Shown here: positions 1 through 64,000 of the stretch, piece by piece
How positions within the stretch are numbered: the first letter of the stretch is position 1
Layout: each line of letters opens with the position of its first letter
Source of the DNA: Lichina pygmaea
Taxonomy: Eukaryota > Ascomycota > Lichinomycetes > Lichinales > Lichinaceae
DNA length: 64,000 nt
NCBI GenBank assembly: GCA_963422465.1
Contig: OY730169.1
Location: forward strand, 3,844,001-3,908,000
Direction: 5' to 3'
Notes under the pieces: generated by a model
What the model saw: the letters and a program-made list of their open reading frames with translations, nothing else
Database searches by the model: none
Told to the model about the DNA's origin: nothing
Program-made: the position numbers and the translations under genes

Positions 1-1074
1 TTCTTCTTTAATCAAAAGCGTTCCTCCGGTAATAGGAGCTTGAGTGAAGGCACAGTTTCTTCTTCAGGAAAGATTGCTCTGGGAGAGAAGGGAGAGACCA
101 AGAATGCAGTCCTCCTCCTTCTCCTACTTACCCACTACCACGGTAGCGTACGGTATCGTATGATATGGTACGTACGGCGACAGAGATGTACAAGTCTAGC
201 TTCGTCCAACAGAGCTCTACCCTGCAGAGTATATCCACGATAGCGAGTGTACAAGATATGGTATGTACAGTACAGTACCGACGTCGATCCGAGATGGAAT
301 GAAGACTGGGCAGATGGATGGATGGAATGGACCATGGCTACAGAGCTTCATGGCTGCATGCAACGTACATGGATGATAGACGCTTGGACAGACACTACCG
401 GTACACGGTCGCGAATCGATGTACCGCGGCCGCTCTAGGAAATCATTCACCTGCCTTTCGTTCCCCAGTCGTGGAGATGCTGTCCCAAGGATATTTACGG
501 CCCTGGGAGATACGATCCCAGAGATACGATCCCAGAGATACACTCCTACAGATTAACAGTCCCGGAGATGCAGCACGACAAGCACGGTCAAACCCTCCTG
601 CATCTTTGTACTGCACGACCGACCAAGGGGAATATGGCACCGGTCGAGAAGGAGAATGTAGTGCTGGTCCAAAAGGAGAAACGTAGCACCGGTCGAGAAG
701 GAGAATCATGGTACCGATAATGTTTGTTTCACCCCCACCTTTCGTGGAGCTGCCCTGCTACTCCCAAGACAAATTGCCACGTAGTCAAACTTCATTAATA
801 ATCCAGTATCGAGCTACTTGTTCGCGTTTCCACTTAACCTGACGGATGGTGGTGGGGACAGCACGCGGTCTGTACAGTACGTTGTTGTTGTCGTACTTCG
901 TACGGCTGCAGACATGCTGTGCCCCCTCCCAATGCTAAAGATTGAATGGCTGAAGTGAGACTGCCGCCGTCGCATCAAACAGCTGTGCCTTAGGGACAAG
1001 GCGTTTTGTGAATGTTACCCTCTCCTCGATCCGATTCCCTTTCGACCCCCGACGACTGCCTGATCCTCCGCCTT
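1..1074. other. Intergenic, downstream of the Zn2Cys6 gene
   Basis: I see no supportable gene here. The stretch carries short direct repeats of a purine-rich unit (for example 'cagagatacgatcc' near 520-540, and 'ggtcgagaaggagaa' near 642-700). It also has GTAC-rich segments near 247-280 and 880-910. Its right edge is presumably the 3' untranslated region of the minus-strand transcription factor that ends at 1075. Confidence 0.6.
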
Positions 1075-4000
1075 TTACCCCGAAAGTCCCTGCTGGTTCT
1101 GCTGACCGAATGAGAGATGGCTGCTGCTCCATTCGTTGCTGCCAAACAGGTCGTCGATGTTGAAGCCCGGATGTTGCACGGCCGGGTTGCCTGCCGGAGC
1201 GACGTAGGCGCTACCGAACGCAGCACCTTCTGACGTCTGCTGGCCGACCGACATCGGCGCCGTCGGCGGCGGCACCTGGTTCTCTCCGAGGTAAGGCGGC
1301 AGAGGGTCGAAGAGCTGCACCTCGACGTTGTCGTAGGCGCTGTTGCCCCTCGGGTCCTGCATGAACATCTTGCCGTCCACGGCGGCGGCGCCGAGCGAAC
1401 ACTGCTGGTGCTGCTGATCCTCGAGGATGGTGATCGGATGGTTCGGATAGGCGAACGGGTCCGGGGACGGGAACATCATGGCGTTGAAGTTGAGAAAGTC
1501 GTTGACGTTGGGCTGCTGCTGCAGGAGGAACGCGTTCGTCGGTGGCTGCGAAGTCTTACTGATCGGGTCCGGCTGAGTGCCCGGAGCCGGATTCGCGGAC
1601 GAGTCGGACGAAGCTCCGTGCTCCTGCGCCAGTCCCGGAAAGGCAGCGTCGACAGAAGCGCCGAACGATGCTGGCTGGTCCTGCGCCAGCAGAGACATGG
1701 GCCGTTTCGGCCTGTTCCTCGCGGGACTGGGAAGGGCGCCTGCGAACGGCGCTGGAGACCGCGGCTCGTGCTTGACGCCCGACGAATCCGCCTTGATCAA
1801 GGGCGTCACCGGCTCGCTTGATCCAGGCGTCGTCACCCGCCGTTTCTTATTGCTGGCCGGCTCCCCGTCCCTGTCCTGCCGTAGCTGCTCCGGCAGCTGC
1901 CTGAAGAGCATCTGCAGGCCGAGTCAGTCTCGCGTCCAACAACGATGCACGCCGGTTTTCCTCTGCTGCGCGGTCGACCTCACTTACGGCTAGCGTGTGC
2001 GTGCATCGGTCCGCGGCCAGGCTCCGCTTCGAGAGACGCGCCAGCGTTTCTTTCCCCTCGTGAGCGTCCCGCAACACGTCCACCGAGGCGGGGTCGTCGA
2101 GATTCTCGAGCACGAAAAAGACCAGCGTTATGATGGAGAAGAAGGTGGTGTACATGACGAACCAGTAGGCGCCCATGAGCAAGCCCTTCCCCTTCATCTG
2201 CGTCGTGATGTGGATGAGGTTGCGACACACGCCGACGCAGGCGACGGCACATGCGTACGCGCGCCGATCGGTCTTTTTGGCGCTGCCGCTCCTCGACACG
2301 TAATGCAGAAAGGGTCGGTAGAGCATCATCTGGAGGAAGCTGTACGTCAACCGCAGAAGGTGCTGGATCCTGGACGAAACGGAGGACGCGTGCTTAGTCA
2401 ATAATCGTCATCATCATCATCATCGTCGTCGTCATCGTGGTCGTCATCGTCGTTGTCATCACCATCGCCATCATAATAGCCCAGCAACGTCGAAAAAGGG
2501 GTAGACGATCACTAACCTGGAATGTTCGGGCGACGAGCTCTCGCACGCTCGCAGACACTCCGGCAGGCCGTCCATCCACGCCTGTAGATCCTGTTCGATC
2601 TCTCTCACGCGGGCGTAGCTGACCACGTACGATCGCTTGTCCGGCCCGTCTCGGCGCTTCTCAAAGCCCTTGATCGGATAGATGTACTTGATCACCTTGG
2701 TCAAGACCCTAACCAGATCGTTCTGAGCGTTGGCACCGGCCACCAAGGATACCTTACCTTCCGGCATCGGCAGGATGCCGTGCTCGGTGATGTACTCGTC
2801 GTCGACCTCGGCCGGGTACTCCTGGTCGATGTCCTTGTCGCTGAGCGACTTAGGCAGGCCGAGCATGGCGCCGACGTACATGTCCAGCTTGCGGATGACC
2901 CAGAAGACCTGCTTGCGGGTCTCGCGTTCGATCGGGTTGAAATCCCTCGCGACGGAGCGGTGGAGGCCCATCCGGAGGGCGGACCGCAGGGCGATGCCGA
3001 TGTAGGAGTAACACGTCGTCAACCGAGCCGACGACTGCAGAAACAGGATCATGAAGACGAGCGCCTGCAACGAAGGAAGGTCGCGGCAATCGGTGATGTC
3101 GATCATCTGACGACAGGCGTCGTAGTACTTGAACCTATGGGCGTCCCAGAACGCAGCTCTCTCAACATCGAGGGTTCGACAAGCAGCCCCGGATTCTCTC
3201 CGCCACCTCCCCCTTTCAATATGGGGGGGAAGGGGGGGGGGGGGGGTTGGGGTTGAAGTGATAGAGCTCACCCTTGAGTGATCGCGCACACGTAGCCAGC
3301 CTTCTCCAGATCGCTATGCTCGTCCTTGGCGAAGAGACAGCCGAAGGAGAGGACGACGTACAACAACGGCAGGAACCGGTTCTCCTCGTCACCGTACGCG
3401 TCTGGATGTCGGCTGTATAGGCGGTCCATCATGGCGTAGAACGTTGGTTGGTGCACGAAGCGGATCAAGGTGCAACCGTCGTCCAAGGCGTTGGACACCA
3501 GCGTTCTGGCGACGGCCTTGGATGGCAGCAGCTCCAACGTGTGAGGGGCGGCGTCATCCGAGAACGGACCGGTCGGGGACTTGGGGGACGTGTGTATCTT
3601 CGGCATGCCGTCGGGCATGACGAAGGGCCCCGATCTGCTTTCTTCGCCGAACAGATCACCGTACTGCTTCCGCATGCGGCGCATGAAGCTGAGACCCGAG
3701 GAGTGTCCATGGTAGTCCAGATAGCCTCGGTCGTCAATGTCCAGCTGACCTGTCGTCTCGACCATGGACTCCATCAGCGCGTCCGTGTCGGGATCGTCTC
3801 CCGAGCCGGCGCTCCTGTCCTCGCCGCCGCGGTTGTCAGCTGGCCGGAGTCGAGTCTCCGGTCTCGAGCGCAACCGGGCGACATCCAAGGTGGGATCGTC
3901 GAGGTCGACATGAGGCAGCGCGGACCGGATGATGGCTTCAGCCCGGTGGAGGCGGCCTTCCAGCTCCTCGATGTGCTGCTGCGGGGCTGGGTTCCGCCTT

Positions 4001-4346
4001 CGATTGGACGGCTGATCATACGTGCAATCTACGGTGCAAGCAGACGAGTCAGGTTCGAGGCCGTAGCGCTGTAGCCGGCAGGATGGGCCACGCCGCGTCT
4101 CACGTCTCACGTCTCACCGTAGCTGTAGACGGTACAATGGGTGCAGGGCCGTTTGCCATCGCACTTGATCTTCTTCCGCCGACACTCATCGCACGCACGG
4201 GCCACTCGCCTTCGTTTCTGGGCCGAGGACGCTACATGGGGCGAGGTGGACGAAGGGTCCGTCGTCGCTGACGCCGGGCGCGGCCGTCCTGGCGACACGT
4301 CAAGGTCGTCTTGGCCCGACTCCGACGAAGACATGTTCTCGTCCAT
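1075..4346 (-). CDS. Zn2Cys6 fungal-specific transcription factor (5 exons, 948 aa)
   Basis: A nuclear DNA-binding regulator of the Gal4 class. Five exons (4346-4118, 4028-3272, 3158-2517, 2369-1988, 1911-1075) join in frame through GT..AG introns of 89, 113, 147 and 76 nt. The binuclear zinc cluster is complete: Cys52, 55, 62, 68, 71 and 78 with spacing CX2CX6CX5CX2CX6C. The sixth Cys is supplied by exon 2, followed by a basic linker and a short coiled coil (about residues 90-115). The middle region contains the Fungal_trans signature '[20 protein letters not shown]' in exon 3. The C-terminus is Pro/Gln/Asn-rich and could be an activation region. The ATG at 4346 was chosen because it is the first in-frame ATG before the cluster. 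Intron 2 contains a 15-bp G run and intron 3 a CAT/CGT microsatellite. Target genes cannot be deduced; a role in sugar or polysaccharide use is only a guess from the family. Confidence 0.88.
2401..2475. repeat. CAT/CGT-rich microsatellite in an intron
   Basis: An imperfect trinucleotide tract (cat, cgt and gtc units) fills much of intron 3 of the Zn2Cys6 gene. It lies between the donor at 2516 and the acceptor at 2370. Confidence 0.85.
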
Positions 4347-5449
4347 CCGGCTCCCGACGCTGACCTCGATCAGCTCTCCCGTGAGTTGATTGATCGCCGA
4401 GCTTCGCCAAGACGTGATGACGAATCGGTTGCGGCCCAGTCGCAAGCACGTGCATACGAGTAGAACCTTTACCGAACGACAGCCTTACTTCCACATTCAT
4501 AGCTACGTATCTCTCCTTTCTTTCCTATCTTACACATCGGAACTCCCCCTGTTCTAGCCTATTCAGAAGTATCACTCCTCTTTGTGCCGTGTGACTAGCC
4601 TTTTTCTCGTGATAGCTGTGTTCTATAAAGTCCGAGCAATTCCCCGTGTCAGCTACCCACTCACTCAGCTTACTCTGTGGCCAAGGATTCAATATTCCCA
4701 GGGCTTCGTACTGATCAAGTCGATACTTACTCTTTGAAGTACAACACCATCCAAGATGTTCTAGCCAGTCTGAACTCCAGTTCAAGTCCCAACCTGGATC
4801 TCAGCCTAGATCCCAGCCCAGATCGAAGGTGTCTCAGTTTGGATTCCAGTCTAATTTCAAAGCCAGATTTGAGGTTCCTTGGACGTGATCCCAGATATCC
4901 TACCTTGATATCGGCATTGATATCTTAAAGTGGATCCAAAAATGTCCCAAACTAGACCCAAAAACAGTGGTACAAATCTTTTTTTTAGATTACAATACTG
5001 GAATACTGCACCGGAGTATGTTTTTGTTAATTTCTGCTATGATCATGGTGAAAAGATAGTGATCAACCTCCTACATATGAGTCACTTGTGGTGATAACAT
5101 GTACAAAGAGAAAAAAGATTGTTGAGAGTATGTATAAGCCAGTACTGCTAGCATTCAAATTGTTACTTTATGTTGATTTTGTGTTCTTTACAACAGGTCC
5201 GAAAATCTCTGTCAAGTCTACTAGATCAAGCTCTGAGTGTTGGGCAGTTACTGGAAGACGATGAGTAAGCGAATTTTATCTCCTAGAAATATTTTACCCT
5301 CTGTCACGATTACTGTTACCATATCCGTCACTATCACTGCCAGTACCATCATCATCATCGGCATCGTGGTTGTCATTGTTGTCAGTGTCACTGTCGTTAT
5401 CATCATCATCATCATCCTCATTATTGTCATCACCCTCGTCATCACAAAC
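4347..5449. other. Intergenic upstream of the Zn2Cys6 gene
   Basis: The first 200 bp or so should hold the promoter of the minus-strand transcription factor. The stretch 4750-4930 carries degenerate repeats of a 'cccagatc / cctagatc' type, and from about 4920 the DNA is clearly AT-richer than the flanking genes. A trinucleotide-rich tract (cat, gtt and gtc units) occupies about 5340-5445. A splice-donor-like 'gtaagcga' follows an ATG at about 5271, but no exon could be assembled with confidence. Confidence 0.5.
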
Positions 5450-6707
5450 ATGCATCCTTCTGCAGTTATGACCATGACAGGAACCTCCGTAAAGATTGCG
5501 GGACGGGTTGCATCTGAAACCCGAAAGGTATGGAGGACAGCGAGCCCTAAAACAAAAGAGAGAACGTATGAATACTTATGGGATTTCGTGACTTGAGTTG
5601 ATTCGATGTTTGTTTTGATTTTTTTCACACTCAGGCTATCAAGCTAGTCAACTAACCTATAACATTTCTGTAGGAAGCGGGTCCTATCTTTCGGCCTGCG
5701 GAAGCGAGACAAGTCAGCCAATGCCCCCGTCACCACCAACACCGTCGACAATGTCGCTGCTGGGGCTGCTACTGGCGCTGCTGCTAGGTCGGATGCCGCT
5801 GGCGCTGTGGGTGCTGGCGAGACTTCTGCTGGTGCTCCTGCTGGGTCAGATGCTACTGGCGCCGCTGGCTCTGCCAGTGCTGGTGGCGTGCTTGGTGCGG
5901 GTGCTGCCAACGGGTCTGATGCTGCTGCTCGGGCTGCCGGTGCTGGCAGTGCCGGTGATGCACTTGGTGCTGGTGTTGGTGCTAGTGCTGGTATGTCGGA
6001 GGGTGATGCTCCCACTCCCACAGCCGCCACACCCGCAACTCCTACAACACCGGCCATGCCGAGAACACCGACTACGCCGCCCACCCCAGGAACCGTCATC
6101 ATCCGAGGTGCAGTGCGCCGAAACACCTCCTATGAGGTGGGTGTTTATGACGGTGTTCATGGCACGCAAGCGATTTACGAAGCCGCCTTCGCAGCGGGGG
6201 TGAGAGCTACGAGGGCGGGTGCGTCCTTCGAAGAGGTCCTGGCTGCCGGAAAGGAGGCCGGAATAGCCACCAGCAAGCTACCGTTAGCGGATTATCTGGG
6301 AAGCAAGGCCGCGTTGATGGCTTACGAGGTCCTTTGTCGTCCGTTCGAAGGGGACAACGACAGCTCCACCGTCGTGAACCCAGCCAGTACCCCTTACTAT
6401 ACCCCAACCCAAACCGCGGCGTCGGTTCAGCAAAGGTTTCTTCCCGGCTAGGATCCGCGCCGACTCGGTGCCGCTGCAGAATGCCTTCCGCGAGATCTGC
6501 GGGCAGCCCTGCTTCTACGAGCATCTGGAAGCGACTCTCGGCTGCATCTCGGCCGTCGAGAGCTTGGGTCGGACGAGGGAGATTGTGGCACAAGATTTCT
6601 GGCATAAAGACGACTACAAGATTACGACGTGGAACGCCAAGAGCGCCCTGGACAAAGCGACTGCAGTGAGGGCTCTACCGGGGAAGAAGAAAGGCGATGG
6701 ATCCTGA
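5450..6707 (+). CDS. Hypothetical Ala/Gly-rich protein (tentative 3-exon model, 352 aa)
   Basis: I do not recognise this protein. A consistent model joins 5450-5527, 5678-6386 and 6436-6707 (introns of 150 and 49 nt) without a frame break. A good branch-point sequence 'actaacc' lies before the first acceptor. The acceptor may instead be the 'tag' 4 nt earlier, which would need another upstream exon. The N-terminal part is basic, followed by roughly 90 residues of Ala/Gly/Ser low complexity and a Thr/Pro hinge. A globular-looking C-terminal half has mixed composition and several aromatic residues (Tyr, Phe, Trp). The 49-nt intron is at the lower size limit; a 151-nt alternative (6329-6479) with a weaker donor also keeps frame. 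The same frame on the other strand is low-complexity and looks like a shadow. A distant relative may lie at 44088-44738. Confidence 0.4.
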
Positions 6708-8384
6708 CGAGTATGTGTTTTCTTCTATTGCTTTTATTCTTCGCTATATATGACTACCGGTATATGGTCGTGGACTTGGGAGGCGATATTGCTTGGAGGG
6801 TTGATGTCGTGTCTAGTCAGTGTGGAGAGTATAACGCTAACATTAGCTGGGTCAGTGGCTTCTTGTTTTTTCGCTGTCCAAGGGCATTACTCTTTACGAA
6901 GAACATAGCTGTAAGACATGGGGACCTTAACTCTCGTGTACGAAGGTCCGAATGTCTTAGTGCTTACGTTCCGTATAAGGAGCTTGGTATGGGTGCCCCT
7001 GTGCGACGTACAAGTTCTGCATTTTTTGAGCGTGGTGGTGTTGAGTCGATGAGAACTGTTGAAGCCTGTCTACACTCCCAATAAAGCCAGGTCCTAGGCA
7101 GCTTTGATTGCGTGTAGTCAGCGGTTTTGTCGCTTTCACTACTACGTGCCACGTACTATTTTTAAAAAGCTGAACATTTGATTGTAATGTGTACCGTACT
7201 GTACGGAGGTACTGATGACACCAGAAAGTAACTACTGTAGCTCTTTGCCAGAAACTTCAAGTTTACTAAGTGGTAGCAGACTTGAAACTACCGATGAGGT
7301 GACTAACTTCCAGGGCAGACCAGCCCCTAAAATGTTGACTAGCCAGCCCTCTATGGTGCCCCAGCCACACTTTAGCCACACAATGTACGAGCGTAGGCTC
7401 AGCTGGCTTGTCAGTACCGTACATATGTACTCGTACCCCCGTACTTCGTACTCCGTACCCACTACCTTCATACCCTTGTACGTATCGTATAAGATTAGTA
7501 ATTGAACCGAAAGGCTCTACCGAGCTGCTGACTAAGACCCTCGTAAGCACTTGCCAATGCACAAACAACTGTTCGTATTACGAAAGTACGTACCTCCGTA
7601 CAGTACGTACGTATGTACCAGTCCTGTACGATAATGTTCTGATACTGGTATCATGCCACTCGTTCTCGAAGACATGCTCACACTGACTCGGCATCATATT
7701 TCACCTTGGTAGCACCACTGCTGCTTCTGTGCATGTGCAGCTGGAGTGCGATTGGCAAAGGTCAAAGGTGACGTTGAGCAAACCCACGCGGCTGAACGCG
7801 CCCCGCCTCCAAAATAAAAACCACTAAAGGAATTCGCGTCATAGCCAAGCGGGCTTCATTCGGCTTTTTCAGCAATTGAATAAAGTCCGAAAAGATATCC
7901 ACAAGACCCACCACCAAATATCGAAAAATCCTCCGCGTACGTATACGTCAACACGGCGTCAGCGGACTTCAGAGCAGCGTCGTCGACCTCAGCAACGACA
8001 ACGACAACGACACCAACAACTACAACGAAAACGACCTGGGACGAGTAGCACCCCCGTTCGCAACGAGGAATCAGCTCTGGCATAGCAGTCACGACATCCC
8101 AGGCTGTCGATCGAACCCGAAACGCCGGACCGTGCACTTGGTCTCTGCGTAGCCAAAATCCAACATCGAAGAGCTGCCGATACTTACTGCGACGCAGCAC
8201 CATTCGCGGTTGGTGGGGAAGCTGTAGGTCGTCCCCTCGCCGTTCACCCATTCGACTCGAACCCTGACCTCCTTCTTCCCCTGCACCTGTCAAGTCCTCG
8301 GTTTAGCCTTACACGGTGTCGCTCTGACCCCGTGACCATCAATAGCGTGTCGACGGTCGATCGCGACGGCAGCACCGCATCGCG
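6708..8384. other. Intergenic, GTAC-rich
   Basis: No convincing gene is present. Dense GTAC/TACGTAC motifs occur at 7195-7212, 7418-7500 and 7585-7632. A possible minus-strand exon (about 8286-8089) is listed separately. The last 100 bp should contain the forkhead gene's promoter and leader. Confidence 0.55.
8089..8286 (-). CDS. Possible exon of an unknown small protein
   Basis: This open frame follows an acceptor-like 'cttgacag' and encodes about 65 residues ending at a stop at 8089. The composition looks protein-like: an alternating charged/hydrophobic stretch beginning KKEVRVRVEWVNGEG, then a Cys-Cys pair and one further Cys near the end. No start codon or signal-peptide exon could be joined upstream, because the only in-frame ATG would need a 28-nt intron. 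The region beyond it overlaps the start of the forkhead gene on the other strand. A strong donor (gtaagtatcg) also lies inside it. It may be part of a small secreted protein gene or a chance frame. Confidence 0.2.
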   Translation of the reverse strand: MQGKKEVRVRVEWVNGEGTTYSFPTNREWCCVAVSIGSSSMLDFGYAETKCTVRRFGFDRQPGMS

Positions 8385-10984
8385 ATGCCACCCTCAGTCC
8401 GGGCTAGGCGCTCGCGCCGGGGCTCTGACCACGAAGAAGCCTCGGACGGTGATGTCCCTGGTGTGTTGACCCCGTCGACGCCATCGAGACCGACGAGGAA
8501 GCGACAAAGGGTAAGTGTTGATGTTGATCCGGCGATCTCCGCTCACGCGCAAGCTTCAACCGTGTGAGATGCGGTGTCGCATTCGCGCCAATCTGGGTTC
8601 GAGGCCGTTTGTTGACGGTTGGCGGGCAGACCCAGACTCCGCCCAACAAGACATCGGTGCCGCCGAAGAAGAACAGAAGTCGCGCGTCCGAGGCGCCGGA
8701 CGGCCAGGCCGAGGAGGATGCGAGTGGACCCGACGTCCTGCTGAATTCCGTCATCGCCAACCTGAACACGGCCCCGCACCCGGTCAACGTGGCCGAAGAG
8801 CATGGCAACGCGAAGCTCGAACGCGAGTACAAGCACGGTGTTCAAGCCTACGCGAAGATCGCAGGAGTTAACTGGACGTACTACGTCAAATCGCTCAAGA
8901 TCAACATCGGTCGACCGCCCGAGAGCGCTGCGCCGAGCGCTGCGCCGAGCGCTGGGACGATCACCGAGTCCAGCCCTGTCGCCGCTGGGTCTGCCTCGAT
9001 CGTCCACATCAACCTCGGTCCGCACAAGGCCGTGTCGAGGCAGCACGCGACCGTCGAGTACAACGTCGAAGGTGCCGCCGCTGGCTGGCTGATGAGCGTC
9101 TACGGGAGGCTAGGAGCCAAGATCAACGATCAGAAGCTCGAGAGCGGCGACACCCAGACCCTGCAGAGCGGAGACGTGCTGGAAATTGACGGGACGCAGA
9201 TGATGTTTGTGACGCCGAACGATGGCCCTCGCATCCACCCGATGTTTCTACCCGGCTCCACGACGCATGCGGAACAAGGCGAGTGCGGTGTCGGCAGCTG
9301 CGATAACGACAACGATAATGACAACGACAACGACAACGACCACAACGAAGAAGATAGTCAGTCCGCCGTGCCCGTGGCCAACACGTCTCGGCCGCGCAAG
9401 TCGGCGTCGTTGCATCATCACAATCATCAACAGCGATCAGGCACCGTCAATCGGAAACCGGCACAGCAGCCCGGCTCGGCTGCGGCCGCGGCCGCGGCTG
9501 GGCCCAAGCGTCCGACGACGCCTGGCCAAGCCAACGGATCACCCGAGGATCAAGAGCACAGGCCTCGGCCGTCGCCGGCTTACAACCGTGGTCTCATGCT
9601 CGAGAGTACCGAAGGGATTGACTTCAGCCTCGAATCGGCCAAGGACTTCAAGCCGCCCTTCAGCTACGCCACCATGATCGGACAGGCGATCATGGCAAGC
9701 GAAGAGCAGAAGCTGACGCTGAATGCGATCTATCAGTGGATCATGGACAAGTACGCCTTCTATCGCCGGTCGCAGTCCGGTTGGCAGGTACATAGCCCCC
9801 TTGAGTATTCGATGTGTTGGATGTGGTCCAGGCGCTAAAACCTCGGCCCCGCTCTCAAGAACTCTATCAGGCATAACCTGTCCCTGAACAAAGCGTTCGA
9901 GAAGATCCCTCGTCGTACGGACGAGCCTGGAAAGGGCATGAAGTGGCAGATTGTCCCGCAGCATCGGGAAGAGTTCACGAGGCGGTCCCTGCGTCCGTCG
10001 ACGAAAGGTGCCCATCGCACCTCGTCGGCGCCGCAGTCTCCGGCCCCAAAGGACATGGCTGCGGCTGCGGCAGCCGCTTCGGCCTCGGCAGCACCGGTGG
10101 CATCGGCATCGGCCTCGGGAGCCGCGACGACTACGAGAACGACAACCGCAACGGCTTCGTCGTCGGCAACGCCCGGGACCGGTGCTGTGACGGGCCTTGG
10201 TCTGGCGCTCGAAGATGGTCATGAGATGCCGATCGCGGCCGCCGCAACGAGACTGTCGCCTGGCTCCGTCACGCCGCCGCGACATGGCTCGTACCCCGTC
10301 GCCGCTAGGGAGGCGTACACCCCCGAAAGAGGCTCGCACCGTCCCGCCGGAGTCAGGGAGCGCGAGGACGGACCCGGTGGCTTCGCCGATGGTAGTCCCA
10401 TGCCCATGTCACGCTCGAGGCTCAGCGGCTTTGGCTCGTCGACCTTCTCCGACGGCGCCCAGGGATCTCCGCTGACGCTGCCGTCGTCGGCGTTCTTGGA
10501 CGAGGGCCGTCCCATGATCACGCCGGCGCCGCGGCGTCAGCTCGTGCACCTCGGCCCGCCGTCGACGGCACAGGTCCCCTCGACCTTCCTGCCGCAGAGC
10601 TCGCCGGCGCCGTTCTGGAAGTACGTCGACTTTGGCAGCACCCCCGCAAAGCCCGTTCCGGACCTCAGCCCGATCAAGACCGGTGGAGGGGTCGGGCTGC
10701 AGAGCAGCAGCCCGCCACCGCGGCCGGCCACTTTTGTCGACATGGAGAGTCCGTCGAAGGCCACCAAGGCCGACAGAGATGCAGGCCAGGAAGGGCCGGC
10801 CGACCGCGGCGACGACAATCTCTCGGACGGCGACGAACCGCTGGACGACATGCGGGGCGGCATCGACCTCGCCAGGTGCGTGGGTCCTGCAGCGCGGCTT
10901 TAGATTTGGCTGACGACCGGGTCTCGTAGGGGGTTCCAACCCATCGGCTCGTTTCAGGCCAAGATGACGAACGCGGCCGTCTAG
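8385..10984 (+). CDS. FKH2: FHA-forkhead transcription factor (Fkh1/Fkh2 type, 784 aa)
   Basis: A nuclear cell-cycle and developmental regulator of the Fkh1/Fkh2 family, which is defined by an FHA domain before a forkhead domain. Four exons (8385-8510, 8630-9787, 9860-10875, 10930-10984) join in frame. The FHA domain (about residues 131-237) shows the conserved phosphopeptide-loop pattern 'KINIGRPP', then '[13 protein letters not shown]', and ends in '[16 protein letters not shown]'. The forkhead domain (about 381-462) starts '[14 protein letters not shown]' and contains the recognition helix '[18 protein letters not shown]', which begins exactly at exon 3. Between the domains are an Asp-Asn dipeptide run, His and Gln stretches and poly-Ala. 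The tail is Ser/Pro/Ala-rich and ends in the short exon 4 (GFQPIGSF...). The symbol is by domain order; filamentous fungi may keep only one such gene. Confidence 0.92.
9296..9348. repeat. Coding AAC-GAC hexanucleotide repeat
   Basis: A tract of alternating Asn and Asp codons (aacgac/aatgac) lies within exon 2 of the forkhead gene, between the FHA and forkhead domains. It encodes an acidic (Asp-Asn) run and stays in frame. Confidence 0.85.
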
Positions 10985-13535
10985 CGGCGGTTCTCCCGGC
11001 TCCCTTCACTCCTCCACAGCCCTAGGACCCCTTTGAGCAGGCGTATGGCAGACGGTGTTGGCAACGATCGGCCTTGGTATGTACTTGTCAGCCCATCTCG
11101 ACGTCGGTCAAGAAGTGAGGAGTTGACGTCTTCCAAAAGTTCGCGTCAGTGAAACAGCGACATGCCCTGACCCTGGCTCCTCTATCTCCCCAATCTCCCC
11201 ATCACCCCGTCTGCCCCCATGTTCCCCGTCCCTTCATCTGGCCGTCTCCCCAGTTCATCTTCACCTCATGCCATCATCCGCGCATCTCAGCAACACCCAC
11301 CCCTATCTATCCTCACCACTCAACTACCCCTTACACTAGCATATGGTCTCTCTTGCTTCTAGCCATCATGATCGGCCACGTCCGCCACTTTCTGGGCCCA
11401 CGCTCACCTTGCCTTCCCCTCTTCGAGCCCGTCTTTGGTTCCGTCAGCTGTCTCTTCGTTGTCTGTTGCCGGAAGAAACCAAAGAAAGGGAGACAGGCTT
11501 CTAGGGGTGTGATTCTTTCATTCACTTCTCCGGCCAATTTTCAGGTCTATTGTTCTCGACGACGACGACGGCAACGACGACGACGGCAACGACGGCGGTG
11601 GTGGAAGGCTAGAGAATGACGGCGACAAAAGAAATACCCGGCGTCATGAAATGAACGCAACGAGCCAACCCCCCCCCCCCCCCCCCCCCCTCCCCCCTCA
11701 AGTTCCCTGCCTTCTCCCAAAAAAGCACGTGTTTTTCATCTCTCGTGGAAGTAAACAGACAGGAAAAACAATGGAAGGAACATGAAACAAGTTGAACAGG
11801 CTGGAATTGGACACGTGCACATGTGGACTGACAGTATGAATGACGCTAGAAGAATGGGGCCATGGTCAGACACTCTGTCTCTCTCTTTTCTTTCCTCACT
11901 TTCTTCTTGGTGGCTGTCGTACCTAGTTGTTCTCTTGCGTGTGTTGTGGTGTAAGTTATCCTTTGGCTTGCCTTGTCCCACATTCGCGAGTGGTCATGCA
12001 TGTAGCTACAGCGACAGCGGCGACGGCTACAGTACGACGACGATGGGCTACGGTTCATTACAACTATAGTCAATACCTCAGGCATTTCTACTTTAGCGGC
12101 GCTCTTCTCTTGGCTTTTCCTTCTTTCGTTCTTTCTTCCGTCTGTCTTTTTCTTTCTCTATCGCCTTGTCTATGTGCAGTAGCATCCAGCGGTTGGAGTA
12201 GCCAGATTAGTCAGATGAGCCTGATAGCCAAATTGGCCTGGGTGGCTAGATATCTCCCCTTGTTCATCAAACGACGACGTTCCTCACTCCTCTTCTGTTC
12301 CCTCCTGTCCCCCCCCTGTTCTTTCTTGTCTTCTTACTCGTTGTTGACCGCTCGACTGTGGCTGTAGGCGTGGGCGTGGTCGTGGGCATGGACACGGGCA
12401 TGAGTGGGTGTTGTCCAGTCAGCCCTGTCTGACTTTCTATCTTCTCTCTGGGTTCTAGGTGTGTGGTACAGTACTTGGTTTGACTTGGCTTCGTTAGCAC
12501 AGCAGCATCCTGCTTCATCCTATCCTGTCTTGTCTTATGTTGTCTTGCCTTTACCTTATCTTGGTATACGTATTTCCGCACTTTCCCTCCAACCCAATTC
12601 CACTCTCACGGCTCTTTGTCCAAACAACTCTACTCACCAACATTTCTGCTTCTCCACACAAATGATGTGAGTCATCATCTTGACATGAATAGATAGATGG
12701 GATGCTAGGGCTGCTCCATTGTACACACAACTGCATGGATATGTTTTCCTTCTTGTGTTCTGGGTGTGTAGATGGACGTACGGATGTGCGTACTGTGCAG
12801 TGGTGACTACTGCAAGAGCTTGGGAGTCTTGTTTGTATGGGTCTGATATAATATGGTCTCCACGTGCTGTCTACAGTACGTTGCTAGAGTAGTTGGAGTG
12901 GCAGCAGCTATCATCTAACCACCAATCATCCGTCAACCATCCATCAACAACCATTTACCACCCCCACCCCACCCCCCCCCCCCCCCCCCCCCGGCCCCCA
13001 AGCTCCAATAGAGACAACAAGATCCAGATGAAAGACAGAATCGCAGCCTGTACCCCTGATTCCTTCTTGTTTTGTTTCTGTGCCTATGATGGTGCTTGGA
13101 CAACAGGCTTCTTACCTCTACAACCTAGTGGGGTTACATCCCAGTGTGATCTTACTGGCAAGAGGCTACTGATTGAGATGGTAGGTGTGATGGTAAGTCT
13201 TCTGAGGGATTGGTCATGATGGTGGACATTGTACGTACGGTCGGTTTTGGGTGAAGAAGAAAGAGCCCTTCGTGGGGCCGGGAAAGGAGTCGACGGGTGA
13301 ATGAAGGAAAATAACCTCGCCGGAGAGGGAAAAGAAGACATTGTTGGAAAAGAATACAGGCCGCTCGTTGGAAAGGAAGGACAGTACTCAGACGAGGAAA
13401 GAGCAGTAACGCGTCGAATGTTGTGAAGGAGAGTGGCTGGGATAGGGGTTCATCTCGTCTGCTTCGTCTAGTGTGGCACGTAGAGGCTGCAGATTGGGTC
13501 TTGCTGGAGGTAGGGAGGGTTTTGCCACGCTAGAG
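10985..13535. other. Long pyrimidine-rich intergenic region
   Basis: About 2.5 kb without a supportable gene. From about 11160 to 12670 the plus strand is strongly C/T-rich, with pure C runs at 11669-11690 (22 bp) and 12972-12992 (21 bp). The left part is presumably the 3' end of the forkhead transcript. The open frames in it are low-complexity and lack domains. Confidence 0.6.
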
Positions 13536-13629
13536 CTACCAGAAGTCCTTGTTGTCGTCGTTTGTGCTGGTGTTGTTGTTGGTGGCCATCGTGGTGTTGT
13601 CGCTGCTGTTCTTGCTGCCGTTGCTACCG

Positions 13630-13661
<32 letters not shown>

Positions 13662-14915
13662 CGCGGTGGAGGTGGACCTGGTAGCGGTGGGGGATCCGGG
13701 GGAAGAGCCTACAGAATCGGAGTCCCCTGTCGGCATGAAAGTGGCAATGTCGGCCGGTAGCGGTACGCCGCCGTCGCTCTGCGAGTCGGAGTCGCTGTAG
13801 GAGCCGGCTCGGAGAACCTGCTCCGTGGATGTGGCGGCGCGCAGAAGGTCTCCCGCTTGTTGCTGCTGCTGCCGTTCTTGGTGCTGTCGATCACCCTCCC
13901 GCCTGGCCATTTCCGGAATGCCATCCCACCCTTCCATCTCGTCGTCGTCGTCATCGTCGTCGTCGTCGTCCTCCTCCTCTTCCTCCTCCTCCTCCTGCTT
14001 GGTCTTGGGCTTCTGACGCAGGGCCAGTGCCAGCATCGCCTGCAGGGTGTAGACCGCGTCGTTGCCGGCGTTGTGTAGATTCCACGCGTAGATGTTGACG
14101 TCGTAGAGGATTGAGGCAAGGTTGCGGCTCTGCTGTAGCCCTTTCACCTCGCGGTCCATGATTCCCAAATCCAACCCCTCGATAAAGTGCTGCACCCGTC
14201 GTGGAATGTACCCGAGCGCTTCGAGATACGCAATGTCATTGTCCACTGCCTGGCCCACCAGCACGATGTTTCGGCCCGTCCGGTACATGTCGTCGCCGTC
14301 GGCTGCCCACAAGGGCTCTGCCGGGTCCGGAGCACCTGATGCGGAGCGTATACACGCGCCTACAACCTGGGCAGCGCTGCGGAGCCCGATCCATTGCGTC
14401 TCGCCGAACTCGAAGCGGTCCGGACACCCTGGCACAAAGTCCGTGTTCGTGAGGTGCGAGTTCTCCTTCACACGGAAGTGCCGCGCCTTGATCTTGCCTC
14501 CCCAAGCTTTCGCATCCTTTCCAGGTGGCAGTCCATGCAGGTCCCGCGTGTCCAGAGTAGCAATCCCCACCTCCGTGACTCTATGCTGGTCTCGCTCGTA
14601 CGCTTCACAATCGACAGCCACGAACACCACTGACAGATACGGTGGGTATGGAGCTTGAACGGAAATGTTCGTGGTGGGTTTGCTCTTTGCCAGCTATTGG
14701 GAGCAAGTCAGCGTTTAGCTGGCGGTGTGACAGACGATCTGGTCTACTTCACACGATATCATGTGCTCGATGCACGAATAGCGCTGTCACATCAACCACT
14801 CACTCACCGGTGTAGAGGGCCCAGTAGGACTGAGGCCGAGATATTGTTGCGCCTTGATCAACTGCGCGCCCCTGACAATACTTGGCCTCTTCTGTTTATT
14901 TTTGGATCGTGCCAT
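13536..14915 (-). CDS. Gfd2/YDR514C-type exonuclease-fold protein (2 exons, 421 aa)
   Basis: Two exons (14915-14808 and 14693-13536; intron 114 nt with a 'ctgac' branch site) join at phase 0. The N-terminal extension is basic. The core then has the RNase H-like 3'-5' exonuclease pattern: 'VFVAVDCEAYE' (Asp64, Glu66), 'GQAVDNDIAYLEALG', and the C-terminal 'HNAGNDAVYTLQAML'. These supply the usual D-E-D-D/H acidic set. Among fungi this arrangement fits the Gfd2/YDR514C family, whose yeast member is linked to mRNA export; an actual nuclease activity is inferred only. The last 140 residues are low complexity: Glu8-Asp10, a Gln block, then Asn11 and Ser/Thr/Asn-rich sequence, all encoded by near-pure triplet repeats. 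It shares a promoter with the ING gene. Confidence 0.82.
13624..13665. repeat. Coding GTT/AAC triplet repeat (poly-Asn)
   Basis: A near-pure (GTT)n tract on the plus strand reads as 11 consecutive Asn codons on the minus strand. It lies near the C-terminus of the exonuclease-fold protein. Confidence 0.9.
13940..13998. repeat. Coding GTC/CTC triplet repeat (poly-Asp then poly-Glu)
   Basis: On the minus strand this tract encodes eight Glu followed by ten Asp. It separates the nuclease-like core from the disordered tail. Confidence 0.9.
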
Positions 14916-15134
14916 TGTCGTATGTTGTTGTCATCTTAGCTTCGCCGGACAAAGACCAGCCAAGAGGTGTGCGGGTCGCACCCCACTCCGTCACACACAG
15001 GTACGGTAAGTAGCAAGAGCACCGACCATTGCACAACCACCGATGGAGCTCAAGAAGGGACGAGTGAGTGACAAGTGAGCAGAATTGAACACACACCCGT
15101 AGATCCAGGCGCCTCACGTCCAGAGACCGAGGTC
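14916..15134. promoter_or_regulatory. Divergent promoter between the exonuclease-fold and ING genes
   Basis: Only 219 bp separate the minus-strand ATG at 14915 from the plus-strand ATG at 15135, so both promoters and leaders must share this space. No clear TATA box is seen. Coordinated expression is possible but is inference. Confidence 0.6.
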
Positions 15135-17591
15135 ATGTCAGACGCGTTGAGCGAGCTGGCCTTGCAGGCGCCAGCGGATCCCGATGCGCAGGCGACGGTG
15201 ACCGACTTTCTGGACTATACCGAGTACCTGCCGTCGGACCTGGCGCGGTCCTTGACGCTGATACGCAAATTCGACGATATCTACGTCTCCAGTTCGAGCC
15301 AGGTGCACGAGCTCGCCAAGTCGTACGGCGCCTTGCCGTCGGCGCCAGCTCAGCGCCGGCTGGATCCCCAGACGATCCGAAGCCAGATGTCGTCGCATCT
15401 GAGCCGTGCTCTCGACATGCGCGGCGCTGCACTCGCCGAGGCTGATCGCCTCCACGAAATCGTTGACCACCACTACAACCGCTTGGCGAGCATCATCACG
15501 AAGCTACAGGCGATGCCTCAACCGCCTTCGCGAGACACGACGCCTACGCCTCGGCCGTCCGCGTCACCCCAGACGCAGCGCTCAAGGACCACTCGTCAGG
15601 CAGGCGACACGGATGCACCGGCCCCCCGCATCACCTTGCGCCTAGATGGCGCTCGGTCGTCGGTGCAAGGCGGCCGTCAGACGAGCCAGGCGAGCAGGCG
15701 CAAGGCCAGTGGGCGGGAGGCGCCTGTCTCCGGCGAGGCGCTGCCGCCTCGAGGCGCAGATTCGGACTCTTCGAGTTCGGAATCCGGATGGGGATCCAGC
15801 CCTCCGTCACCGATGACGCTGGCTACCAACCGCGCTGCTGCCGCGTCTCGAAATCCCAGGAGCACCCCTCGACCGACGAAGCCGTCGAAGCGTCCGAAGA
15901 CTCCCAAGGCGATCCTACCCAAGGCCGCACGGGATCAAGGTCAGCGGAGTTCATCGGGTCCAGACGTCAAGCCGGGCGAGCGGGTAAGGCTGACGGCGTC
16001 GATACCGTCGTCCGAGCTCAAGCCTCCACCACCCGACGCGGTGGCTGGAAGCGAAGACGCCCCGTGGCTCAAACTGACGCCGTGGGAGATGGCCAAGCTT
16101 CGCAAGCGCATGAAGAAGAACGCGGTGTGGTGTCCCAGCGAGACCATGATCAGACGTGAGCTTGCCGAACTTGGACGAGGCCCCGAGGCATATCATGCGG
16201 CCAAGGTCAGAGCCGAGGAATCGGGCGCGCCGTTCGTCGACTCTGCAAACATCGCGGGGACGGGGAGTTCGCCAGGCAAGAGAGTGTTGGCCGAGGGTGA
16301 GATCAGCGCCGATTCTCTCGGTCGGGACGAGATGAAGCTCAGCAACCGCGGCATGAAGCTCAACGAGGCGAAGAAGCTGAAGAAGGAGATCATGCAGAAG
16401 GAGGCCGCAGCGCAAGCGGCTGCCGAGGCCGAGCCTGGGTATCAGCCCAGGGAGGACGAGAGCGCAGAGCAAGGAGCGGATGGCATCGTCGCGAAGCAGA
16501 TCAAGAATAGGAAGCGAGACAGCAGCTCTCCGGTGGCGCCGGTGGAGGCCGAGAAGGCGGAGTCGAAGGCGAAGAGGCGGAAGCGCGATGGCCATGCTTC
16601 CACCGGGGCGACGAAAGCCGTGGCTAAGACGGCAAACACGACGACCACGACGACGGTTCCGCTGGCGGCTCCCGGGCCCTCGACCGGCGATTCTGCCCTG
16701 GAAGAACTAGCGAAAGCAGCAAATTCGGGCCCTTACCGCCGGATAATGTCGGCGGCGTCGAAAGCAGCAACGCCGGATCGAACGGCCGTCGGTTCGCGGT
16801 CGCGAGGCACGACGGCGTCGGCCGACCCGCAGATGGCCGCGGCCGGCAAGGATCGGCCACGGCGGGCGAGCACGATCAGCGCCGTGCTGGCGGCGGAGGC
16901 GGCGCTACCTGTACGTCAACCGCCGCGACGGAGCAAGCGGCCCGTCCCGGGTCGGCTCACCGGGGACGGTGGACCGGCCGTCACGGTCGGACAGCGGACC
17001 GCGGCTCCGCGGAAGAAGAACGGGGCCAAACGGCCAAAGAGCGAGACGCAAGGCGTCGAGGACCGCGTCGACGACGTCGACGAAGAGGGCTTCCCCATCG
17101 ACCCTGACGAACCGAGGTACTGTTTCTGCGGGGACGTCAGTTTTGGCCAGATGATCCAGTGTGAGAACAACGACGTACGTCTCTCTCGTCTCATTTTCTC
17201 TACTCTCCCTGTCTCCATCGTCCGCTTTCTCTTTTTTTTCCCCTCATACCTCTTCGTCTTCCATCTCGCTGCCCTCTCCAGTCCCGCGTGTCCTTCCCGC
17301 GCGATCTTCAAATCACGGTGGTTGTGGACGATGACCCCCCCTCCTCTTTCCTCCCAGCGAAGAGCCCATAAGAGACTATATAAGAGCCCCTTCTCGATCA
17401 AGAACGATATGACATGCTAATCCGCCCCTGTTTCTACCGAACAGTGCGAACGCGAATGGTTCCACTTCCAATGTGTCGGCCTGACCGAGACCCCCGGGAG
17501 GACAACCAAATGGTACTGTCCCCAATGTCGCAAGAAACTCGGTCTCGCAGGAAAAGGTCAGGCTACCGCTGCTCGCGCCAAGAAGAAGTAG
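15135..17591 (+). CDS. ING-family PHD finger chromatin protein (2 exons, 728 aa)
   Basis: A nuclear subunit of histone acetyltransferase or deacetylase complexes, by family (Yng1, Yng2, Pho23, ING1). Exons 15135-17174 and 17445-17591 are split by a 270-nt pyrimidine-rich intron. The N-terminal ING fold (about residues 20-115) has the hallmark '[20 protein letters not shown]'. A roughly 540-residue charged, Lys/Ala-rich linker follows. The C-terminal PHD finger has all C4HC3 ligands: Cys663, 665, 676, 681, His687, Cys690, 705, 708. The intron falls between Asp680 and Cys681, inside the finger. The protein ends in a Lys-rich tail. At 728 aa it is two to three times longer than yeast Yng1 or Pho23, entirely because of the linker. 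Which complex it joins cannot be told from the sequence. The start is the first in-frame ATG. Confidence 0.9.
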
Positions 17592-17919
17592 CCGTTCTCT
17601 ACCTTCCCGCTCTCTACACACGAGCATCTTCATTCCTCTTGGATCAGCAAAATCTCTCTTTCTCTCTCGTTCATCCTTTCTCCCTTTTTTCCTTTCTTTC
17701 GTTCTGTACGTATCAGGCAGGGCCATGTGAAGCGTGTCGAAGAGCAGTACGTGGTACGTGTATTGGCTGTGATGAGATGATACCACCGCTACTACTACTA
17801 TTACTACCACCACTCTCACCGTCACCACCGCCGCCACCAGCTGCTTCCCAGTCCCAGCCAGGTATATCCTACACATACTCCTGTTCAACAGCAAATTCAC
17901 AACTTTTACAGAAACATAC
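17592..17919. other. 3' flank of the ING gene
   Basis: Pyrimidine-rich sequence, presumably the 3' untranslated region, with short act/acc repeats at about 17785-17840. It ends at the target-site duplication of the downstream LINE fragment. Confidence 0.6.
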
Positions 17920-17929
17920 AATCATGACA

Positions 17930-18390
17930 TCGGGCTGCACGCCGGCTTGTCGAAGGCCCGGAGTAGCTTCCTGACATAGGTCCGCACAGCCGCGGAGCGC
18001 AATGGGAAACAGCTAAGCACGTAGTTGTCGACTGCCCACGCCTTCTGCGAGCACGTCGCAGCATGTACGCTGCGGCAACCACTATTGACTACCAGGTGAT
18101 GACTTCGCGACCACGGCCCGCCGCCGCTCTCACAGCGTGGATCCTTCGCCACGGTGTTCTTCCCCAGTTCTCCTGGGCTCAGGAGCAGCTGGAAGCTGGC
18201 TGCTAGCCAGTCACCCCCCCCCCCCCCCCCCATGTTCTACAGTGACTCGGCAGGATAGCGCTGGTCAGGCGCTGCAGGGAGAGGGTTTTTACTCTTTTGA
18301 GTTTTCCTAGCCTAGCTCTATAGTTGACCCAGCACAGCCTAGTTACACTAGTGCTAGAATGGTGTAGGCATTTAATCAATCAATCAACGT
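17930..18390 (+). mobile_element. 5'-truncated Tad-like LINE fragment with 10-bp target duplication
   Basis: The element is bounded by identical copies of 'aatcatgaca' at 17920-17929 and 18391-18400. It ends in an (aatc)n-type tail, the usual non-LTR retrotransposon signature. Inside, translated pieces match the C-terminal end of a Tad-type ORF2: a start like 'LHAGLSKARSS', then 'WETAKHVVVDCPRLLRARRS' and 'TTIDYQVMTS'. Relative to the related copy at 47.5 kb, about 80 bp before the ETAKH motif are missing. The copy is non-coding. A C run (18214-18231) lies in it at the same place where the 47.5-kb copy has nearby low-complexity sequence. Confidence 0.8.
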
Positions 18391-18400
18391 AATCATGACA

Positions 18401-19467
18401 CGACACATTTCAGGAGTTGCATATGGACAGTCTTCCTGGTGAACATGAGGGGCCTATGAATAAGACCTTGATTGAGAGAAGTACCAACAGAGAGCAAGAG
18501 ACAGAGCTTGTGTACCAAGCACTTTCACAAGAATGAAAAAGTTACATAGAGTTATAGAATCTACAGCAAGAGATAGATAGTATATATTGAAGCTTTCAGC
18601 CATGTTAAATTATATAATATGGTCTGCACGACTCAAACCTCCACGTGCTGCAGGCTGGGAACCTTGGGGTAGCGATACCAGGCAGTCTCCCAAGCTGCTT
18701 GTTGCTGCTGCACTGAGAGGTGTTCGAGGGTATATTTCCTATATGTATGATAGGTTGGTATGTGAAATAAGAACTTGAGAACTGAAAGAGAAGATGAAAC
18801 TTCAGATCAACTAGAAACCACAGGATGACATGATCTTCCATATAGCCAGTCCTTCCTTCCCGGACGTATCTTTCTTTCCCCTTAATGGGTGCCTGGTGGC
18901 GCTTCCTTTGCTCCGTGCTTCAGACACTGGGCACACCACAGCCCTTATCCGTGGCCATACTTCTGGATCCGCTTGTAGCTATCGACGACGCTGGGTAGCG
19001 CTTTGCCACTGATTGCCGGAGCAGGGCGAAGGGCTGGAGGTGACAGCAGAGCAAGAGTGGAAAATTGCGACACGACAAATGTTTGATACAATCCGATGAC
19101 GAACCAACGGAAGAAGGCGGCTGATTGGTTAAAGATGACAGATATCGGCTGCATATCAAAAGAAGAACCAGAAGCAGAGATATTTTTTTTGGGGGGGGGA
19201 AAGAAACCTATACCAAAATGCTGCGCCAATTCCCATGGCAGGACTCCGTCCGGGTTCATCATCGTAGTGATGGCGATGGAGATGGTGATGTAGGACGGTT
19301 GAGGCTGGATAGGACAAACCCGTTAGCAATGAACAGGTAGGAGACAACCGCTCACTTGCCTGATCTCTATCCCAGTCCCCATCAAGGGAAAGCATGACCT
19401 GATACGTATGTAAAGCGGCCATAGTCATCGAATCCGTTGTACTTCTACCCAGTTAGTTCAAGTGACT
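18401..19467. other. Intergenic between two LINE insertions
   Basis: No supportable gene. The left half is AT-rich, and a T8-G9 junction occurs at about 19182-19199. Open frames are short and lack recognisable domains. Confidence 0.55.
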
Positions 19468-20184
19468 TATAGCAATCCTGGTCTGGCTGGAACAACTAAC
19501 TACTAACCAAGACTTCTCAAAGAAAAGTCTACAGGAGGTTTTCCACAAAGAATGGGAAGCCAGATGGCAGGTAAGCAGAGGAAATTGTTCTGCTATTTGG
19601 GACATGTTCACCAGAAGGCCACAGAAGAAAAACCTCAATATCTTCAAAGATTTGAGAAAAGCTGAGTCTAGTCTATTTCTTCAAATTCTGTCAGCAAGAA
19701 TAGGACTGGCCAGTTTTCTTTTCAGAGCAAATGTTCCAGACTTTAACTCCCCTCTATGCACCTGTGGTTTTGGAGAAGAAACAGCCCAACACATCACTTT
19801 TTTCTGAAACAAATTTTCAAACCAAAGACAACAAGTCCAATTCCCTCTACAAGATTTCCCATCTATCTTATTCTCCTCCAAGCTACTTCCTAAACTTCTT
19901 TTCTGGTTTATGTCTTTGAAAAGACTTGACCAGTTCAACCTAGCCCACCAACTCTCTTTCTAAGCTCTACCAAGTCAACTGTTTGTTTTAACAAATAGCT
20001 ACATGTACAAATTTCCTTAGCTACTGCATATTCCGCAAGATTTTCTCTAGTCTCTCCCAAGCTCCAGTTTTTATTCCTCCAAAGGTTTTCTGGAGAAACA
20101 AACATGTACCTAGAAGTTCTGCATGGCTCTACAGCTAAATCAGTGTAAGAATAAAATAAAATAAAATAAAATATAGCAATCCTG
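19468..20184 (+). mobile_element. 5'-truncated LINE with perfect 13-bp target-site duplication
   Basis: The body (19481-20171) is flanked by 'tatagcaatcctg' at 19468-19480 and 20172-20184, and its 3' end is a (taaaa)n tail. A reading frame is open from the first base after the duplication for about 108 codons. It encodes the end of a LINE ORF2 with the CxC..H zinc motif 'CTCGFGEETAQHITFF', followed by a stop where a Cys is expected. The remainder is decayed. Composition is AT-rich, unlike the GC-rich LINE family at 18 and 47.5 kb, so it represents a second family. Another tail fragment of this family lies at 43.3 kb. Confidence 0.88.
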
Positions 20185-20957
20185 AGCAAGTCGGCTTCCG
20201 TACGTACCATCGACAGGTTCTCCCTTTTCTTCTCTTCCCTGTGAGGTAAACAGCGGTCTAGATGGACCTCTAGGTAGGTTTTTCTGTGTCCTCTTCATCA
20301 CGAAGATTGCTAACCGGTGTGCAGAGGATCATCTCCATGTTTCCGAATGGCACGAAGAAGAGCGAGTATACATAATTTGTCTTCGCTCCACTTTGGAGCA
20401 TCTCGCAAGAGCGTTGTCGAGTTTAAAAGAATAGACAAGGACCTGTGAACAGGCACAGAAAGATCCTCAGCGTGTTGAGACTGTGACTGTGCATGTAGGT
20501 GAAGAGCTGTCGTCCGTAGATGTCCTCGTCGGACTATATAGGGGCTGTCACGACCGGAGAGGGTGTGTGGATGTGTGGAGTGAAGGATCGGACGAACAGG
20601 AGATCTCCTGTGGGCGGAAGGAGTAGCACGATCGTCACGACATCGAGCCTGATCGATCCGCATCGATTAGTCGTCTGCTCGGCGTTCGACTGCAGGAAAG
20701 AGGCAGTGCAGCGCAACGAGTATTTTAGCCTCGCCTCCCAGCCGCAGTCATTTGCGTGTCCCACACCTCCCCCTCTCTTCCTCGTCATCTCCTTTTGACG
20801 TTCCTCACCAGCATTCTAACTTCCACGGCTGCGAACGCGAACGAGACCGGCGTTGCCCCGAGTACGTCGAGAACGGCTTGATATTGACAGCGGTTGAGCC
20901 CAACTGGAGAAGTGGCAGGCTTCGCAACGGGTATCCACGCTCGCAAGAGGCAAAAGG

Positions 20958-20963
20958 CTTGGC
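20958..20963 (-). promoter_or_regulatory. Candidate PacC binding site (GCCAAG)
   Basis: The plus strand reads cttggc, the reverse complement of the PacC consensus 5'-GCCARG. It lies 35 bp before the pacC start codon. Confidence 0.45.
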
Positions 20964-20987
20964 ATTCAAGAATCGTCCCCAAACAAC

Positions 20988-20993
20988 GCCAAG
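20988..20993 (+). promoter_or_regulatory. Candidate PacC binding site (GCCAAG)
   Basis: An exact GCCAAG ends 4 bp before the pacC ATG. Together with the site 30 bp upstream it forms an inverted pair that could allow autoregulation or occlusion of initiation. This is inference. Confidence 0.45.
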
Positions 20994-20997
20994 AGAA

Positions 20998-23236
20998 ATG
21001 ACAATCTCGTTGACGGGCACGACGCCCACGGCCGTCGCAAAGTCCACCACCGCCGTCGGAGTCGACCCGGAGGCGCTCCGTCACCAGGCTGCCGCCAAGC
21101 GGTCGTCGCGATCGACGTCGGTCAAGAGCGATGACAAGAGACCCTGCTGCGAGTGGGCCAACTGCGGTCGCGACTTCGACAACGCCGAACAGCTCTATGT
21201 CGGTCGATCTCTGCGCCCCAGTCGCGCCGCGGACGCTGACTGACATCTCCGCCGTAGACGCACGTCTGCGACGATCACATCGGCCGCAAGATCAAACAGA
21301 ACTTGAATCTGAACTGCGGCTGGCCAGGCTGTACCGTTCAGGCCCAGAAGCGCGACCACATCACCTCCCACGTCCGGGTCCACATTCCCTTCAAGCCGTA
21401 TCGATGCCCGCTGTGCGCGAAGACGTTCAAGCGCCCCCAAGACCTTCGCAAGCACGTAAAGGTGAGTCCGGTCACGTTGTCAAGGCGGGGCGGGCAGGTT
21501 ATTGTCAAAGTCCGGTGCTCGAGTAGATCCGACGGGAGCTCGAACGGGCGAAATCCAATACAGCCGGCTGATTCCTTTCCTCCCCTAGATCCACGCGGAA
21601 GACCCCGAACGGACCCAGGGCACTTCACAGACAAAGACCTCGCCGACCACGAACGGTCATGGCTCCGTCCGTGGCCACGGCCACGGCCACGTCCATGGTC
21701 ATGGTAACGGCAATGGAGTTGGCAACGGCCACGGCCACGGCCACGGTGAGTTCAGTCCCCTCGTCTCCCCCGACCGGTGTCGCTTTGAGGTTCGGCCACC
21801 CGTGATGCGACTCCGAACCTGACGGAAGCCGTCCAGACTCGAGCAACCCGCTAGGGTCGCTCACCGAGAGCAGCGCGGCGCCCTACTTGGTGAACCAGCT
21901 TTCCTCGGCGCCGAGCGCTCAGCAGGCCTATGGCCCCGTCGGCAACGGCGTGGGCTCCAACTACTACGGAGCCCCGTTCTCGCCCAACCTGTTCTACCCG
22001 CAAGGGCTGGGACAGGCGCTCGGCGGCGTACCCGAGCCCCGAAAGCGGGAGCTCGACACGATGGACGACCTTTTCCGGGCCATCAAGCGCCGCGAGATCG
22101 ATCCGGCCTCGTACCGTCAGGTCGCCGACGCCCTTGCGGGTCTGCAAGGCGTCGACCTGACCATGCCGGCGTCCGTGGCGGCGTCGCAGACGAACATGTC
22201 GGCCCTGCACGGCGGAGCGCAGCAACCTGTGGCGATGGCTCAGACGTCGCTCGGTCTGCCGCCGCTGGCGAACCTGAAGACGAAGACGGATCTGCTCAAC
22301 GCTCAGCACTGGCTCGAGCAGAGCCACGCCACCGCGTACGAGGAGGCCTTGGCGGCCTCGGCGGCCTCGACCCACGGCGCCATGCAACATCACGGGCAGT
22401 ACGGCGCCCACATGGGCTCCCCTCCGCCGGCGGCGACGGCGGCCCTTTCGCCCGCGCCGTCTCTGACCAGCCGGGCTTCGTCCTACTCGACCGGGCACGG
22501 CAGCACGCCCAACACCCAAGCGACTCTCCCCGTCGTACATCCGTCGTCGCTCTCTCCCATGCCGTTCAAGCTGGATCCGACGACGAGCGGCATGTCACCG
22601 GGCACCGTCTACCCTCGGCTGCCGACCGGATCCCACGCCGGCGACGTCTCGGCCGGGTTCGGTCCGGTCGGCTCGCTCCACGCGACGGCGGGTCTTGACA
22701 CCACGTTCGGCGGCGACCGTCGTCTCCACTACTCGGGTGGCATGCTACAGAAGTGCGCCAGACCGGACCGTCGGGCGCCGACGGCGGACGAGGTCAACGG
22801 TCGCCACCCCGTCGACGATGGCGCCGGCAAGAACGGCGAGGCTCGCGAAGACGCGGAAGCCGTCCTGTCCACGAAGACGGAGGCAATCTCGCTGACGCTG
22901 GCGGTCATCGACCCTCGTCTGCACCCGTCGTCCGACGTCAGGACCGAGATCACCGAGAAGGAAGGCCGCCCCGAACCGGTCGAGAACGAGCTGGCCATGA
23001 CGCTCGAGCGGCTGAAGAGGCTCGTTCACGCCAAGCTACAGCAGCAAGACTACGACTACCTCGACTCGGACAGCGGCGACGACGACGCCACCGTCGACGA
23101 GCACGCGAACGACGTCGGGCGCGATGACGTCTGCAACGCCGAGGCGCCGAACAGCACGTTTCCCGAGTGCAACGGCCGAGACCGCGACGATGGCGGTCGT
23201 CTAAGCTATCCCCGCATCAGGACGCTGAATTTCTAA
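20998..23236 (+). CDS. pacC: pH-response transcription factor PacC/Rim101 (4 exons, 647 aa)
   Basis: The alkaline-pH regulator, activated by the Pal/Rim pathway through proteolysis. Exons 20998-21198, 21258-21461, 21589-21745 and 21855-23236 join in frame. Three C2H2 fingers are present: finger 1 '[18 protein letters not shown]' with its His residues in exon 2, finger 2 '[19 protein letters not shown]', and finger 3 '[19 protein letters not shown]' crossing into exon 3. A Gly-His repeat (GHGHGH) follows. The conserved interior '[20 protein letters not shown]' is present. Two YPX(L/I) motifs, YPRL (440-443) and YPRI (639-642), match the PalA/Rim20 docking signals known to govern cleavage. Total length is normal for the family. 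The first donor is the less common GTCGGT. Confidence 0.95.
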
Positions 23237-26200
23237 GACGACGGCGCTCGCCGAAGAGAAGGCACAGCGAACGCTTGGGTGGCGCGATCGAGGACGATAC
23301 CTGTGGGATGAAGGAGGACGGTCCGGAGCTGACCAACCTGCCTTTCTCGCCGGGGGGCCGTGGTTGCCGATCTCCTATCTTGTTTCTCTTTCTTTCTCTC
23401 TTTATACCAGGGGGGGGGGGGGGCGGACGTCTGCGAGGGTCTATCAGGATGATGTCGACGACGACGAACATGAAGGGTCGGAGGAGGATACACTCGGCAC
23501 GAGCGGAGGATGGCTTGGTCTGACAAGCACCGCCCGCCACGTTTCTCCTTTCGACCGACGCTCTGTCTCTTCCATTTCTTGCTCCTCCAGCACGATTGCT
23601 TGGCTGCCGCTACCTCGGCGTAGCATGTACAGTAACAAAGATGGCAGGCGGACCGGTACGGGCGGTAGACATTTGCCTGCGGTCCTGAATTTACTCTCAT
23701 ATCTTCTACTCTCTTTGGTCTGTTGAATTTGGCAAACCCTACTCTTACTCTCCCAGTCTGTATGATTTGCAATGCTACTGCCACTAGATAATTCTGTGCA
23801 GTCCAGTGTGCAAGACCTGAGCGCCTGGACGATGAGCCGAGTGCAGATGATTACATATAAAGTCACGTGATGGAAGCCTTTTCGTAGCTGCCTGGTGTGA
23901 TTAGCTTCTGACAGTGACGACACCGACAATGACAACGTTCCAGGACAACTTACGTATCGTACGCAAGTCAGCCCCGTTCCCGGTCGACACCGAGTCGACA
24001 AAGTTTTGTTGGCCATCGCAGTGTGTGCCAAGCAATCTCTTCTTACGTAAGACAGAGGTGCTTTGGTGCCTCGGACACAATTTCCGCTGAGAAAAACGCG
24101 ACTGTCAAAAGTACTGATTGTCTCTGATGATTCTTGTCGTCCTTGCGCGCAACAGGCACTGCGAACCCCTGCTACGTACACACGGTACAGTCTGCTACTG
24201 TACTGTGCGAGTAAGCTGTCGAGGGCTGAATAAGCCACGGATTCTGGCATTGCGGTCGATTTTGGCTTATCAGATCAAGATTGGCTTGGCTACATCAATG
24301 GAACTTTGCTTAGACGAGGCTACGCCTCGATATCGGACGCGGTTCGGAGCCGAGAACCTTATATCAACAGCTTCGGCCAGAATGCGATGATTTCGACATC
24401 CTGCTTTCTGGCTTTACGGTATGTCTGTACGCACTCGGAGTATGATATCTTTGTGCATGATTTTTGGTCCCTCTTACTTCCATGCCCCCTTCGCTTAGTA
24501 CAAATACTTCTAGTTTTGTGACACTCCCTAGAATAACTAAGTACTACAGTACTAAACTTTTGGGGTATCAGCCCACCGACAACCCAACTCCACACCACTC
24601 AGAGTCCCCACAGCGCCGAAAATGCCATGTATGACATCGAAAATAAGATCTGGCTGGATAGACCTAGAGCTAGGCATTGGATACGACTAGAAAAAAAACG
24701 CGACCGAAGAATGTAGGCTGTGTGATGCTACCAGGACTTATGAAGCTCATACCTTGCTTGACTTGAAGAGATACCTAGCTTTATATGGTGTGGCTCGGCA
24801 AAGTGCATGTACTGATTTATGCGGGGGGGCATGGAAATAAGCGGGGGGGCACCGAAGTAATCTACGTGCATAGTGGGGGGTACCAGAGTGATTGTCGGTA
24901 CTTCCGTACAATGATACCTGTGTAGATGCGAAGCCGATCTATTCATTTGTGCGCGATGGAAGCGCCTAAGTAGGGCTAGGCTAGCAGTCACGTGGGGTGT
25001 CACGTGACGTGGAAACCACACCTGCTACAAGTATGAGAGCTGCCCAACACGAAACCGCCCATCCTACTCCGTATATGTGCAACCATCATCCAGTCATCGG
25101 TGCAGGTGAGCTGGCACTTGGTTGATGCGGACCACAGCCGGAAATGTCTCAGTGCGAGTCTCTTGCCTGCTGAGGTGGCGCTACGAGGAGGTAGCTGAGC
25201 ATCAGTGCGGCGCTGAAAGATACTCTTGTTTAGAAGCTTGCGGTGACGATCACCTGTGTCAGAAGGCCCAACCAAAAGACTCGACAGCCCTGATCAGGTG
25301 ATCAGAACTGCCTTTGGCTGATTATATAAGGTTGCACGTGACAACCTGCATAGGCGAGCCTGCAAAGACCGACGAGCACGCCGTGCACGACGCTCATGAT
25401 GATACTGTACCGAACAGCGGCCGCATCATGACGACAATCTCAGACGGAGTTTGTTTCTCGGCTGGATACTTTGACGTTGCGTTGGAGTTACTCGGTGCTG
25501 GGATGATATTCTACAACCACGCGCGCTCTCAGCCTCCCAGCCGTCACACACAAAGATTCCTTGGCCCTGAGTACGGCATCGGTGTCGGACGAGAAGGCCG
25601 ATGGTCGATCGGGCTGAACGAGGCTTTGGGATGTTCTTCCCCGATGCGCTCAAAGTGCCTACTCCACTGCAGCGCTCGGAGGAACGGAAGCGTACGCCGC
25701 GTGAGTCCTCCGTCGTCCGGCTGGCCAGCAAGTCATGCGCGCTAAGCGAGTGGAGCTTTTAATAGGACTCCCAAGGATCTTGGCGAAAAGCAAATGTCCC
25801 TCCGCTCCACAATGAAAGACCTGCTCAAACAGGGGGACTGAGGCACAGAACCAGTACTCCCTCCGTTGGCCGAGGCTGCGTGGCCGACCACTGCCGGGAT
25901 GCACCGCTGGGGGCAGCGGGAAAGGACTACTGATACGTACCTCGTACGTATGGTACGCTTCTCAACTTGCGGCACAATGTCTTTGATCCGGGCCACTGCG
26001 GATGTTGTTCCAGTTTCCAACGGCAATCAGCCTTGCCATCCCAGGGTGCTCCGTACTCATGCCAATAACGCCACCGAATGCGACGTCGCTCGGCGCAAGT
26101 AGCCGATCGCATCACCTTGTGCTCGACTCTGAGATTCGGCCGCCTGCCAATGGCGACGACCAATGAGAGCCTGATAAGCTCAAGCTCGTCTGCACGACGG

Positions 26201-27093
26201 CAGCATCGAGAAAGCCTGCTTGGGCGGCGCAACCAAGAAACTGGAAGCAACAGCCCTGTCTCGCGGACCACGTCCACGACCCAGTTCGCCATCCTGTTCG
26301 CCGTCATGTCCGTCATCATCTGCAGCCGTCAGACGGCAAAAGAGACTCGGCCGCGGAAGGAGGGGACACAGGCCGCTGACGGTGACATTCCCTGCCTCAC
26401 CGGTAACCTCGTACGTTCGCTTCCGCATCGTGGACGCCACAGTGGTTGCTAACTCAGGGTGTCACCAGTGTCTGTTCCAGGACGGCAAATTCTCCAGGAG
26501 GATGGAGGTGTGGCATGGCGTGGTACTCGCCGCACTAGCATCTTGGCACTGTACGCTCCTCACCAGGTACTACCTACGTCGGAGCCGTTGACGACTCTCG
26601 TCTCAATCTAACGTCGCCCCGTTCGGATCGGCGGGACGAAGGTCCGCACGGGTTCCCTTCGTGCCCGAGTTCGCTTCCCAAACTCTGATGGGGCCCGTCC
26701 AACCACGTCCGCCATACCCTGATGGATCAGCTCCGCCGTTGTCGTCCCGCGGCGGAGCATTCCCAGATCTCGCCGTCCAGCCCCATCCTCTCGACCTCAA
26801 ACAGGCGGGTGGATGGAGGAAGACGGAATCGAGAGCAGTGTCGCCTTTCTTTCGACATAACCCAGCTGGCGTCGCGTCGGCCGTGTCGCATCAAGTCTGG
26901 GTTGCCATCTTGGAGATATCGTCCCCTGGTCGACCGATCTCGTTCTCTCACATCCACACTCTTTACGTCCGCTGTGCTGGCTCTCTTTTGACGGTTCGGT
27001 GTTCGCTCATTACGCCTGTTGATCCCTACATAAGTATTAATACAGCATCATCTTCCTCGGCTACCTTGCTCCCCTCGGTTTCCCTCCTCGAAG
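23237..27093. other. Gene-poor region between pacC and the lipase
   Basis: About 3.9 kb with no gene I can support. The start is pacC 3' flank with a 14-bp G run (23410-23423). Several CACGTG E-box palindromes cluster near 24989-25015 and 25336-25342, and GTAC motifs occur near 24170-24205 and 25937-25960. A TATA-like 'attatataagg' at 25321 precedes only a short unrecognised frame. The last 60 bp before the lipase ATG are C/T-rich, as in many fungal core promoters. Confidence 0.55.
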
Positions 27094-28310
27094 ATGAAGG
27101 GTCTCCTCGTTGTCGCGTCTGTCCTCATCGCGGCGACCACTGCAAAGCCGCTCAGGCTCCAGTCGCGAGGTGAGAGGCCGAGCCCATCGCCAATGTCCCA
27201 TTCTGCCACGGGCACTGACTGAATCTTCTGTTCGACAGCCATCGATGGGAGCCTGTTCGGCCTGTTCAAGCTGACGTCCCAGTATGCCGCGGCGGCGTAT
27301 TGCGACAAGAACAACGACGAGGCGCCCGGCAAGCTCGTCTGCCGGCCGGGTAACTGCCCGCTCGTGCAATCGGCCGACACGCTGACGACGGTCGAGTTCC
27401 GGGAGTGAGTGGATCCGAAGCCTCGTGGAGAAGCAAAGGACCCAGGGCTCTCCCAGCCGTTCTCTACGGGAGAACGGTCTCGACCCTGACGTGCTAACGC
27501 ACGCCCTCTCGCTCCAGCACGGTCGCAACCGACACCACCGGCTTCGTCGCCGTCGACAGGACCAACAGGAACGTCATCTGCACCTTCCGCGGCTCGACCT
27601 CGGCACGCAACTGGCTCTCCAACCTCAACTTCTTCCCGCGGCCGACCGACATCTGCCCCGGCTGCGCCGTGCACGAGGGCTTCAGCAGGGCCGTCGGCGA
27701 GGTGCGCGGCCGCGTCGTTCCCGGCATCCGCGCCGCCCTCGCCGCGAACCCGGGCTTCGACGTCGTCGTCACCGGCCACAGCCTGGGCGGGGCCTTGGCG
27801 ACCATCACGGCGGCCGAGGTGCGGAAGGCTGGTATCTCGGCGGCCTTGGTACGTTTCTGTACATCTTTTTTTTTTTCTCTGCAGCAGTTCTATTCACGGA
27901 GCCTTGATTCGGCCGGGCGACGCACTCACTCCCTCGCTTCCCCGGAGAAAACGAGATGCGTCTCGCTGACCAAGCTCGCGCAAAGAAAACAGTACACCTA
28001 CGGCGCCCCGCGCGTCGGCAACAAAGCCTTTGCCGACTTCGTCGGCGCCCAAGCCGGCGGAAACTTCCGGGTCACCAACGCCAACGACCTCGTGCCGCGG
28101 CTGCCGCCGCGCGAGTTTGGCTACGCGCACGTCAAGCCGGAGTACCACATCGTGAGCGCGGGCGGCGACGTGTCGGCCGACGAAGTCGCTTACCTGGCCA
28201 ACCCCAGCAGGCGCCAGGGCAACGCCGGCGCCGACGGCTTCAACATCGACGCGCACGGTCAGTACTTTGGGCCCATTAGCGCCTGCGGCAACTTTGAGCT
28301 TGTCAAATGA
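27094..28310 (+). CDS. Secreted class 3 lipase (4 exons, 296 aa)
   Basis: An extracellular alpha/beta hydrolase of the fungal Lipase_3 family (Rhizomucor lipase and feruloyl esterase relatives). It should hydrolyse ester bonds of acylglycerols or similar substrates. Exons 27094-27169, 27239-27404, 27518-27848 and 27993-28310 join in frame. The N-terminus is a signal peptide (MKGLLVVASVLIAATTAKP) followed by a Lys/Arg-containing segment that may be a pro-region. The oxyanion-side motif 'CTFRGSTSARNWLSNL' precedes the nucleophile elbow 'VTGHSLGGALAT' with Ser169. The other predicted catalytic residues are Asp223 (in NANDLVPRLPP) and His279 (in NIDAHGQYFG). Several paired Cys residues suggest disulphides. 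Length is typical. Substrate preference (lipid, feruloyl or acetyl ester) cannot be read from the sequence. Confidence 0.93.
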
Positions 28311-28440
28311 TGTCGGTATCGGGATGGGCCAGCCGTTGTCGGGATGGCATTGTCCTCGTCAGGATAGTTCTGTCCTTGTCGGGATGGTATTGTCCTTGTC
28401 GGGGATGGCACTGTCGTTTCTGTCATGGCAATGCTGGTGG
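28310..28440. repeat. Minisatellite just after the lipase stop
   Basis: About four imperfect copies of a 25-28 bp unit containing 'tgtcgggatggyattgtcct'. They start directly at the lipase stop codon and so lie in its 3' untranslated region. Confidence 0.75.
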
Positions 28441-30373
28441 TCTGGATGGTCCTGTCGCGTCTTGTCACGGCACCGCTCCCGTTCAAGACGACCAAGGTCG
28501 TGCACACCCGTGTCTTGCACAGACGGCACTTGGCCTAAAGGAACGCGGACGGCGGGGGTGGATGAAGGAGGGGGGGGGGGGGGGGGGGGGGCGCAGATGG
28601 GAACCGGGACCGTGACGATGACTGCGGAGGGAGGAGGAGGACTCTTTTACGTTCTTTCTTGGCTTTGCTGGCATAGCACGACACTCTGCGCGTCTTGGGG
28701 GGCTCTGTTGTCTGGTACTCAAGAGGGGGGGGGATGGTACTTTCTCGAGACCCCGGGGAGGGCGATGATGAATAGAGGAGGCGTTGGCGCTGGCACCGGC
28801 GCTGGGAGCATCACCCACCGTCATGATCATGATCGTCATGTAACGTACTTTTAATGCAATCCGTGTCTTTCCACTGGTTCCCTCCTGGGTCTTTTGTCTC
28901 TTCTTCCTTCTGTCCTTCTGTCCTGTTTCTCTCTTGCTTCCTTTTTAGTTTCTTCCTTCCCATCTCATCTCTCTATTCCTTCCTTCCTTCCTTCCTTTCT
29001 TCCTTTCTTCGCCTCTTCCTTTCTTCACCTCTACTCCCCCCCCCCCCCCCCCCCCCCCCGGTCCCCTCCATCTCATTTGCTTTTCCCCTTTCCCCTTTTC
29101 ACTTATGCCTTGCCCACTTTTCAGCTTTTTTCCTTTCCATCCCTTGCCTCTCTACATATCACTTGGTATAATATGTTCCACGTGAGTTTTCATCAGACAT
29201 GACTTGAGTGACAAGAACATGACGTGACAGAACAGATCATGACAGAACAGATCATGACAGACCATGACGGAAGATAATATCATGTGACATGGCTTGGGCT
29301 TCATATAGCTACCAGTTTACTGCGTAACTTACGCCTTGGACCGGAACACTTTCAGACCAGAAGACAGGACATTTTTAAAGCATAGAAGGTGAGGCCAGAT
29401 TACCTGGCTGGGAGCAGAATACTTGCAAGACCGGGACAAGGAAATTGTCCCTGATTTGTTGGAACCATGTGAGATAAGACTCGATACGCCTTGTACAATT
29501 GACTTTAACCCCCACCCTGAACAGTACATATCCCAAACAACACAACGGTCCTAGCACCCCAACAGTACTATCAAATAACCCAGCAACCCGAGTCGTTCCA
29601 TCAGTCTCACGCCTCGAGACCTCAAAGTCAGGGACCCTTCGTGCAACAACGTCTTTGCGACACTTCCTTGTCAGGCCTCCTTGTCAGGTCTCCGTAGCCT
29701 CCTCGGACGAGAGCGGAGGATGTACGACAGAAAAATGTCCCCCCCCTCATCCACCAATGATACTATAAGCCGTATAAGATGAAGAAAGCACAAGGTGATG
29801 GAAAGGGGCACATGCGAAAGACAGAGGAACAGACAAAAGGCATGTCGTCGACGAGCGACGCGAGTGAGAACCCCCCCCCCCCCCCCCCAAACAAGAAAAC
29901 ATCATGAGTTTTTGAATATCAAACATCTCCAAAAGTCATCGGCTTGTCGTAGGAACTTTAGTCGCTCTCCGTCACCGCGTCGCCGCGTCACCACATCACC
30001 GCATCATCGCTGGGGGAGAGGGGAGGGGGGGGAGAGGAGAGGAGGAGAGGGGAGGGGAGGGGAGAGGTGCTTTGCTCTTGAGACGCTAACTGATCATGGA
30101 TGGAAGAAGGAAAAAGAAGCGAGAGGGGAAGGGGAAGGAAAGGAAAAGAAGGAAAGAGACGGAGGAGGGAGAGATATGAAAGTGATTAAGAGACGTCATG
30201 GAGATACAAGCGTCATTGCCGGGCCTGGCCCAGATTAAAAAGTGGTGATACAGACCAAAAGATGTGGAAGGCCGTCGAGGGCGGGGGAAAGGGCGTAGTG
30301 GATCGTAGCTGGTGGACGGGCTGAAGACCCCAACACGGAGAAGACGACCAGTCAAGGCACGCACAAAGCCGGC
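28311..30373. other. Intergenic between the lipase and MAPKK genes
   Basis: No supportable gene. Contents are low complexity: G22 (28570-28591), a C/T-rich block with ttcc repeats (28855-29035) ending in C24 (29036-29059), tandem 'agaacagatcatgac' units at about 29225-29260, C18 (29871-29888), and a purine-rich ggagg/gaag stretch (30010-30180). Confidence 0.6.
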
Positions 30374-32155
30374 TCAGTCATCCCAGTCCCACACCTCGCG
30401 AAGGAAATGCGCCATGTTGACCTTCTTGGTCTTGATCTCGACCATCCAGGGATGCTCGAGCATGCGCCAGGGCGATCCTCGCCGCGGAGGTTCCTTCTCG
30501 AGACTGTCGCATCGACGGACGTCAGTCGGCCAGCCGGTCGCGCATCGTGTCGTCGGCCCGCGGTGGAAACCCAGGGGGACGCCGAATCGCGAGAGAAGAC
30601 AACAGTAAAAGGGCACGCACCAGCAATCGATAAAGTACTTGAAGTTCTCGCTCCATCGGATGCCGTGCTCGGCTTCGTCCTTGAGCTTCGGAATCGGCTG
30701 CCGCACGATGTAGGTCAAGAGGTCGATGAGACCGGCGCGAGGCTGCATCTCGGTGCCGTCGGCCGGGAAGGGAAATCGGTGCTGGGCCACCTCGAGCAGG
30801 GTGACGCCCAGGGACCACACGTCCGACGTGATCGTGTACGACTGGCCCGTGATGCGTTCGGGCGCCATGTAGTACGACGTGCCGATGAAGGTGTTGGCGT
30901 CGCCTTTGGTGCCAAACTCGCCGCTCACGCCGAAGTCGCAGAGCTTGACCTGGCCGTTGCGGCACAGGAGGATGTTCGACGGCTTGATGTCTGTCGGGCT
31001 CGGTTCAGACGGGGAAAGGGGGGGGGGGGGGGAGGGGGCGAGCTGGTCCCAGCCGTGGCACCTTACCTCGATGGATGATCTTTCGACCGTGCAGGTACGT
31101 CAGGCCGTTCAGGACCCCGTCGGCAACCTTGCCGAGCACCTTCTCGCCCGTGCGGCCGCCGAGCTTCTTGACCTCGCGATAGATGCTGTCGAGCGAGCCG
31201 CCCTCGCAGAACTCCATCGCGATCGAGATGGTGCCGGTCGAGCTGTCGACGAAGGCGCCGTAGTAACGACAGATGTGGTCCGAGGCGCAGTCCTTGTTGT
31301 AGTGCAGCTCGCGCACGATCTGCTTCTTGACGTCCGGGTTCGGATCGGTCGTGATGACCTGGCCACGCCGTCAGCGACAGGGAGAGACGGACCGGGGGGG
31401 GGGGGCCGGACCCCGAGCCGGCCCCTCGCGGCCCGGAGCCAAGGGAAGGTCACCTTGAGGGCAAAGACGGTCTTGCCACCCTTCAACGAGCACCTCGTGA
31501 CGGCCCCGCCGGCGCCCTCTCCGAGGCTACCGAGCTCGACGATCCTCTTGTCGACGCTGACGGCCCTCCAGGTGTCGTCGTCCAGGTCTTCGACGTCCAG
31601 AGGCCGGCCCTTCTCGAGGCTGAGCTTTTCCAGATCCGGTAGGCCGGCGTCGTCCCGATCCATGCCGGATCCGCCGTCGCTGCCTCCCCGATCCGAGTAG
31701 GTCGAGCCGGCGGCGGAGGAAGGGTCGGACGCGCCTTGGGGCTGTCGGAGGCCCATGGCGAAGGAGAGGGCCGAGTACTGCGACGCCGCCGAGGTCGGGC
31801 CGCTGACGCGGCCGTCTCGACCGTCCAGCAAGGCCGAGCTGTCCGAGCGCACGTGGGCCATGTCACCGCCCAGGCTTCCGGGCTGCAGCGTCAAGGGCGG
31901 CGCCATCGGTCTGCCGTTCGGTGCCGGGCCCGGGTGCGGGGTCGTATGGCTCCCCATCGGCGTGGCCAGTCGGAGCTGCGGCAGCTGAGGTCTCGCGGGC
32001 GGGGCGTTCGACGACGACGCGTCGTTGGCAGCGTTCACGAGCGGCCTGCCGCTGGCCGTCGAGGGGATGGCGAGGCCCAAGCGTGGCGGTCGACCGCCGC
32101 CGGCGCCGCGGTTGCCCGGCATCGGCGGCCGCAGGAGCGGGGCTGGCGACGACAT
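30374..32155 (-). CDS. MKK1: MAP kinase kinase, Mkk1/Mkk2 cell-wall-integrity type (4 exons, 497 aa)
   Basis: A cytoplasmic dual-specificity kinase expected to phosphorylate the Slt2/MpkA-type MAPK in the Pkc1 wall-integrity cascade (family knowledge). Exons 32155-31454, 31358-31067, 30990-30621 and 30503-30374 join in frame. A roughly 190-residue disordered Ser/Pro/Gly N-terminus precedes the kinase domain. Visible motifs are the Gly loop '[12 protein letters not shown]', Lys234 (VFALK), the catalytic loop 'IIHRDIKPSN' (Asp332), DFG 350-352, the activation segment with Thr359 and Thr365, '[14 protein letters not shown]', and '[14 protein letters not shown]'. The C-terminal '[20 protein letters not shown]' matches the Mkk group better than Pbs2 or Ste7. 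Introns 1 and 2 carry G runs on the plus strand (poly-C on the sense strand). Confidence 0.93.
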
Positions 32156-32948
32156 GATCGCCGCTCGACCCGAGCTCGAATCACCAAGGGATCGGTGCCC
32201 GGGGCCTGGGAGAAGTCAGAACCTTGTCCTCGCCGACTCGGGACCGGGGGGGGGGGGGCGACGATGACGATGACGATGATACGGGGGGACGCTCACCGGT
32301 CGAGGGGTCGACCGAGGGTGTCACGAACGAATGTGGTCAGGCGGATGCCGGCTCCAACAAGGCCAGACCGATCCTGTCGGTCTAGAATCTCTCCCTCGCA
32401 CCTGTCCGAGGACCGTTGCACCCAAGCGAAGGACGACGACGAAAGGCTGCGGTGGGGCAGCGTTCCCGAGGGCACCGTAGGCTGGCGGTGGAGGGGCAGG
32501 GCTGGCAAGCGGTCGGGGGCTCCCCGGCAGTCGTCAACGACAGGCGTAACGGACAAGGCTCTCGACGACTTTCGTACCGGTGCAAGAGGCGATGTGGAAT
32601 ATCCTCACGTTCTCGTCCTGGGTTACGGGGCAGGTCTCTCTCCTTCGACGGGGGCAATTGGGAATCGAAGACCGAGGCCGATGGACCTGGCCGTGGCCGT
32701 GGGGCAGCTTTTATATCGAGAACGACTGGACTGTTCGAGACCGTGGTGGAACGGTCACCGTGGCCGCCGTAGAACCAGTCGTCGACGTCGGCTTCGGCGT
32801 CGTCGAGAGGCAGAGCGATGAAAATGAAAATATACAGGGTCCGCGATATCGGATGGTGGCACGGTAGCGGTAGGACGATATATAAAGATACGGAGCACGG
32901 CGATCTGTACGACGTCAAGGCTTGTGTTCCCTACTCCGCAAGAAGCAT

Positions 32949-33009
<61 letters not shown>

Positions 33010-35147
33010 CGCTGCGCTCGGGCTCGCAACCCTAGATGCTCTCACGGTAAGTTGTGGGCCGCTACCGATGTTGTCGGCGACATTCACTGCATTCTCGTAC
33101 TACAGCGGCAGTCGTCGTCCCCCGGGCCGGCCAGACCGTTTCTTTTTCTCGATTCTGCCCGAAATAAGCGCTTCGGACCAGAGGACCTGGCCTGTCTGGC
33201 GTCTGGCCTGCTGTCATCAGCCCCTCGTCGGACGTGCAGCAGACGGAGCCTTGCGAGGAGAAACAACGCCTCCGTCTCTCCCATTCGGCAGGGACGAGGC
33301 GCGGGCGTTTCATCTCCAGGGCGCGCCTCCTGGGGCTACAGCCAGACGCTGGTGCCGAGCGGGTACCGACCGTCGGCCCGACCGTCACCCAACCGTCACC
33401 CAACCGTATACCGGCTGCCTGCACGACCAGGCATCCACGGTCCAGAGATGGCTCGGCCATCTCTCTGCCACGCGCACGCCTGGTCAGATCCGCCATGTCG
33501 TCCCGATGGCTCTTTCGGCTCAGCCTCTGACGTGAAGCTGAGCAGGCTCACCCGTCAAGCGACGGGCGTCGTTGCGCTTGTCCTGGACAGGGTCGCCTTC
33601 GGCCCTCCGACCCTGAATGCTGCATGTAGACCTACTGTACGGAGTACTACTGTACGTACAGTGGTGGATGTGGCTTTATTCCTGGGGGTGGCCCATGCGT
33701 GCGTGATCGACGAGTCCTGATCCGTGAGCCGTTGAGATGCTCTCAAAAGTCTTGTGCTCTTCGGGCCTACCGGTCGGGTTCTGCGCAGCGACAGAGTACC
33801 GTACAGTTCCCACCGCATGCCCAGACAAGATTCCGCCAAAGACACCGTCGTCGCTTGGTCCACGAAGAATCGCTATTTTGAGGTCGGCCCTCAGGGGTAT
33901 GATCCGGTGCTTCAGAACGTCGTCCTGATCCACCGCCTGCTTGTGCCCGCAGCGCTGCATGCAACCGTGGCTTGGCTTGTTGGGTCTGGTGTTCTTCGCT
34001 TGTTTCCTGCAAGGCACAGCTCTCTGATGGGCGGTGGGGTGACACACGGAGACCGATGGTGGATCCGGGCGCCCTATTCTGAAGTGTTCAGGGGCACTCC
34101 AGCTGGGGCCGGGCCATCAGCCCTGTTCCGATGTATGCACGGAACAGCTCCCGCTTGGTCGAACGTCATTCGCTAAGCTGCACTGCACGATGGCTTAGGG
34201 CCAGGTCTCAATATAGAAATGTGCTCGCCACCTCCGTCGTCACGTTCTGCTGCGGTGCCCTTGGTCGTATGGATATGCCGGGCCTACGTACCTACGTACG
34301 CTCGCACGGTACTTCGTACGTTACGTACATACAACACTCTTTGGTGGTGGGGGTGCTCGTCCAAGCCCATCGGGCCGATGCACATCCGCCGCGGACCGGC
34401 ATCCGACTTCTCGGACGACGTGAGAGTCGACAACTTCAGCTACGTTCATACCGAGAAGACACGCATGGCAGTCGACTCACTTGACCGGCTGCATCTGCCG
34501 AGCCTGTCCTGCTTTGTACGTAGGAGCCTGTCGGCAACGACAATCGGCCCCTTGCCAAGGCGGTTTGACGGCGCCGCGGATGTGTCTTGGTCAGCTGTTC
34601 GACATCGATGAGTGATCCGGTTGAGCCGTCCGTATCACGTGACGTATGGGCCATCCCCTGCTGGTCACGTGCCGTCTCAACCCGACGCTAGCCTGTTTGA
34701 GCTTATCGGAATGTTGGAGTCTATAGGTACGAGTACTCCGGGCAAAGGAAGGTTGTCGGTGGCTGTCGGGTGTCGACTCTACCACCAGTGCTGGGGACTA
34801 TGATCTTCACAGAAAGGACATGACTGTACGAACGACCGTCGTATATGACAGAGCAGACTCCCCCTACGGTACCGGTACCGGTACCGTATAGGATGAACGG
34901 TCGGGTTTGGAGGATGAACCGCATATACCCTGTACCGATATATACACCGATATATACCATTGTACATATTGGACCTCTCTTGTCTACCTTATACCCAGCT
35001 CCTACTGCCACTGCCACTGCCACGCGTCTCGTCGTCTCGTGCGTCGCCTCCTCATCTCAAGATGCGAATGTCGAGAGTACTGTACTGTACGGTACGGTAC
35101 ATCTCCAACGACGCCTTGGTTCGTAGCAGTTCGAGGATATCTTCAGC
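32156..35147. other. Intergenic upstream of the MAPKK gene
   Basis: The first few hundred bases should hold the MAPKK promoter, with G12 at 32247-32258 and a gac/gat repeat. A pure (GTC)17 tract lies at 32959-33009. GTAC-rich clusters occur at 33640-33665, 34280-34330, 34866-34890 (three ggtacc units) and 35078-35105. A short 'cgtcacccaac' repeat lies at 33382-33405. Long open frames exist but have no recognisable domain and look like GC-rich chance frames. Confidence 0.55.
32959..33009. repeat. (GTC)17 microsatellite
   Basis: Seventeen uninterrupted GTC units about 0.8 kb upstream of the MAPKK start codon. The tract is not assigned to a gene. Confidence 0.95.
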
Positions 35148-35348
35148 ATGCGGAACATGCTTCTGGCACCCGTCATGTTTCTCGCGGCAGCTGTGATGCC
35201 TGCTGTTGCCCAGGCTGCCCCACAAGACACACCACCGCTACCGTGGAACGATGCGCCCAATGGACAGCAGGAGTCCTTCCAGAGCAACAGTGATGGTAGC
35301 GTTCGTGACGACGGCAAAGTCGTGCTGCGCATTGGTCTGATAAGCTAG
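35148..35348 (+). CDS. Candidate small secreted protein (66 aa)
   Basis: An ATG-started frame with a plausible signal peptide: a short Arg/Asn start, then a hydrophobic core LLAPVMFLAAAVMPAVAQA ending in an Ala-x-Ala cleavage site. It is followed by about 43 mature residues that are polar, Asp/Gln/Ser-rich and lack Cys. I recognise no family. It lies alone in a gene-poor, GTAC-rich stretch. It may be a short secreted or effector-like protein, the first exon of a longer gene, or chance; no downstream donor is obvious. Confidence 0.4.
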   Translation: MRNMLLAPVMFLAAAVMPAVAQAAPQDTPPLPWNDAPNGQQESFQSNSDGSVRDDGKVVLRIGLIS

Positions 35349-37306
35349 CGATTGGCTATGGGGTCTTGGTCACCTTTCTGATGCTGGCTTGTTGGGAGTA
35401 TGGAAGCGCGGCAGACTACCTAGAAGACCGTCTCTTGCGGCTAGTGAGTTTGAGTTTCCCATCCTTCCTCTTTCCGTTCTCTTGCTTCTCGATCGGTACG
35501 GTAGTTGTCCCTTGCCACGGCGACAAGAGAACCGCTCTTTCCCGAACGGGAAAACACGGCTGACGAAGATATCAAGCCTACGGATCACTAGTGGGAGGCC
35601 CATGTCGGTGAACGTTTCCGCGAACAGGCAACGTCCGAGGGACGGTGTTGATTCTGGTGGCAAAAGTCGATACAGATGGCGAAGGGAAAACCGAACGAGG
35701 TCAACGAGGACACGCCGTCAGAGGGCAGTAACGCGAGAACGGGAGCCCAGGGATGGACCCATGGCTTTCAGTTGCCGAGACTGGACATCCTGGGCGATCT
35801 CGGCGGGACGCTGAAAGGGGCGTTCCGCCACCCGCCCGGCCGTGGGGGCGTACCTGGCAGGCCGGGCATGGGGTCCAGACAAGTCTTTCGTATGGGACGA
35901 TGAGCGCGTACCCTCGGGCGAACGTTTGCTGCAGCCTTTCTTGTCCATCCAAATTTTCTCTCGAAAATGTCTCTCGACCAAGTTCTTCTCTCACTCTGAG
36001 ATGTTTCCTTCGCCCGTTTTGAATCAGAGCCTGGTAAGACAACCGGGCAAGACAGCCGGGCAAGACAAACAGGCACGACAACCAAGCAAGACAAACAAGC
36101 ACAGTGAGGTAGCGCGTTATAATTCCAGCCAAGTCCACCACTCGAGCAAGATACCAGAGATGACTTTCACCCTGATCCTCTTCATTCTTGACGAGTCTCA
36201 TGCATGAGAACCTCCCTTGTTTTTCTCCCCCTACCCCCCTTCACAGAAGCCTGCGAGAGATAAGAGACGTGAGTGCGGTGAGTTATGAATCAAAGCAACG
36301 CTTCGTGACTGGCAAAAGATGGGTGGGTTGTAACGTGTGTCATTCCATACTTGTCCCTCTGACTTGTCCCGCAGACTAGTCCCTCAAACATATTTACAGC
36401 ATCGAGTCAGCATCAGAAGCCGGCAGAAGCTGGCACACAGCACTACAGTACGTAGAAGCAGGTACGGTATGGCGCCGGGCAGAAGTTGAAGCAGTGACGG
36501 AAGTAGGAGCGGTCACGGAAGTAGGGGGGGGGGGGGGGGTAGACACAGGAATCAGGAGTCGGTACAGAAGCAGGGAGTAGGAAAAAGATAGGGAGAGACT
36601 GGAGTAGGATAGTTAAAACAAGAGGACCGAATAGGTAGTAGCAACCAACGAACAGACCCAGCAAGAAAAGAGTGGAGGGTAGCGGGACGAGGAGACGTCG
36701 CAACAGGATTGGAGCAAGCGTGACGACAAGACTGGAGCAGGCGTGACGACAAGACTGGAGCAGGCCTGACGAGATGACTGGAGCGGCATCGCAAGACGAC
36801 TGGAGCGGCATGACAAGAGGACTAGACCAGCATTAGGTGCAGGCACAGCAAAGAGACTGGGGGTAGGAGCAGGTACCACAAGAACACTGGGGCAGCACCA
36901 GCGAACTGGGAGCAGCACTAGAGACTGGAGCAGTATTAAAGACCGGAGCAGCATTGGAGATTGGAGCAGCGCCAGCGATTGGAGCAGCACTAGAGACTGG
37001 AGACTGGAGCGGTGCTTGGAGCAGACGTAGCATAGAGCATACAGCCGCGGGGCTTTTGCCCCCTCCTTCCACCTCGAGAAGCAAGTGCCGCGAGAAGCAA
37101 GAGCCGCGAGACTACTCCGCGAACCCCCATAGTCGAGCGTGCTTCTCAGAAATCTCTCGCACGCCATTGATATGTCACGATGGCATATGACGTCTCGACA
37201 TGACGTCTCGACATGACACGATGGCATACAACGTCTTGATATGATGTCATTTCATATATCGTCTGAAGTGGCACAATATCATATGCCGTCTTGATACGAC
37301 GTTCTA
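35349..37306. other. Repeat-bearing intergenic region
   Basis: No supportable gene. It contains short tandem arrays: 'caagaca' units at about 36035-36105, units of about 23 bp around 'gactggagcaggcgtgacga' at 36706-36825, 'gagcagcactagagactg' units at 36908-37020, and a gacgtctcgacat-type array at 37180-37300 abutting the sideroflexin stop. A G16 tract lies at 36524-36539. Confidence 0.6.
36700..37025. repeat. Two adjacent minisatellites sharing a 'gactggagc' core
   Basis: The left array has units of about 23 bp (gactggagcaggcgtgacga...). The right array has units of about 18 bp (gagcagcactagagactg). Both share the core 'actggagc', suggesting divergence from one ancestral unit. Confidence 0.75.
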
Positions 37307-38683
37307 TCAGATGCCCCTGTTGAACTCCACCTCGTCGACCCGGCTGTGTTCGGTCCAGAAGCGCTGCTCGAGCCTGCGCGTGCTGACCCGTTGTCTCTGC
37401 GGGAAGGCGGCGAGGGCGAGAGGCAGCGCGAAGACGGACGTCGTGAGGATGAGACCTGTCGTCGACAAAAAAAAAAAGTCTTTTTTCAGCCGCGTCAAAG
37501 AAATCATAAGAGACATGGGAAAAGAAAACCCAAAATCAATCCAAGAATTGAAGGCAGGAAAGGACCGCACCGAGATTCACTGGCAGTGTCAAGCTCGGCC
37601 TGCGCTTGAGCCAGCCCGTCCGTTGCAGCCGGAAGAGCACCAACGGCGGGATCACCATGATCGGGGTCGCGTTCAGGACGCGGCTCAGCGCCGTCTCGCC
37701 GACGGCCAACGTCGCCGCGCGTCTGCTCTTCCCGAGGCTCGTCGTGCCGGCGACCTGGCCGCTCTCCTCCTGGCCCTCGCCCTCGCCATCGCCCTCGGAT
37801 GGCCGGACACGGGCCACGACGGGGTAGACGTCGATGCCCTCGCGGATCTCGTCGCTCCTCATCAAGAACACGTTGAGGGCGCTGGCCGACGCGACGGCCG
37901 CGAACGGAACCAGCCTCGCGAGCACGAGCCGCGCACCGGGCGAGACCCTCTTCAGCCGTGGCACGACGGCGCCGAGCCCGACGGCGACGGAGCACGACGC
38001 CGTGACGGCCAGCAGGTACGATCTGACCACGCTCGAGGTCGACAGGGACGTGGACTTGTTGGCGTTGGCGCTGTTTATCGCGACGTTGAGCGACTGGTTC
38101 GCGATCTGCCACAGCAGCGTGCCGGCAGTCTAGCCTGAGCGTGTCAGCGACCGTCTCGGGTCCGGTCTCGTCAGGCGCAACACGTACGCCGAGCCCGGGT
38201 GTCAACATGCCGGCCGTGACCACGAGGTTGGACAAGACGAAGCACGACATGCGAAAGGGCAGGAAGACGGGCTTCCCGGTATCTGCGCTCACGGGGGGGG
38301 GGGGAAGGTCTAAACGCGCCGCTCTCGACAGCCGGATCACGGACGTTCGGTACCGGGATGCAAGGTGGAATCGACCACCTTCTTGGCCCGCCACAGCTCG
38401 GGCGTCATCGAGCGAATCTCTCCGGCCTCGTATCGCGCGAGCAGGGACGTGGCATCTTCCAGGGCCGCTCGTCGGACGAAGAGGGTCCTACTGCGCGTCA
38501 GACACGTGTACGCTCGTGGAGTGTTCTGGCACGCTGGCATCGAGGCAGCGGCAAGCCGAGCGCCTGCGCTGCCACTCACCGCGGGTCTGATATGTCGGCG
38601 GCGTGCCTGACCCGGCCCCGGTAGGTGCTCAGGTCGTATCTCGACGCGGGCGGCTCGCGGCCAGTGGGCGAGGAAGCTGACAT
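37307..38683 (-). CDS. FSF1: Sideroflexin family mitochondrial transporter (5 exons, 346 aa)
   Basis: An inner-mitochondrial-membrane carrier of the sideroflexin (SFXN/Fsf1) family. Animal members import serine for one-carbon metabolism; the fungal substrate is less certain. Exons 38683-38580, 38487-38354, 38282-38188, 38129-37571 and 37455-37307 join in frame. Family landmarks are 'RYDLSTYRGRVRHAADISDP' at the N-terminus, 'MTPELWRAKKVVDSTLHPDT', 'GKPVFLPFRMSCFVLSNLVV', 'NQSLNVAIN' (residues 122-130), 'FLMRSDEIREGIDV', and a C-terminal hydrophobic segment 'SVFALPLALAAFPQ'. A Gly/Glu-rich insertion (GDGEGEGQEESG) lies in a loop. Exon 2 has tandem acceptors (cagtag) that would add or omit one Arg. 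Intron 2 contains a G12 run and intron 4 an 11-nt poly-T acceptor tract on the sense strand. The symbol follows the yeast homologue. Confidence 0.92.
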
Positions 38684-39407
38684 CTGATATGCGGCCTCGG
38701 TCGGCAAGACGAATCGCTGGCGGTTGTTTGGGCCGACGGAGGCTGGGGAGGCCAATGGTTTCTGTGATGTCTGACCCGCCGAACGACCGTCCGCTGTCCG
38801 CTGTCCGCTGTCCGCTGTCGTCCGGGCCCCAGGCAGAGTCCGTTGCGTGCGGCAGTACGAGTGGTACCATACGAAGTAGCTTGACTTCTGACAAGAGCCC
38901 TCGATCGAGAGGCGTTATTCAAAGGTCATGAGCTGCGCCTACCATGCAGGGCGTATTTCGTCCTCAGGCGCCTCAGCGTCGGTCTGAATTCTACGTACGT
39001 GTTCCGCCACGCGTCGAAAGGGTTCTTGAAAAATCTGGGGACACGCATTGGAAGGCTCATGTTGTTCAGTCTTCGATGGACGGTCAGTCGTGTAAGCTGT
39101 CGGCCGCTTCAAAGACTACAGAAGACCACACCACTCGCGCTCGTAGATCGGCACTCCACCGTTGGGATAAGAGACATGTGCAACTCCTTGATTATGATTA
39201 TCTTGCGGCGGCAGCTCGGAGTACAGAGCAAACCTGCGACGAAAGAGAAAAACCAGACATGACGTTTGACCACGTAATCGAGGAGGGCGAACGCTGAGAC
39301 CGTAAAGAGAAATCTCGACCCGATCATTCCGACCCAGTCGCTGCTAGCCACGGCGAACACCGTCGTCACAATCGCTGGCGACCGGCTGCGAGCGCATCGG
39401 ATCAGAT
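38684..39407. other. Intergenic between the sideroflexin and GPI-protein genes
   Basis: Sideroflexin promoter side, with about four 'gtccgctgtc' direct repeats at 38789-38822, then the 3' flank of the GPI-protein gene. No gene is seen. Confidence 0.6.
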
Positions 39408-40570
39408 CTATGCGAAGAGCACGGCAGCGAGGGCGAGGACACCCGCGAGGGCGGACGAGCCGACCAGAGTGCTGGCAGCACCCTCGAAGACGGGCAGGTC
39501 GCCACCGGTCGGGCTCGTCGAGTTGTCGGGCGGCGAGACGACGCCGGTGCCGACCTCGCCGGTCGTTTCGGGCTGAACGGGGCTGACCTCGGTGCTGTCG
39601 GACATCATCAGATAACAGCGCGAGCATTCGTCGTCAGGGCAACTCACAGCGAGGCATCCGGAGCGTCGGTCTCGACGACAACGTCCGTCTCGGTAGACTC
39701 GACGAGGATCTCGGTGGTCAGGGTCGTCGGCTCGTCGGTCTCAACGGTGTCGAGGGTCGAGGTGAAGGCGGTGACGGTCGACTCCTCGTCCGTCTCGGGG
39801 ACATCGGTCTCGCTCGGCACGTCGGTCTCGGCTGGGACATCGGTCACGACGGCATCAGTGTCGACTGGGACATCGGTGCCGACTGGGACATCGGTGCCGA
39901 CTGGGACATCGGTGCCGACTGGGACATCGGTGCCGACTGGGACATCGGTGCCGACTGGGACGTCGGTCTCGACTGGGACATCGGTCACGACAGCATCGGT
40001 GTCGACCGGGACGTCGGTGCCGACCGGGACGTCGGTCTCGACTGGGACATCGGTCACGACAGCATCGGTGTCGACCGGGACATCAGTGTCGACTGGGACA
40101 TCGGTGCCGACTGGGACGTCGGTCTCGACTGGGACATCGGTCACGACATCATCGGTGTCGACCGGGACGTCAGTGCCGACTGGCACGTCAGTGTCGACCG
40201 GGACATCGGTCACGACCGGCACGTCGGTCTCGACCTCAGACACGGGGCAGACGGTGGTCGAGACCGCGACGGTGTGGGTCTCGACGATGGTCGACTTGGA
40301 CGGGCAGACGGTCACGGTCGGGCCGCAGCTGGTGATGGTGACCTCCTCGGTGGTGAAGATGGTCGAGGTGGTGTACTCCGGAGCCGAGCTCGGGTGCTCT
40401 TCGACCGGGGCAGCGGTCGTGGGCTCGGCGTCGTGGTCATTCTCGGCCATGTAGGCTGTCGGGACAGTCAGCCTCCCGCAGCGACGCGCCTCGGGGAAAC
40501 GGGGTCAGGCCTTACCCGGAGAGGCAACGGCAGCGCCGGCCAGGAGAGCGGAGGCGATGATGAAACGCAT
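39408..40570 (-). CDS. GPI-anchored tandem-repeat cell-wall protein (3 exons, 349 aa)
   Basis: Exons 40570-40516, 40455-39648 and 39594-39408 (introns 60 and 53 nt) join in frame. The N-terminus is a signal peptide (MRFIIASALLAGAAVASPG). A Thr/Glu-rich region with a 'TVCPS...TTVCPVS' Cys pair follows, typical of fungal wall mannoproteins. Next come about 25 copies of a six-residue unit (T/V)DVPV(G/D/E), arranged in higher-order blocks with 'AVVTDVPVETDVPV'. The C-terminus has a spacer, small residues and the hydrophobic tail 'STLVGSSALAGVLALAAVLFA', a GPI-attachment signal with the likely omega site near the Gly-Ala-Ala before it. It should be a surface adhesin or structural protein with heavy O-glycosylation; no binding domain is seen. 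Confidence 0.85.
39840..40215. repeat. Intragenic 18-bp tandem repeat array
   Basis: The unit is near 'gactgggacatcggtgcc' (six codons), with a longer period created by 'cacgacagcatcggtgtc' inserts. All copies keep the reading frame of the GPI-anchored protein. Confidence 0.9.
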
Positions 40571-40830
40571 CTTGGAGTACGCTGGTATGTCTTGTTCGTC
40601 GGTTTGGAAGGGGGCAAGGAGGAGCGGATGAGCTTTATTAAAGAGTGATACTAGTTGGAATAGATCGAGCACACAAAAGAGTGGAAGACCGAAGTCGGAG
40701 AGTGTTTGGCAAATGCAGCTTGCGTAGAGGGATGAGGGGAGAAGAAGGGGGGAGGGAGACGTCGGGGACGGAGTGCAGGGATTTTATAGCGCAGGGGGGG
40801 GGGGGGGGGGGGCGCACTCCACACCGCTCC

Positions 40831-40864
<34 letters not shown>

Positions 40865-43291
40865 TTCCTCCCATACATGCGCAGTGCGCGCCGCGGTAAC
40901 ACACTCATCGCAAACGAGAAGATCAAAATCAAAGCAAATCACAGGCGCCGACGAACCGAGAGACCGACCTAGACGCGGATGGAGATTAGGAGATAGGAGG
41001 ATTCGCAGGAGCCGTTTCCCGCTCTCGGCCTGTCCTCGACCGTTTCGTGCCTGTCGTGCCTGGTCGTGGCGCTTCGTCGACGTTCGGCAGAGCATGGCAC
41101 TGCATCGCCCTAACAGAAGGTTGGAGAAAAGAAACATCGCCGACGGTGGGGCCAACCAGAGCGGCAGCGGAGGAAAAAAAACGCTCAAGGTCGAGGATTA
41201 ACCTTGAGCGAGATATGCGCGAGCGTCGGATCGTGGACGAATTGGAAGCTCGGCCGGCGTGGCTCGACGGTCGGTTCAAGATTGGTCTCGACGGAGCCGA
41301 CAGTGGAGGTCAGAGCTCCGGCTGTCCATGCAGGTACGGGGATGCTAATTTACCGTCGGTGTGCAGCCAATGATGCAGCGATGCCCAGGCTCGGTTAGAG
41401 CGTACGAGGCGTACGCAAGTACCGAAGGAATGCCTACTGTACAGTATCTCGTGCGCTGGCACGTCGTACCGCCGTTGGCTCGATAATTGTCATGTCCGGG
41501 GCTGATGCTGTCCACCACACCCCCAAACGGTGCTCTTCTCCGTCGCCCTGGCTGTTTGCTTCTTGCGCGCTTTCCTCTCCCTTTCCGTTTCTTCGCCTCT
41601 GAAACCACGTCGGTCGACGAGAGAACTTGGCCGGGTCGGCGTCGTCGGCCAATCGGTGGAGCACGCGACGGCGAGCTCACGTGACCGGCTGTCGTGCCCG
41701 GAGCCGGTCAGGGCCCCGGACCCGTGCCCACTGTGCCGCCGTGTCCGCTTCCTGTATTGTACATACGTACTCACGTACCCATGTACGTGACGTATCACGT
41801 ACAGTACGTGTACGACGCCCCAGCACTTGGACAAGGTTGATCTGCGCGCCATCGAATAGCGGCGAGAAGGACCTCGGAAGTCGTCGTCTGGCGCGCAGCA
41901 ACGGTCATACGACGTCGAGGATCAATATCGATTTCCTTTCGAGGTTGAGCAGAACGGATGGGATTGGCCCGGTCTTTGGATTGACGTACGGTCCTCACGT
42001 CAGCCCTGAGATCCAGGACTCGTACTTCCGTACGATACGTAGGAGCTCGGTAGTCCTCTATCGGAGTTGCTTGCTTCTATTTTTAGGCCTTCGAGCCTTG
42101 CCCACCTAGCGCGCCGCAATCTCGATACAGCACTGTGCTGTCGGGAGCTACGGCACATACGAGATGCGGAGTACGGTACGTATGTACAGCATCTCGTAAC
42201 TTCGTACGTACTGTACGTACAGACCTACGAGTGCTCGTACGGCCGTAAAGAGGCCTGAGAGGGTCGGTGCCGCTGTGGCTGTCTCTTTTCCCGAACCTCC
42301 AGCTTGCGACGTTCGACCCACGGCACATTTGAACAAGTGTTCCTCCCACCCGTGCGATCCAGCCGAGCCCGAGCATCCATCTCGGTCCTTTGTTTCGATA
42401 GTATCGATCCGGCGACATCTATCGACCCCAAAACCTGGTCGTTGTCTGTATTGCTATTTTAGAAGCTGTCAGGCCGGGCTGTGTTGCCGTTGAGCGGTCC
42501 GACGTGAAACATCTTGGTTCTTGCTTCCACGATCTGACATCTGCGGTCAGGCGGCGTACAGTATCCTGTGTCCTCCACGTCAGATGTCCCGGGAGAATCT
42601 TCTCCGAGACGGCGTTGCACGGTGGCCGTCACTCTGTTTGACGAAGAGCCGCTTGACGATCCTCTCGCCAGGACGAGATGGCCTTATCGCGACAAGAATT
42701 GCAGTGACTCGGCCGACGGAGGCGGTCCGAGGTTTGCTCTGATTAGCGGACTGGCTGGACCGCTGTACTTGAAACAGTCAATATCCCATCCCCCCCCTGA
42801 GCCATTCACCAACCTTCGATCTCCGTACTCCAGCCGGGCACGCTAGGCGCGCCAGGATCGGGGAGTTTGAGTCAACCCTCCATCCCGAGTGACTGCGGTT
42901 TTGAGTTGGTGCTGGGCTAGTGCGTAAAAGTGGAGTCGTCGGATCAACTCCAACTCGCAGACTCCGACTCTCTTGGGTGGCTTTCCCGCCGGTATGAACG
43001 AAAGCGTGGTGGTTTCAAAGACGTTCTTCAATCTTGCTCCTGGGCTGCCTTCTCAACCGGGATCGATCCAGCTCGCTGTGACAACGAGATGTCCTGCCCC
43101 AATTGATTGAAGCCGTACGTCTGTACTGTACGTAGAACTCTCGGTCGATCGTTCTTGTCACTGTGGTATTTGTCCATGGCACAAGTTGATGTAGGTCAGA
43201 TTGGAGCTGGTTGTACTGTTGCTTGACAGCAAGCCTTCTGGACTGGTTGATCATCTAGCTGTCTTGCTGGTAGAGAACCCGGGTTTGTTCC
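40571..43291. other. Gene-poor region with poly(G)/poly(C) and GTAC clusters
   Basis: The promoter side of the GPI-protein gene carries G19 (40794-40812) followed 21 bp later by C31 (40834-40864). GTAC-rich clusters lie at 41757-41815, 42010-42035, 42160-42245 and 43100-43135. No gene could be supported. Confidence 0.55.
40834..40864. repeat. Poly(C) tract, 31 bp
   Basis: A pure C run preceded 21 bp earlier by a 19-bp G run (40794-40812) on the same strand, giving a potential long G:C hairpin or quadruplex/i-motif pair. Confidence 0.95.
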
Positions 43292-43527
43292 GATCAACAT
43301 TTTATTGTTTATTTCATTCTTACTCTGATTTGGCTGGTGAGCCATGCAGAACTTCTAGATACGTACTTGTTTTCTCAGAAAACCTTTGAAGGAATAAAAA
43401 CCGAGACTTGGGTAAGACTAGGGAATTATCTGAGGGAATATGTAGTGTCTGAAGGAAAGAAAAATCATGGAGATGATGGGTTTTCTGATAAGAGGTGGTG
43501 TGCTAAGTTGAACTGGTTCTGATCAAC
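43292..43527 (-). mobile_element. Tail fragment of the AT-rich LINE, inverted, with probable 7-bp target duplication
   Basis: The body (43299-43520), read on the minus strand, matches the last 245 bp or so of the LINE at 19.5-20.2 kb. It runs from 'gaaccagttcaac' to the A/T-rich tail, including counterparts of 'aaggttttct' and 'tagaagttctgcatgg'. 'gatcaac' occurs at both ends (43292-43298 and 43521-43527), consistent with target-site duplication. It is heavily 5'-truncated and non-coding. Confidence 0.75.
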
Positions 43528-44087
43528 GTAGAACCAAGACTGTTGCTACTGTTTGGCACAACTACCAAGGCAACCAGTCCGTCAAGAGAGGGGGAGAAGT
43601 CTGTCTGTTAAGGCTTTTTCAGACCAGGACCCCTATCTAGCTGACCAATGCCGCTGACTAACACAGGTAGCCCCTGGCTCTGCCTAGGGCTGTAACAAGA
43701 ACTGGGGAAGAACACTGTGGCAGAGGTGTTGTAAGATGAGTAGTGTGCAGCACAAGACTTGTTATGTGGTCTGCTTTGGTATGGTACGAACAAGCCCATT
43801 TGGCACTGAACATACAGTACAGTACGTACAGTAGAAGGACTCTAGCCCTAACCTAGCCGTAGTCTTACTACAAGATAGTCAGGATACAAGACCCTGCCCA
43901 CCACCTGTTGCCTGCTACGTCGGCGCAGAGAATTCAAAGCAAAGGATGTCGAAGAGAGGGAGGAGAGAAGAACCCATCCGAGGTTCGGTCGAGAGCCCAC
44001 GGAAGAGCAATCACTTCGTCGCTCCATCGAAGCCCCACGAACTCCATAGCGCTCCCTCTGTGTCAAACATTAAGAAGACTCCTAGTA
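43528..44087. other. Intergenic
   Basis: Nothing recognised. A GTAC cluster lies at 43808-43835. Confidence 0.5.
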
Positions 44088-44738
44088 TTACCAAGGGCGC
44101 AAAAATTTGCGAAAGAACTTACATGTATGACGGGACCACAGTGGGACTGGACGAGCTGCCCGCGCCGGTCGCCCCAAGGCTGGGTCCACCCACCAACCCT
44201 TGGCGGCCGTGGCCTGCCGCCATCGCCCCGATGGCCCAGGGCGTGCGAACTGCTTCCAACGCCCGCTCGGTAACCCGCGGCGAGGGTGGCCACCTGGCGG
44301 TGGCCGACCTGGCGGCGGCAACGAGGCTTGGGACCGCGAGGGAGCCTCCGCCGGCGTTGGAAAAGGCCGTCGGGGGGGAGTCGGGGCGTCCGAAGAACCC
44401 GTCAGCGGGGCAGCGGGAGTGGTGGTTCCTGCCGTCGTCGGCGCTCCTGAGGGATCTGCGGCTGCTGCGGCCGCTTCTGGGTCGGCATCTGAACTTCCGT
44501 TCTTGGTCTTCCTTCCGAACAACCGCTTCCTACAAGTACACCGAAAAATATGTCAGCCAGGGAACCATAGTATAAAATCGAGGTAATAGTGTAGGATAAA
44601 CCGGGAAACAAGGAAAGACAACCTTTCTTGCAATTTGTCTTTTGACTTTGAGGACATGGCTTTATATCCCTTGATGTCAAGACTGCCGGCTGCTGTAATT
44701 GCTCCAATGGCCACTTTTGCAATGTCCTTGTCTTCCAT
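44088..44738 (-). CDS. Hypothetical protein, Ala/Pro-rich (2 exons, 185 aa, tentative)
   Basis: Exons 44738-44623 and 44529-44088 join in frame across a 93-nt intron. The protein begins with MEDKDIAKVAIGAITAAGSL, a possibly helical segment, then a basic junction (KRLFGRKTKNGS). After Ala-rich and Thr/Pro-rich low complexity it ends in a Gly/Arg/Trp-rich tail. I recognise no domain. The second exon starts with the same 'tgtag|gaagcgg' border and a similarly basic start as the tentative gene at 5.4-6.7 kb, so the two may be distant paralogues. The opposite strand also has long open frames here because of GC-rich composition, so the coding strand is not certain. Confidence 0.35.
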
Positions 44739-44744
44739 GTTCAG

Positions 44745-44930
44745 TATGGCCGAGTGGACGACGGAAGGACCAAAGCCGGGGATGATGGAAGGACGGAAGT
44801 TGGGGAGGAAGGAAAGACTGAAGCTGGGGAGTAAGTAAAGACTGAAGCTGAGGACGATGGAAGAACTGAACCCGAGGAGGAAGAAACGACTGAACCCGGA
44901 GACGATGGAAAGAATGAAACAGTGGACGTA
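44745..44930. repeat. 24-bp tandem repeat, about six copies
   Basis: On the minus strand the unit is close to 'tcctccccagcttcagtctttcct' (Ser/Pro/Val codons), directly upstream of the tentative gene that starts at 44738. On the plus strand it reads as Asp/Glu/Gly-rich. Copies have diverged by several bases each. Confidence 0.75.
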
Positions 44931-44956
44931 GGAAGGTACACTCGCTTACCAAGCAT

Positions 44957-47480
44957 CCTCTGCTACCCCCGCCTCCGCAGGTAGCGACTGTCGTACTATC
45001 TTAATAAACTAGCATGGATATATAATAGAAACATTCATCAGGATTTTTTTCATGCTCACTGCTAACGGTATTCTTATTTTTCCTTTCCAAACTGTTGTTT
45101 TTTTTGAGTGAACTGTATCAAGGAGGCGGATCTTCATGACTGTAATTGCCCACTGTGCCAACAGTGGCATTGGAACACAAAATTGTAGTATCTATGTTGA
45201 GTTTGGGGCGAAAGGTCCTTGGTCTGTTGTGGGATATCTGAGCTCCGATCTGCGATAATACTTGATCTGGGTTGGTATGTCTCGTATCTGGCTTGATAAA
45301 GCCTAGGATCCGGCTTGAATCTGGGCCTTGAGTCGGGCAAACATAGACTTGGTCTATGTGTCAATATTCCTTGGTGGATTGGATTTTTGCCCATGGAGCG
45401 AGCTTTCTGGCCACTGAAAAGAGAGATGCTCCGGCTATAAGTAGGGAAATATAATCACATGAAAGGGGTGGAAAGAACACGTAGACTAACTCCATCACAA
45501 AATAGGGGGAGCCTTTCTCCTTTAGAACGTGTATTGCCGTGAAGTGAAACGAGGACGAGAGAAGAGGAGGTGACCACACTGAGGTGAGGTTCGGCGCTCC
45601 AGATGGCAACTTTGTGCTGAATCAGCTGATAGAAGATCACCTGTACAGTGTCACAACAAAAGTCTGTGTACACCCCTACATGCCTTTACTCGGCAATATC
45701 ATAAGTAATGGGACAAAATCGAGACTTGTTTTCGACATTGAAGTCGCACTACTAATGACTTTCCAGAGCTATTCAAAGTGTATTTGTCAGTATTGTAATA
45801 AACTTCTGTTGTTTCACTGTACCAGGACATTCCCGTACTGTACGTTCGGTCACATGTACTTCCGTAGCTGTGCCTCTGACGACGTAATTACAGAACAAAA
45901 ATATTTTGTGAGCAACTTTCAGAAGCTGTGAATCTGCAAAGAGCTGGCCAAAGGAGCCTGTTGAGACTATTTGAACCACCTCCCAGGACCATGTGGAATT
46001 TATAGCATGATCCGTGGACAGGAGCGCTGACGAGAACGGCGATGAGGGCGATGAGCACGAGCCGTCTGTCGACGTGCGAGGCCTACAAATCAGCTGCTAT
46101 GAACAAGCAGCATCATCATCATCATCGTCGTTGTCATCGTTTGCCCAAGTCAACCATGCCAGACTAGGGTTAACGTCAACTCACCGACTTCCGCTCCTCT
46201 TTCCCCAGTCCAGTCCTTCGGCTTACACGATGGCCGCAACAACCAGATTCTCGACGGACCCGAAAAACATGTCCATGTGTGGATACTCGAACCTCAATTC
46301 CGGCATTGGTTTTCGATGTTCGAACCCTGGCTGCCCCCTGTGCATGATGTCGAAGTTGAGCAGCAGCTTTGTGTAGATTGTCTCGAAGATTTTCCGCGGC
46401 GACAGCTTCACAATCGGAGCTGTCAAGTAAATTAACACGCCATCAGCATCAGTGAAGCCTTGAACACTCTTCAAACACGCAACCCGTGAGAGTATGACTC
46501 AATGAAGATGGCAGAACGTGGCTGATCGTGGCACAGGCTTCCTTATCAGAGTTTTCGTGGGATTCCATGATGATGATTGTGGCTTGAAGACCGGCTTGAC
46601 TCGTTCAATGAAGTCCTTATTATCGTCTCAATACCACCAAATGGCGTCATTCGTATATGACTGGATGGGAAGGCCGTGGCTGGACTCATACTCCTCCCCG
46701 AGGCCCTCGTTGTGGTGGATGACTGCTTGTTGCCATCTCTCCTCGACAATGCTGATGATGTGTCTGTGTCCACAAGTCTGTAGACGTCTCGGGGTCGCTG
46801 GAGCTTCCAGGAGGGTTTCCTTTCCAAGTGTTAATTGCTGATCCAGTTCTGTTGTGCGAGCCGGTCGGTCTTTGGCTGGGGCCAACTCTGGCTTGGATGA
46901 GAATGAAAAAGAAGAGCGCAAGGTGGCTTGGTGGGCCCTCTTTCATGCTGAATTTGGCTTCAGCTGGGTCTTCCTATCAGCTGCACTCGGGTCCCTTCCA
47001 AGTCCTCTTGCTGTGTGGACAAAAGATTGCTTGGTAATGTCCCAAGTCTTGGGCTCCTTGTCCAGCAGCTGGGTTGCCACTTTCAGGCTTCGAGTTCCTT
47101 CTCCAAGAGCTGGGTTGTCGACAATCTTGCCAGACATTCTTCTGGCAGGGGTGCTCTCTTGGTAATGTGGTGCCCGCATCTATCTCCTGCTTGTTTGCTT
47201 GATCTCTTCGTCGGCTCTGCCAGTTCTTCCCCTGGTCTCCAGTTTCTCTGCAGCTGCCAATGGGTGTGGTCTGGCTTCTTCCCAGGACTTGTGGGTCTGG
47301 CTCCTTCCTCACGTGAGGTCCTGTCTCAAGCTTCCTTTCTTGCGCTGGTATAGCTTCTTTCTTGCGTGTGTGTGGGCCTCGGGCCTCAACACTCCCTTCA
47401 GCAGAGCTGTGTTATTTTTGATGGTTTCTCTGGCCTATCACCAATACTACCCCGCTGGTCCTCCAGAACTCTGACTCCGG
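44957..47480. other. Gene-poor, partly transposon-like region
   Basis: AT-richer than average at 44990-45110. No gene could be supported. Minus-strand frames between 46220 and 47310 contain protein-like patches (for example around 46230-46470 with 'GQPGFEHRKPMPELRF') interrupted by stops. They may be a decayed element or an old host gene, but I cannot name it. Confidence 0.4.
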
Positions 47481-48075
47481 GGGTGGCTGCAAGCCAGACA
47501 AGATGCCACACAGAAAGGACATGCTCCGCCTACACGCCGGCCTACCGAAGGCGCACAGCAGCCTCCTCACACAGATCTGAACAGGCAAGATAGGCCTGGC
47601 GGCGTTCCTGCACAAGCACCGGGTCCCCGGCTTTGAGTCACCAGTCTGCAGCTGTGGGTGGCAATAAGAGACTGCAAAGCATGTGATTTTTAATTACCCC
47701 CGCTTTACTAGTGAGCGCCAGGCACTGTGCAGCACCACCACCACCACTGACTTCCAGGTGCTAACCACTGACCCTCGGGCAGCAGCCACCCTGACAGTGT
47801 AGTTCCTTTGTCGGAACATCCTCCCCTAGTTCTCCTGAGCCCTGGACCAACTCTAGTCTGGCTGCTCTTAGCTACTTTCTTGTTCTACAGTATCTTAGCA
47901 GGAGGGCGCCTGCATAGGGGCTGCAGAGGGGGGGGGGGGGGGGGGGGTTTGCCCTAAGGCTAGGTGCAGGCTACCTAACCCAGAGGCTTCCGTCTGTCCT
48001 TACCAGTTTTACAGATAACCCAGCATAATCTAGCTAGCTAGATTTAGAATGGTGTAGGAATTCAATACAATACAA
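47481..48075 (+). mobile_element. Decayed 3' end of a GC-rich Tad-like LINE
   Basis: Translated plus-strand pieces show the ORF2 C-terminus: 'LHAGLPKAHSSLLTQI', 'FLHKHRVPGFESPVCSCGWQ' and 'ETAKHVIFNYPRF' (the usual CxCG...ETxxH...CP zinc region with a lost Cys). The frame has several in-frame stops. The noncoding tail has the same 'tagaatggtgtaggaattcaat' ending as the copy at 18.3 kb and finishes in (aatac)n. A G20 run (47928-47947) lies within it. The 5' limit and target duplication are not clear. Confidence 0.78.
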
Positions 48076-49282
48076 TTACCACTACTATGATTTTGTGATC
48101 AGGCCAGTCTCCAAAGTGGAGTGTTCACTGGTTGGATTAGCAGACTTGGTGAAGCCTGTGGGGGTTTGCCGGGGCTAGACTCAAGCTCCTCGGCCGGCTG
48201 GAGGCTCACGACTTCTGGATGCTGTCATCCCTTCAGCACACCAACACCTAATCCAAACTGAGTATTGCTACCAACGGAGCTTGCTATAAGTGCTAGGACG
48301 GAGGTTGGCAATAGTGAATCAATTCTTAGAACTACTTGCTGAAACATGGCTATATATGCCAGTGAGAAGGGTCACGTGCATACACATGTGATCATCACCG
48401 ATCTGGCAGCTGAGGATCACGTGAAACGAAAAGGTATAGACGGGCCAGAGTTCAATATCACGTGACTTGATACTCGCTGACCTAGACACCTCGTAGTGGT
48501 CACGGTAGTATTCTCCACAACGCAGACAAGCACCAAAAAAAAAATACCCATGACAATAAGCTATCTTTGTTGGCCAGGACAACACCTCCAGCGAATCAGT
48601 TCCTCCCCACGGTCAGTGAAAGGGAAGAGGTGTTCGGAGATGGGAAGTAGACTAGTCAAATAAGCAACTTCTGCAGTGCTGACAGACGCCACACCTACAC
48701 CTCCTGCCTATTGCTGTACTAGCACGGTTAGGTCATCTACAGTACAGTACGTATGTACCGGATGTCAGCATTGCAGGTACACCAGATCTATCTCGAGTAC
48801 CGTATGTACGCGAGATAAAAAAAAGTGCGAGAAGCATCGTCAAGGACGGACGTAATACTGTCCCCAGGATGTCGGGCCACAGGTTGTATGTACGAGGCAT
48901 ACCCATATAACGTCTGACGGGGGGGGCGCCACAGAAGAGGCTTGAGCAAGCAAAGCGGGCGCCTCACCGCAGAGACGTGTCATTCGCAGTCGTCTTTCAG
49001 GCCAGAAAATATCATAAAGAATACAACACGTTGATGTCGTGCAGAATCGAACCGACAACTATGACGTCAACACATCCCTACCCCAAAATAAACCCCCACA
49101 AAAATTACAGGCGTGCGCCTGCTAAACCCTCACACTCGTAGGAACCCCAGTGCAAGCAACCTGGGCGTCTATGGTTCCTAACGTGATGTTGAGTTTGGCC
49201 AGACCCCTTTACCATAACCGACACCCACTCAGGTTTCAGGCGGCACACAGCGGACAGTCACCTCTCCCTCTGTTGATATTTT

Positions 49283-49315
<33 letters not shown>

Positions 49316-50561
49316 CCGGGGGAGATGACCGTCTTTACTGGGAGGTTGGGAGAAGTACGCAGCTCCTCCCAATTAAGCCACAAAGGGCCTATCCTGTTTT
49401 CCCACACTTGAAAGGAATTGAGGTGCGAGAATATATATTGTAATGTGGGGGAGGGAGCTGGGCGCAGCATGTGGTGTTGGGGCGTACAGCCCCAGCAGCA
49501 GTAGGGCAAGACGCATGGAGTTTTCCGTCAGACTACTTGTACGGTAGCGTCTGATCTAGATGGGTTTCACCATAATTACTGTTTCCATGACCGTGATGAC
49601 TTATCCGGGATGGCATACTAGACCTCGAGCGTCGGGTCTGCGAATGCTTCGTCACCGCTTTCCTTGACAGAAGAGGCAGAGAGCTGTGGATGGAACCAAG
49701 TACAGACGCACTGTAGATGTTCAGGTGTAGGGTTCTCATGCTTGCGTGCCTTTGGCGTGGTACATTTTCGATCGGCGCAGGATGCTGAAGGATTGGCTAT
49801 GTAGCCTTTAATACTGGAGGGGCAATGGAGTTGGAGAGCGAGGGAGAGCATTCCAAGACGAGAAATATGGATGAGGTAGGAGATGGAGCAGCATGCAGGG
49901 CTCTCTGGCACGGTCATCATCATCATCATCATCATCATGGCGGATCGATGCAACTTCTCATCAACGTAAAGCCTGGGAATAGGGCGCTGCTAGTGGAAAT
50001 GGCAATTAGATTAGCGCAAAGAACTAGACGTAGGATGGGGTCCTATCCGTTTGGCCAGTATCGAAAGCCAGTCCTAGATTTGTATCGGAGGGCATCCCTG
50101 AACATGAATGCTTCTCCGAATATACCGCCTGGTGCCAGCAACAAACAGATACAAAATCAAATACAATATATACAGCAAGAAGAACAGACCGAGTAGAATG
50201 TATACGACAACAAGAAAGGAGTCGCCCGACGTATGTGAAAGGTTCTGAGCCATGTTGCTGAGGTTCGATGATGATGCCGTTGGACACATCATGGAACAGA
50301 AAGTATGGAGAACAAAGAGGATGCTGAAGGGAGGTCAACCCGTGGAGTGGGTGATCGTTGTGCGAAGGCGGGACTACCGCTCGCCGCCGATCAGCGTCAT
50401 TCGTGTAACGCAGCAACCTCCATCAACGCCGCGGCGGTTCCCGACGAAAGACCGGAGGTCTACGCCGACCGCGAGCCGAGAAAGAAAGTCCCCGAGAGCA
50501 ATTTTCCCCGCCGAGGCACCCCCGCGGAGAGGGGCTGTGTTGGGGGGGGGGGGGGGGGGGC
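48076..50561. other. Gene-poor region
   Basis: No supportable gene. Contents: three CACGTG-containing sites at 48370-48470, GTAC clusters at 48738-48810, a G29 tract (49285-49313), a (CAT)8 microsatellite (49915-49938), and G19 (50542-50560) that stops 1 bp before the next gene's stop codon. Confidence 0.55.
49285..49313. repeat. Poly(G) tract, 29 bp
   Basis: A pure G run in intergenic DNA. Confidence 0.95.
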
Positions 50562-51269
50562 TCAGAGCTGGTAAGACCTTGAGCCCGCCCCAGCCGAAAC
50601 GGTACGACGTAGATGTGCCCGCCTCCTGGCCTCCTCGAGTTGGCTCTGCACGTAGCTGGGCGGGGCATCGGCGTCGCCGTCCTCCTCGAACATGCAGACG
50701 GATATGGCGGGCGAGGGCAGGGCCGACCGATCAGGGCGCCACGATTCCGGAATCTCCGGTAGCTCCGCCTGCGGTATCGAATCCTCCGTCGCCGGATGCG
50801 GACGCTCGACTCTCCTCATCCATCTCTCTTCATCCGGCACCCAAATCAGGGTGGACGGCGGCGGCGGGACCGCCCGGTCGTGCGCCGGCCGCGGCGTCGG
50901 CATGACCGGCGGCGGGCAGAGGGTGGAGAGATCCACCAGGACCTCGGAAGGCGCCGCCACTGGCTGCTGCATCGTGGATCTCGTGCGGCGCAAGTCAGTC
51001 GCCTGATCTGGCTTCTTCGCGACGAACAACCAACCCCGTGGCGGCCTGCCATCTGGGGGCTCGGAGCTGCTGCCGCTGTAGGTCGGGTGGGGATCGTGAC
51101 GCCAGGGCCCGAAAGTGGTGTGGGGTGGTGGAGAAGCCGCAGATGAGTGGACGTCGGCCCAGAACGGCCTGTACGCCGAACTGGACGATGGCCTCACCTC
51201 GGACGACGAAGATGAGGGATAGAGGTGCTCGGACGAGCGAGCCCGTCGCAAGAACGCGCTCGACTCCAT
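50562..51269 (-). CDS. Hypothetical Ser/Pro-rich protein with a PPSY motif (235 aa)
   Basis: An intronless ATG-started frame (MESSAFLRRARSSEHL...) whose first 60 residues are Ser-rich. It has a Trp- and Pro-rich middle with possible short linear motifs (PRGWLFVAKKPDQ, STLIWVPDEERWMRRVE). The C-terminal 'DAPPSYVQSQLEEARRRAH' holds a PPxY, which in other fungi recruits WW-domain proteins such as the Rsp5/HulA ubiquitin ligase. I recognise no family. Composition and the absence of repeats argue for a real gene. The stop lies next to a G19 run that would sit in the 3' untranslated region. Confidence 0.65.
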   Translation of the reverse strand: MESSAFLRRARSSEHLYPSSSSSEVRPSSSSAYRPFWADVHSSAASPPPHTTFGPWRHDPHPTYSGSSSEPPDGRPPRGWLFVAKKPDQATDLRRTRSTMQQPVAAPSEVLVDLSTLCPPPVMPTPRPAHDRAVPPPPSTLIWVPDEERWMRRVERPHPATEDSIPQAELPEIPESWRPDRSALPSPAISVCMFEEDGDADAPPSYVQSQLEEARRRAHLRRTVSAGAGSRSYQL

Positions 51270-54200
51270 ACGTGTCCGTCGGGCGTCCGCGTCCTTTCCT
51301 GTATATATGTTTTGGACCGGCCGCGGGACGTACGGAGGCCAAATCTGCTACGAGGAATCCCTCGGCTGCACTTCAACTGGAGAGCAGACGACTTGGTGTA
51401 CCAACGCAATCCCTCAAGCACGAGAGAGCGGCGCATGCGGGGCGCAACATGGTCTTCGCCACTTGCCGGTGCTGGTGTCGTTGCTGGTGGTGGTGCCGCT
51501 ATTGCTGCAAGGGTCGCAGAGATCATGCCCGGACCATCAGGATCGCACGATAGGCATGAACATCCAACATGGCTCAGTCGAATATTGAGCCTGCCACAGC
51601 CTCGTGTGTGTCGTTGTGGTCGCGATGGTACATATATGAACCTGTCTTGAGATGGGAGTTCTCCCAGCAGTACGTATGTACTGCACTACACGTCGCAGAG
51701 ACACAATCGATCAGTTGCCACGGTCCGGATTGCCGCCCATTGGCCGTGGCTTGAGGACAAGTACTACGAGAGCCAGCTGTAGTACGTACATATCATCAGG
51801 TATTTAGCTCTGCCTTGCCTGCGGCTGGCGCAAAGCCTTCTTCAGCTGAGATTCTGCACACGGCAAGCCTCGGTAACAGGTAGGAACAGGAAGGATCCAT
51901 GGCAGGAGGAAGGGGCAACGCGGGGCCACGACCTGAACCATAGGGGCCCCAGGCTGGTCACAGCTCCTGGAGTTTAGGGGTCAAGTGTCTAGGACGGTCA
52001 CGTGGTGGACCCCCGCATGAGGCTGTGTCGTTGACTTTGGCTCAAACAGGAATCCGCTTGGCTTGACGAGAACGCTAGTCTTTCGCTTCGTTCGAGATTC
52101 TCGAAAATAGCAACACAGATCAGACGAAGGCCGTCGTTCCCGACGGAATTACGATGGTACTGTACAGCCGTACGTACGTACGGAACGTACAACATCGAGA
52201 TGCGGAGATACTGCACAGTCTCTACATCAATCTTCCGCCAGTATCAAGGCTTCTCAGATGTATTGATTACCAACAAATTCCTGTCACTTTTGTGTTCACC
52301 TGTTACCATCGTACCTCATCGTGCTTCCAACACATCGCGAGCTCCTCATCATGCTCAGCAAGTGAGAATGGCATTCAGCCTCGTGCGGGACACAGCCGCT
52401 GACATCATCCTCTGCCGCTATTACCGACGGCTAATCTATGACGGCCTCAATACTTTCCATTTCGCTGTGGCAGCACCAACAGAGCATTCCTGCTACACAA
52501 TACTGTACGGCACTGTGCAACAGGCTGACAGCCTCATGATCCCATGACCAAGAATCACGTAATCTTGGTCTCTCTGAGCTTACGAGCTACAAGTCGACGG
52601 CTTGTCCACAGCGCTGGTCTGCCGGCGTCGGGAGATATCAGACCTGATATCTCCCGTCTTGTATCAGATTTCCCTAAATATAAGCCTTTTACGGCCAAGG
52701 GTCGTTTCTCGTTTCACAGGTTGTTTACACACCGCCTTATCACATACGGAACGTGCAGTACCGGATGCATCACATGGCCCCTCACGCACTCGAGGGAAGG
52801 ACGAATGGCTATCTGGCAATGCAGAGCACCGTCGCGTCGGTACCACACGTGGCAAAGCAGGACTACTACCCACGCTATCTTAGACGCGAGACCGCCGTAC
52901 GTATGTTTTGTTCATGACACCTGGTGGCAGTCTCGTATCGAACTCTTGGCAGTTGCGCCACGGATGACTTGACAGAGCTGCAGCTGCACCATGCTCGGAT
53001 ATACAGAACGTACGCCTGACGACGATTGCTATCACCATGTGTTCACTTTCTACCTGACTGCCACATCCTCACCTTATCCCCTGGGTGGTGTGTCCGGAAA
53101 TCATGAAGGGACTCCTTTCAGAAATGGCTATCCAACTACCGGGTCAAGATCCTCGATTGCGACTGCTAGTTGGATCATCTTTGTCCCAATTATCCTGTGG
53201 GAACAACATATCTCCATGTCATCTTCAAAGAATGACCATCTACTCTTTGTACGGGTAAGTGATCTCGTCGGTGCGTGAAATCTTGCCATGCCTTGAGCCG
53301 GATGGTGTCCCGCCGAAGAATCTCGCGCAGAGACCCAGGCAGTCTTGGGGATTCCCGGATGGAGCACCGGAACTGGCCGTGCCAGGTCACGACAAGTTCA
53401 GTGGGCTGATGCCAAGGCCAATCTGGCATCGAACTAGTAACAAATCGGAACCACTCGGATTCCCGGCTATACGAGCACGTCGATGGACTGTGATGGCTCA
53501 GTAGGATTTATGAAACTATATCGGAACAACGTCCTGTATTGGGACTAGGAGGACTCTCGGGGATCCTGTGCACACGAGGGTCCTTTGTCGTGCAGGCGTG
53601 GCAGGGTTCCTCTTACCGTTGGACTTCATCCCCGCACTGCCCGCATGCATTTTTTTGGACCACGATGCTCACGCCTGCAGCATCGATCAACTTGGACGGT
53701 CTCAGAACGGACTGGCGGTGAACTCTACTTGCTGTTCTATCAAGCAATCCATCTCTAGATTGCCAAACAGCAACTCTGTTGGAGCCCAGATATCATCGAA
53801 AAACTCCCCGGGACACTATGTTGGAGGATTTGTGTCTCAATCCAGTTCTTCCTCCGTCTCGGCCACGGATGGCATGTCAACTCCCTGCTTTGCTTGTTGG
53901 GCATTTGCCAATCCGAAAGGAAGAGAGATCCTTTTTTGTCACTGTGAGACATCTAGCAAGTATTTCCAGTGACCCCCTGACCCAGCTGCAGCTCGTCAGT
54001 ACTACGTAAGCTGGAAGAGCTCAAGTGGAACCCGCTATCTGACTACTCCATATCCCTCGATCCTAGTGGACCCATGGGGCTTGCGCAGGACCTGGCAGAG
54101 AGTGAATAGCTTCCTACCACCCTACATGTTTCTATGTCAGGAGTAGTCAAAGCATTGCTAAAGCATTCTTTCATTATCTTGTGAATTACTTTGACAATCT

Positions 54201-57200
54201 ACTGGTACCTCCCACAATGTGCTTTTACATTGAGAATCTTGATGGTTCCTCTTGGGACGTGATAGAATAGACCATCTCAATCGTCAATCCATACTAGTCT
54301 ACTTATCCTCGTGATAGAGGGAGACGGATGAGCAAATCCTACTGAACTTTCTTCCTCCTCCTGTGGTGTTAGTCCAGTATAGCATTCCTCCTTTGTTCTA
54401 GGACTAGCTGACCAGACCATGTCGGGCAAGTCTCCTCTCTTGCCTCTGCTAAATTCTCGGGTTCGTGATTGGGACTGTCATTGGTAGGCTTCCATTGATT
54501 CTCATGTAAAATTGTCTCGGGATGTGATGCTAGAGGCCCAAGCTACGTGTTGAGAATGACGCCGGCAAGCATCAGGGCTGGAAACCCGAGCTCTGGGTAT
54601 CGCCACTACCGACAAATCCCCAAGTCAGCGCTGAAAGCTGAGGTTGAGCATCCACGCCACCGAATCAGCACCAGGAGCAGGCGCAGTATCGGAAGAAGGA
54701 CATGTATGTAACCGGCGTCATCCTCCCCATCCAGGTCAGTACAACGCTCTAGAATCAAACGCGCTTTTCAATGAATACAATCTCAACAAGTATGAATGTT
54801 TGAAAGATCACAGGGAGACGACATTGATGTACCTCCTTGTACAAATCCCCGCCGCGGTCGACTGTCACAGTTTCGGTACCCTTTTGAGCCTTTCACTCTT
54901 TGAACCCGTCATCAGCCTCAACCTTCATACATTTCCCTTTAAAAAAAGAGGGCCATGCCTCTACAGCAACTCTGTTGAGGAGGATGACGTTCGATTCTGG
55001 AACTCTCACAGCTCTAGCTACTCAAGGTGAGGGATATAGCCCTGGTGGTACTGTACGGTATGTGCTACCCCTGCTCTCTCGTAGTACCGTGGTGCTACTC
55101 CAGTCTTTCGTTGTGCCTGCTTCTAGTGCTGCGTGGTTATTCCTATCACTGACTTGGTGACGTGGATACTCACCTTAGCTCCCGGCGCTTTCTCAGTTGA
55201 TAGACTTTTACATCTCCGGTAGGGTTAATGTGCTGCTTGCACTTATCATGACTGTGCCTGTGCCTGTGCCTGTGCCATGGGGCTCTTTACCCGAGGGTCA
55301 GACAGCTAAGAAGAATTGGCGTACTCCGTACATCCGCGTCGGGACGGGAGGTCTCAAACTTACAGGACTACTCTACACATTACCGTACCGTACACCAGCA
55401 CGAGAGCGGGTTGATGCAAGAAACAGCCACGCGTCCACGGCGTCGTGCCAACTTCGAAGTGTCCTGCATGTCCAATGAGCCATGGCAATCTCGGCACGCA
55501 GTGTCGTGATTCATCAGCGACGCATCTGGCCTGGCCTGGCCTGCTTCCACAGTTCCAGATTTGCTCGCCGCGGACTTTCTACGGCATTGCCAGTCGAGAA
55601 TCTTGGGCAACTCCAGACCTCCTACAGCTGTTGTGCAACCAGACCATGCCAGATCCGGTCTACACCATGGCCTGTACTGGTACGTTACATCAGGGGTTCC
55701 GACCAAGAATTCCGGCGTTTATCTAGCGACGGCGCGCTTCCGCATCGTTTATGGCGGTTACTCGAATGTTCCCCAACGTGGTAAAAGCACGCGTGGCGCG
55801 GTGGCTTTCCGACTTGTGAGCGGCATGGTCCGGCCTTTGCAGATGCCGAGACTCGACATCCCAGGGTCGTTGTAGGATCTGCCTGTCCAGGACCGGAAAG
55901 CAGCTTCCAGGACGACTGGCCACGAATCGCAATTCGCAGGTACCCCTCGTGCCCTCGAAGGTAGCTTAGCGGGCTTAGGTGCCGAACGGCCCTTCCGTGG
56001 ACCGGATTGGCCTGGCGTGCTGCTGGCATTCGAACGTCGGTCCGAGTCTCCCTCTCCCGGGAAGGATACGCTCTGTCGGCCCTCGCCTTCGACGTCGGGC
56101 CTCGGTGCACAGTTCCTCCCTGCTGCTGTTTACGAGATCCCGTATCGATTTCGCTTGGGCAGCACTGCGGGGGACCGGACGGCCTCCCCCTGGCTCTCCT
56201 TCCGCGAGTCTCTCTGAGGGTCAGAAACTGATTGTGGGCGCGATCAGGCTACGTTCGTACTGACGCCCTTGGTGAGCATCTAAATACAGTACTTCCGTAC
56301 GGTACAGTACATACAGCACCACGACCGTGCTCTTGTCAAGCGAATGGCTACGATATCGGCTTGAGCTTTGACTCCCGAAGAGTTCGGCGAACTCTCTCGG
56401 ATCGGACCACTTCACAGAATACTCTCGCGACGGTGAACCAGCCGAAGCCGTGGCTTTCCGGTGTGACGCTTGCCGTCGTCACTGTGGCTTGGTCCCTTGC
56501 GTCGGACGCGGGCCATGGAAAAGGACGATACGGCGTCGTCGACGCTCGTCCCCAAGGTGGAACACGGCATTCCCTCAACAGACAAGGGGTGGGGAAGCAG
56601 TCGAAGCAGGAGCCTTCGAACACGTGATCCGTCGAGCCTGTTGTCTCCTGCGCCTCGTACATTACGTACCCGAAACATCTAACAAGCTGCGGTCGATGCG
56701 TTTCGGATTGATCGTCGCCGACCTTTACGACCAGACAAACAATCTCTGGCGGAGAGGTACGGAGTACTTCCGTACTGCGGATGTAGCATGCTGCAGCAGC
56801 GGTATGCTTGGTCGTCGACAGCACCCCAGATGGCTAAGATTGCGCCGATGAATGGCTGTGCAACTTGATTAAAGGACTCTCGTCCACGGCGCCATTGCGC
56901 GGCACTGGGCGCGTCGCGGGCTTTCGATTCCTCTAAACGAGCTTGAGCCTGGCAGGGCTAGATTGATTCAAGGTCTCGATACATCAACGGCGGCAAGATC
57001 AACGCTACCGGATCAGGTACAGGCTACGATATGGAAATGCTGTGGCCCAAGCGCGTTGCTCGGGCCACCTCGTTTGAGGCTCGGCACCAACCAGCACGGC
57101 CCGCGACGGCACCGAGAGTACGTACCGAGATGTACTGTATACGGTATAGATCCGTATGTACCTGCGTACGAAGGTACCGGTACGTGCGTACGGGTGTGAT

Positions 57201-57749
57201 GGTGATTGCAGATGGCTGGAGCAAGGCGCTGGTCAAGCCGTCGCAACTTCCTTTTGGTCCATCTTGCGCGTCGAAACCAGATCAGACACCGTCCCGCCGG
57301 CCTTGGTCAGCAGCCCGTTGTTCCCGGACCGAAGCCCAACGGAACAATCGGTCGAAGGACGGCCGGGCCTTCGACCCCGGCAGGATGGGCGCCCGTGGCG
57401 CCCACGCACCGGACCAGCCCCGGGATGACCCCTCGATGCGGTGGAATCGGGACCGCCTGGTGGTCCGGACCGGCTGTGGGGCACGGCCGATACCGTCCGG
57501 TAGCCCTAGGATCATGACCGTGTTCCTATCAAGTCATCTGTCAGCCGGTCTCTTGCCGGCCAGCTCTCAGCCTGGGGTGCGGCATGAAGAACAGCCGCCG
57601 CTGCCAGGTCTCATCCATCCATGCGGGACTACGGAGTAGCGCATGGCCGATTCCCGTTTCTAGGAAGTCGGGACTGGGTCAAGGGCCTCTGCTGCGTTCC
57701 GAGCCCTCGAAAGGGACGACATCGATGAAAGGGAGAGAGTGCATAGCTG

Positions 57750-57801
<52 letters not shown>

Positions 57802-59096
57802 CCTGTGCTCGCGCGGGAGCACAACACGAACAAGAAGCTCGGGTGCATCCCGTGAGGGTCTCTCCAACTGATCACACTGGATCTGCTACGTCCTATCGGA
57901 GGGTCTCAGACAGCACGCGCAAGCCGATCATTGATCGGCCTGGGTTCCAGAAGAGATTTCTTCTCGGGATTTCGTTGCGGCTCGAGTCCGCCGGTCCGGC
58001 GACATCGCGACGGACGCCGCACCGCCTCCCTTCCCTGATGCCGGTGCGTTCGAGCGCTCTTGAGAGACAAGGGTGTTGCCCTCGGGGGAGGGGCTGTGCA
58101 CCGCTGCAAGAGGATCTGGCTGCTGCTGGTGCTGGCTACAATTAGCACTACGATGAGTACTGCAGTACGAGCCGTACAGTCCGTACGACGACTACCAAGA
58201 ACAGCTATTTGCAGCTGATTCGTTTGAGTCGCTGCTCCAGCTCCAGCGGTTGTTCCTCATTCGTACGCTACGATACGCATGCAGCCGAACGTCAACGGCG
58301 CAACAAGGACCCCAGCCTGCAGCTTTCGTCGCCACCGAAACCGAGGACTACTTTCATAGAGTCGGCCCCCAATCGTCGCCGCCGCCGTCGAGCGCCACCT
58401 TCTTCTATACGATCTTCTCTTTTGTTTTCCTGGCTTTATTTCATTTTTGGACATCTGTATTTGCTTCTCCGGTCTCGTTCCATGTCCGCTTTCGAATGAC
58501 GCGGAAGCCACGCTAACGGGCATCCGACCTCGTCTCGAAATCTGCCCCATGTCGACCTTGTCTCCGTCGCCCTACGGGCTTCCCTCTGGCTGATGGGCTG
58601 AAGCTTGTGTCGAACCGGTGGAAGCTTGCCACGTCGGGGTCGGACCCGTTGTCGACGAGCTCCATGCCTCCCACCCTCAGCGTTTAGGCCGTTGTGGCGC
58701 TTCTCGGTATTCAGACGTCGCGAGACAGCTTCATCTCAACAGCACGTCGACGTACGTACGTCCACCTCGTACACGTGCGGCCTCCAGCCTCAGCCGTCGT
58801 CATCGGCACCGATAGGCCAGAGGAGCATCATCATCATCATCATCATCATCACCCAACGGGCGTCACTACTACCACCTGTCGTCGTGGTTCGTCTCCGGAC
58901 TCGACGCGAGGGCGGACTCCTGCTCATCTCCCCACATGGAGGGTGAGCTGGTCGACCCTGTCGTACCTGCCGCGTTGTCCTCGTCGACACGGCGATCGCT
59001 CTGATAAAGGGACTGCCTGTCGCTGTTTCACGATTAGCGTCTGCACACGTCCATGTCGTGTGCAGCTACGATCTCGGCTCGGTCTGGCTAACATTC
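51270..59096. other. 7.8-kb gene-poor region
   Basis: No gene could be supported. GTAC/TACGTAC clusters lie at 51670-51790, 52150-52190, 56285-56310, 56755-56785, 57115-57200 and 58150-58190. Other contents are a 'gtgcct' microsatellite (55254-55275), (TG)22 (57756-57799) and (CAT)n (58826-58851). The stretch 53.2-54.1 kb has minus-strand protein-like patches broken by stops that I could not name. The last 500 bp or so should be the leader and promoter of the Rua1_C gene. Confidence 0.5.
57756..57799. repeat. (TG)22 microsatellite
   Basis: Twenty-two uninterrupted TG units in intergenic DNA, ending in tga. Confidence 0.95.
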
Positions 59097-61271
59097 ATGT
59101 CGTCCTCCCCCTCCCCCTCCCCCGCTAAACGGACAAGGTCTCTGTCACCTACGAGTGCCCACGTCAGTTTGCCCGCGCTGCAGGAACACGAAGGCCAGGC
59201 TGCCTACCGAGTCGTCGCCTCGACCTTCCCCGTCGCCACCCCGGCCGCCACGACCAAGACCACGACCCCTGGCAGCACGACCTGCTCGACCGCCGCCGTC
59301 AACACGATGATGGCCGTGTCCGCGCAGGATGTGTCCCAGCTTTTGCGGTCCGAGCCAGGCCAGGCCTCGATCCATCAGCCATCACTCTATCATCCTCATC
59401 ACTCAGGCAGCCGCCATGCGAGCCATGGTTCGCTGCGAGAGGACAGGGTTGCCGCCGCCCTCAGCTCCGAAGACCTCACCGCTGCGTGGTCTCGGTATCC
59501 GGCCGGCCGAGCCTCGGCGCTGGCCGTATCCCTCGCTCCGACGTCCCATCCAGCCGTTTCGGCGTTACCTGGTTGCTGCTCCCCGACCTCGTCCTGCTCG
59601 TTGACAGCCTCGTGCGACCTTCCTGGAGCTCTCGACGCGGACATGTGGCGGCAGGGGAAGCCGTACGAGGACCTCGATCTGGAGCGCTACGCCCCCTCGT
59701 ACGGCAGGTCCGGGCAGGCGTGCGCGGCGCCGGAGGAAGGCGTCGTCGATCTGAGATTCGCCCTGTCCCAGCTCGAGGAGCAGTCGTTACAGCCGGGGCA
59801 GGCTGGGACGCGAAACGAGACGGCCTCGCCATTCTCCCCCTCGGCCTGTACTCCGAACCTCGACCTAGGCGCGATCGACGATGCACACGCGCACGTGGGA
59901 CCGCCCGGCGCGGCGTCCACGCCGGAGTACGTCACCTCGCTCACGCCCGTGGCGGCCGCGTCCGTGGGCTTTCCGCTGCCCTCGTCGCCCCACCGGGGGT
60001 GGTGGCGACCCGAAGCCGGCCATGGCCATGATCACGGTCACGATCACGACCAGCGCGGCCGGCCGTCGGCCTCTTCAGGCCTGCGCGTGCAGCCGCCGTC
60101 GAATCCGACAGGGTCGGCACATACGAGCCGTTGGTCGACCGCTTCGTCGCCGGCGTCGCCGGAGTGCCCCTTCCCCTCGGCCGTCTATCCCACGGTGGAT
60201 ACTTATCAACAGTTGGCCGCCCGACACCTCTCGTTCCAGTCGTCTCCGCTGCCGCACCACACCCGACTGATGCCCCGTCGGGCCCATCTGCCCACGCAAC
60301 CGCGGACGTACGTGACCTCACAACCGCAGGGCTTCGAACGACCCCCTGCCTGCTATCCTCCTCCGTTCATCTCCCCCGTCTCGCCCATCTCACCCGGTCA
60401 CGGCACGCCGCTGGAACATCCTCCGCTGCTGCCCTCGTCCCACGGCTTCCACCCGCCGGCACCTCTGGCCAGGGCTGATCTTCGGTCGCCACGACCGTAC
60501 CCGGGCTCCCAAGTCTCGGGGCCGCCGGACCTGTTTGCGTCGTTGCGGCGGCAGCCGACGGCGCCTCCAGCCCGGGACATGAGCGTCTCCGACCCGGACC
60601 TCCTACCACACGAGCAGGATCTCCGCTCCGACGGCGATCTCTACACGCCCCGTTGGGTGCGGGGCCAGGGGAACAAGCGGGAGGGCTGGTGTGGTCTCTG
60701 CGAGCCCGGGCGATGGCTGGTCCTCAAGAACAGTGCGTTCTGGTACGACAAGAGCTTCACGCACGGCATCGCGGCCACGGGAACGCCGTTTCGAGGGCCC
60801 CAGGCCACTCGACGCATGGACGGGAACCCGGACGTCTGGGAAGGCTACTGCGGCAGCTGCCACGACTGGATCGCTCTTGTGAGCAGCAAGAAGAAGGGCA
60901 CGACGTGGTTTCGACACGCATACAAGGTCGGTCGCACGTAACGAAGAGCCCTTTTGCCTCCCCTACTCTACTCCCCCTCCGTGTCGGTCGCTCTCTCCGT
61001 CACGAGCCCTTTTTTCCTGTGAGAGACGATCCAACAGTGCTCATTCGAGAAACGGGGGAGGATGCAGTGTCAAGCGCAGTCGAAACCGAGAGACCAGTCC
61101 AAGCGCCGACGGGATCCTAGCCCGTCACAACGGCCTAGCACGCTGGGGGCCAAGAGAAGCAAGGCGTCGCTCGTCAGCGCCGGCGTAGACGCGAGCCCCA
61201 GCGCCGAAGGCTTTGGGCCCGCGTCTCTACCGGCACCAGACTCGAGCGAACCCCCTACATCTCATGCCTAG
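59097..61271 (+). CDS. Rua1_C-domain putative transcription regulator (2 exons, 687 aa)
   Basis: Exons 59097-60926 and 61038-61271 (intron 111 nt, donor gtcggt) join at phase 0. The first 520 or so residues are Ser/Pro/His-rich and disordered, with a Gly-His-Asp-His repeat. A compact Cys/Trp-rich domain follows at about 525-615: 'LYTPRWVRGQGNKREGWCGL', 'WLVLKNSAFWYDKSFTHGI', 'EGYCGSCHDWIAL' and 'TTWFRHAYKC', the last Cys supplied by exon 2. This is the pattern of the Rua1 C-terminal domain (former DUF4451). It is named for the Ustilago regulator of ustilagic acid synthesis, where it acts as a zinc-binding DNA-binding module. The tail is basic (KRRRDPSPSQ). The role in this fungus is unknown, and no biosynthetic cluster lies beside it. 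The ATG at 59097 is the first usable in-frame start. Confidence 0.85.
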
Positions 61272-61973
61272 TACGGCCGCGAACATCTCCGCTTATGCTC
61301 CAGTATCTGCTTCTCTTTCTTGTCGCCACGGTCATGTCTAACGCTTCGGAAACGTCTCCGCCCATGCCGCTATCCTGTTGCGATCCTTCTCGTTCTTGCC
61401 CCATCATCCCATCGCTATCTTAGAGCCATCTTGTCATCTACCCCGGTGATCCTCTACCGCACCATTGCATCTCTCTATCCATGTGTCCAGCGTTGTCGGC
61501 GGCGGTTGCGGGTCGGAATACCCCTGGTTCACTAGGTGGCACGGTAGACTGGCGTTCTCTCTGCTTGCTATCCCCACTCTCTCACAAGAAGGGGCGTATG
61601 ATCACTGATTGCTGTAGCGTGTGGGTGGAGCGTGTTTCGCCGCCGGTTGTTCTTCTACCTACGCTTTCTTCTTCCCCCCTCCCGTCTGTGGTTGACGGTC
61701 TGTTTCACAGCGGCGACCGCCGGCTCTGCAAGCTGCAACATAAGCGCCATTGTACAACGTCAAGAAATTGCTTTCTGATCATCCTCTCTCGTATCCACAT
61801 CGTCATCGTGGTCTGCTTAGCATGTTGCATCTTGAAGTGAGCCTTTACTCGCCATCGTTCAAAGGAAACCTTTCACCCAGCGTTAACCGTGTGCTTCTGC
61901 TGCCCCTTCCCCTTCCTCTTCTCATCAGAAAGCATCTACACAGAACTGCTTAAGGTGAGATGTGGGAGGGGAA

Positions 61974-62008
<35 letters not shown>

Positions 62009-63164
62009 CTCTTGACTACGAGGGGCAAAAAGATGTACAAACTCCTCGTTTCGAACAAAAGAACACAACATCATCGAGCATCTCCGAAAGAACCTACGGC
62101 AATCAAGCCTGTTTTATACCTTCAGAAGGCAAAAGTGAATTTGAAGATCCACTATCTTAGGGCTGGTGTCCTCATGGTGAGTACGTCCATGTGGGGAGGC
62201 CGAAGCAGGACAATCCAGTGGAACAGGGTACCTCAATCCAACGCCCTTTCCATCTGTCCAAGCCGTTTCGCTGACCGCTCAGGCCTCAGGCTAGCGTTGC
62301 CAACGGCAGTACTTACGTACCCCTCCTCCCATCTCCGCTCTTGGGATTGCTCTCCGAGACATGCTCGTGTGTGCATGCGTCATACCCACTCACGAGACCG
62401 AGCAGGAGGCGGGGATTTGGTTAATGCAATGTGAGCACTAACCCGTCCTGCATTGATCCAGCCAACAGGCGACATAACCACACCTAGTGCCACCAATTTA
62501 CCTTGCATAACCCTCGCTGCATCATGCCAACGCTAGCACGTAGCTGCAGCCTGCCGTACGTTTCCCATCGCTCGACGGTAGTCCGAACCGTTGCACCAAA
62601 TCCAACGGTTTCTAAGCGCGCATGAGGACACGGCTAGCGATGACGAGGGCCGGCGGGAAGTGCCCTGGCATATCAATACCTCTGTCTCAGCTGCTGCTGC
62701 TGCTGCTGCTGCTTTGTTACTTGTCAAGGTCATTCGATGACTAAGGGGAAGGGGATTCGTACGCCAGTGCTTCCAACTCCCCATGGCTAAGACTTGTCAA
62801 TGTGCCGAGCTTCAGCGGGTGAATGGTGGCATTATGCCTCGATCTAACCAAGAGCTTGTGGCAGCAGGTAGGGTAAGCTGTGCTAGACGTTAGCTAGCAT
62901 TGATTCGCCGCCCGTAAGGGGTTGATGAACCCCCCCCTCCCTAGCCTCTCCCCCCCTCCCCTCCATCTCACATCAAAATCTGTCTGATTCTTCTAAGACA
63001 AGCAAGACCTACATTCTCAACGCTAGCATACCACTCTACAGTTTGATCTGAAGCAACACAGAAAGTAGTGTGAAGCTACACCAAAAAAGAAAGACTCTGC
63101 ATGACATCTCCGTTGCTATTACTTGACGTACTCATTTCTGGCTGACATGTGGAGATGGTCAGTA
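61272..63164. other. Intergenic between the Rua1_C gene and the pogo remnant
   Basis: No supportable gene. It contains the longest homopolymer in the window (G35, 61974-62008) and a (CTG)n microsatellite (62691-62713). The first part is probably the 3' untranslated region of the Rua1_C gene. Confidence 0.55.
61974..62008. repeat. Poly(G) tract, 35 bp
   Basis: The longest homopolymer in the window, pure G, preceded by a G-rich run (gtgggaggggaag). Confidence 0.95.
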
Positions 63165-64000
63165 ATTAAAAAAAAAGTCTGACCCTCCCTCGCGGCCACC
63201 CCCCCCTCACGGCCACCCTAAGGGACTATTTTTACGACATCAAATTTTTTACAGAATTTTTGGCTGACACTGTGTTTTATTGTCTAGAGAAGATACTGCA
63301 AGCACATCTGATCAAACTTGACCTCCTGATTCTGCCTGGCTACCGTGTCAACTGGATTTACAGCCTGGTACCGCTCCCTGGTGGCCTCAAGTGCTGGGAT
63401 CTTGACAAAGTGATTGTTCAGGTTGGGGTGGACTTTCTGACACTTCAGTGGACGTAATGTCTTGATCTCAAGTTCTAGGTAGTCAATCTGATGTTGCTAC
63501 AGCTTGACCTTGTGGTTTTGGCAGTCCAGGCACTTTCCAACTGACTGAAAGAGAGCCCTGGCTGAGGGGTCTCTCATGCCAATTTTGTCCATGGATTCTT
63601 GGAGTTGACAATGCCCCTTTGGTGTTGGGAATACTAGCTGTGATGCTTGGGATGTGTTCTCGGGATGCTCAGGTTCTATTTGCGGGGTCCTAGGGTGTGC
63701 CTGGGCTTCTGCTGGCTGTGGTGGATCCTCCGCAACAACAAATCTGTTCTGCAATGCCTTCTGACAGCTTGGTGGCCACAACCTGGTATGTTGCCACCCA
63801 GCAACAATATTTGAGCTGCTGAAAGCCTTCTTCTGTGCCTTCTGGTACAGAATTAGGAACATGGGCTTCCCAATAGCTCTGGCAGCTGATCTTTTGATGA
63901 AATCATCAAGGAATGTCTGGTACGCCTTCTTCAGGCTTGAAAACACACCAACATCAAGAGGCTGGAGGACATGGGAGGTGTGAGCTGGCAGGTACAGCAG
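63165..64000 (-). mobile_element. Partial Fot1/pogo DNA transposon (3' portion; continues past the window)
   Basis: Read on the minus strand from the window end, the frame starts in the DDE region with 'YLPAHTSHVLQPLDVGVF', the hallmark of pogo/Tigger/Fot1 transposases. It continues with 'LKKAYQTFLDDFIKRSA' and a Pro/Gln-rich segment, then a Cys-containing C-terminal part. An in-frame TAG at 63497-63499 interrupts it, after which the same frame stays open for 70 more codons to a stop at 63284-63286. This copy therefore probably makes no full-length enzyme. The tail at 63170-63235 has two copies of a 'ggtggccg(c/t)gagg' motif near a poly-A/T stretch and is likely the terminal or subterminal repeat. 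The catalytic N-terminal part lies outside the window. Confidence 0.82.

What the first reader, a model, noticed from the sequence alone, without database searches (positions are those of the whole stretch)
3232..62008. About twenty pure poly(G)/poly(C) tracts of 12-35 bp in 64 kb
Runs seen on the plus strand: G 3232-3246, C 11669-11690, C 12972-12992, C 18214-18231, G 23410-23423, G 28570-28591, C 29036-29059, C 29871-29888, G 31018-31032, G 31394-31405, G 32247-32258, G 36524-36539, G 38293-38304, G 40794-40812, C 40834-40864, G 47928-47947, G 49285-49313, G 50542-50560, G 61974-62008. Comparable A/T runs do not exceed about 11. Such G:C runs are rare in most genomes. They avoid coding exons and sit in introns, next to stop codons or in flanks, which suggests tolerance or a generating process (slippage, quadruplex) particular to this genome.
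Basis: seen in the sequence. Interest (0 to 1): 0.7.

Follow-up and report, generated by a model that had tools for sequence, protein, structure and literature searches.

The report
Fungus genome riddled with poly-G tracts
This fungal-looking genome carries well over a thousand long runs of pure G or C, which seem to grow in place from short G-rich stretches, at about ten times the density reported for the worm C. elegans, while long A/T runs are rare.

Summary
In detail: 19 pure G/C runs of 12-35 bp in 64 kb and no A/T run of 12 or more. It is genome-wide: 1,849 G/C runs of >=14 against 149 A/T runs of >=14 in 32.47 Mb; fewer than four such G/C runs are expected by extrapolating short runs. 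Runs of >=18 number 1,322, 40.7 per Mb against about 4 per Mb in C. elegans (PMC2211496). The strongest new evidence is a dispersed repeat: at one site 27 of 31 copies read hold G runs of 2-7, four hold pure runs of 20-22, on perhaps two or three branches of a weakly supported tree; at a second site one copy has C24 where 28 have C2-C8. So tracts grow in situ from short seeds. Eight tracts read as lying in introns whose joined exons leave an open frame. Best explanation: G:C-biased replication slippage, tolerated in non-coding DNA. MSH2, MSH3 and MSH6 are present; no FANCJ/DOG-1-type helicase was found (provisional). The biased step is unknown, the species unidentified, and no raw reads were available.

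The parts
3232..3246 (+). G15; reads as an intron of a minus-strand regulator-like gene (C15 in the transcript); of three acceptors tried two keep the frame
11669..11690 (+). C22, intergenic by my coding model
12972..12992 (+). C21, intergenic by my coding model
18214..18231 (+). C18 inside a diverged copy of the dispersed repeat, at a different site from the 47928 tract
23410..23423 (+). G14, about 180 bp past a plus-strand coding segment
28570..28591 (+). G22, about 230 bp from a coding segment
29036..29059 (+). C24, intergenic by my coding model
29871..29888 (+). C18, intergenic by my coding model
31018..31032 (+). G15 in a 76-nt intron of a minus-strand MAP kinase kinase gene; splicing restores HRDIKPSN
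31394..31405 (+). G12 in a 95-nt intron of the same gene
32246..32258 (+). G13 upstream of the likely start codon of the same gene; an in-frame stop lies between
36524..36539 (+). G16 between coding segments, in a stretch rich in tandem repeats
38293..38304 (+). G12 in a 71-nt intron of a minus-strand gene; splicing restores HPDTGKPVFLPFRMS (sideroflexin-like by recall)
40794..40812 (+). G19, first arm of an inverted pair with the next tract
40834..40864 (+). C31, second arm, 21 bp from the G19
47700..48110 (+). dispersed repeat copy used as query: 44 matches including itself, 40 of 152 candidates scored
47928..47947 (+). G20 inside that copy; most other copies read have short G runs here
49285..49313 (+). 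G29, intergenic by my coding model
50542..50560 (+). G19, one base past the stop codon of a minus-strand ORF
61974..62008 (+). G35, longest tract of the window

Best explanation
The tracts are hypermutable G:C mononucleotide microsatellites that arise in place. A short seed of about 3-8 G or C slips during replication; once past about 10 bp it grows quickly to about 14-25 bp, where growth and shrinkage balance, giving the plateau and the fall towards 28. Purity is kept because slippage removes interruptions faster than point mutation adds them. Tracts persist where frame does not matter (introns, UTRs, intergenic DNA, dead repeats). Shown: genome-wide excess, excess over A/T, length shape, and seed against tract states at the same site of one repeat. 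Inferred: that the step is polymerase slippage, its direction and rate, and why this lineage favours G:C over A:T.
For: Counts and G:C to A:T ratio. Short G/C runs fall about 4-fold per base with one exception, but the cumulative counts keep 0.89 per base from 10 to 14, 0.92 from 14 to 18 and 0.80 from 18 to 28. In a dispersed repeat 27 of 31 copies read have G2-G7 at one site; W47928 and L065 carry G20 and G22 with an A left of the tract as in the short copies, L007 carries G21, and L066 G20 beside a local deletion; at a second site 28 of 29 copies with letters there have C2-C8 and one has C24. The tract copies do not form one clade on a weakly supported tree. Flanks are G-enriched at positions 2-6 on both sides (0.415 and 0.404, against 0.28-0.29 beyond 50 bp). 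In mismatch-repair-deficient yeast C/G homopolymers mutate about 7-fold faster than A/T and with a weaker deletion bias, on 38 events (PMC3755907, passages).
Against: No mutation rate, second strain or relative was available. At the repeat site nothing lies between G7 and G20, which may point to jumps rather than small steps. In that yeast study C/G runs still shorten more often than they lengthen (74% deletions), so plain slippage does not by itself build long tracts. MSH2, MSH3 and MSH6 show an ATPase and a mismatch-binding domain (the latter partial for MSH2; linked by position), so loss of mismatch repair is not seen. Slippage alone does not explain why A/T runs are so few.
Confidence: 0.68

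Rival explanations
1. Quadruplex-driven expansion: G4 structures on the template stall forks, and restart or template switching adds a block of G in one step, perhaps favoured by the lack of a FANCJ/DOG-1-type helicase.
For: No copies between G7 and G20 at the repeat site; excess for G:C over A:T; only two DEAD_2 helicase genes found, which I take for RAD3/XPD and CHL1; L066 has a local deletion beside its tract.
Against: In C. elegans loss of DOG-1/FANCJ deletes tracts rather than building them (PMC2211496). One PIF1 match is present. The missing FANCJ is an exon-wise search result, not proof. Genome-wide, runs of 10-17 do exist in number (2,900 of >=10 less 1,322 of >=18).
Confidence: 0.17
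2. Selected elements: poly(dG:dC) tracts are kept as nucleosome-excluding, splicing or termination signals, in place of the poly(dA:dT) used elsewhere.
For: Several tracts lie in introns, beside a stop codon or in a 5' leader; A/T runs are scarce.
Against: Both strands of the assembly are about equal (946 to 903); intron orientation is mixed (6 C-sense to 2 G-sense); tracts also sit in decayed repeats and far from coding segments. Conservation of position and enrichment at promoters were not tested.
Confidence: 0.07
3. Sequencing or assembly artefact: false or inflated poly-G.
For: No reads could be inspected; one 200-N run in the sample (L012) is a gap or a withheld stretch, so the assembly may not be gap-free; exact lengths of such runs are hard to sequence (recalled).
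Against: Both strands about equal; no tract shown inside an exon, two unresolved; the interruption beside the tract is kept in two repeat copies, while the copy nearest to W47928 (85% identical, L058) has no tract; C. elegans shows a similar pattern, checked there by PCR and sequencing for one tract per chromosome (PMC2211496).
Confidence: 0.06
4. The tracts are spread mainly by a transposable element that carries them.
For: Two window tracts and L007 lie in copies of one repeat family.
Against: 41 of 54 tracts had no flank match to another tract (flanks of short loci were cut at about 135 bases); 25 of 31 repeat copies have no run of 9 or more; tracts sit at different sites in different copies.
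Confidence: 0.02

Closest known systems
Poly-G/poly-C tracts of Caenorhabditis elegans and C. briggsae (Zhao, O'Neil and Rose 2007, PMC2211496; parts 1-3 of 5 read)
   Same: Pure tracts >=18 far above chance, on all chromosomes, in introns and between genes, almost none in exons (4 of 396), G more often on the non-coding strand of genes (84 to 47; here 6 to 2 in the eight introns).
   Different: About ten times denser here (40.7 against about 4 per Mb); no FANCJ/DOG-1 candidate found here (provisional); the introns read are 65-137 nt; higher G+C (55% in the sample against 36%).
Tandem repeat survey of 12 eukaryotes incl. Neurospora crassa and Daphnia pulex (PMC3152781; passages and section 17)
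   Same: Poly-C repeats exist in N. crassa (338.6) and peak in D. pulex (547.8) in that table's density units.
   Different: There poly-A outweighs poly-C in all but two genomes that have almost no mononucleotide repeats; here the 200 kb sample gives 1,245 bp/Mb for G/C against 120 for A/T in pure runs >=12 (methods differ).
[quoted passage not shown] passages)
   Same: Some fungi carry long G/C runs in genes (80 of 298 runs over 15), and in four named species only G/C runs of that length.
   Different: That study looked at coding sequence; most tracts here are outside my coding segments.

Membership tests
Caenorhabditis-type poly-G/poly-C tract genome | G/C runs >=18 far above chance, genome-wide | tested here: met
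Caenorhabditis-type poly-G/poly-C tract genome | tracts in introns and intergenic DNA, not exons | tested here: inconclusive
   8 introns read by hand; coding model 6 of 32 against 11.1 expected, two unresolved
Caenorhabditis-type poly-G/poly-C tract genome | excess of G on the non-coding strand in genes | tested here: inconclusive
   6 to 2 in the eight introns, a hand-picked set; L024 (unresolved) would be a third G-sense case
Caenorhabditis-type poly-G/poly-C tract genome | a DOG-1/FANCJ helicase guards the tracts | tested here: inconclusive
   DEAD_2 search: 6 exon matches from 7 candidates, in two genes. One matches a chain labelled CHL1, then yeast Rad3 and human XPD, FANCJ weakly; the other has no structure match and is CHL1-like by recalled motif. 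No third gene found
Mononucleotide microsatellite made by slippage | growth in place from a short seed, length variable between homologous sites | tested here: met
Mononucleotide microsatellite made by slippage | elevated +1/-1 length mutation | not testable with these tools
   no strains, reads or lines
Mismatch-repair-deficient mutator | loss of MSH2, MSH3 or MSH6 | tested here: not met
   ATPase domains without stops (named) and mismatch-binding matches about 2-3 kb away (MSH2 only positions 2-42 of 113); function and full frames not tested

The most novel reading that the evidence does not exclude
This lineage has a heritable, G:C-specific expansion process that turns 3-8 bp seeds into about 20 bp tracts in a single step or very fast, without a FANCJ-type helicase and with mismatch repair in place, so that poly(dG:dC) has replaced poly(dA:dT) as the main homopolymer of a eukaryotic genome.
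Probability: 0.2. Interest if true: 0.75.

Novelty: new variant of a known kind. Interest (0 to 1): 0.52.

Why it matters
The 2007 worm study left open why C. elegans holds hundreds of poly-G tracts. A compact genome with ten times the density, few long A/T runs and repeat copies with and without the tract makes tract birth, step size and the role of FANCJ-type helicases measurable. The 1,322 tracts of >=18 may also be hard to sequence and could serve as fast markers (inference).

Tried and rejected
Shared flanking motif or mobile carrier for all tracts: rejected, 41 of 54 tracts had no flank match. Simple loss of mismatch repair: not supported (MLH-type matches at three places; two further MutS matches on C1 and C7, the first with a stop inside, were not followed). 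General microsatellite excess: in the sample dinucleotide arrays >=14 bp are few (25 per Mb) and trinucleotide arrays >=18 bp moderate (140 per Mb), with no outside yardstick. Coding models: a first one penalised tracts (1 of 32 inside) and is not used as evidence for avoidance; the neutral one bridges short introns. Species: not established. One search by size listed two papers with 32.47 Mb, Rhinocladiella mackenziei (G+C 50.42%, 17 scaffolds) and Trichoderma reesei CBS999.97 (167 scaffolds); neither fits 8 contigs, nor the first the 55% G+C of the C1 sample. The 61-aa RAD3-like exon is about equally close to chain 8rev_A and to yeast Rad3. 'Filamentous ascomycete' is inference from gene types. 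tRNA and Rfam scans of the window were empty (the tRNA scan used the bacterial setting). Searches covered the wrong strand and found nothing; searches repeated them on the right one.
Full report
Observation. The 19 listed runs exist, 18 with the stated coordinates and one off by a base. The window has no G/C run of 10 or 11 bp, and A/T runs end at 11. With runs of >=9 masked, Markov models of order 1-5 predict about 0.02 or fewer G/C runs of >=12; unmasked, order 5 predicts about 14 because it is trained on the tracts. The genome holding the window has 32,469,017 bases in 8 contigs. Counts on both strands are 2,900 G/C runs of >=10, 1,849 of >=14, 1,322 of >=18, 143 of >=28, and 149 A/T runs of >=14. 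Extrapolating the fall of short runs gives fewer than four G/C runs of >=14. In a spaced 200 kb sample of contig C1 alone, G+C is 55%, with 12 G/C and no A/T runs of >=14. The window, with 16, is a hotspot against 3.6 at the genome mean; it came to me because it was striking. Tracts cluster: among the first 100 forward runs of >=10 on C1 (a capped list, 1.9 Mb), 18 of 99 gaps are under 1 kb against 5.0 in simulation, reached by none of 5,000.

Length shape. G/C runs in the sample fall about fourfold per added base up to 9, apart from one step from 6 to 7. Genome-wide, the cumulative count then falls by only 8-11% per base from 10 to 18 and by 20% per base from 18 to 28. That is a plateau with a soft ceiling, as expected from a balance of growth and shrinkage. 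In window plus sample, A/T runs fall away (2 of 12 bp, none longer), while there are 32 G/C runs of 12-35 bp (one search lists the spectrum). The A/T spectrum beyond 14 was not counted genome-wide.

A natural experiment. The tract at 47928-47947 lies in a dispersed repeat with 44 matches, itself included (40 of 152 candidates scored). I read 31 copies: two in the window, L007, and 28 pieces fetched. The pieces cover 29 of the other 43 matches and were picked because they span or adjoin the tract site; three extend beyond a match. Fourteen matches were not read, at least two of which span the site. At the tract site 27 copies have a longest G run of 2-7, often an interrupted GGGGAGG-type seed; W47928 has G20, L065 G22, L007 G21, and L066 G20 beside a local deletion (the count shows L066 as 11 because its cut starts inside the run). 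In W47928 and L065 an A stands just left of the tract as in the short copies, so the run right of it has grown. At a second site, of 29 copies with letters there, 28 have C2-C8 and L074 has C24 (L065 not covered, L064 empty). W18214 has a C18 at yet another place. On a tree without the long runs, L065 and L066 are sisters (0.87) and W47928 and L007 sit elsewhere with weak support. So tracts were probably born two or three times at one site and reached nearly the same length. No copy read lies between G7 and G20.

Place in genes. By hand, eight tracts read as introns with GT and AG ends; seven joins leave one frame open over the 120 bases shown, and the eighth (3232) does so with another acceptor (two acceptors fit). 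Four joins restore motifs that I recognise by recall: two in a MAP kinase kinase gene (HRDIKPSN; kinase), HPDTGKPVFLPFRMS of a sideroflexin-like protein, and LHFYTMNLAGATRMVLEDLGLV of a methylenetetrahydrofolate-reductase-like protein. The longest tract seen is a G48 in an intron (L048). Six of the eight are C in the transcript and two are G, the same lean as 84 to 47 in C. elegans, but too few and hand-picked. The tract at 50542-50560 begins one base after a stop codon. My coding model cannot see short introns: with tracts neutral it puts 6 of 32 inside coding against 11.1 expected, with 108 of 264 runs of 5 and 30 of 107 runs of 6-8 for comparison. Two of the six (L024, L027) stay unresolved.

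Repair genes. Exon-wise searches find ATPase domains of MSH2, MSH3 and MSH6 (named) with mismatch-binding matches about 2-3 kb upstream, partial for MSH2, a further MutS-type gene, two more MutS places not followed, one with a stop inside, three MLH-type matches and one PIF1. DEAD_2 matches fall in two genes only. One matches best a chain labelled CHL1 (8rev_A), then yeast Rad3 and human XPD, and I take it for RAD3/XPD; the other has no structure match and I take it for CHL1 by a recalled motif. A FANCJ/DOG-1-type gene was not found, which is provisional.

Comparison. C. elegans has 396 tracts of >=18 in 100 Mb, yeast 1 in 12 Mb, human 200 in 3.3 Gb (PMC2211496). Here it is 40.7 per Mb. In a 12-genome survey poly-A outweighs poly-C except in two genomes with almost no mononucleotide repeats; the highest poly-C density is 547.8 in Daphnia pulex, with 338.6 in Neurospora crassa (PMC3152781). 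The 200 kb sample here gives 1,245 bp/Mb for G/C and 120 for A/T (pure runs >=12, so methods differ). Yeast without mismatch repair changes C/G runs about seven times faster than A/T, with less deletion bias (74% against 93%), on 38 events; that bias is still towards loss (PMC3755907, passages). Four text searches listed no paper whose title or abstract start describes such a fungus; the library lacks most subscription journals, and only listings were seen except for the papers named.

Conclusion. The tracts are real at the level of the assembly, genome-wide, and grow in place. Slippage with a G:C bias is the best account (0.68); quadruplex-driven block expansion is the main rival (0.17).

Noticed in passing
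window 40794-40864; L035 645-777; L045 100-188: Closely spaced inverted pairs of tracts (G19/C31 21 bp apart in the window; C31/G26; G30/C18) that could form G:C hairpins; the L035 pair lies about 0.7 kb from the MSH2 ATPase match.
   Followed up: partly
L046 14-165: Two G tracts (23 and 31) in a tandem duplication whose flanks are identical over 98 bp, so tract length differs between young copies.
   Followed up: no
window 19481-20171: Repeat 98% identical over 691 bp to L013 8369-9059, with more diverged copies in other sample loci: probably a recently active mobile element.
   Followed up: no
L012 8842-9041: Run of 200 N, a gap or a withheld stretch, about 270 bp from a 23-bp tract.
   Followed up: no
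window 57756-57799: A perfect (TG)22 array, the only dinucleotide array of 14 bp or more in the window.
   Followed up: no
window 41000-58900: About 18 kb with few and mostly short coding segments in my model (the longest at 50581-51335), holding three tracts of 19-29 bp.
   Followed up: partly
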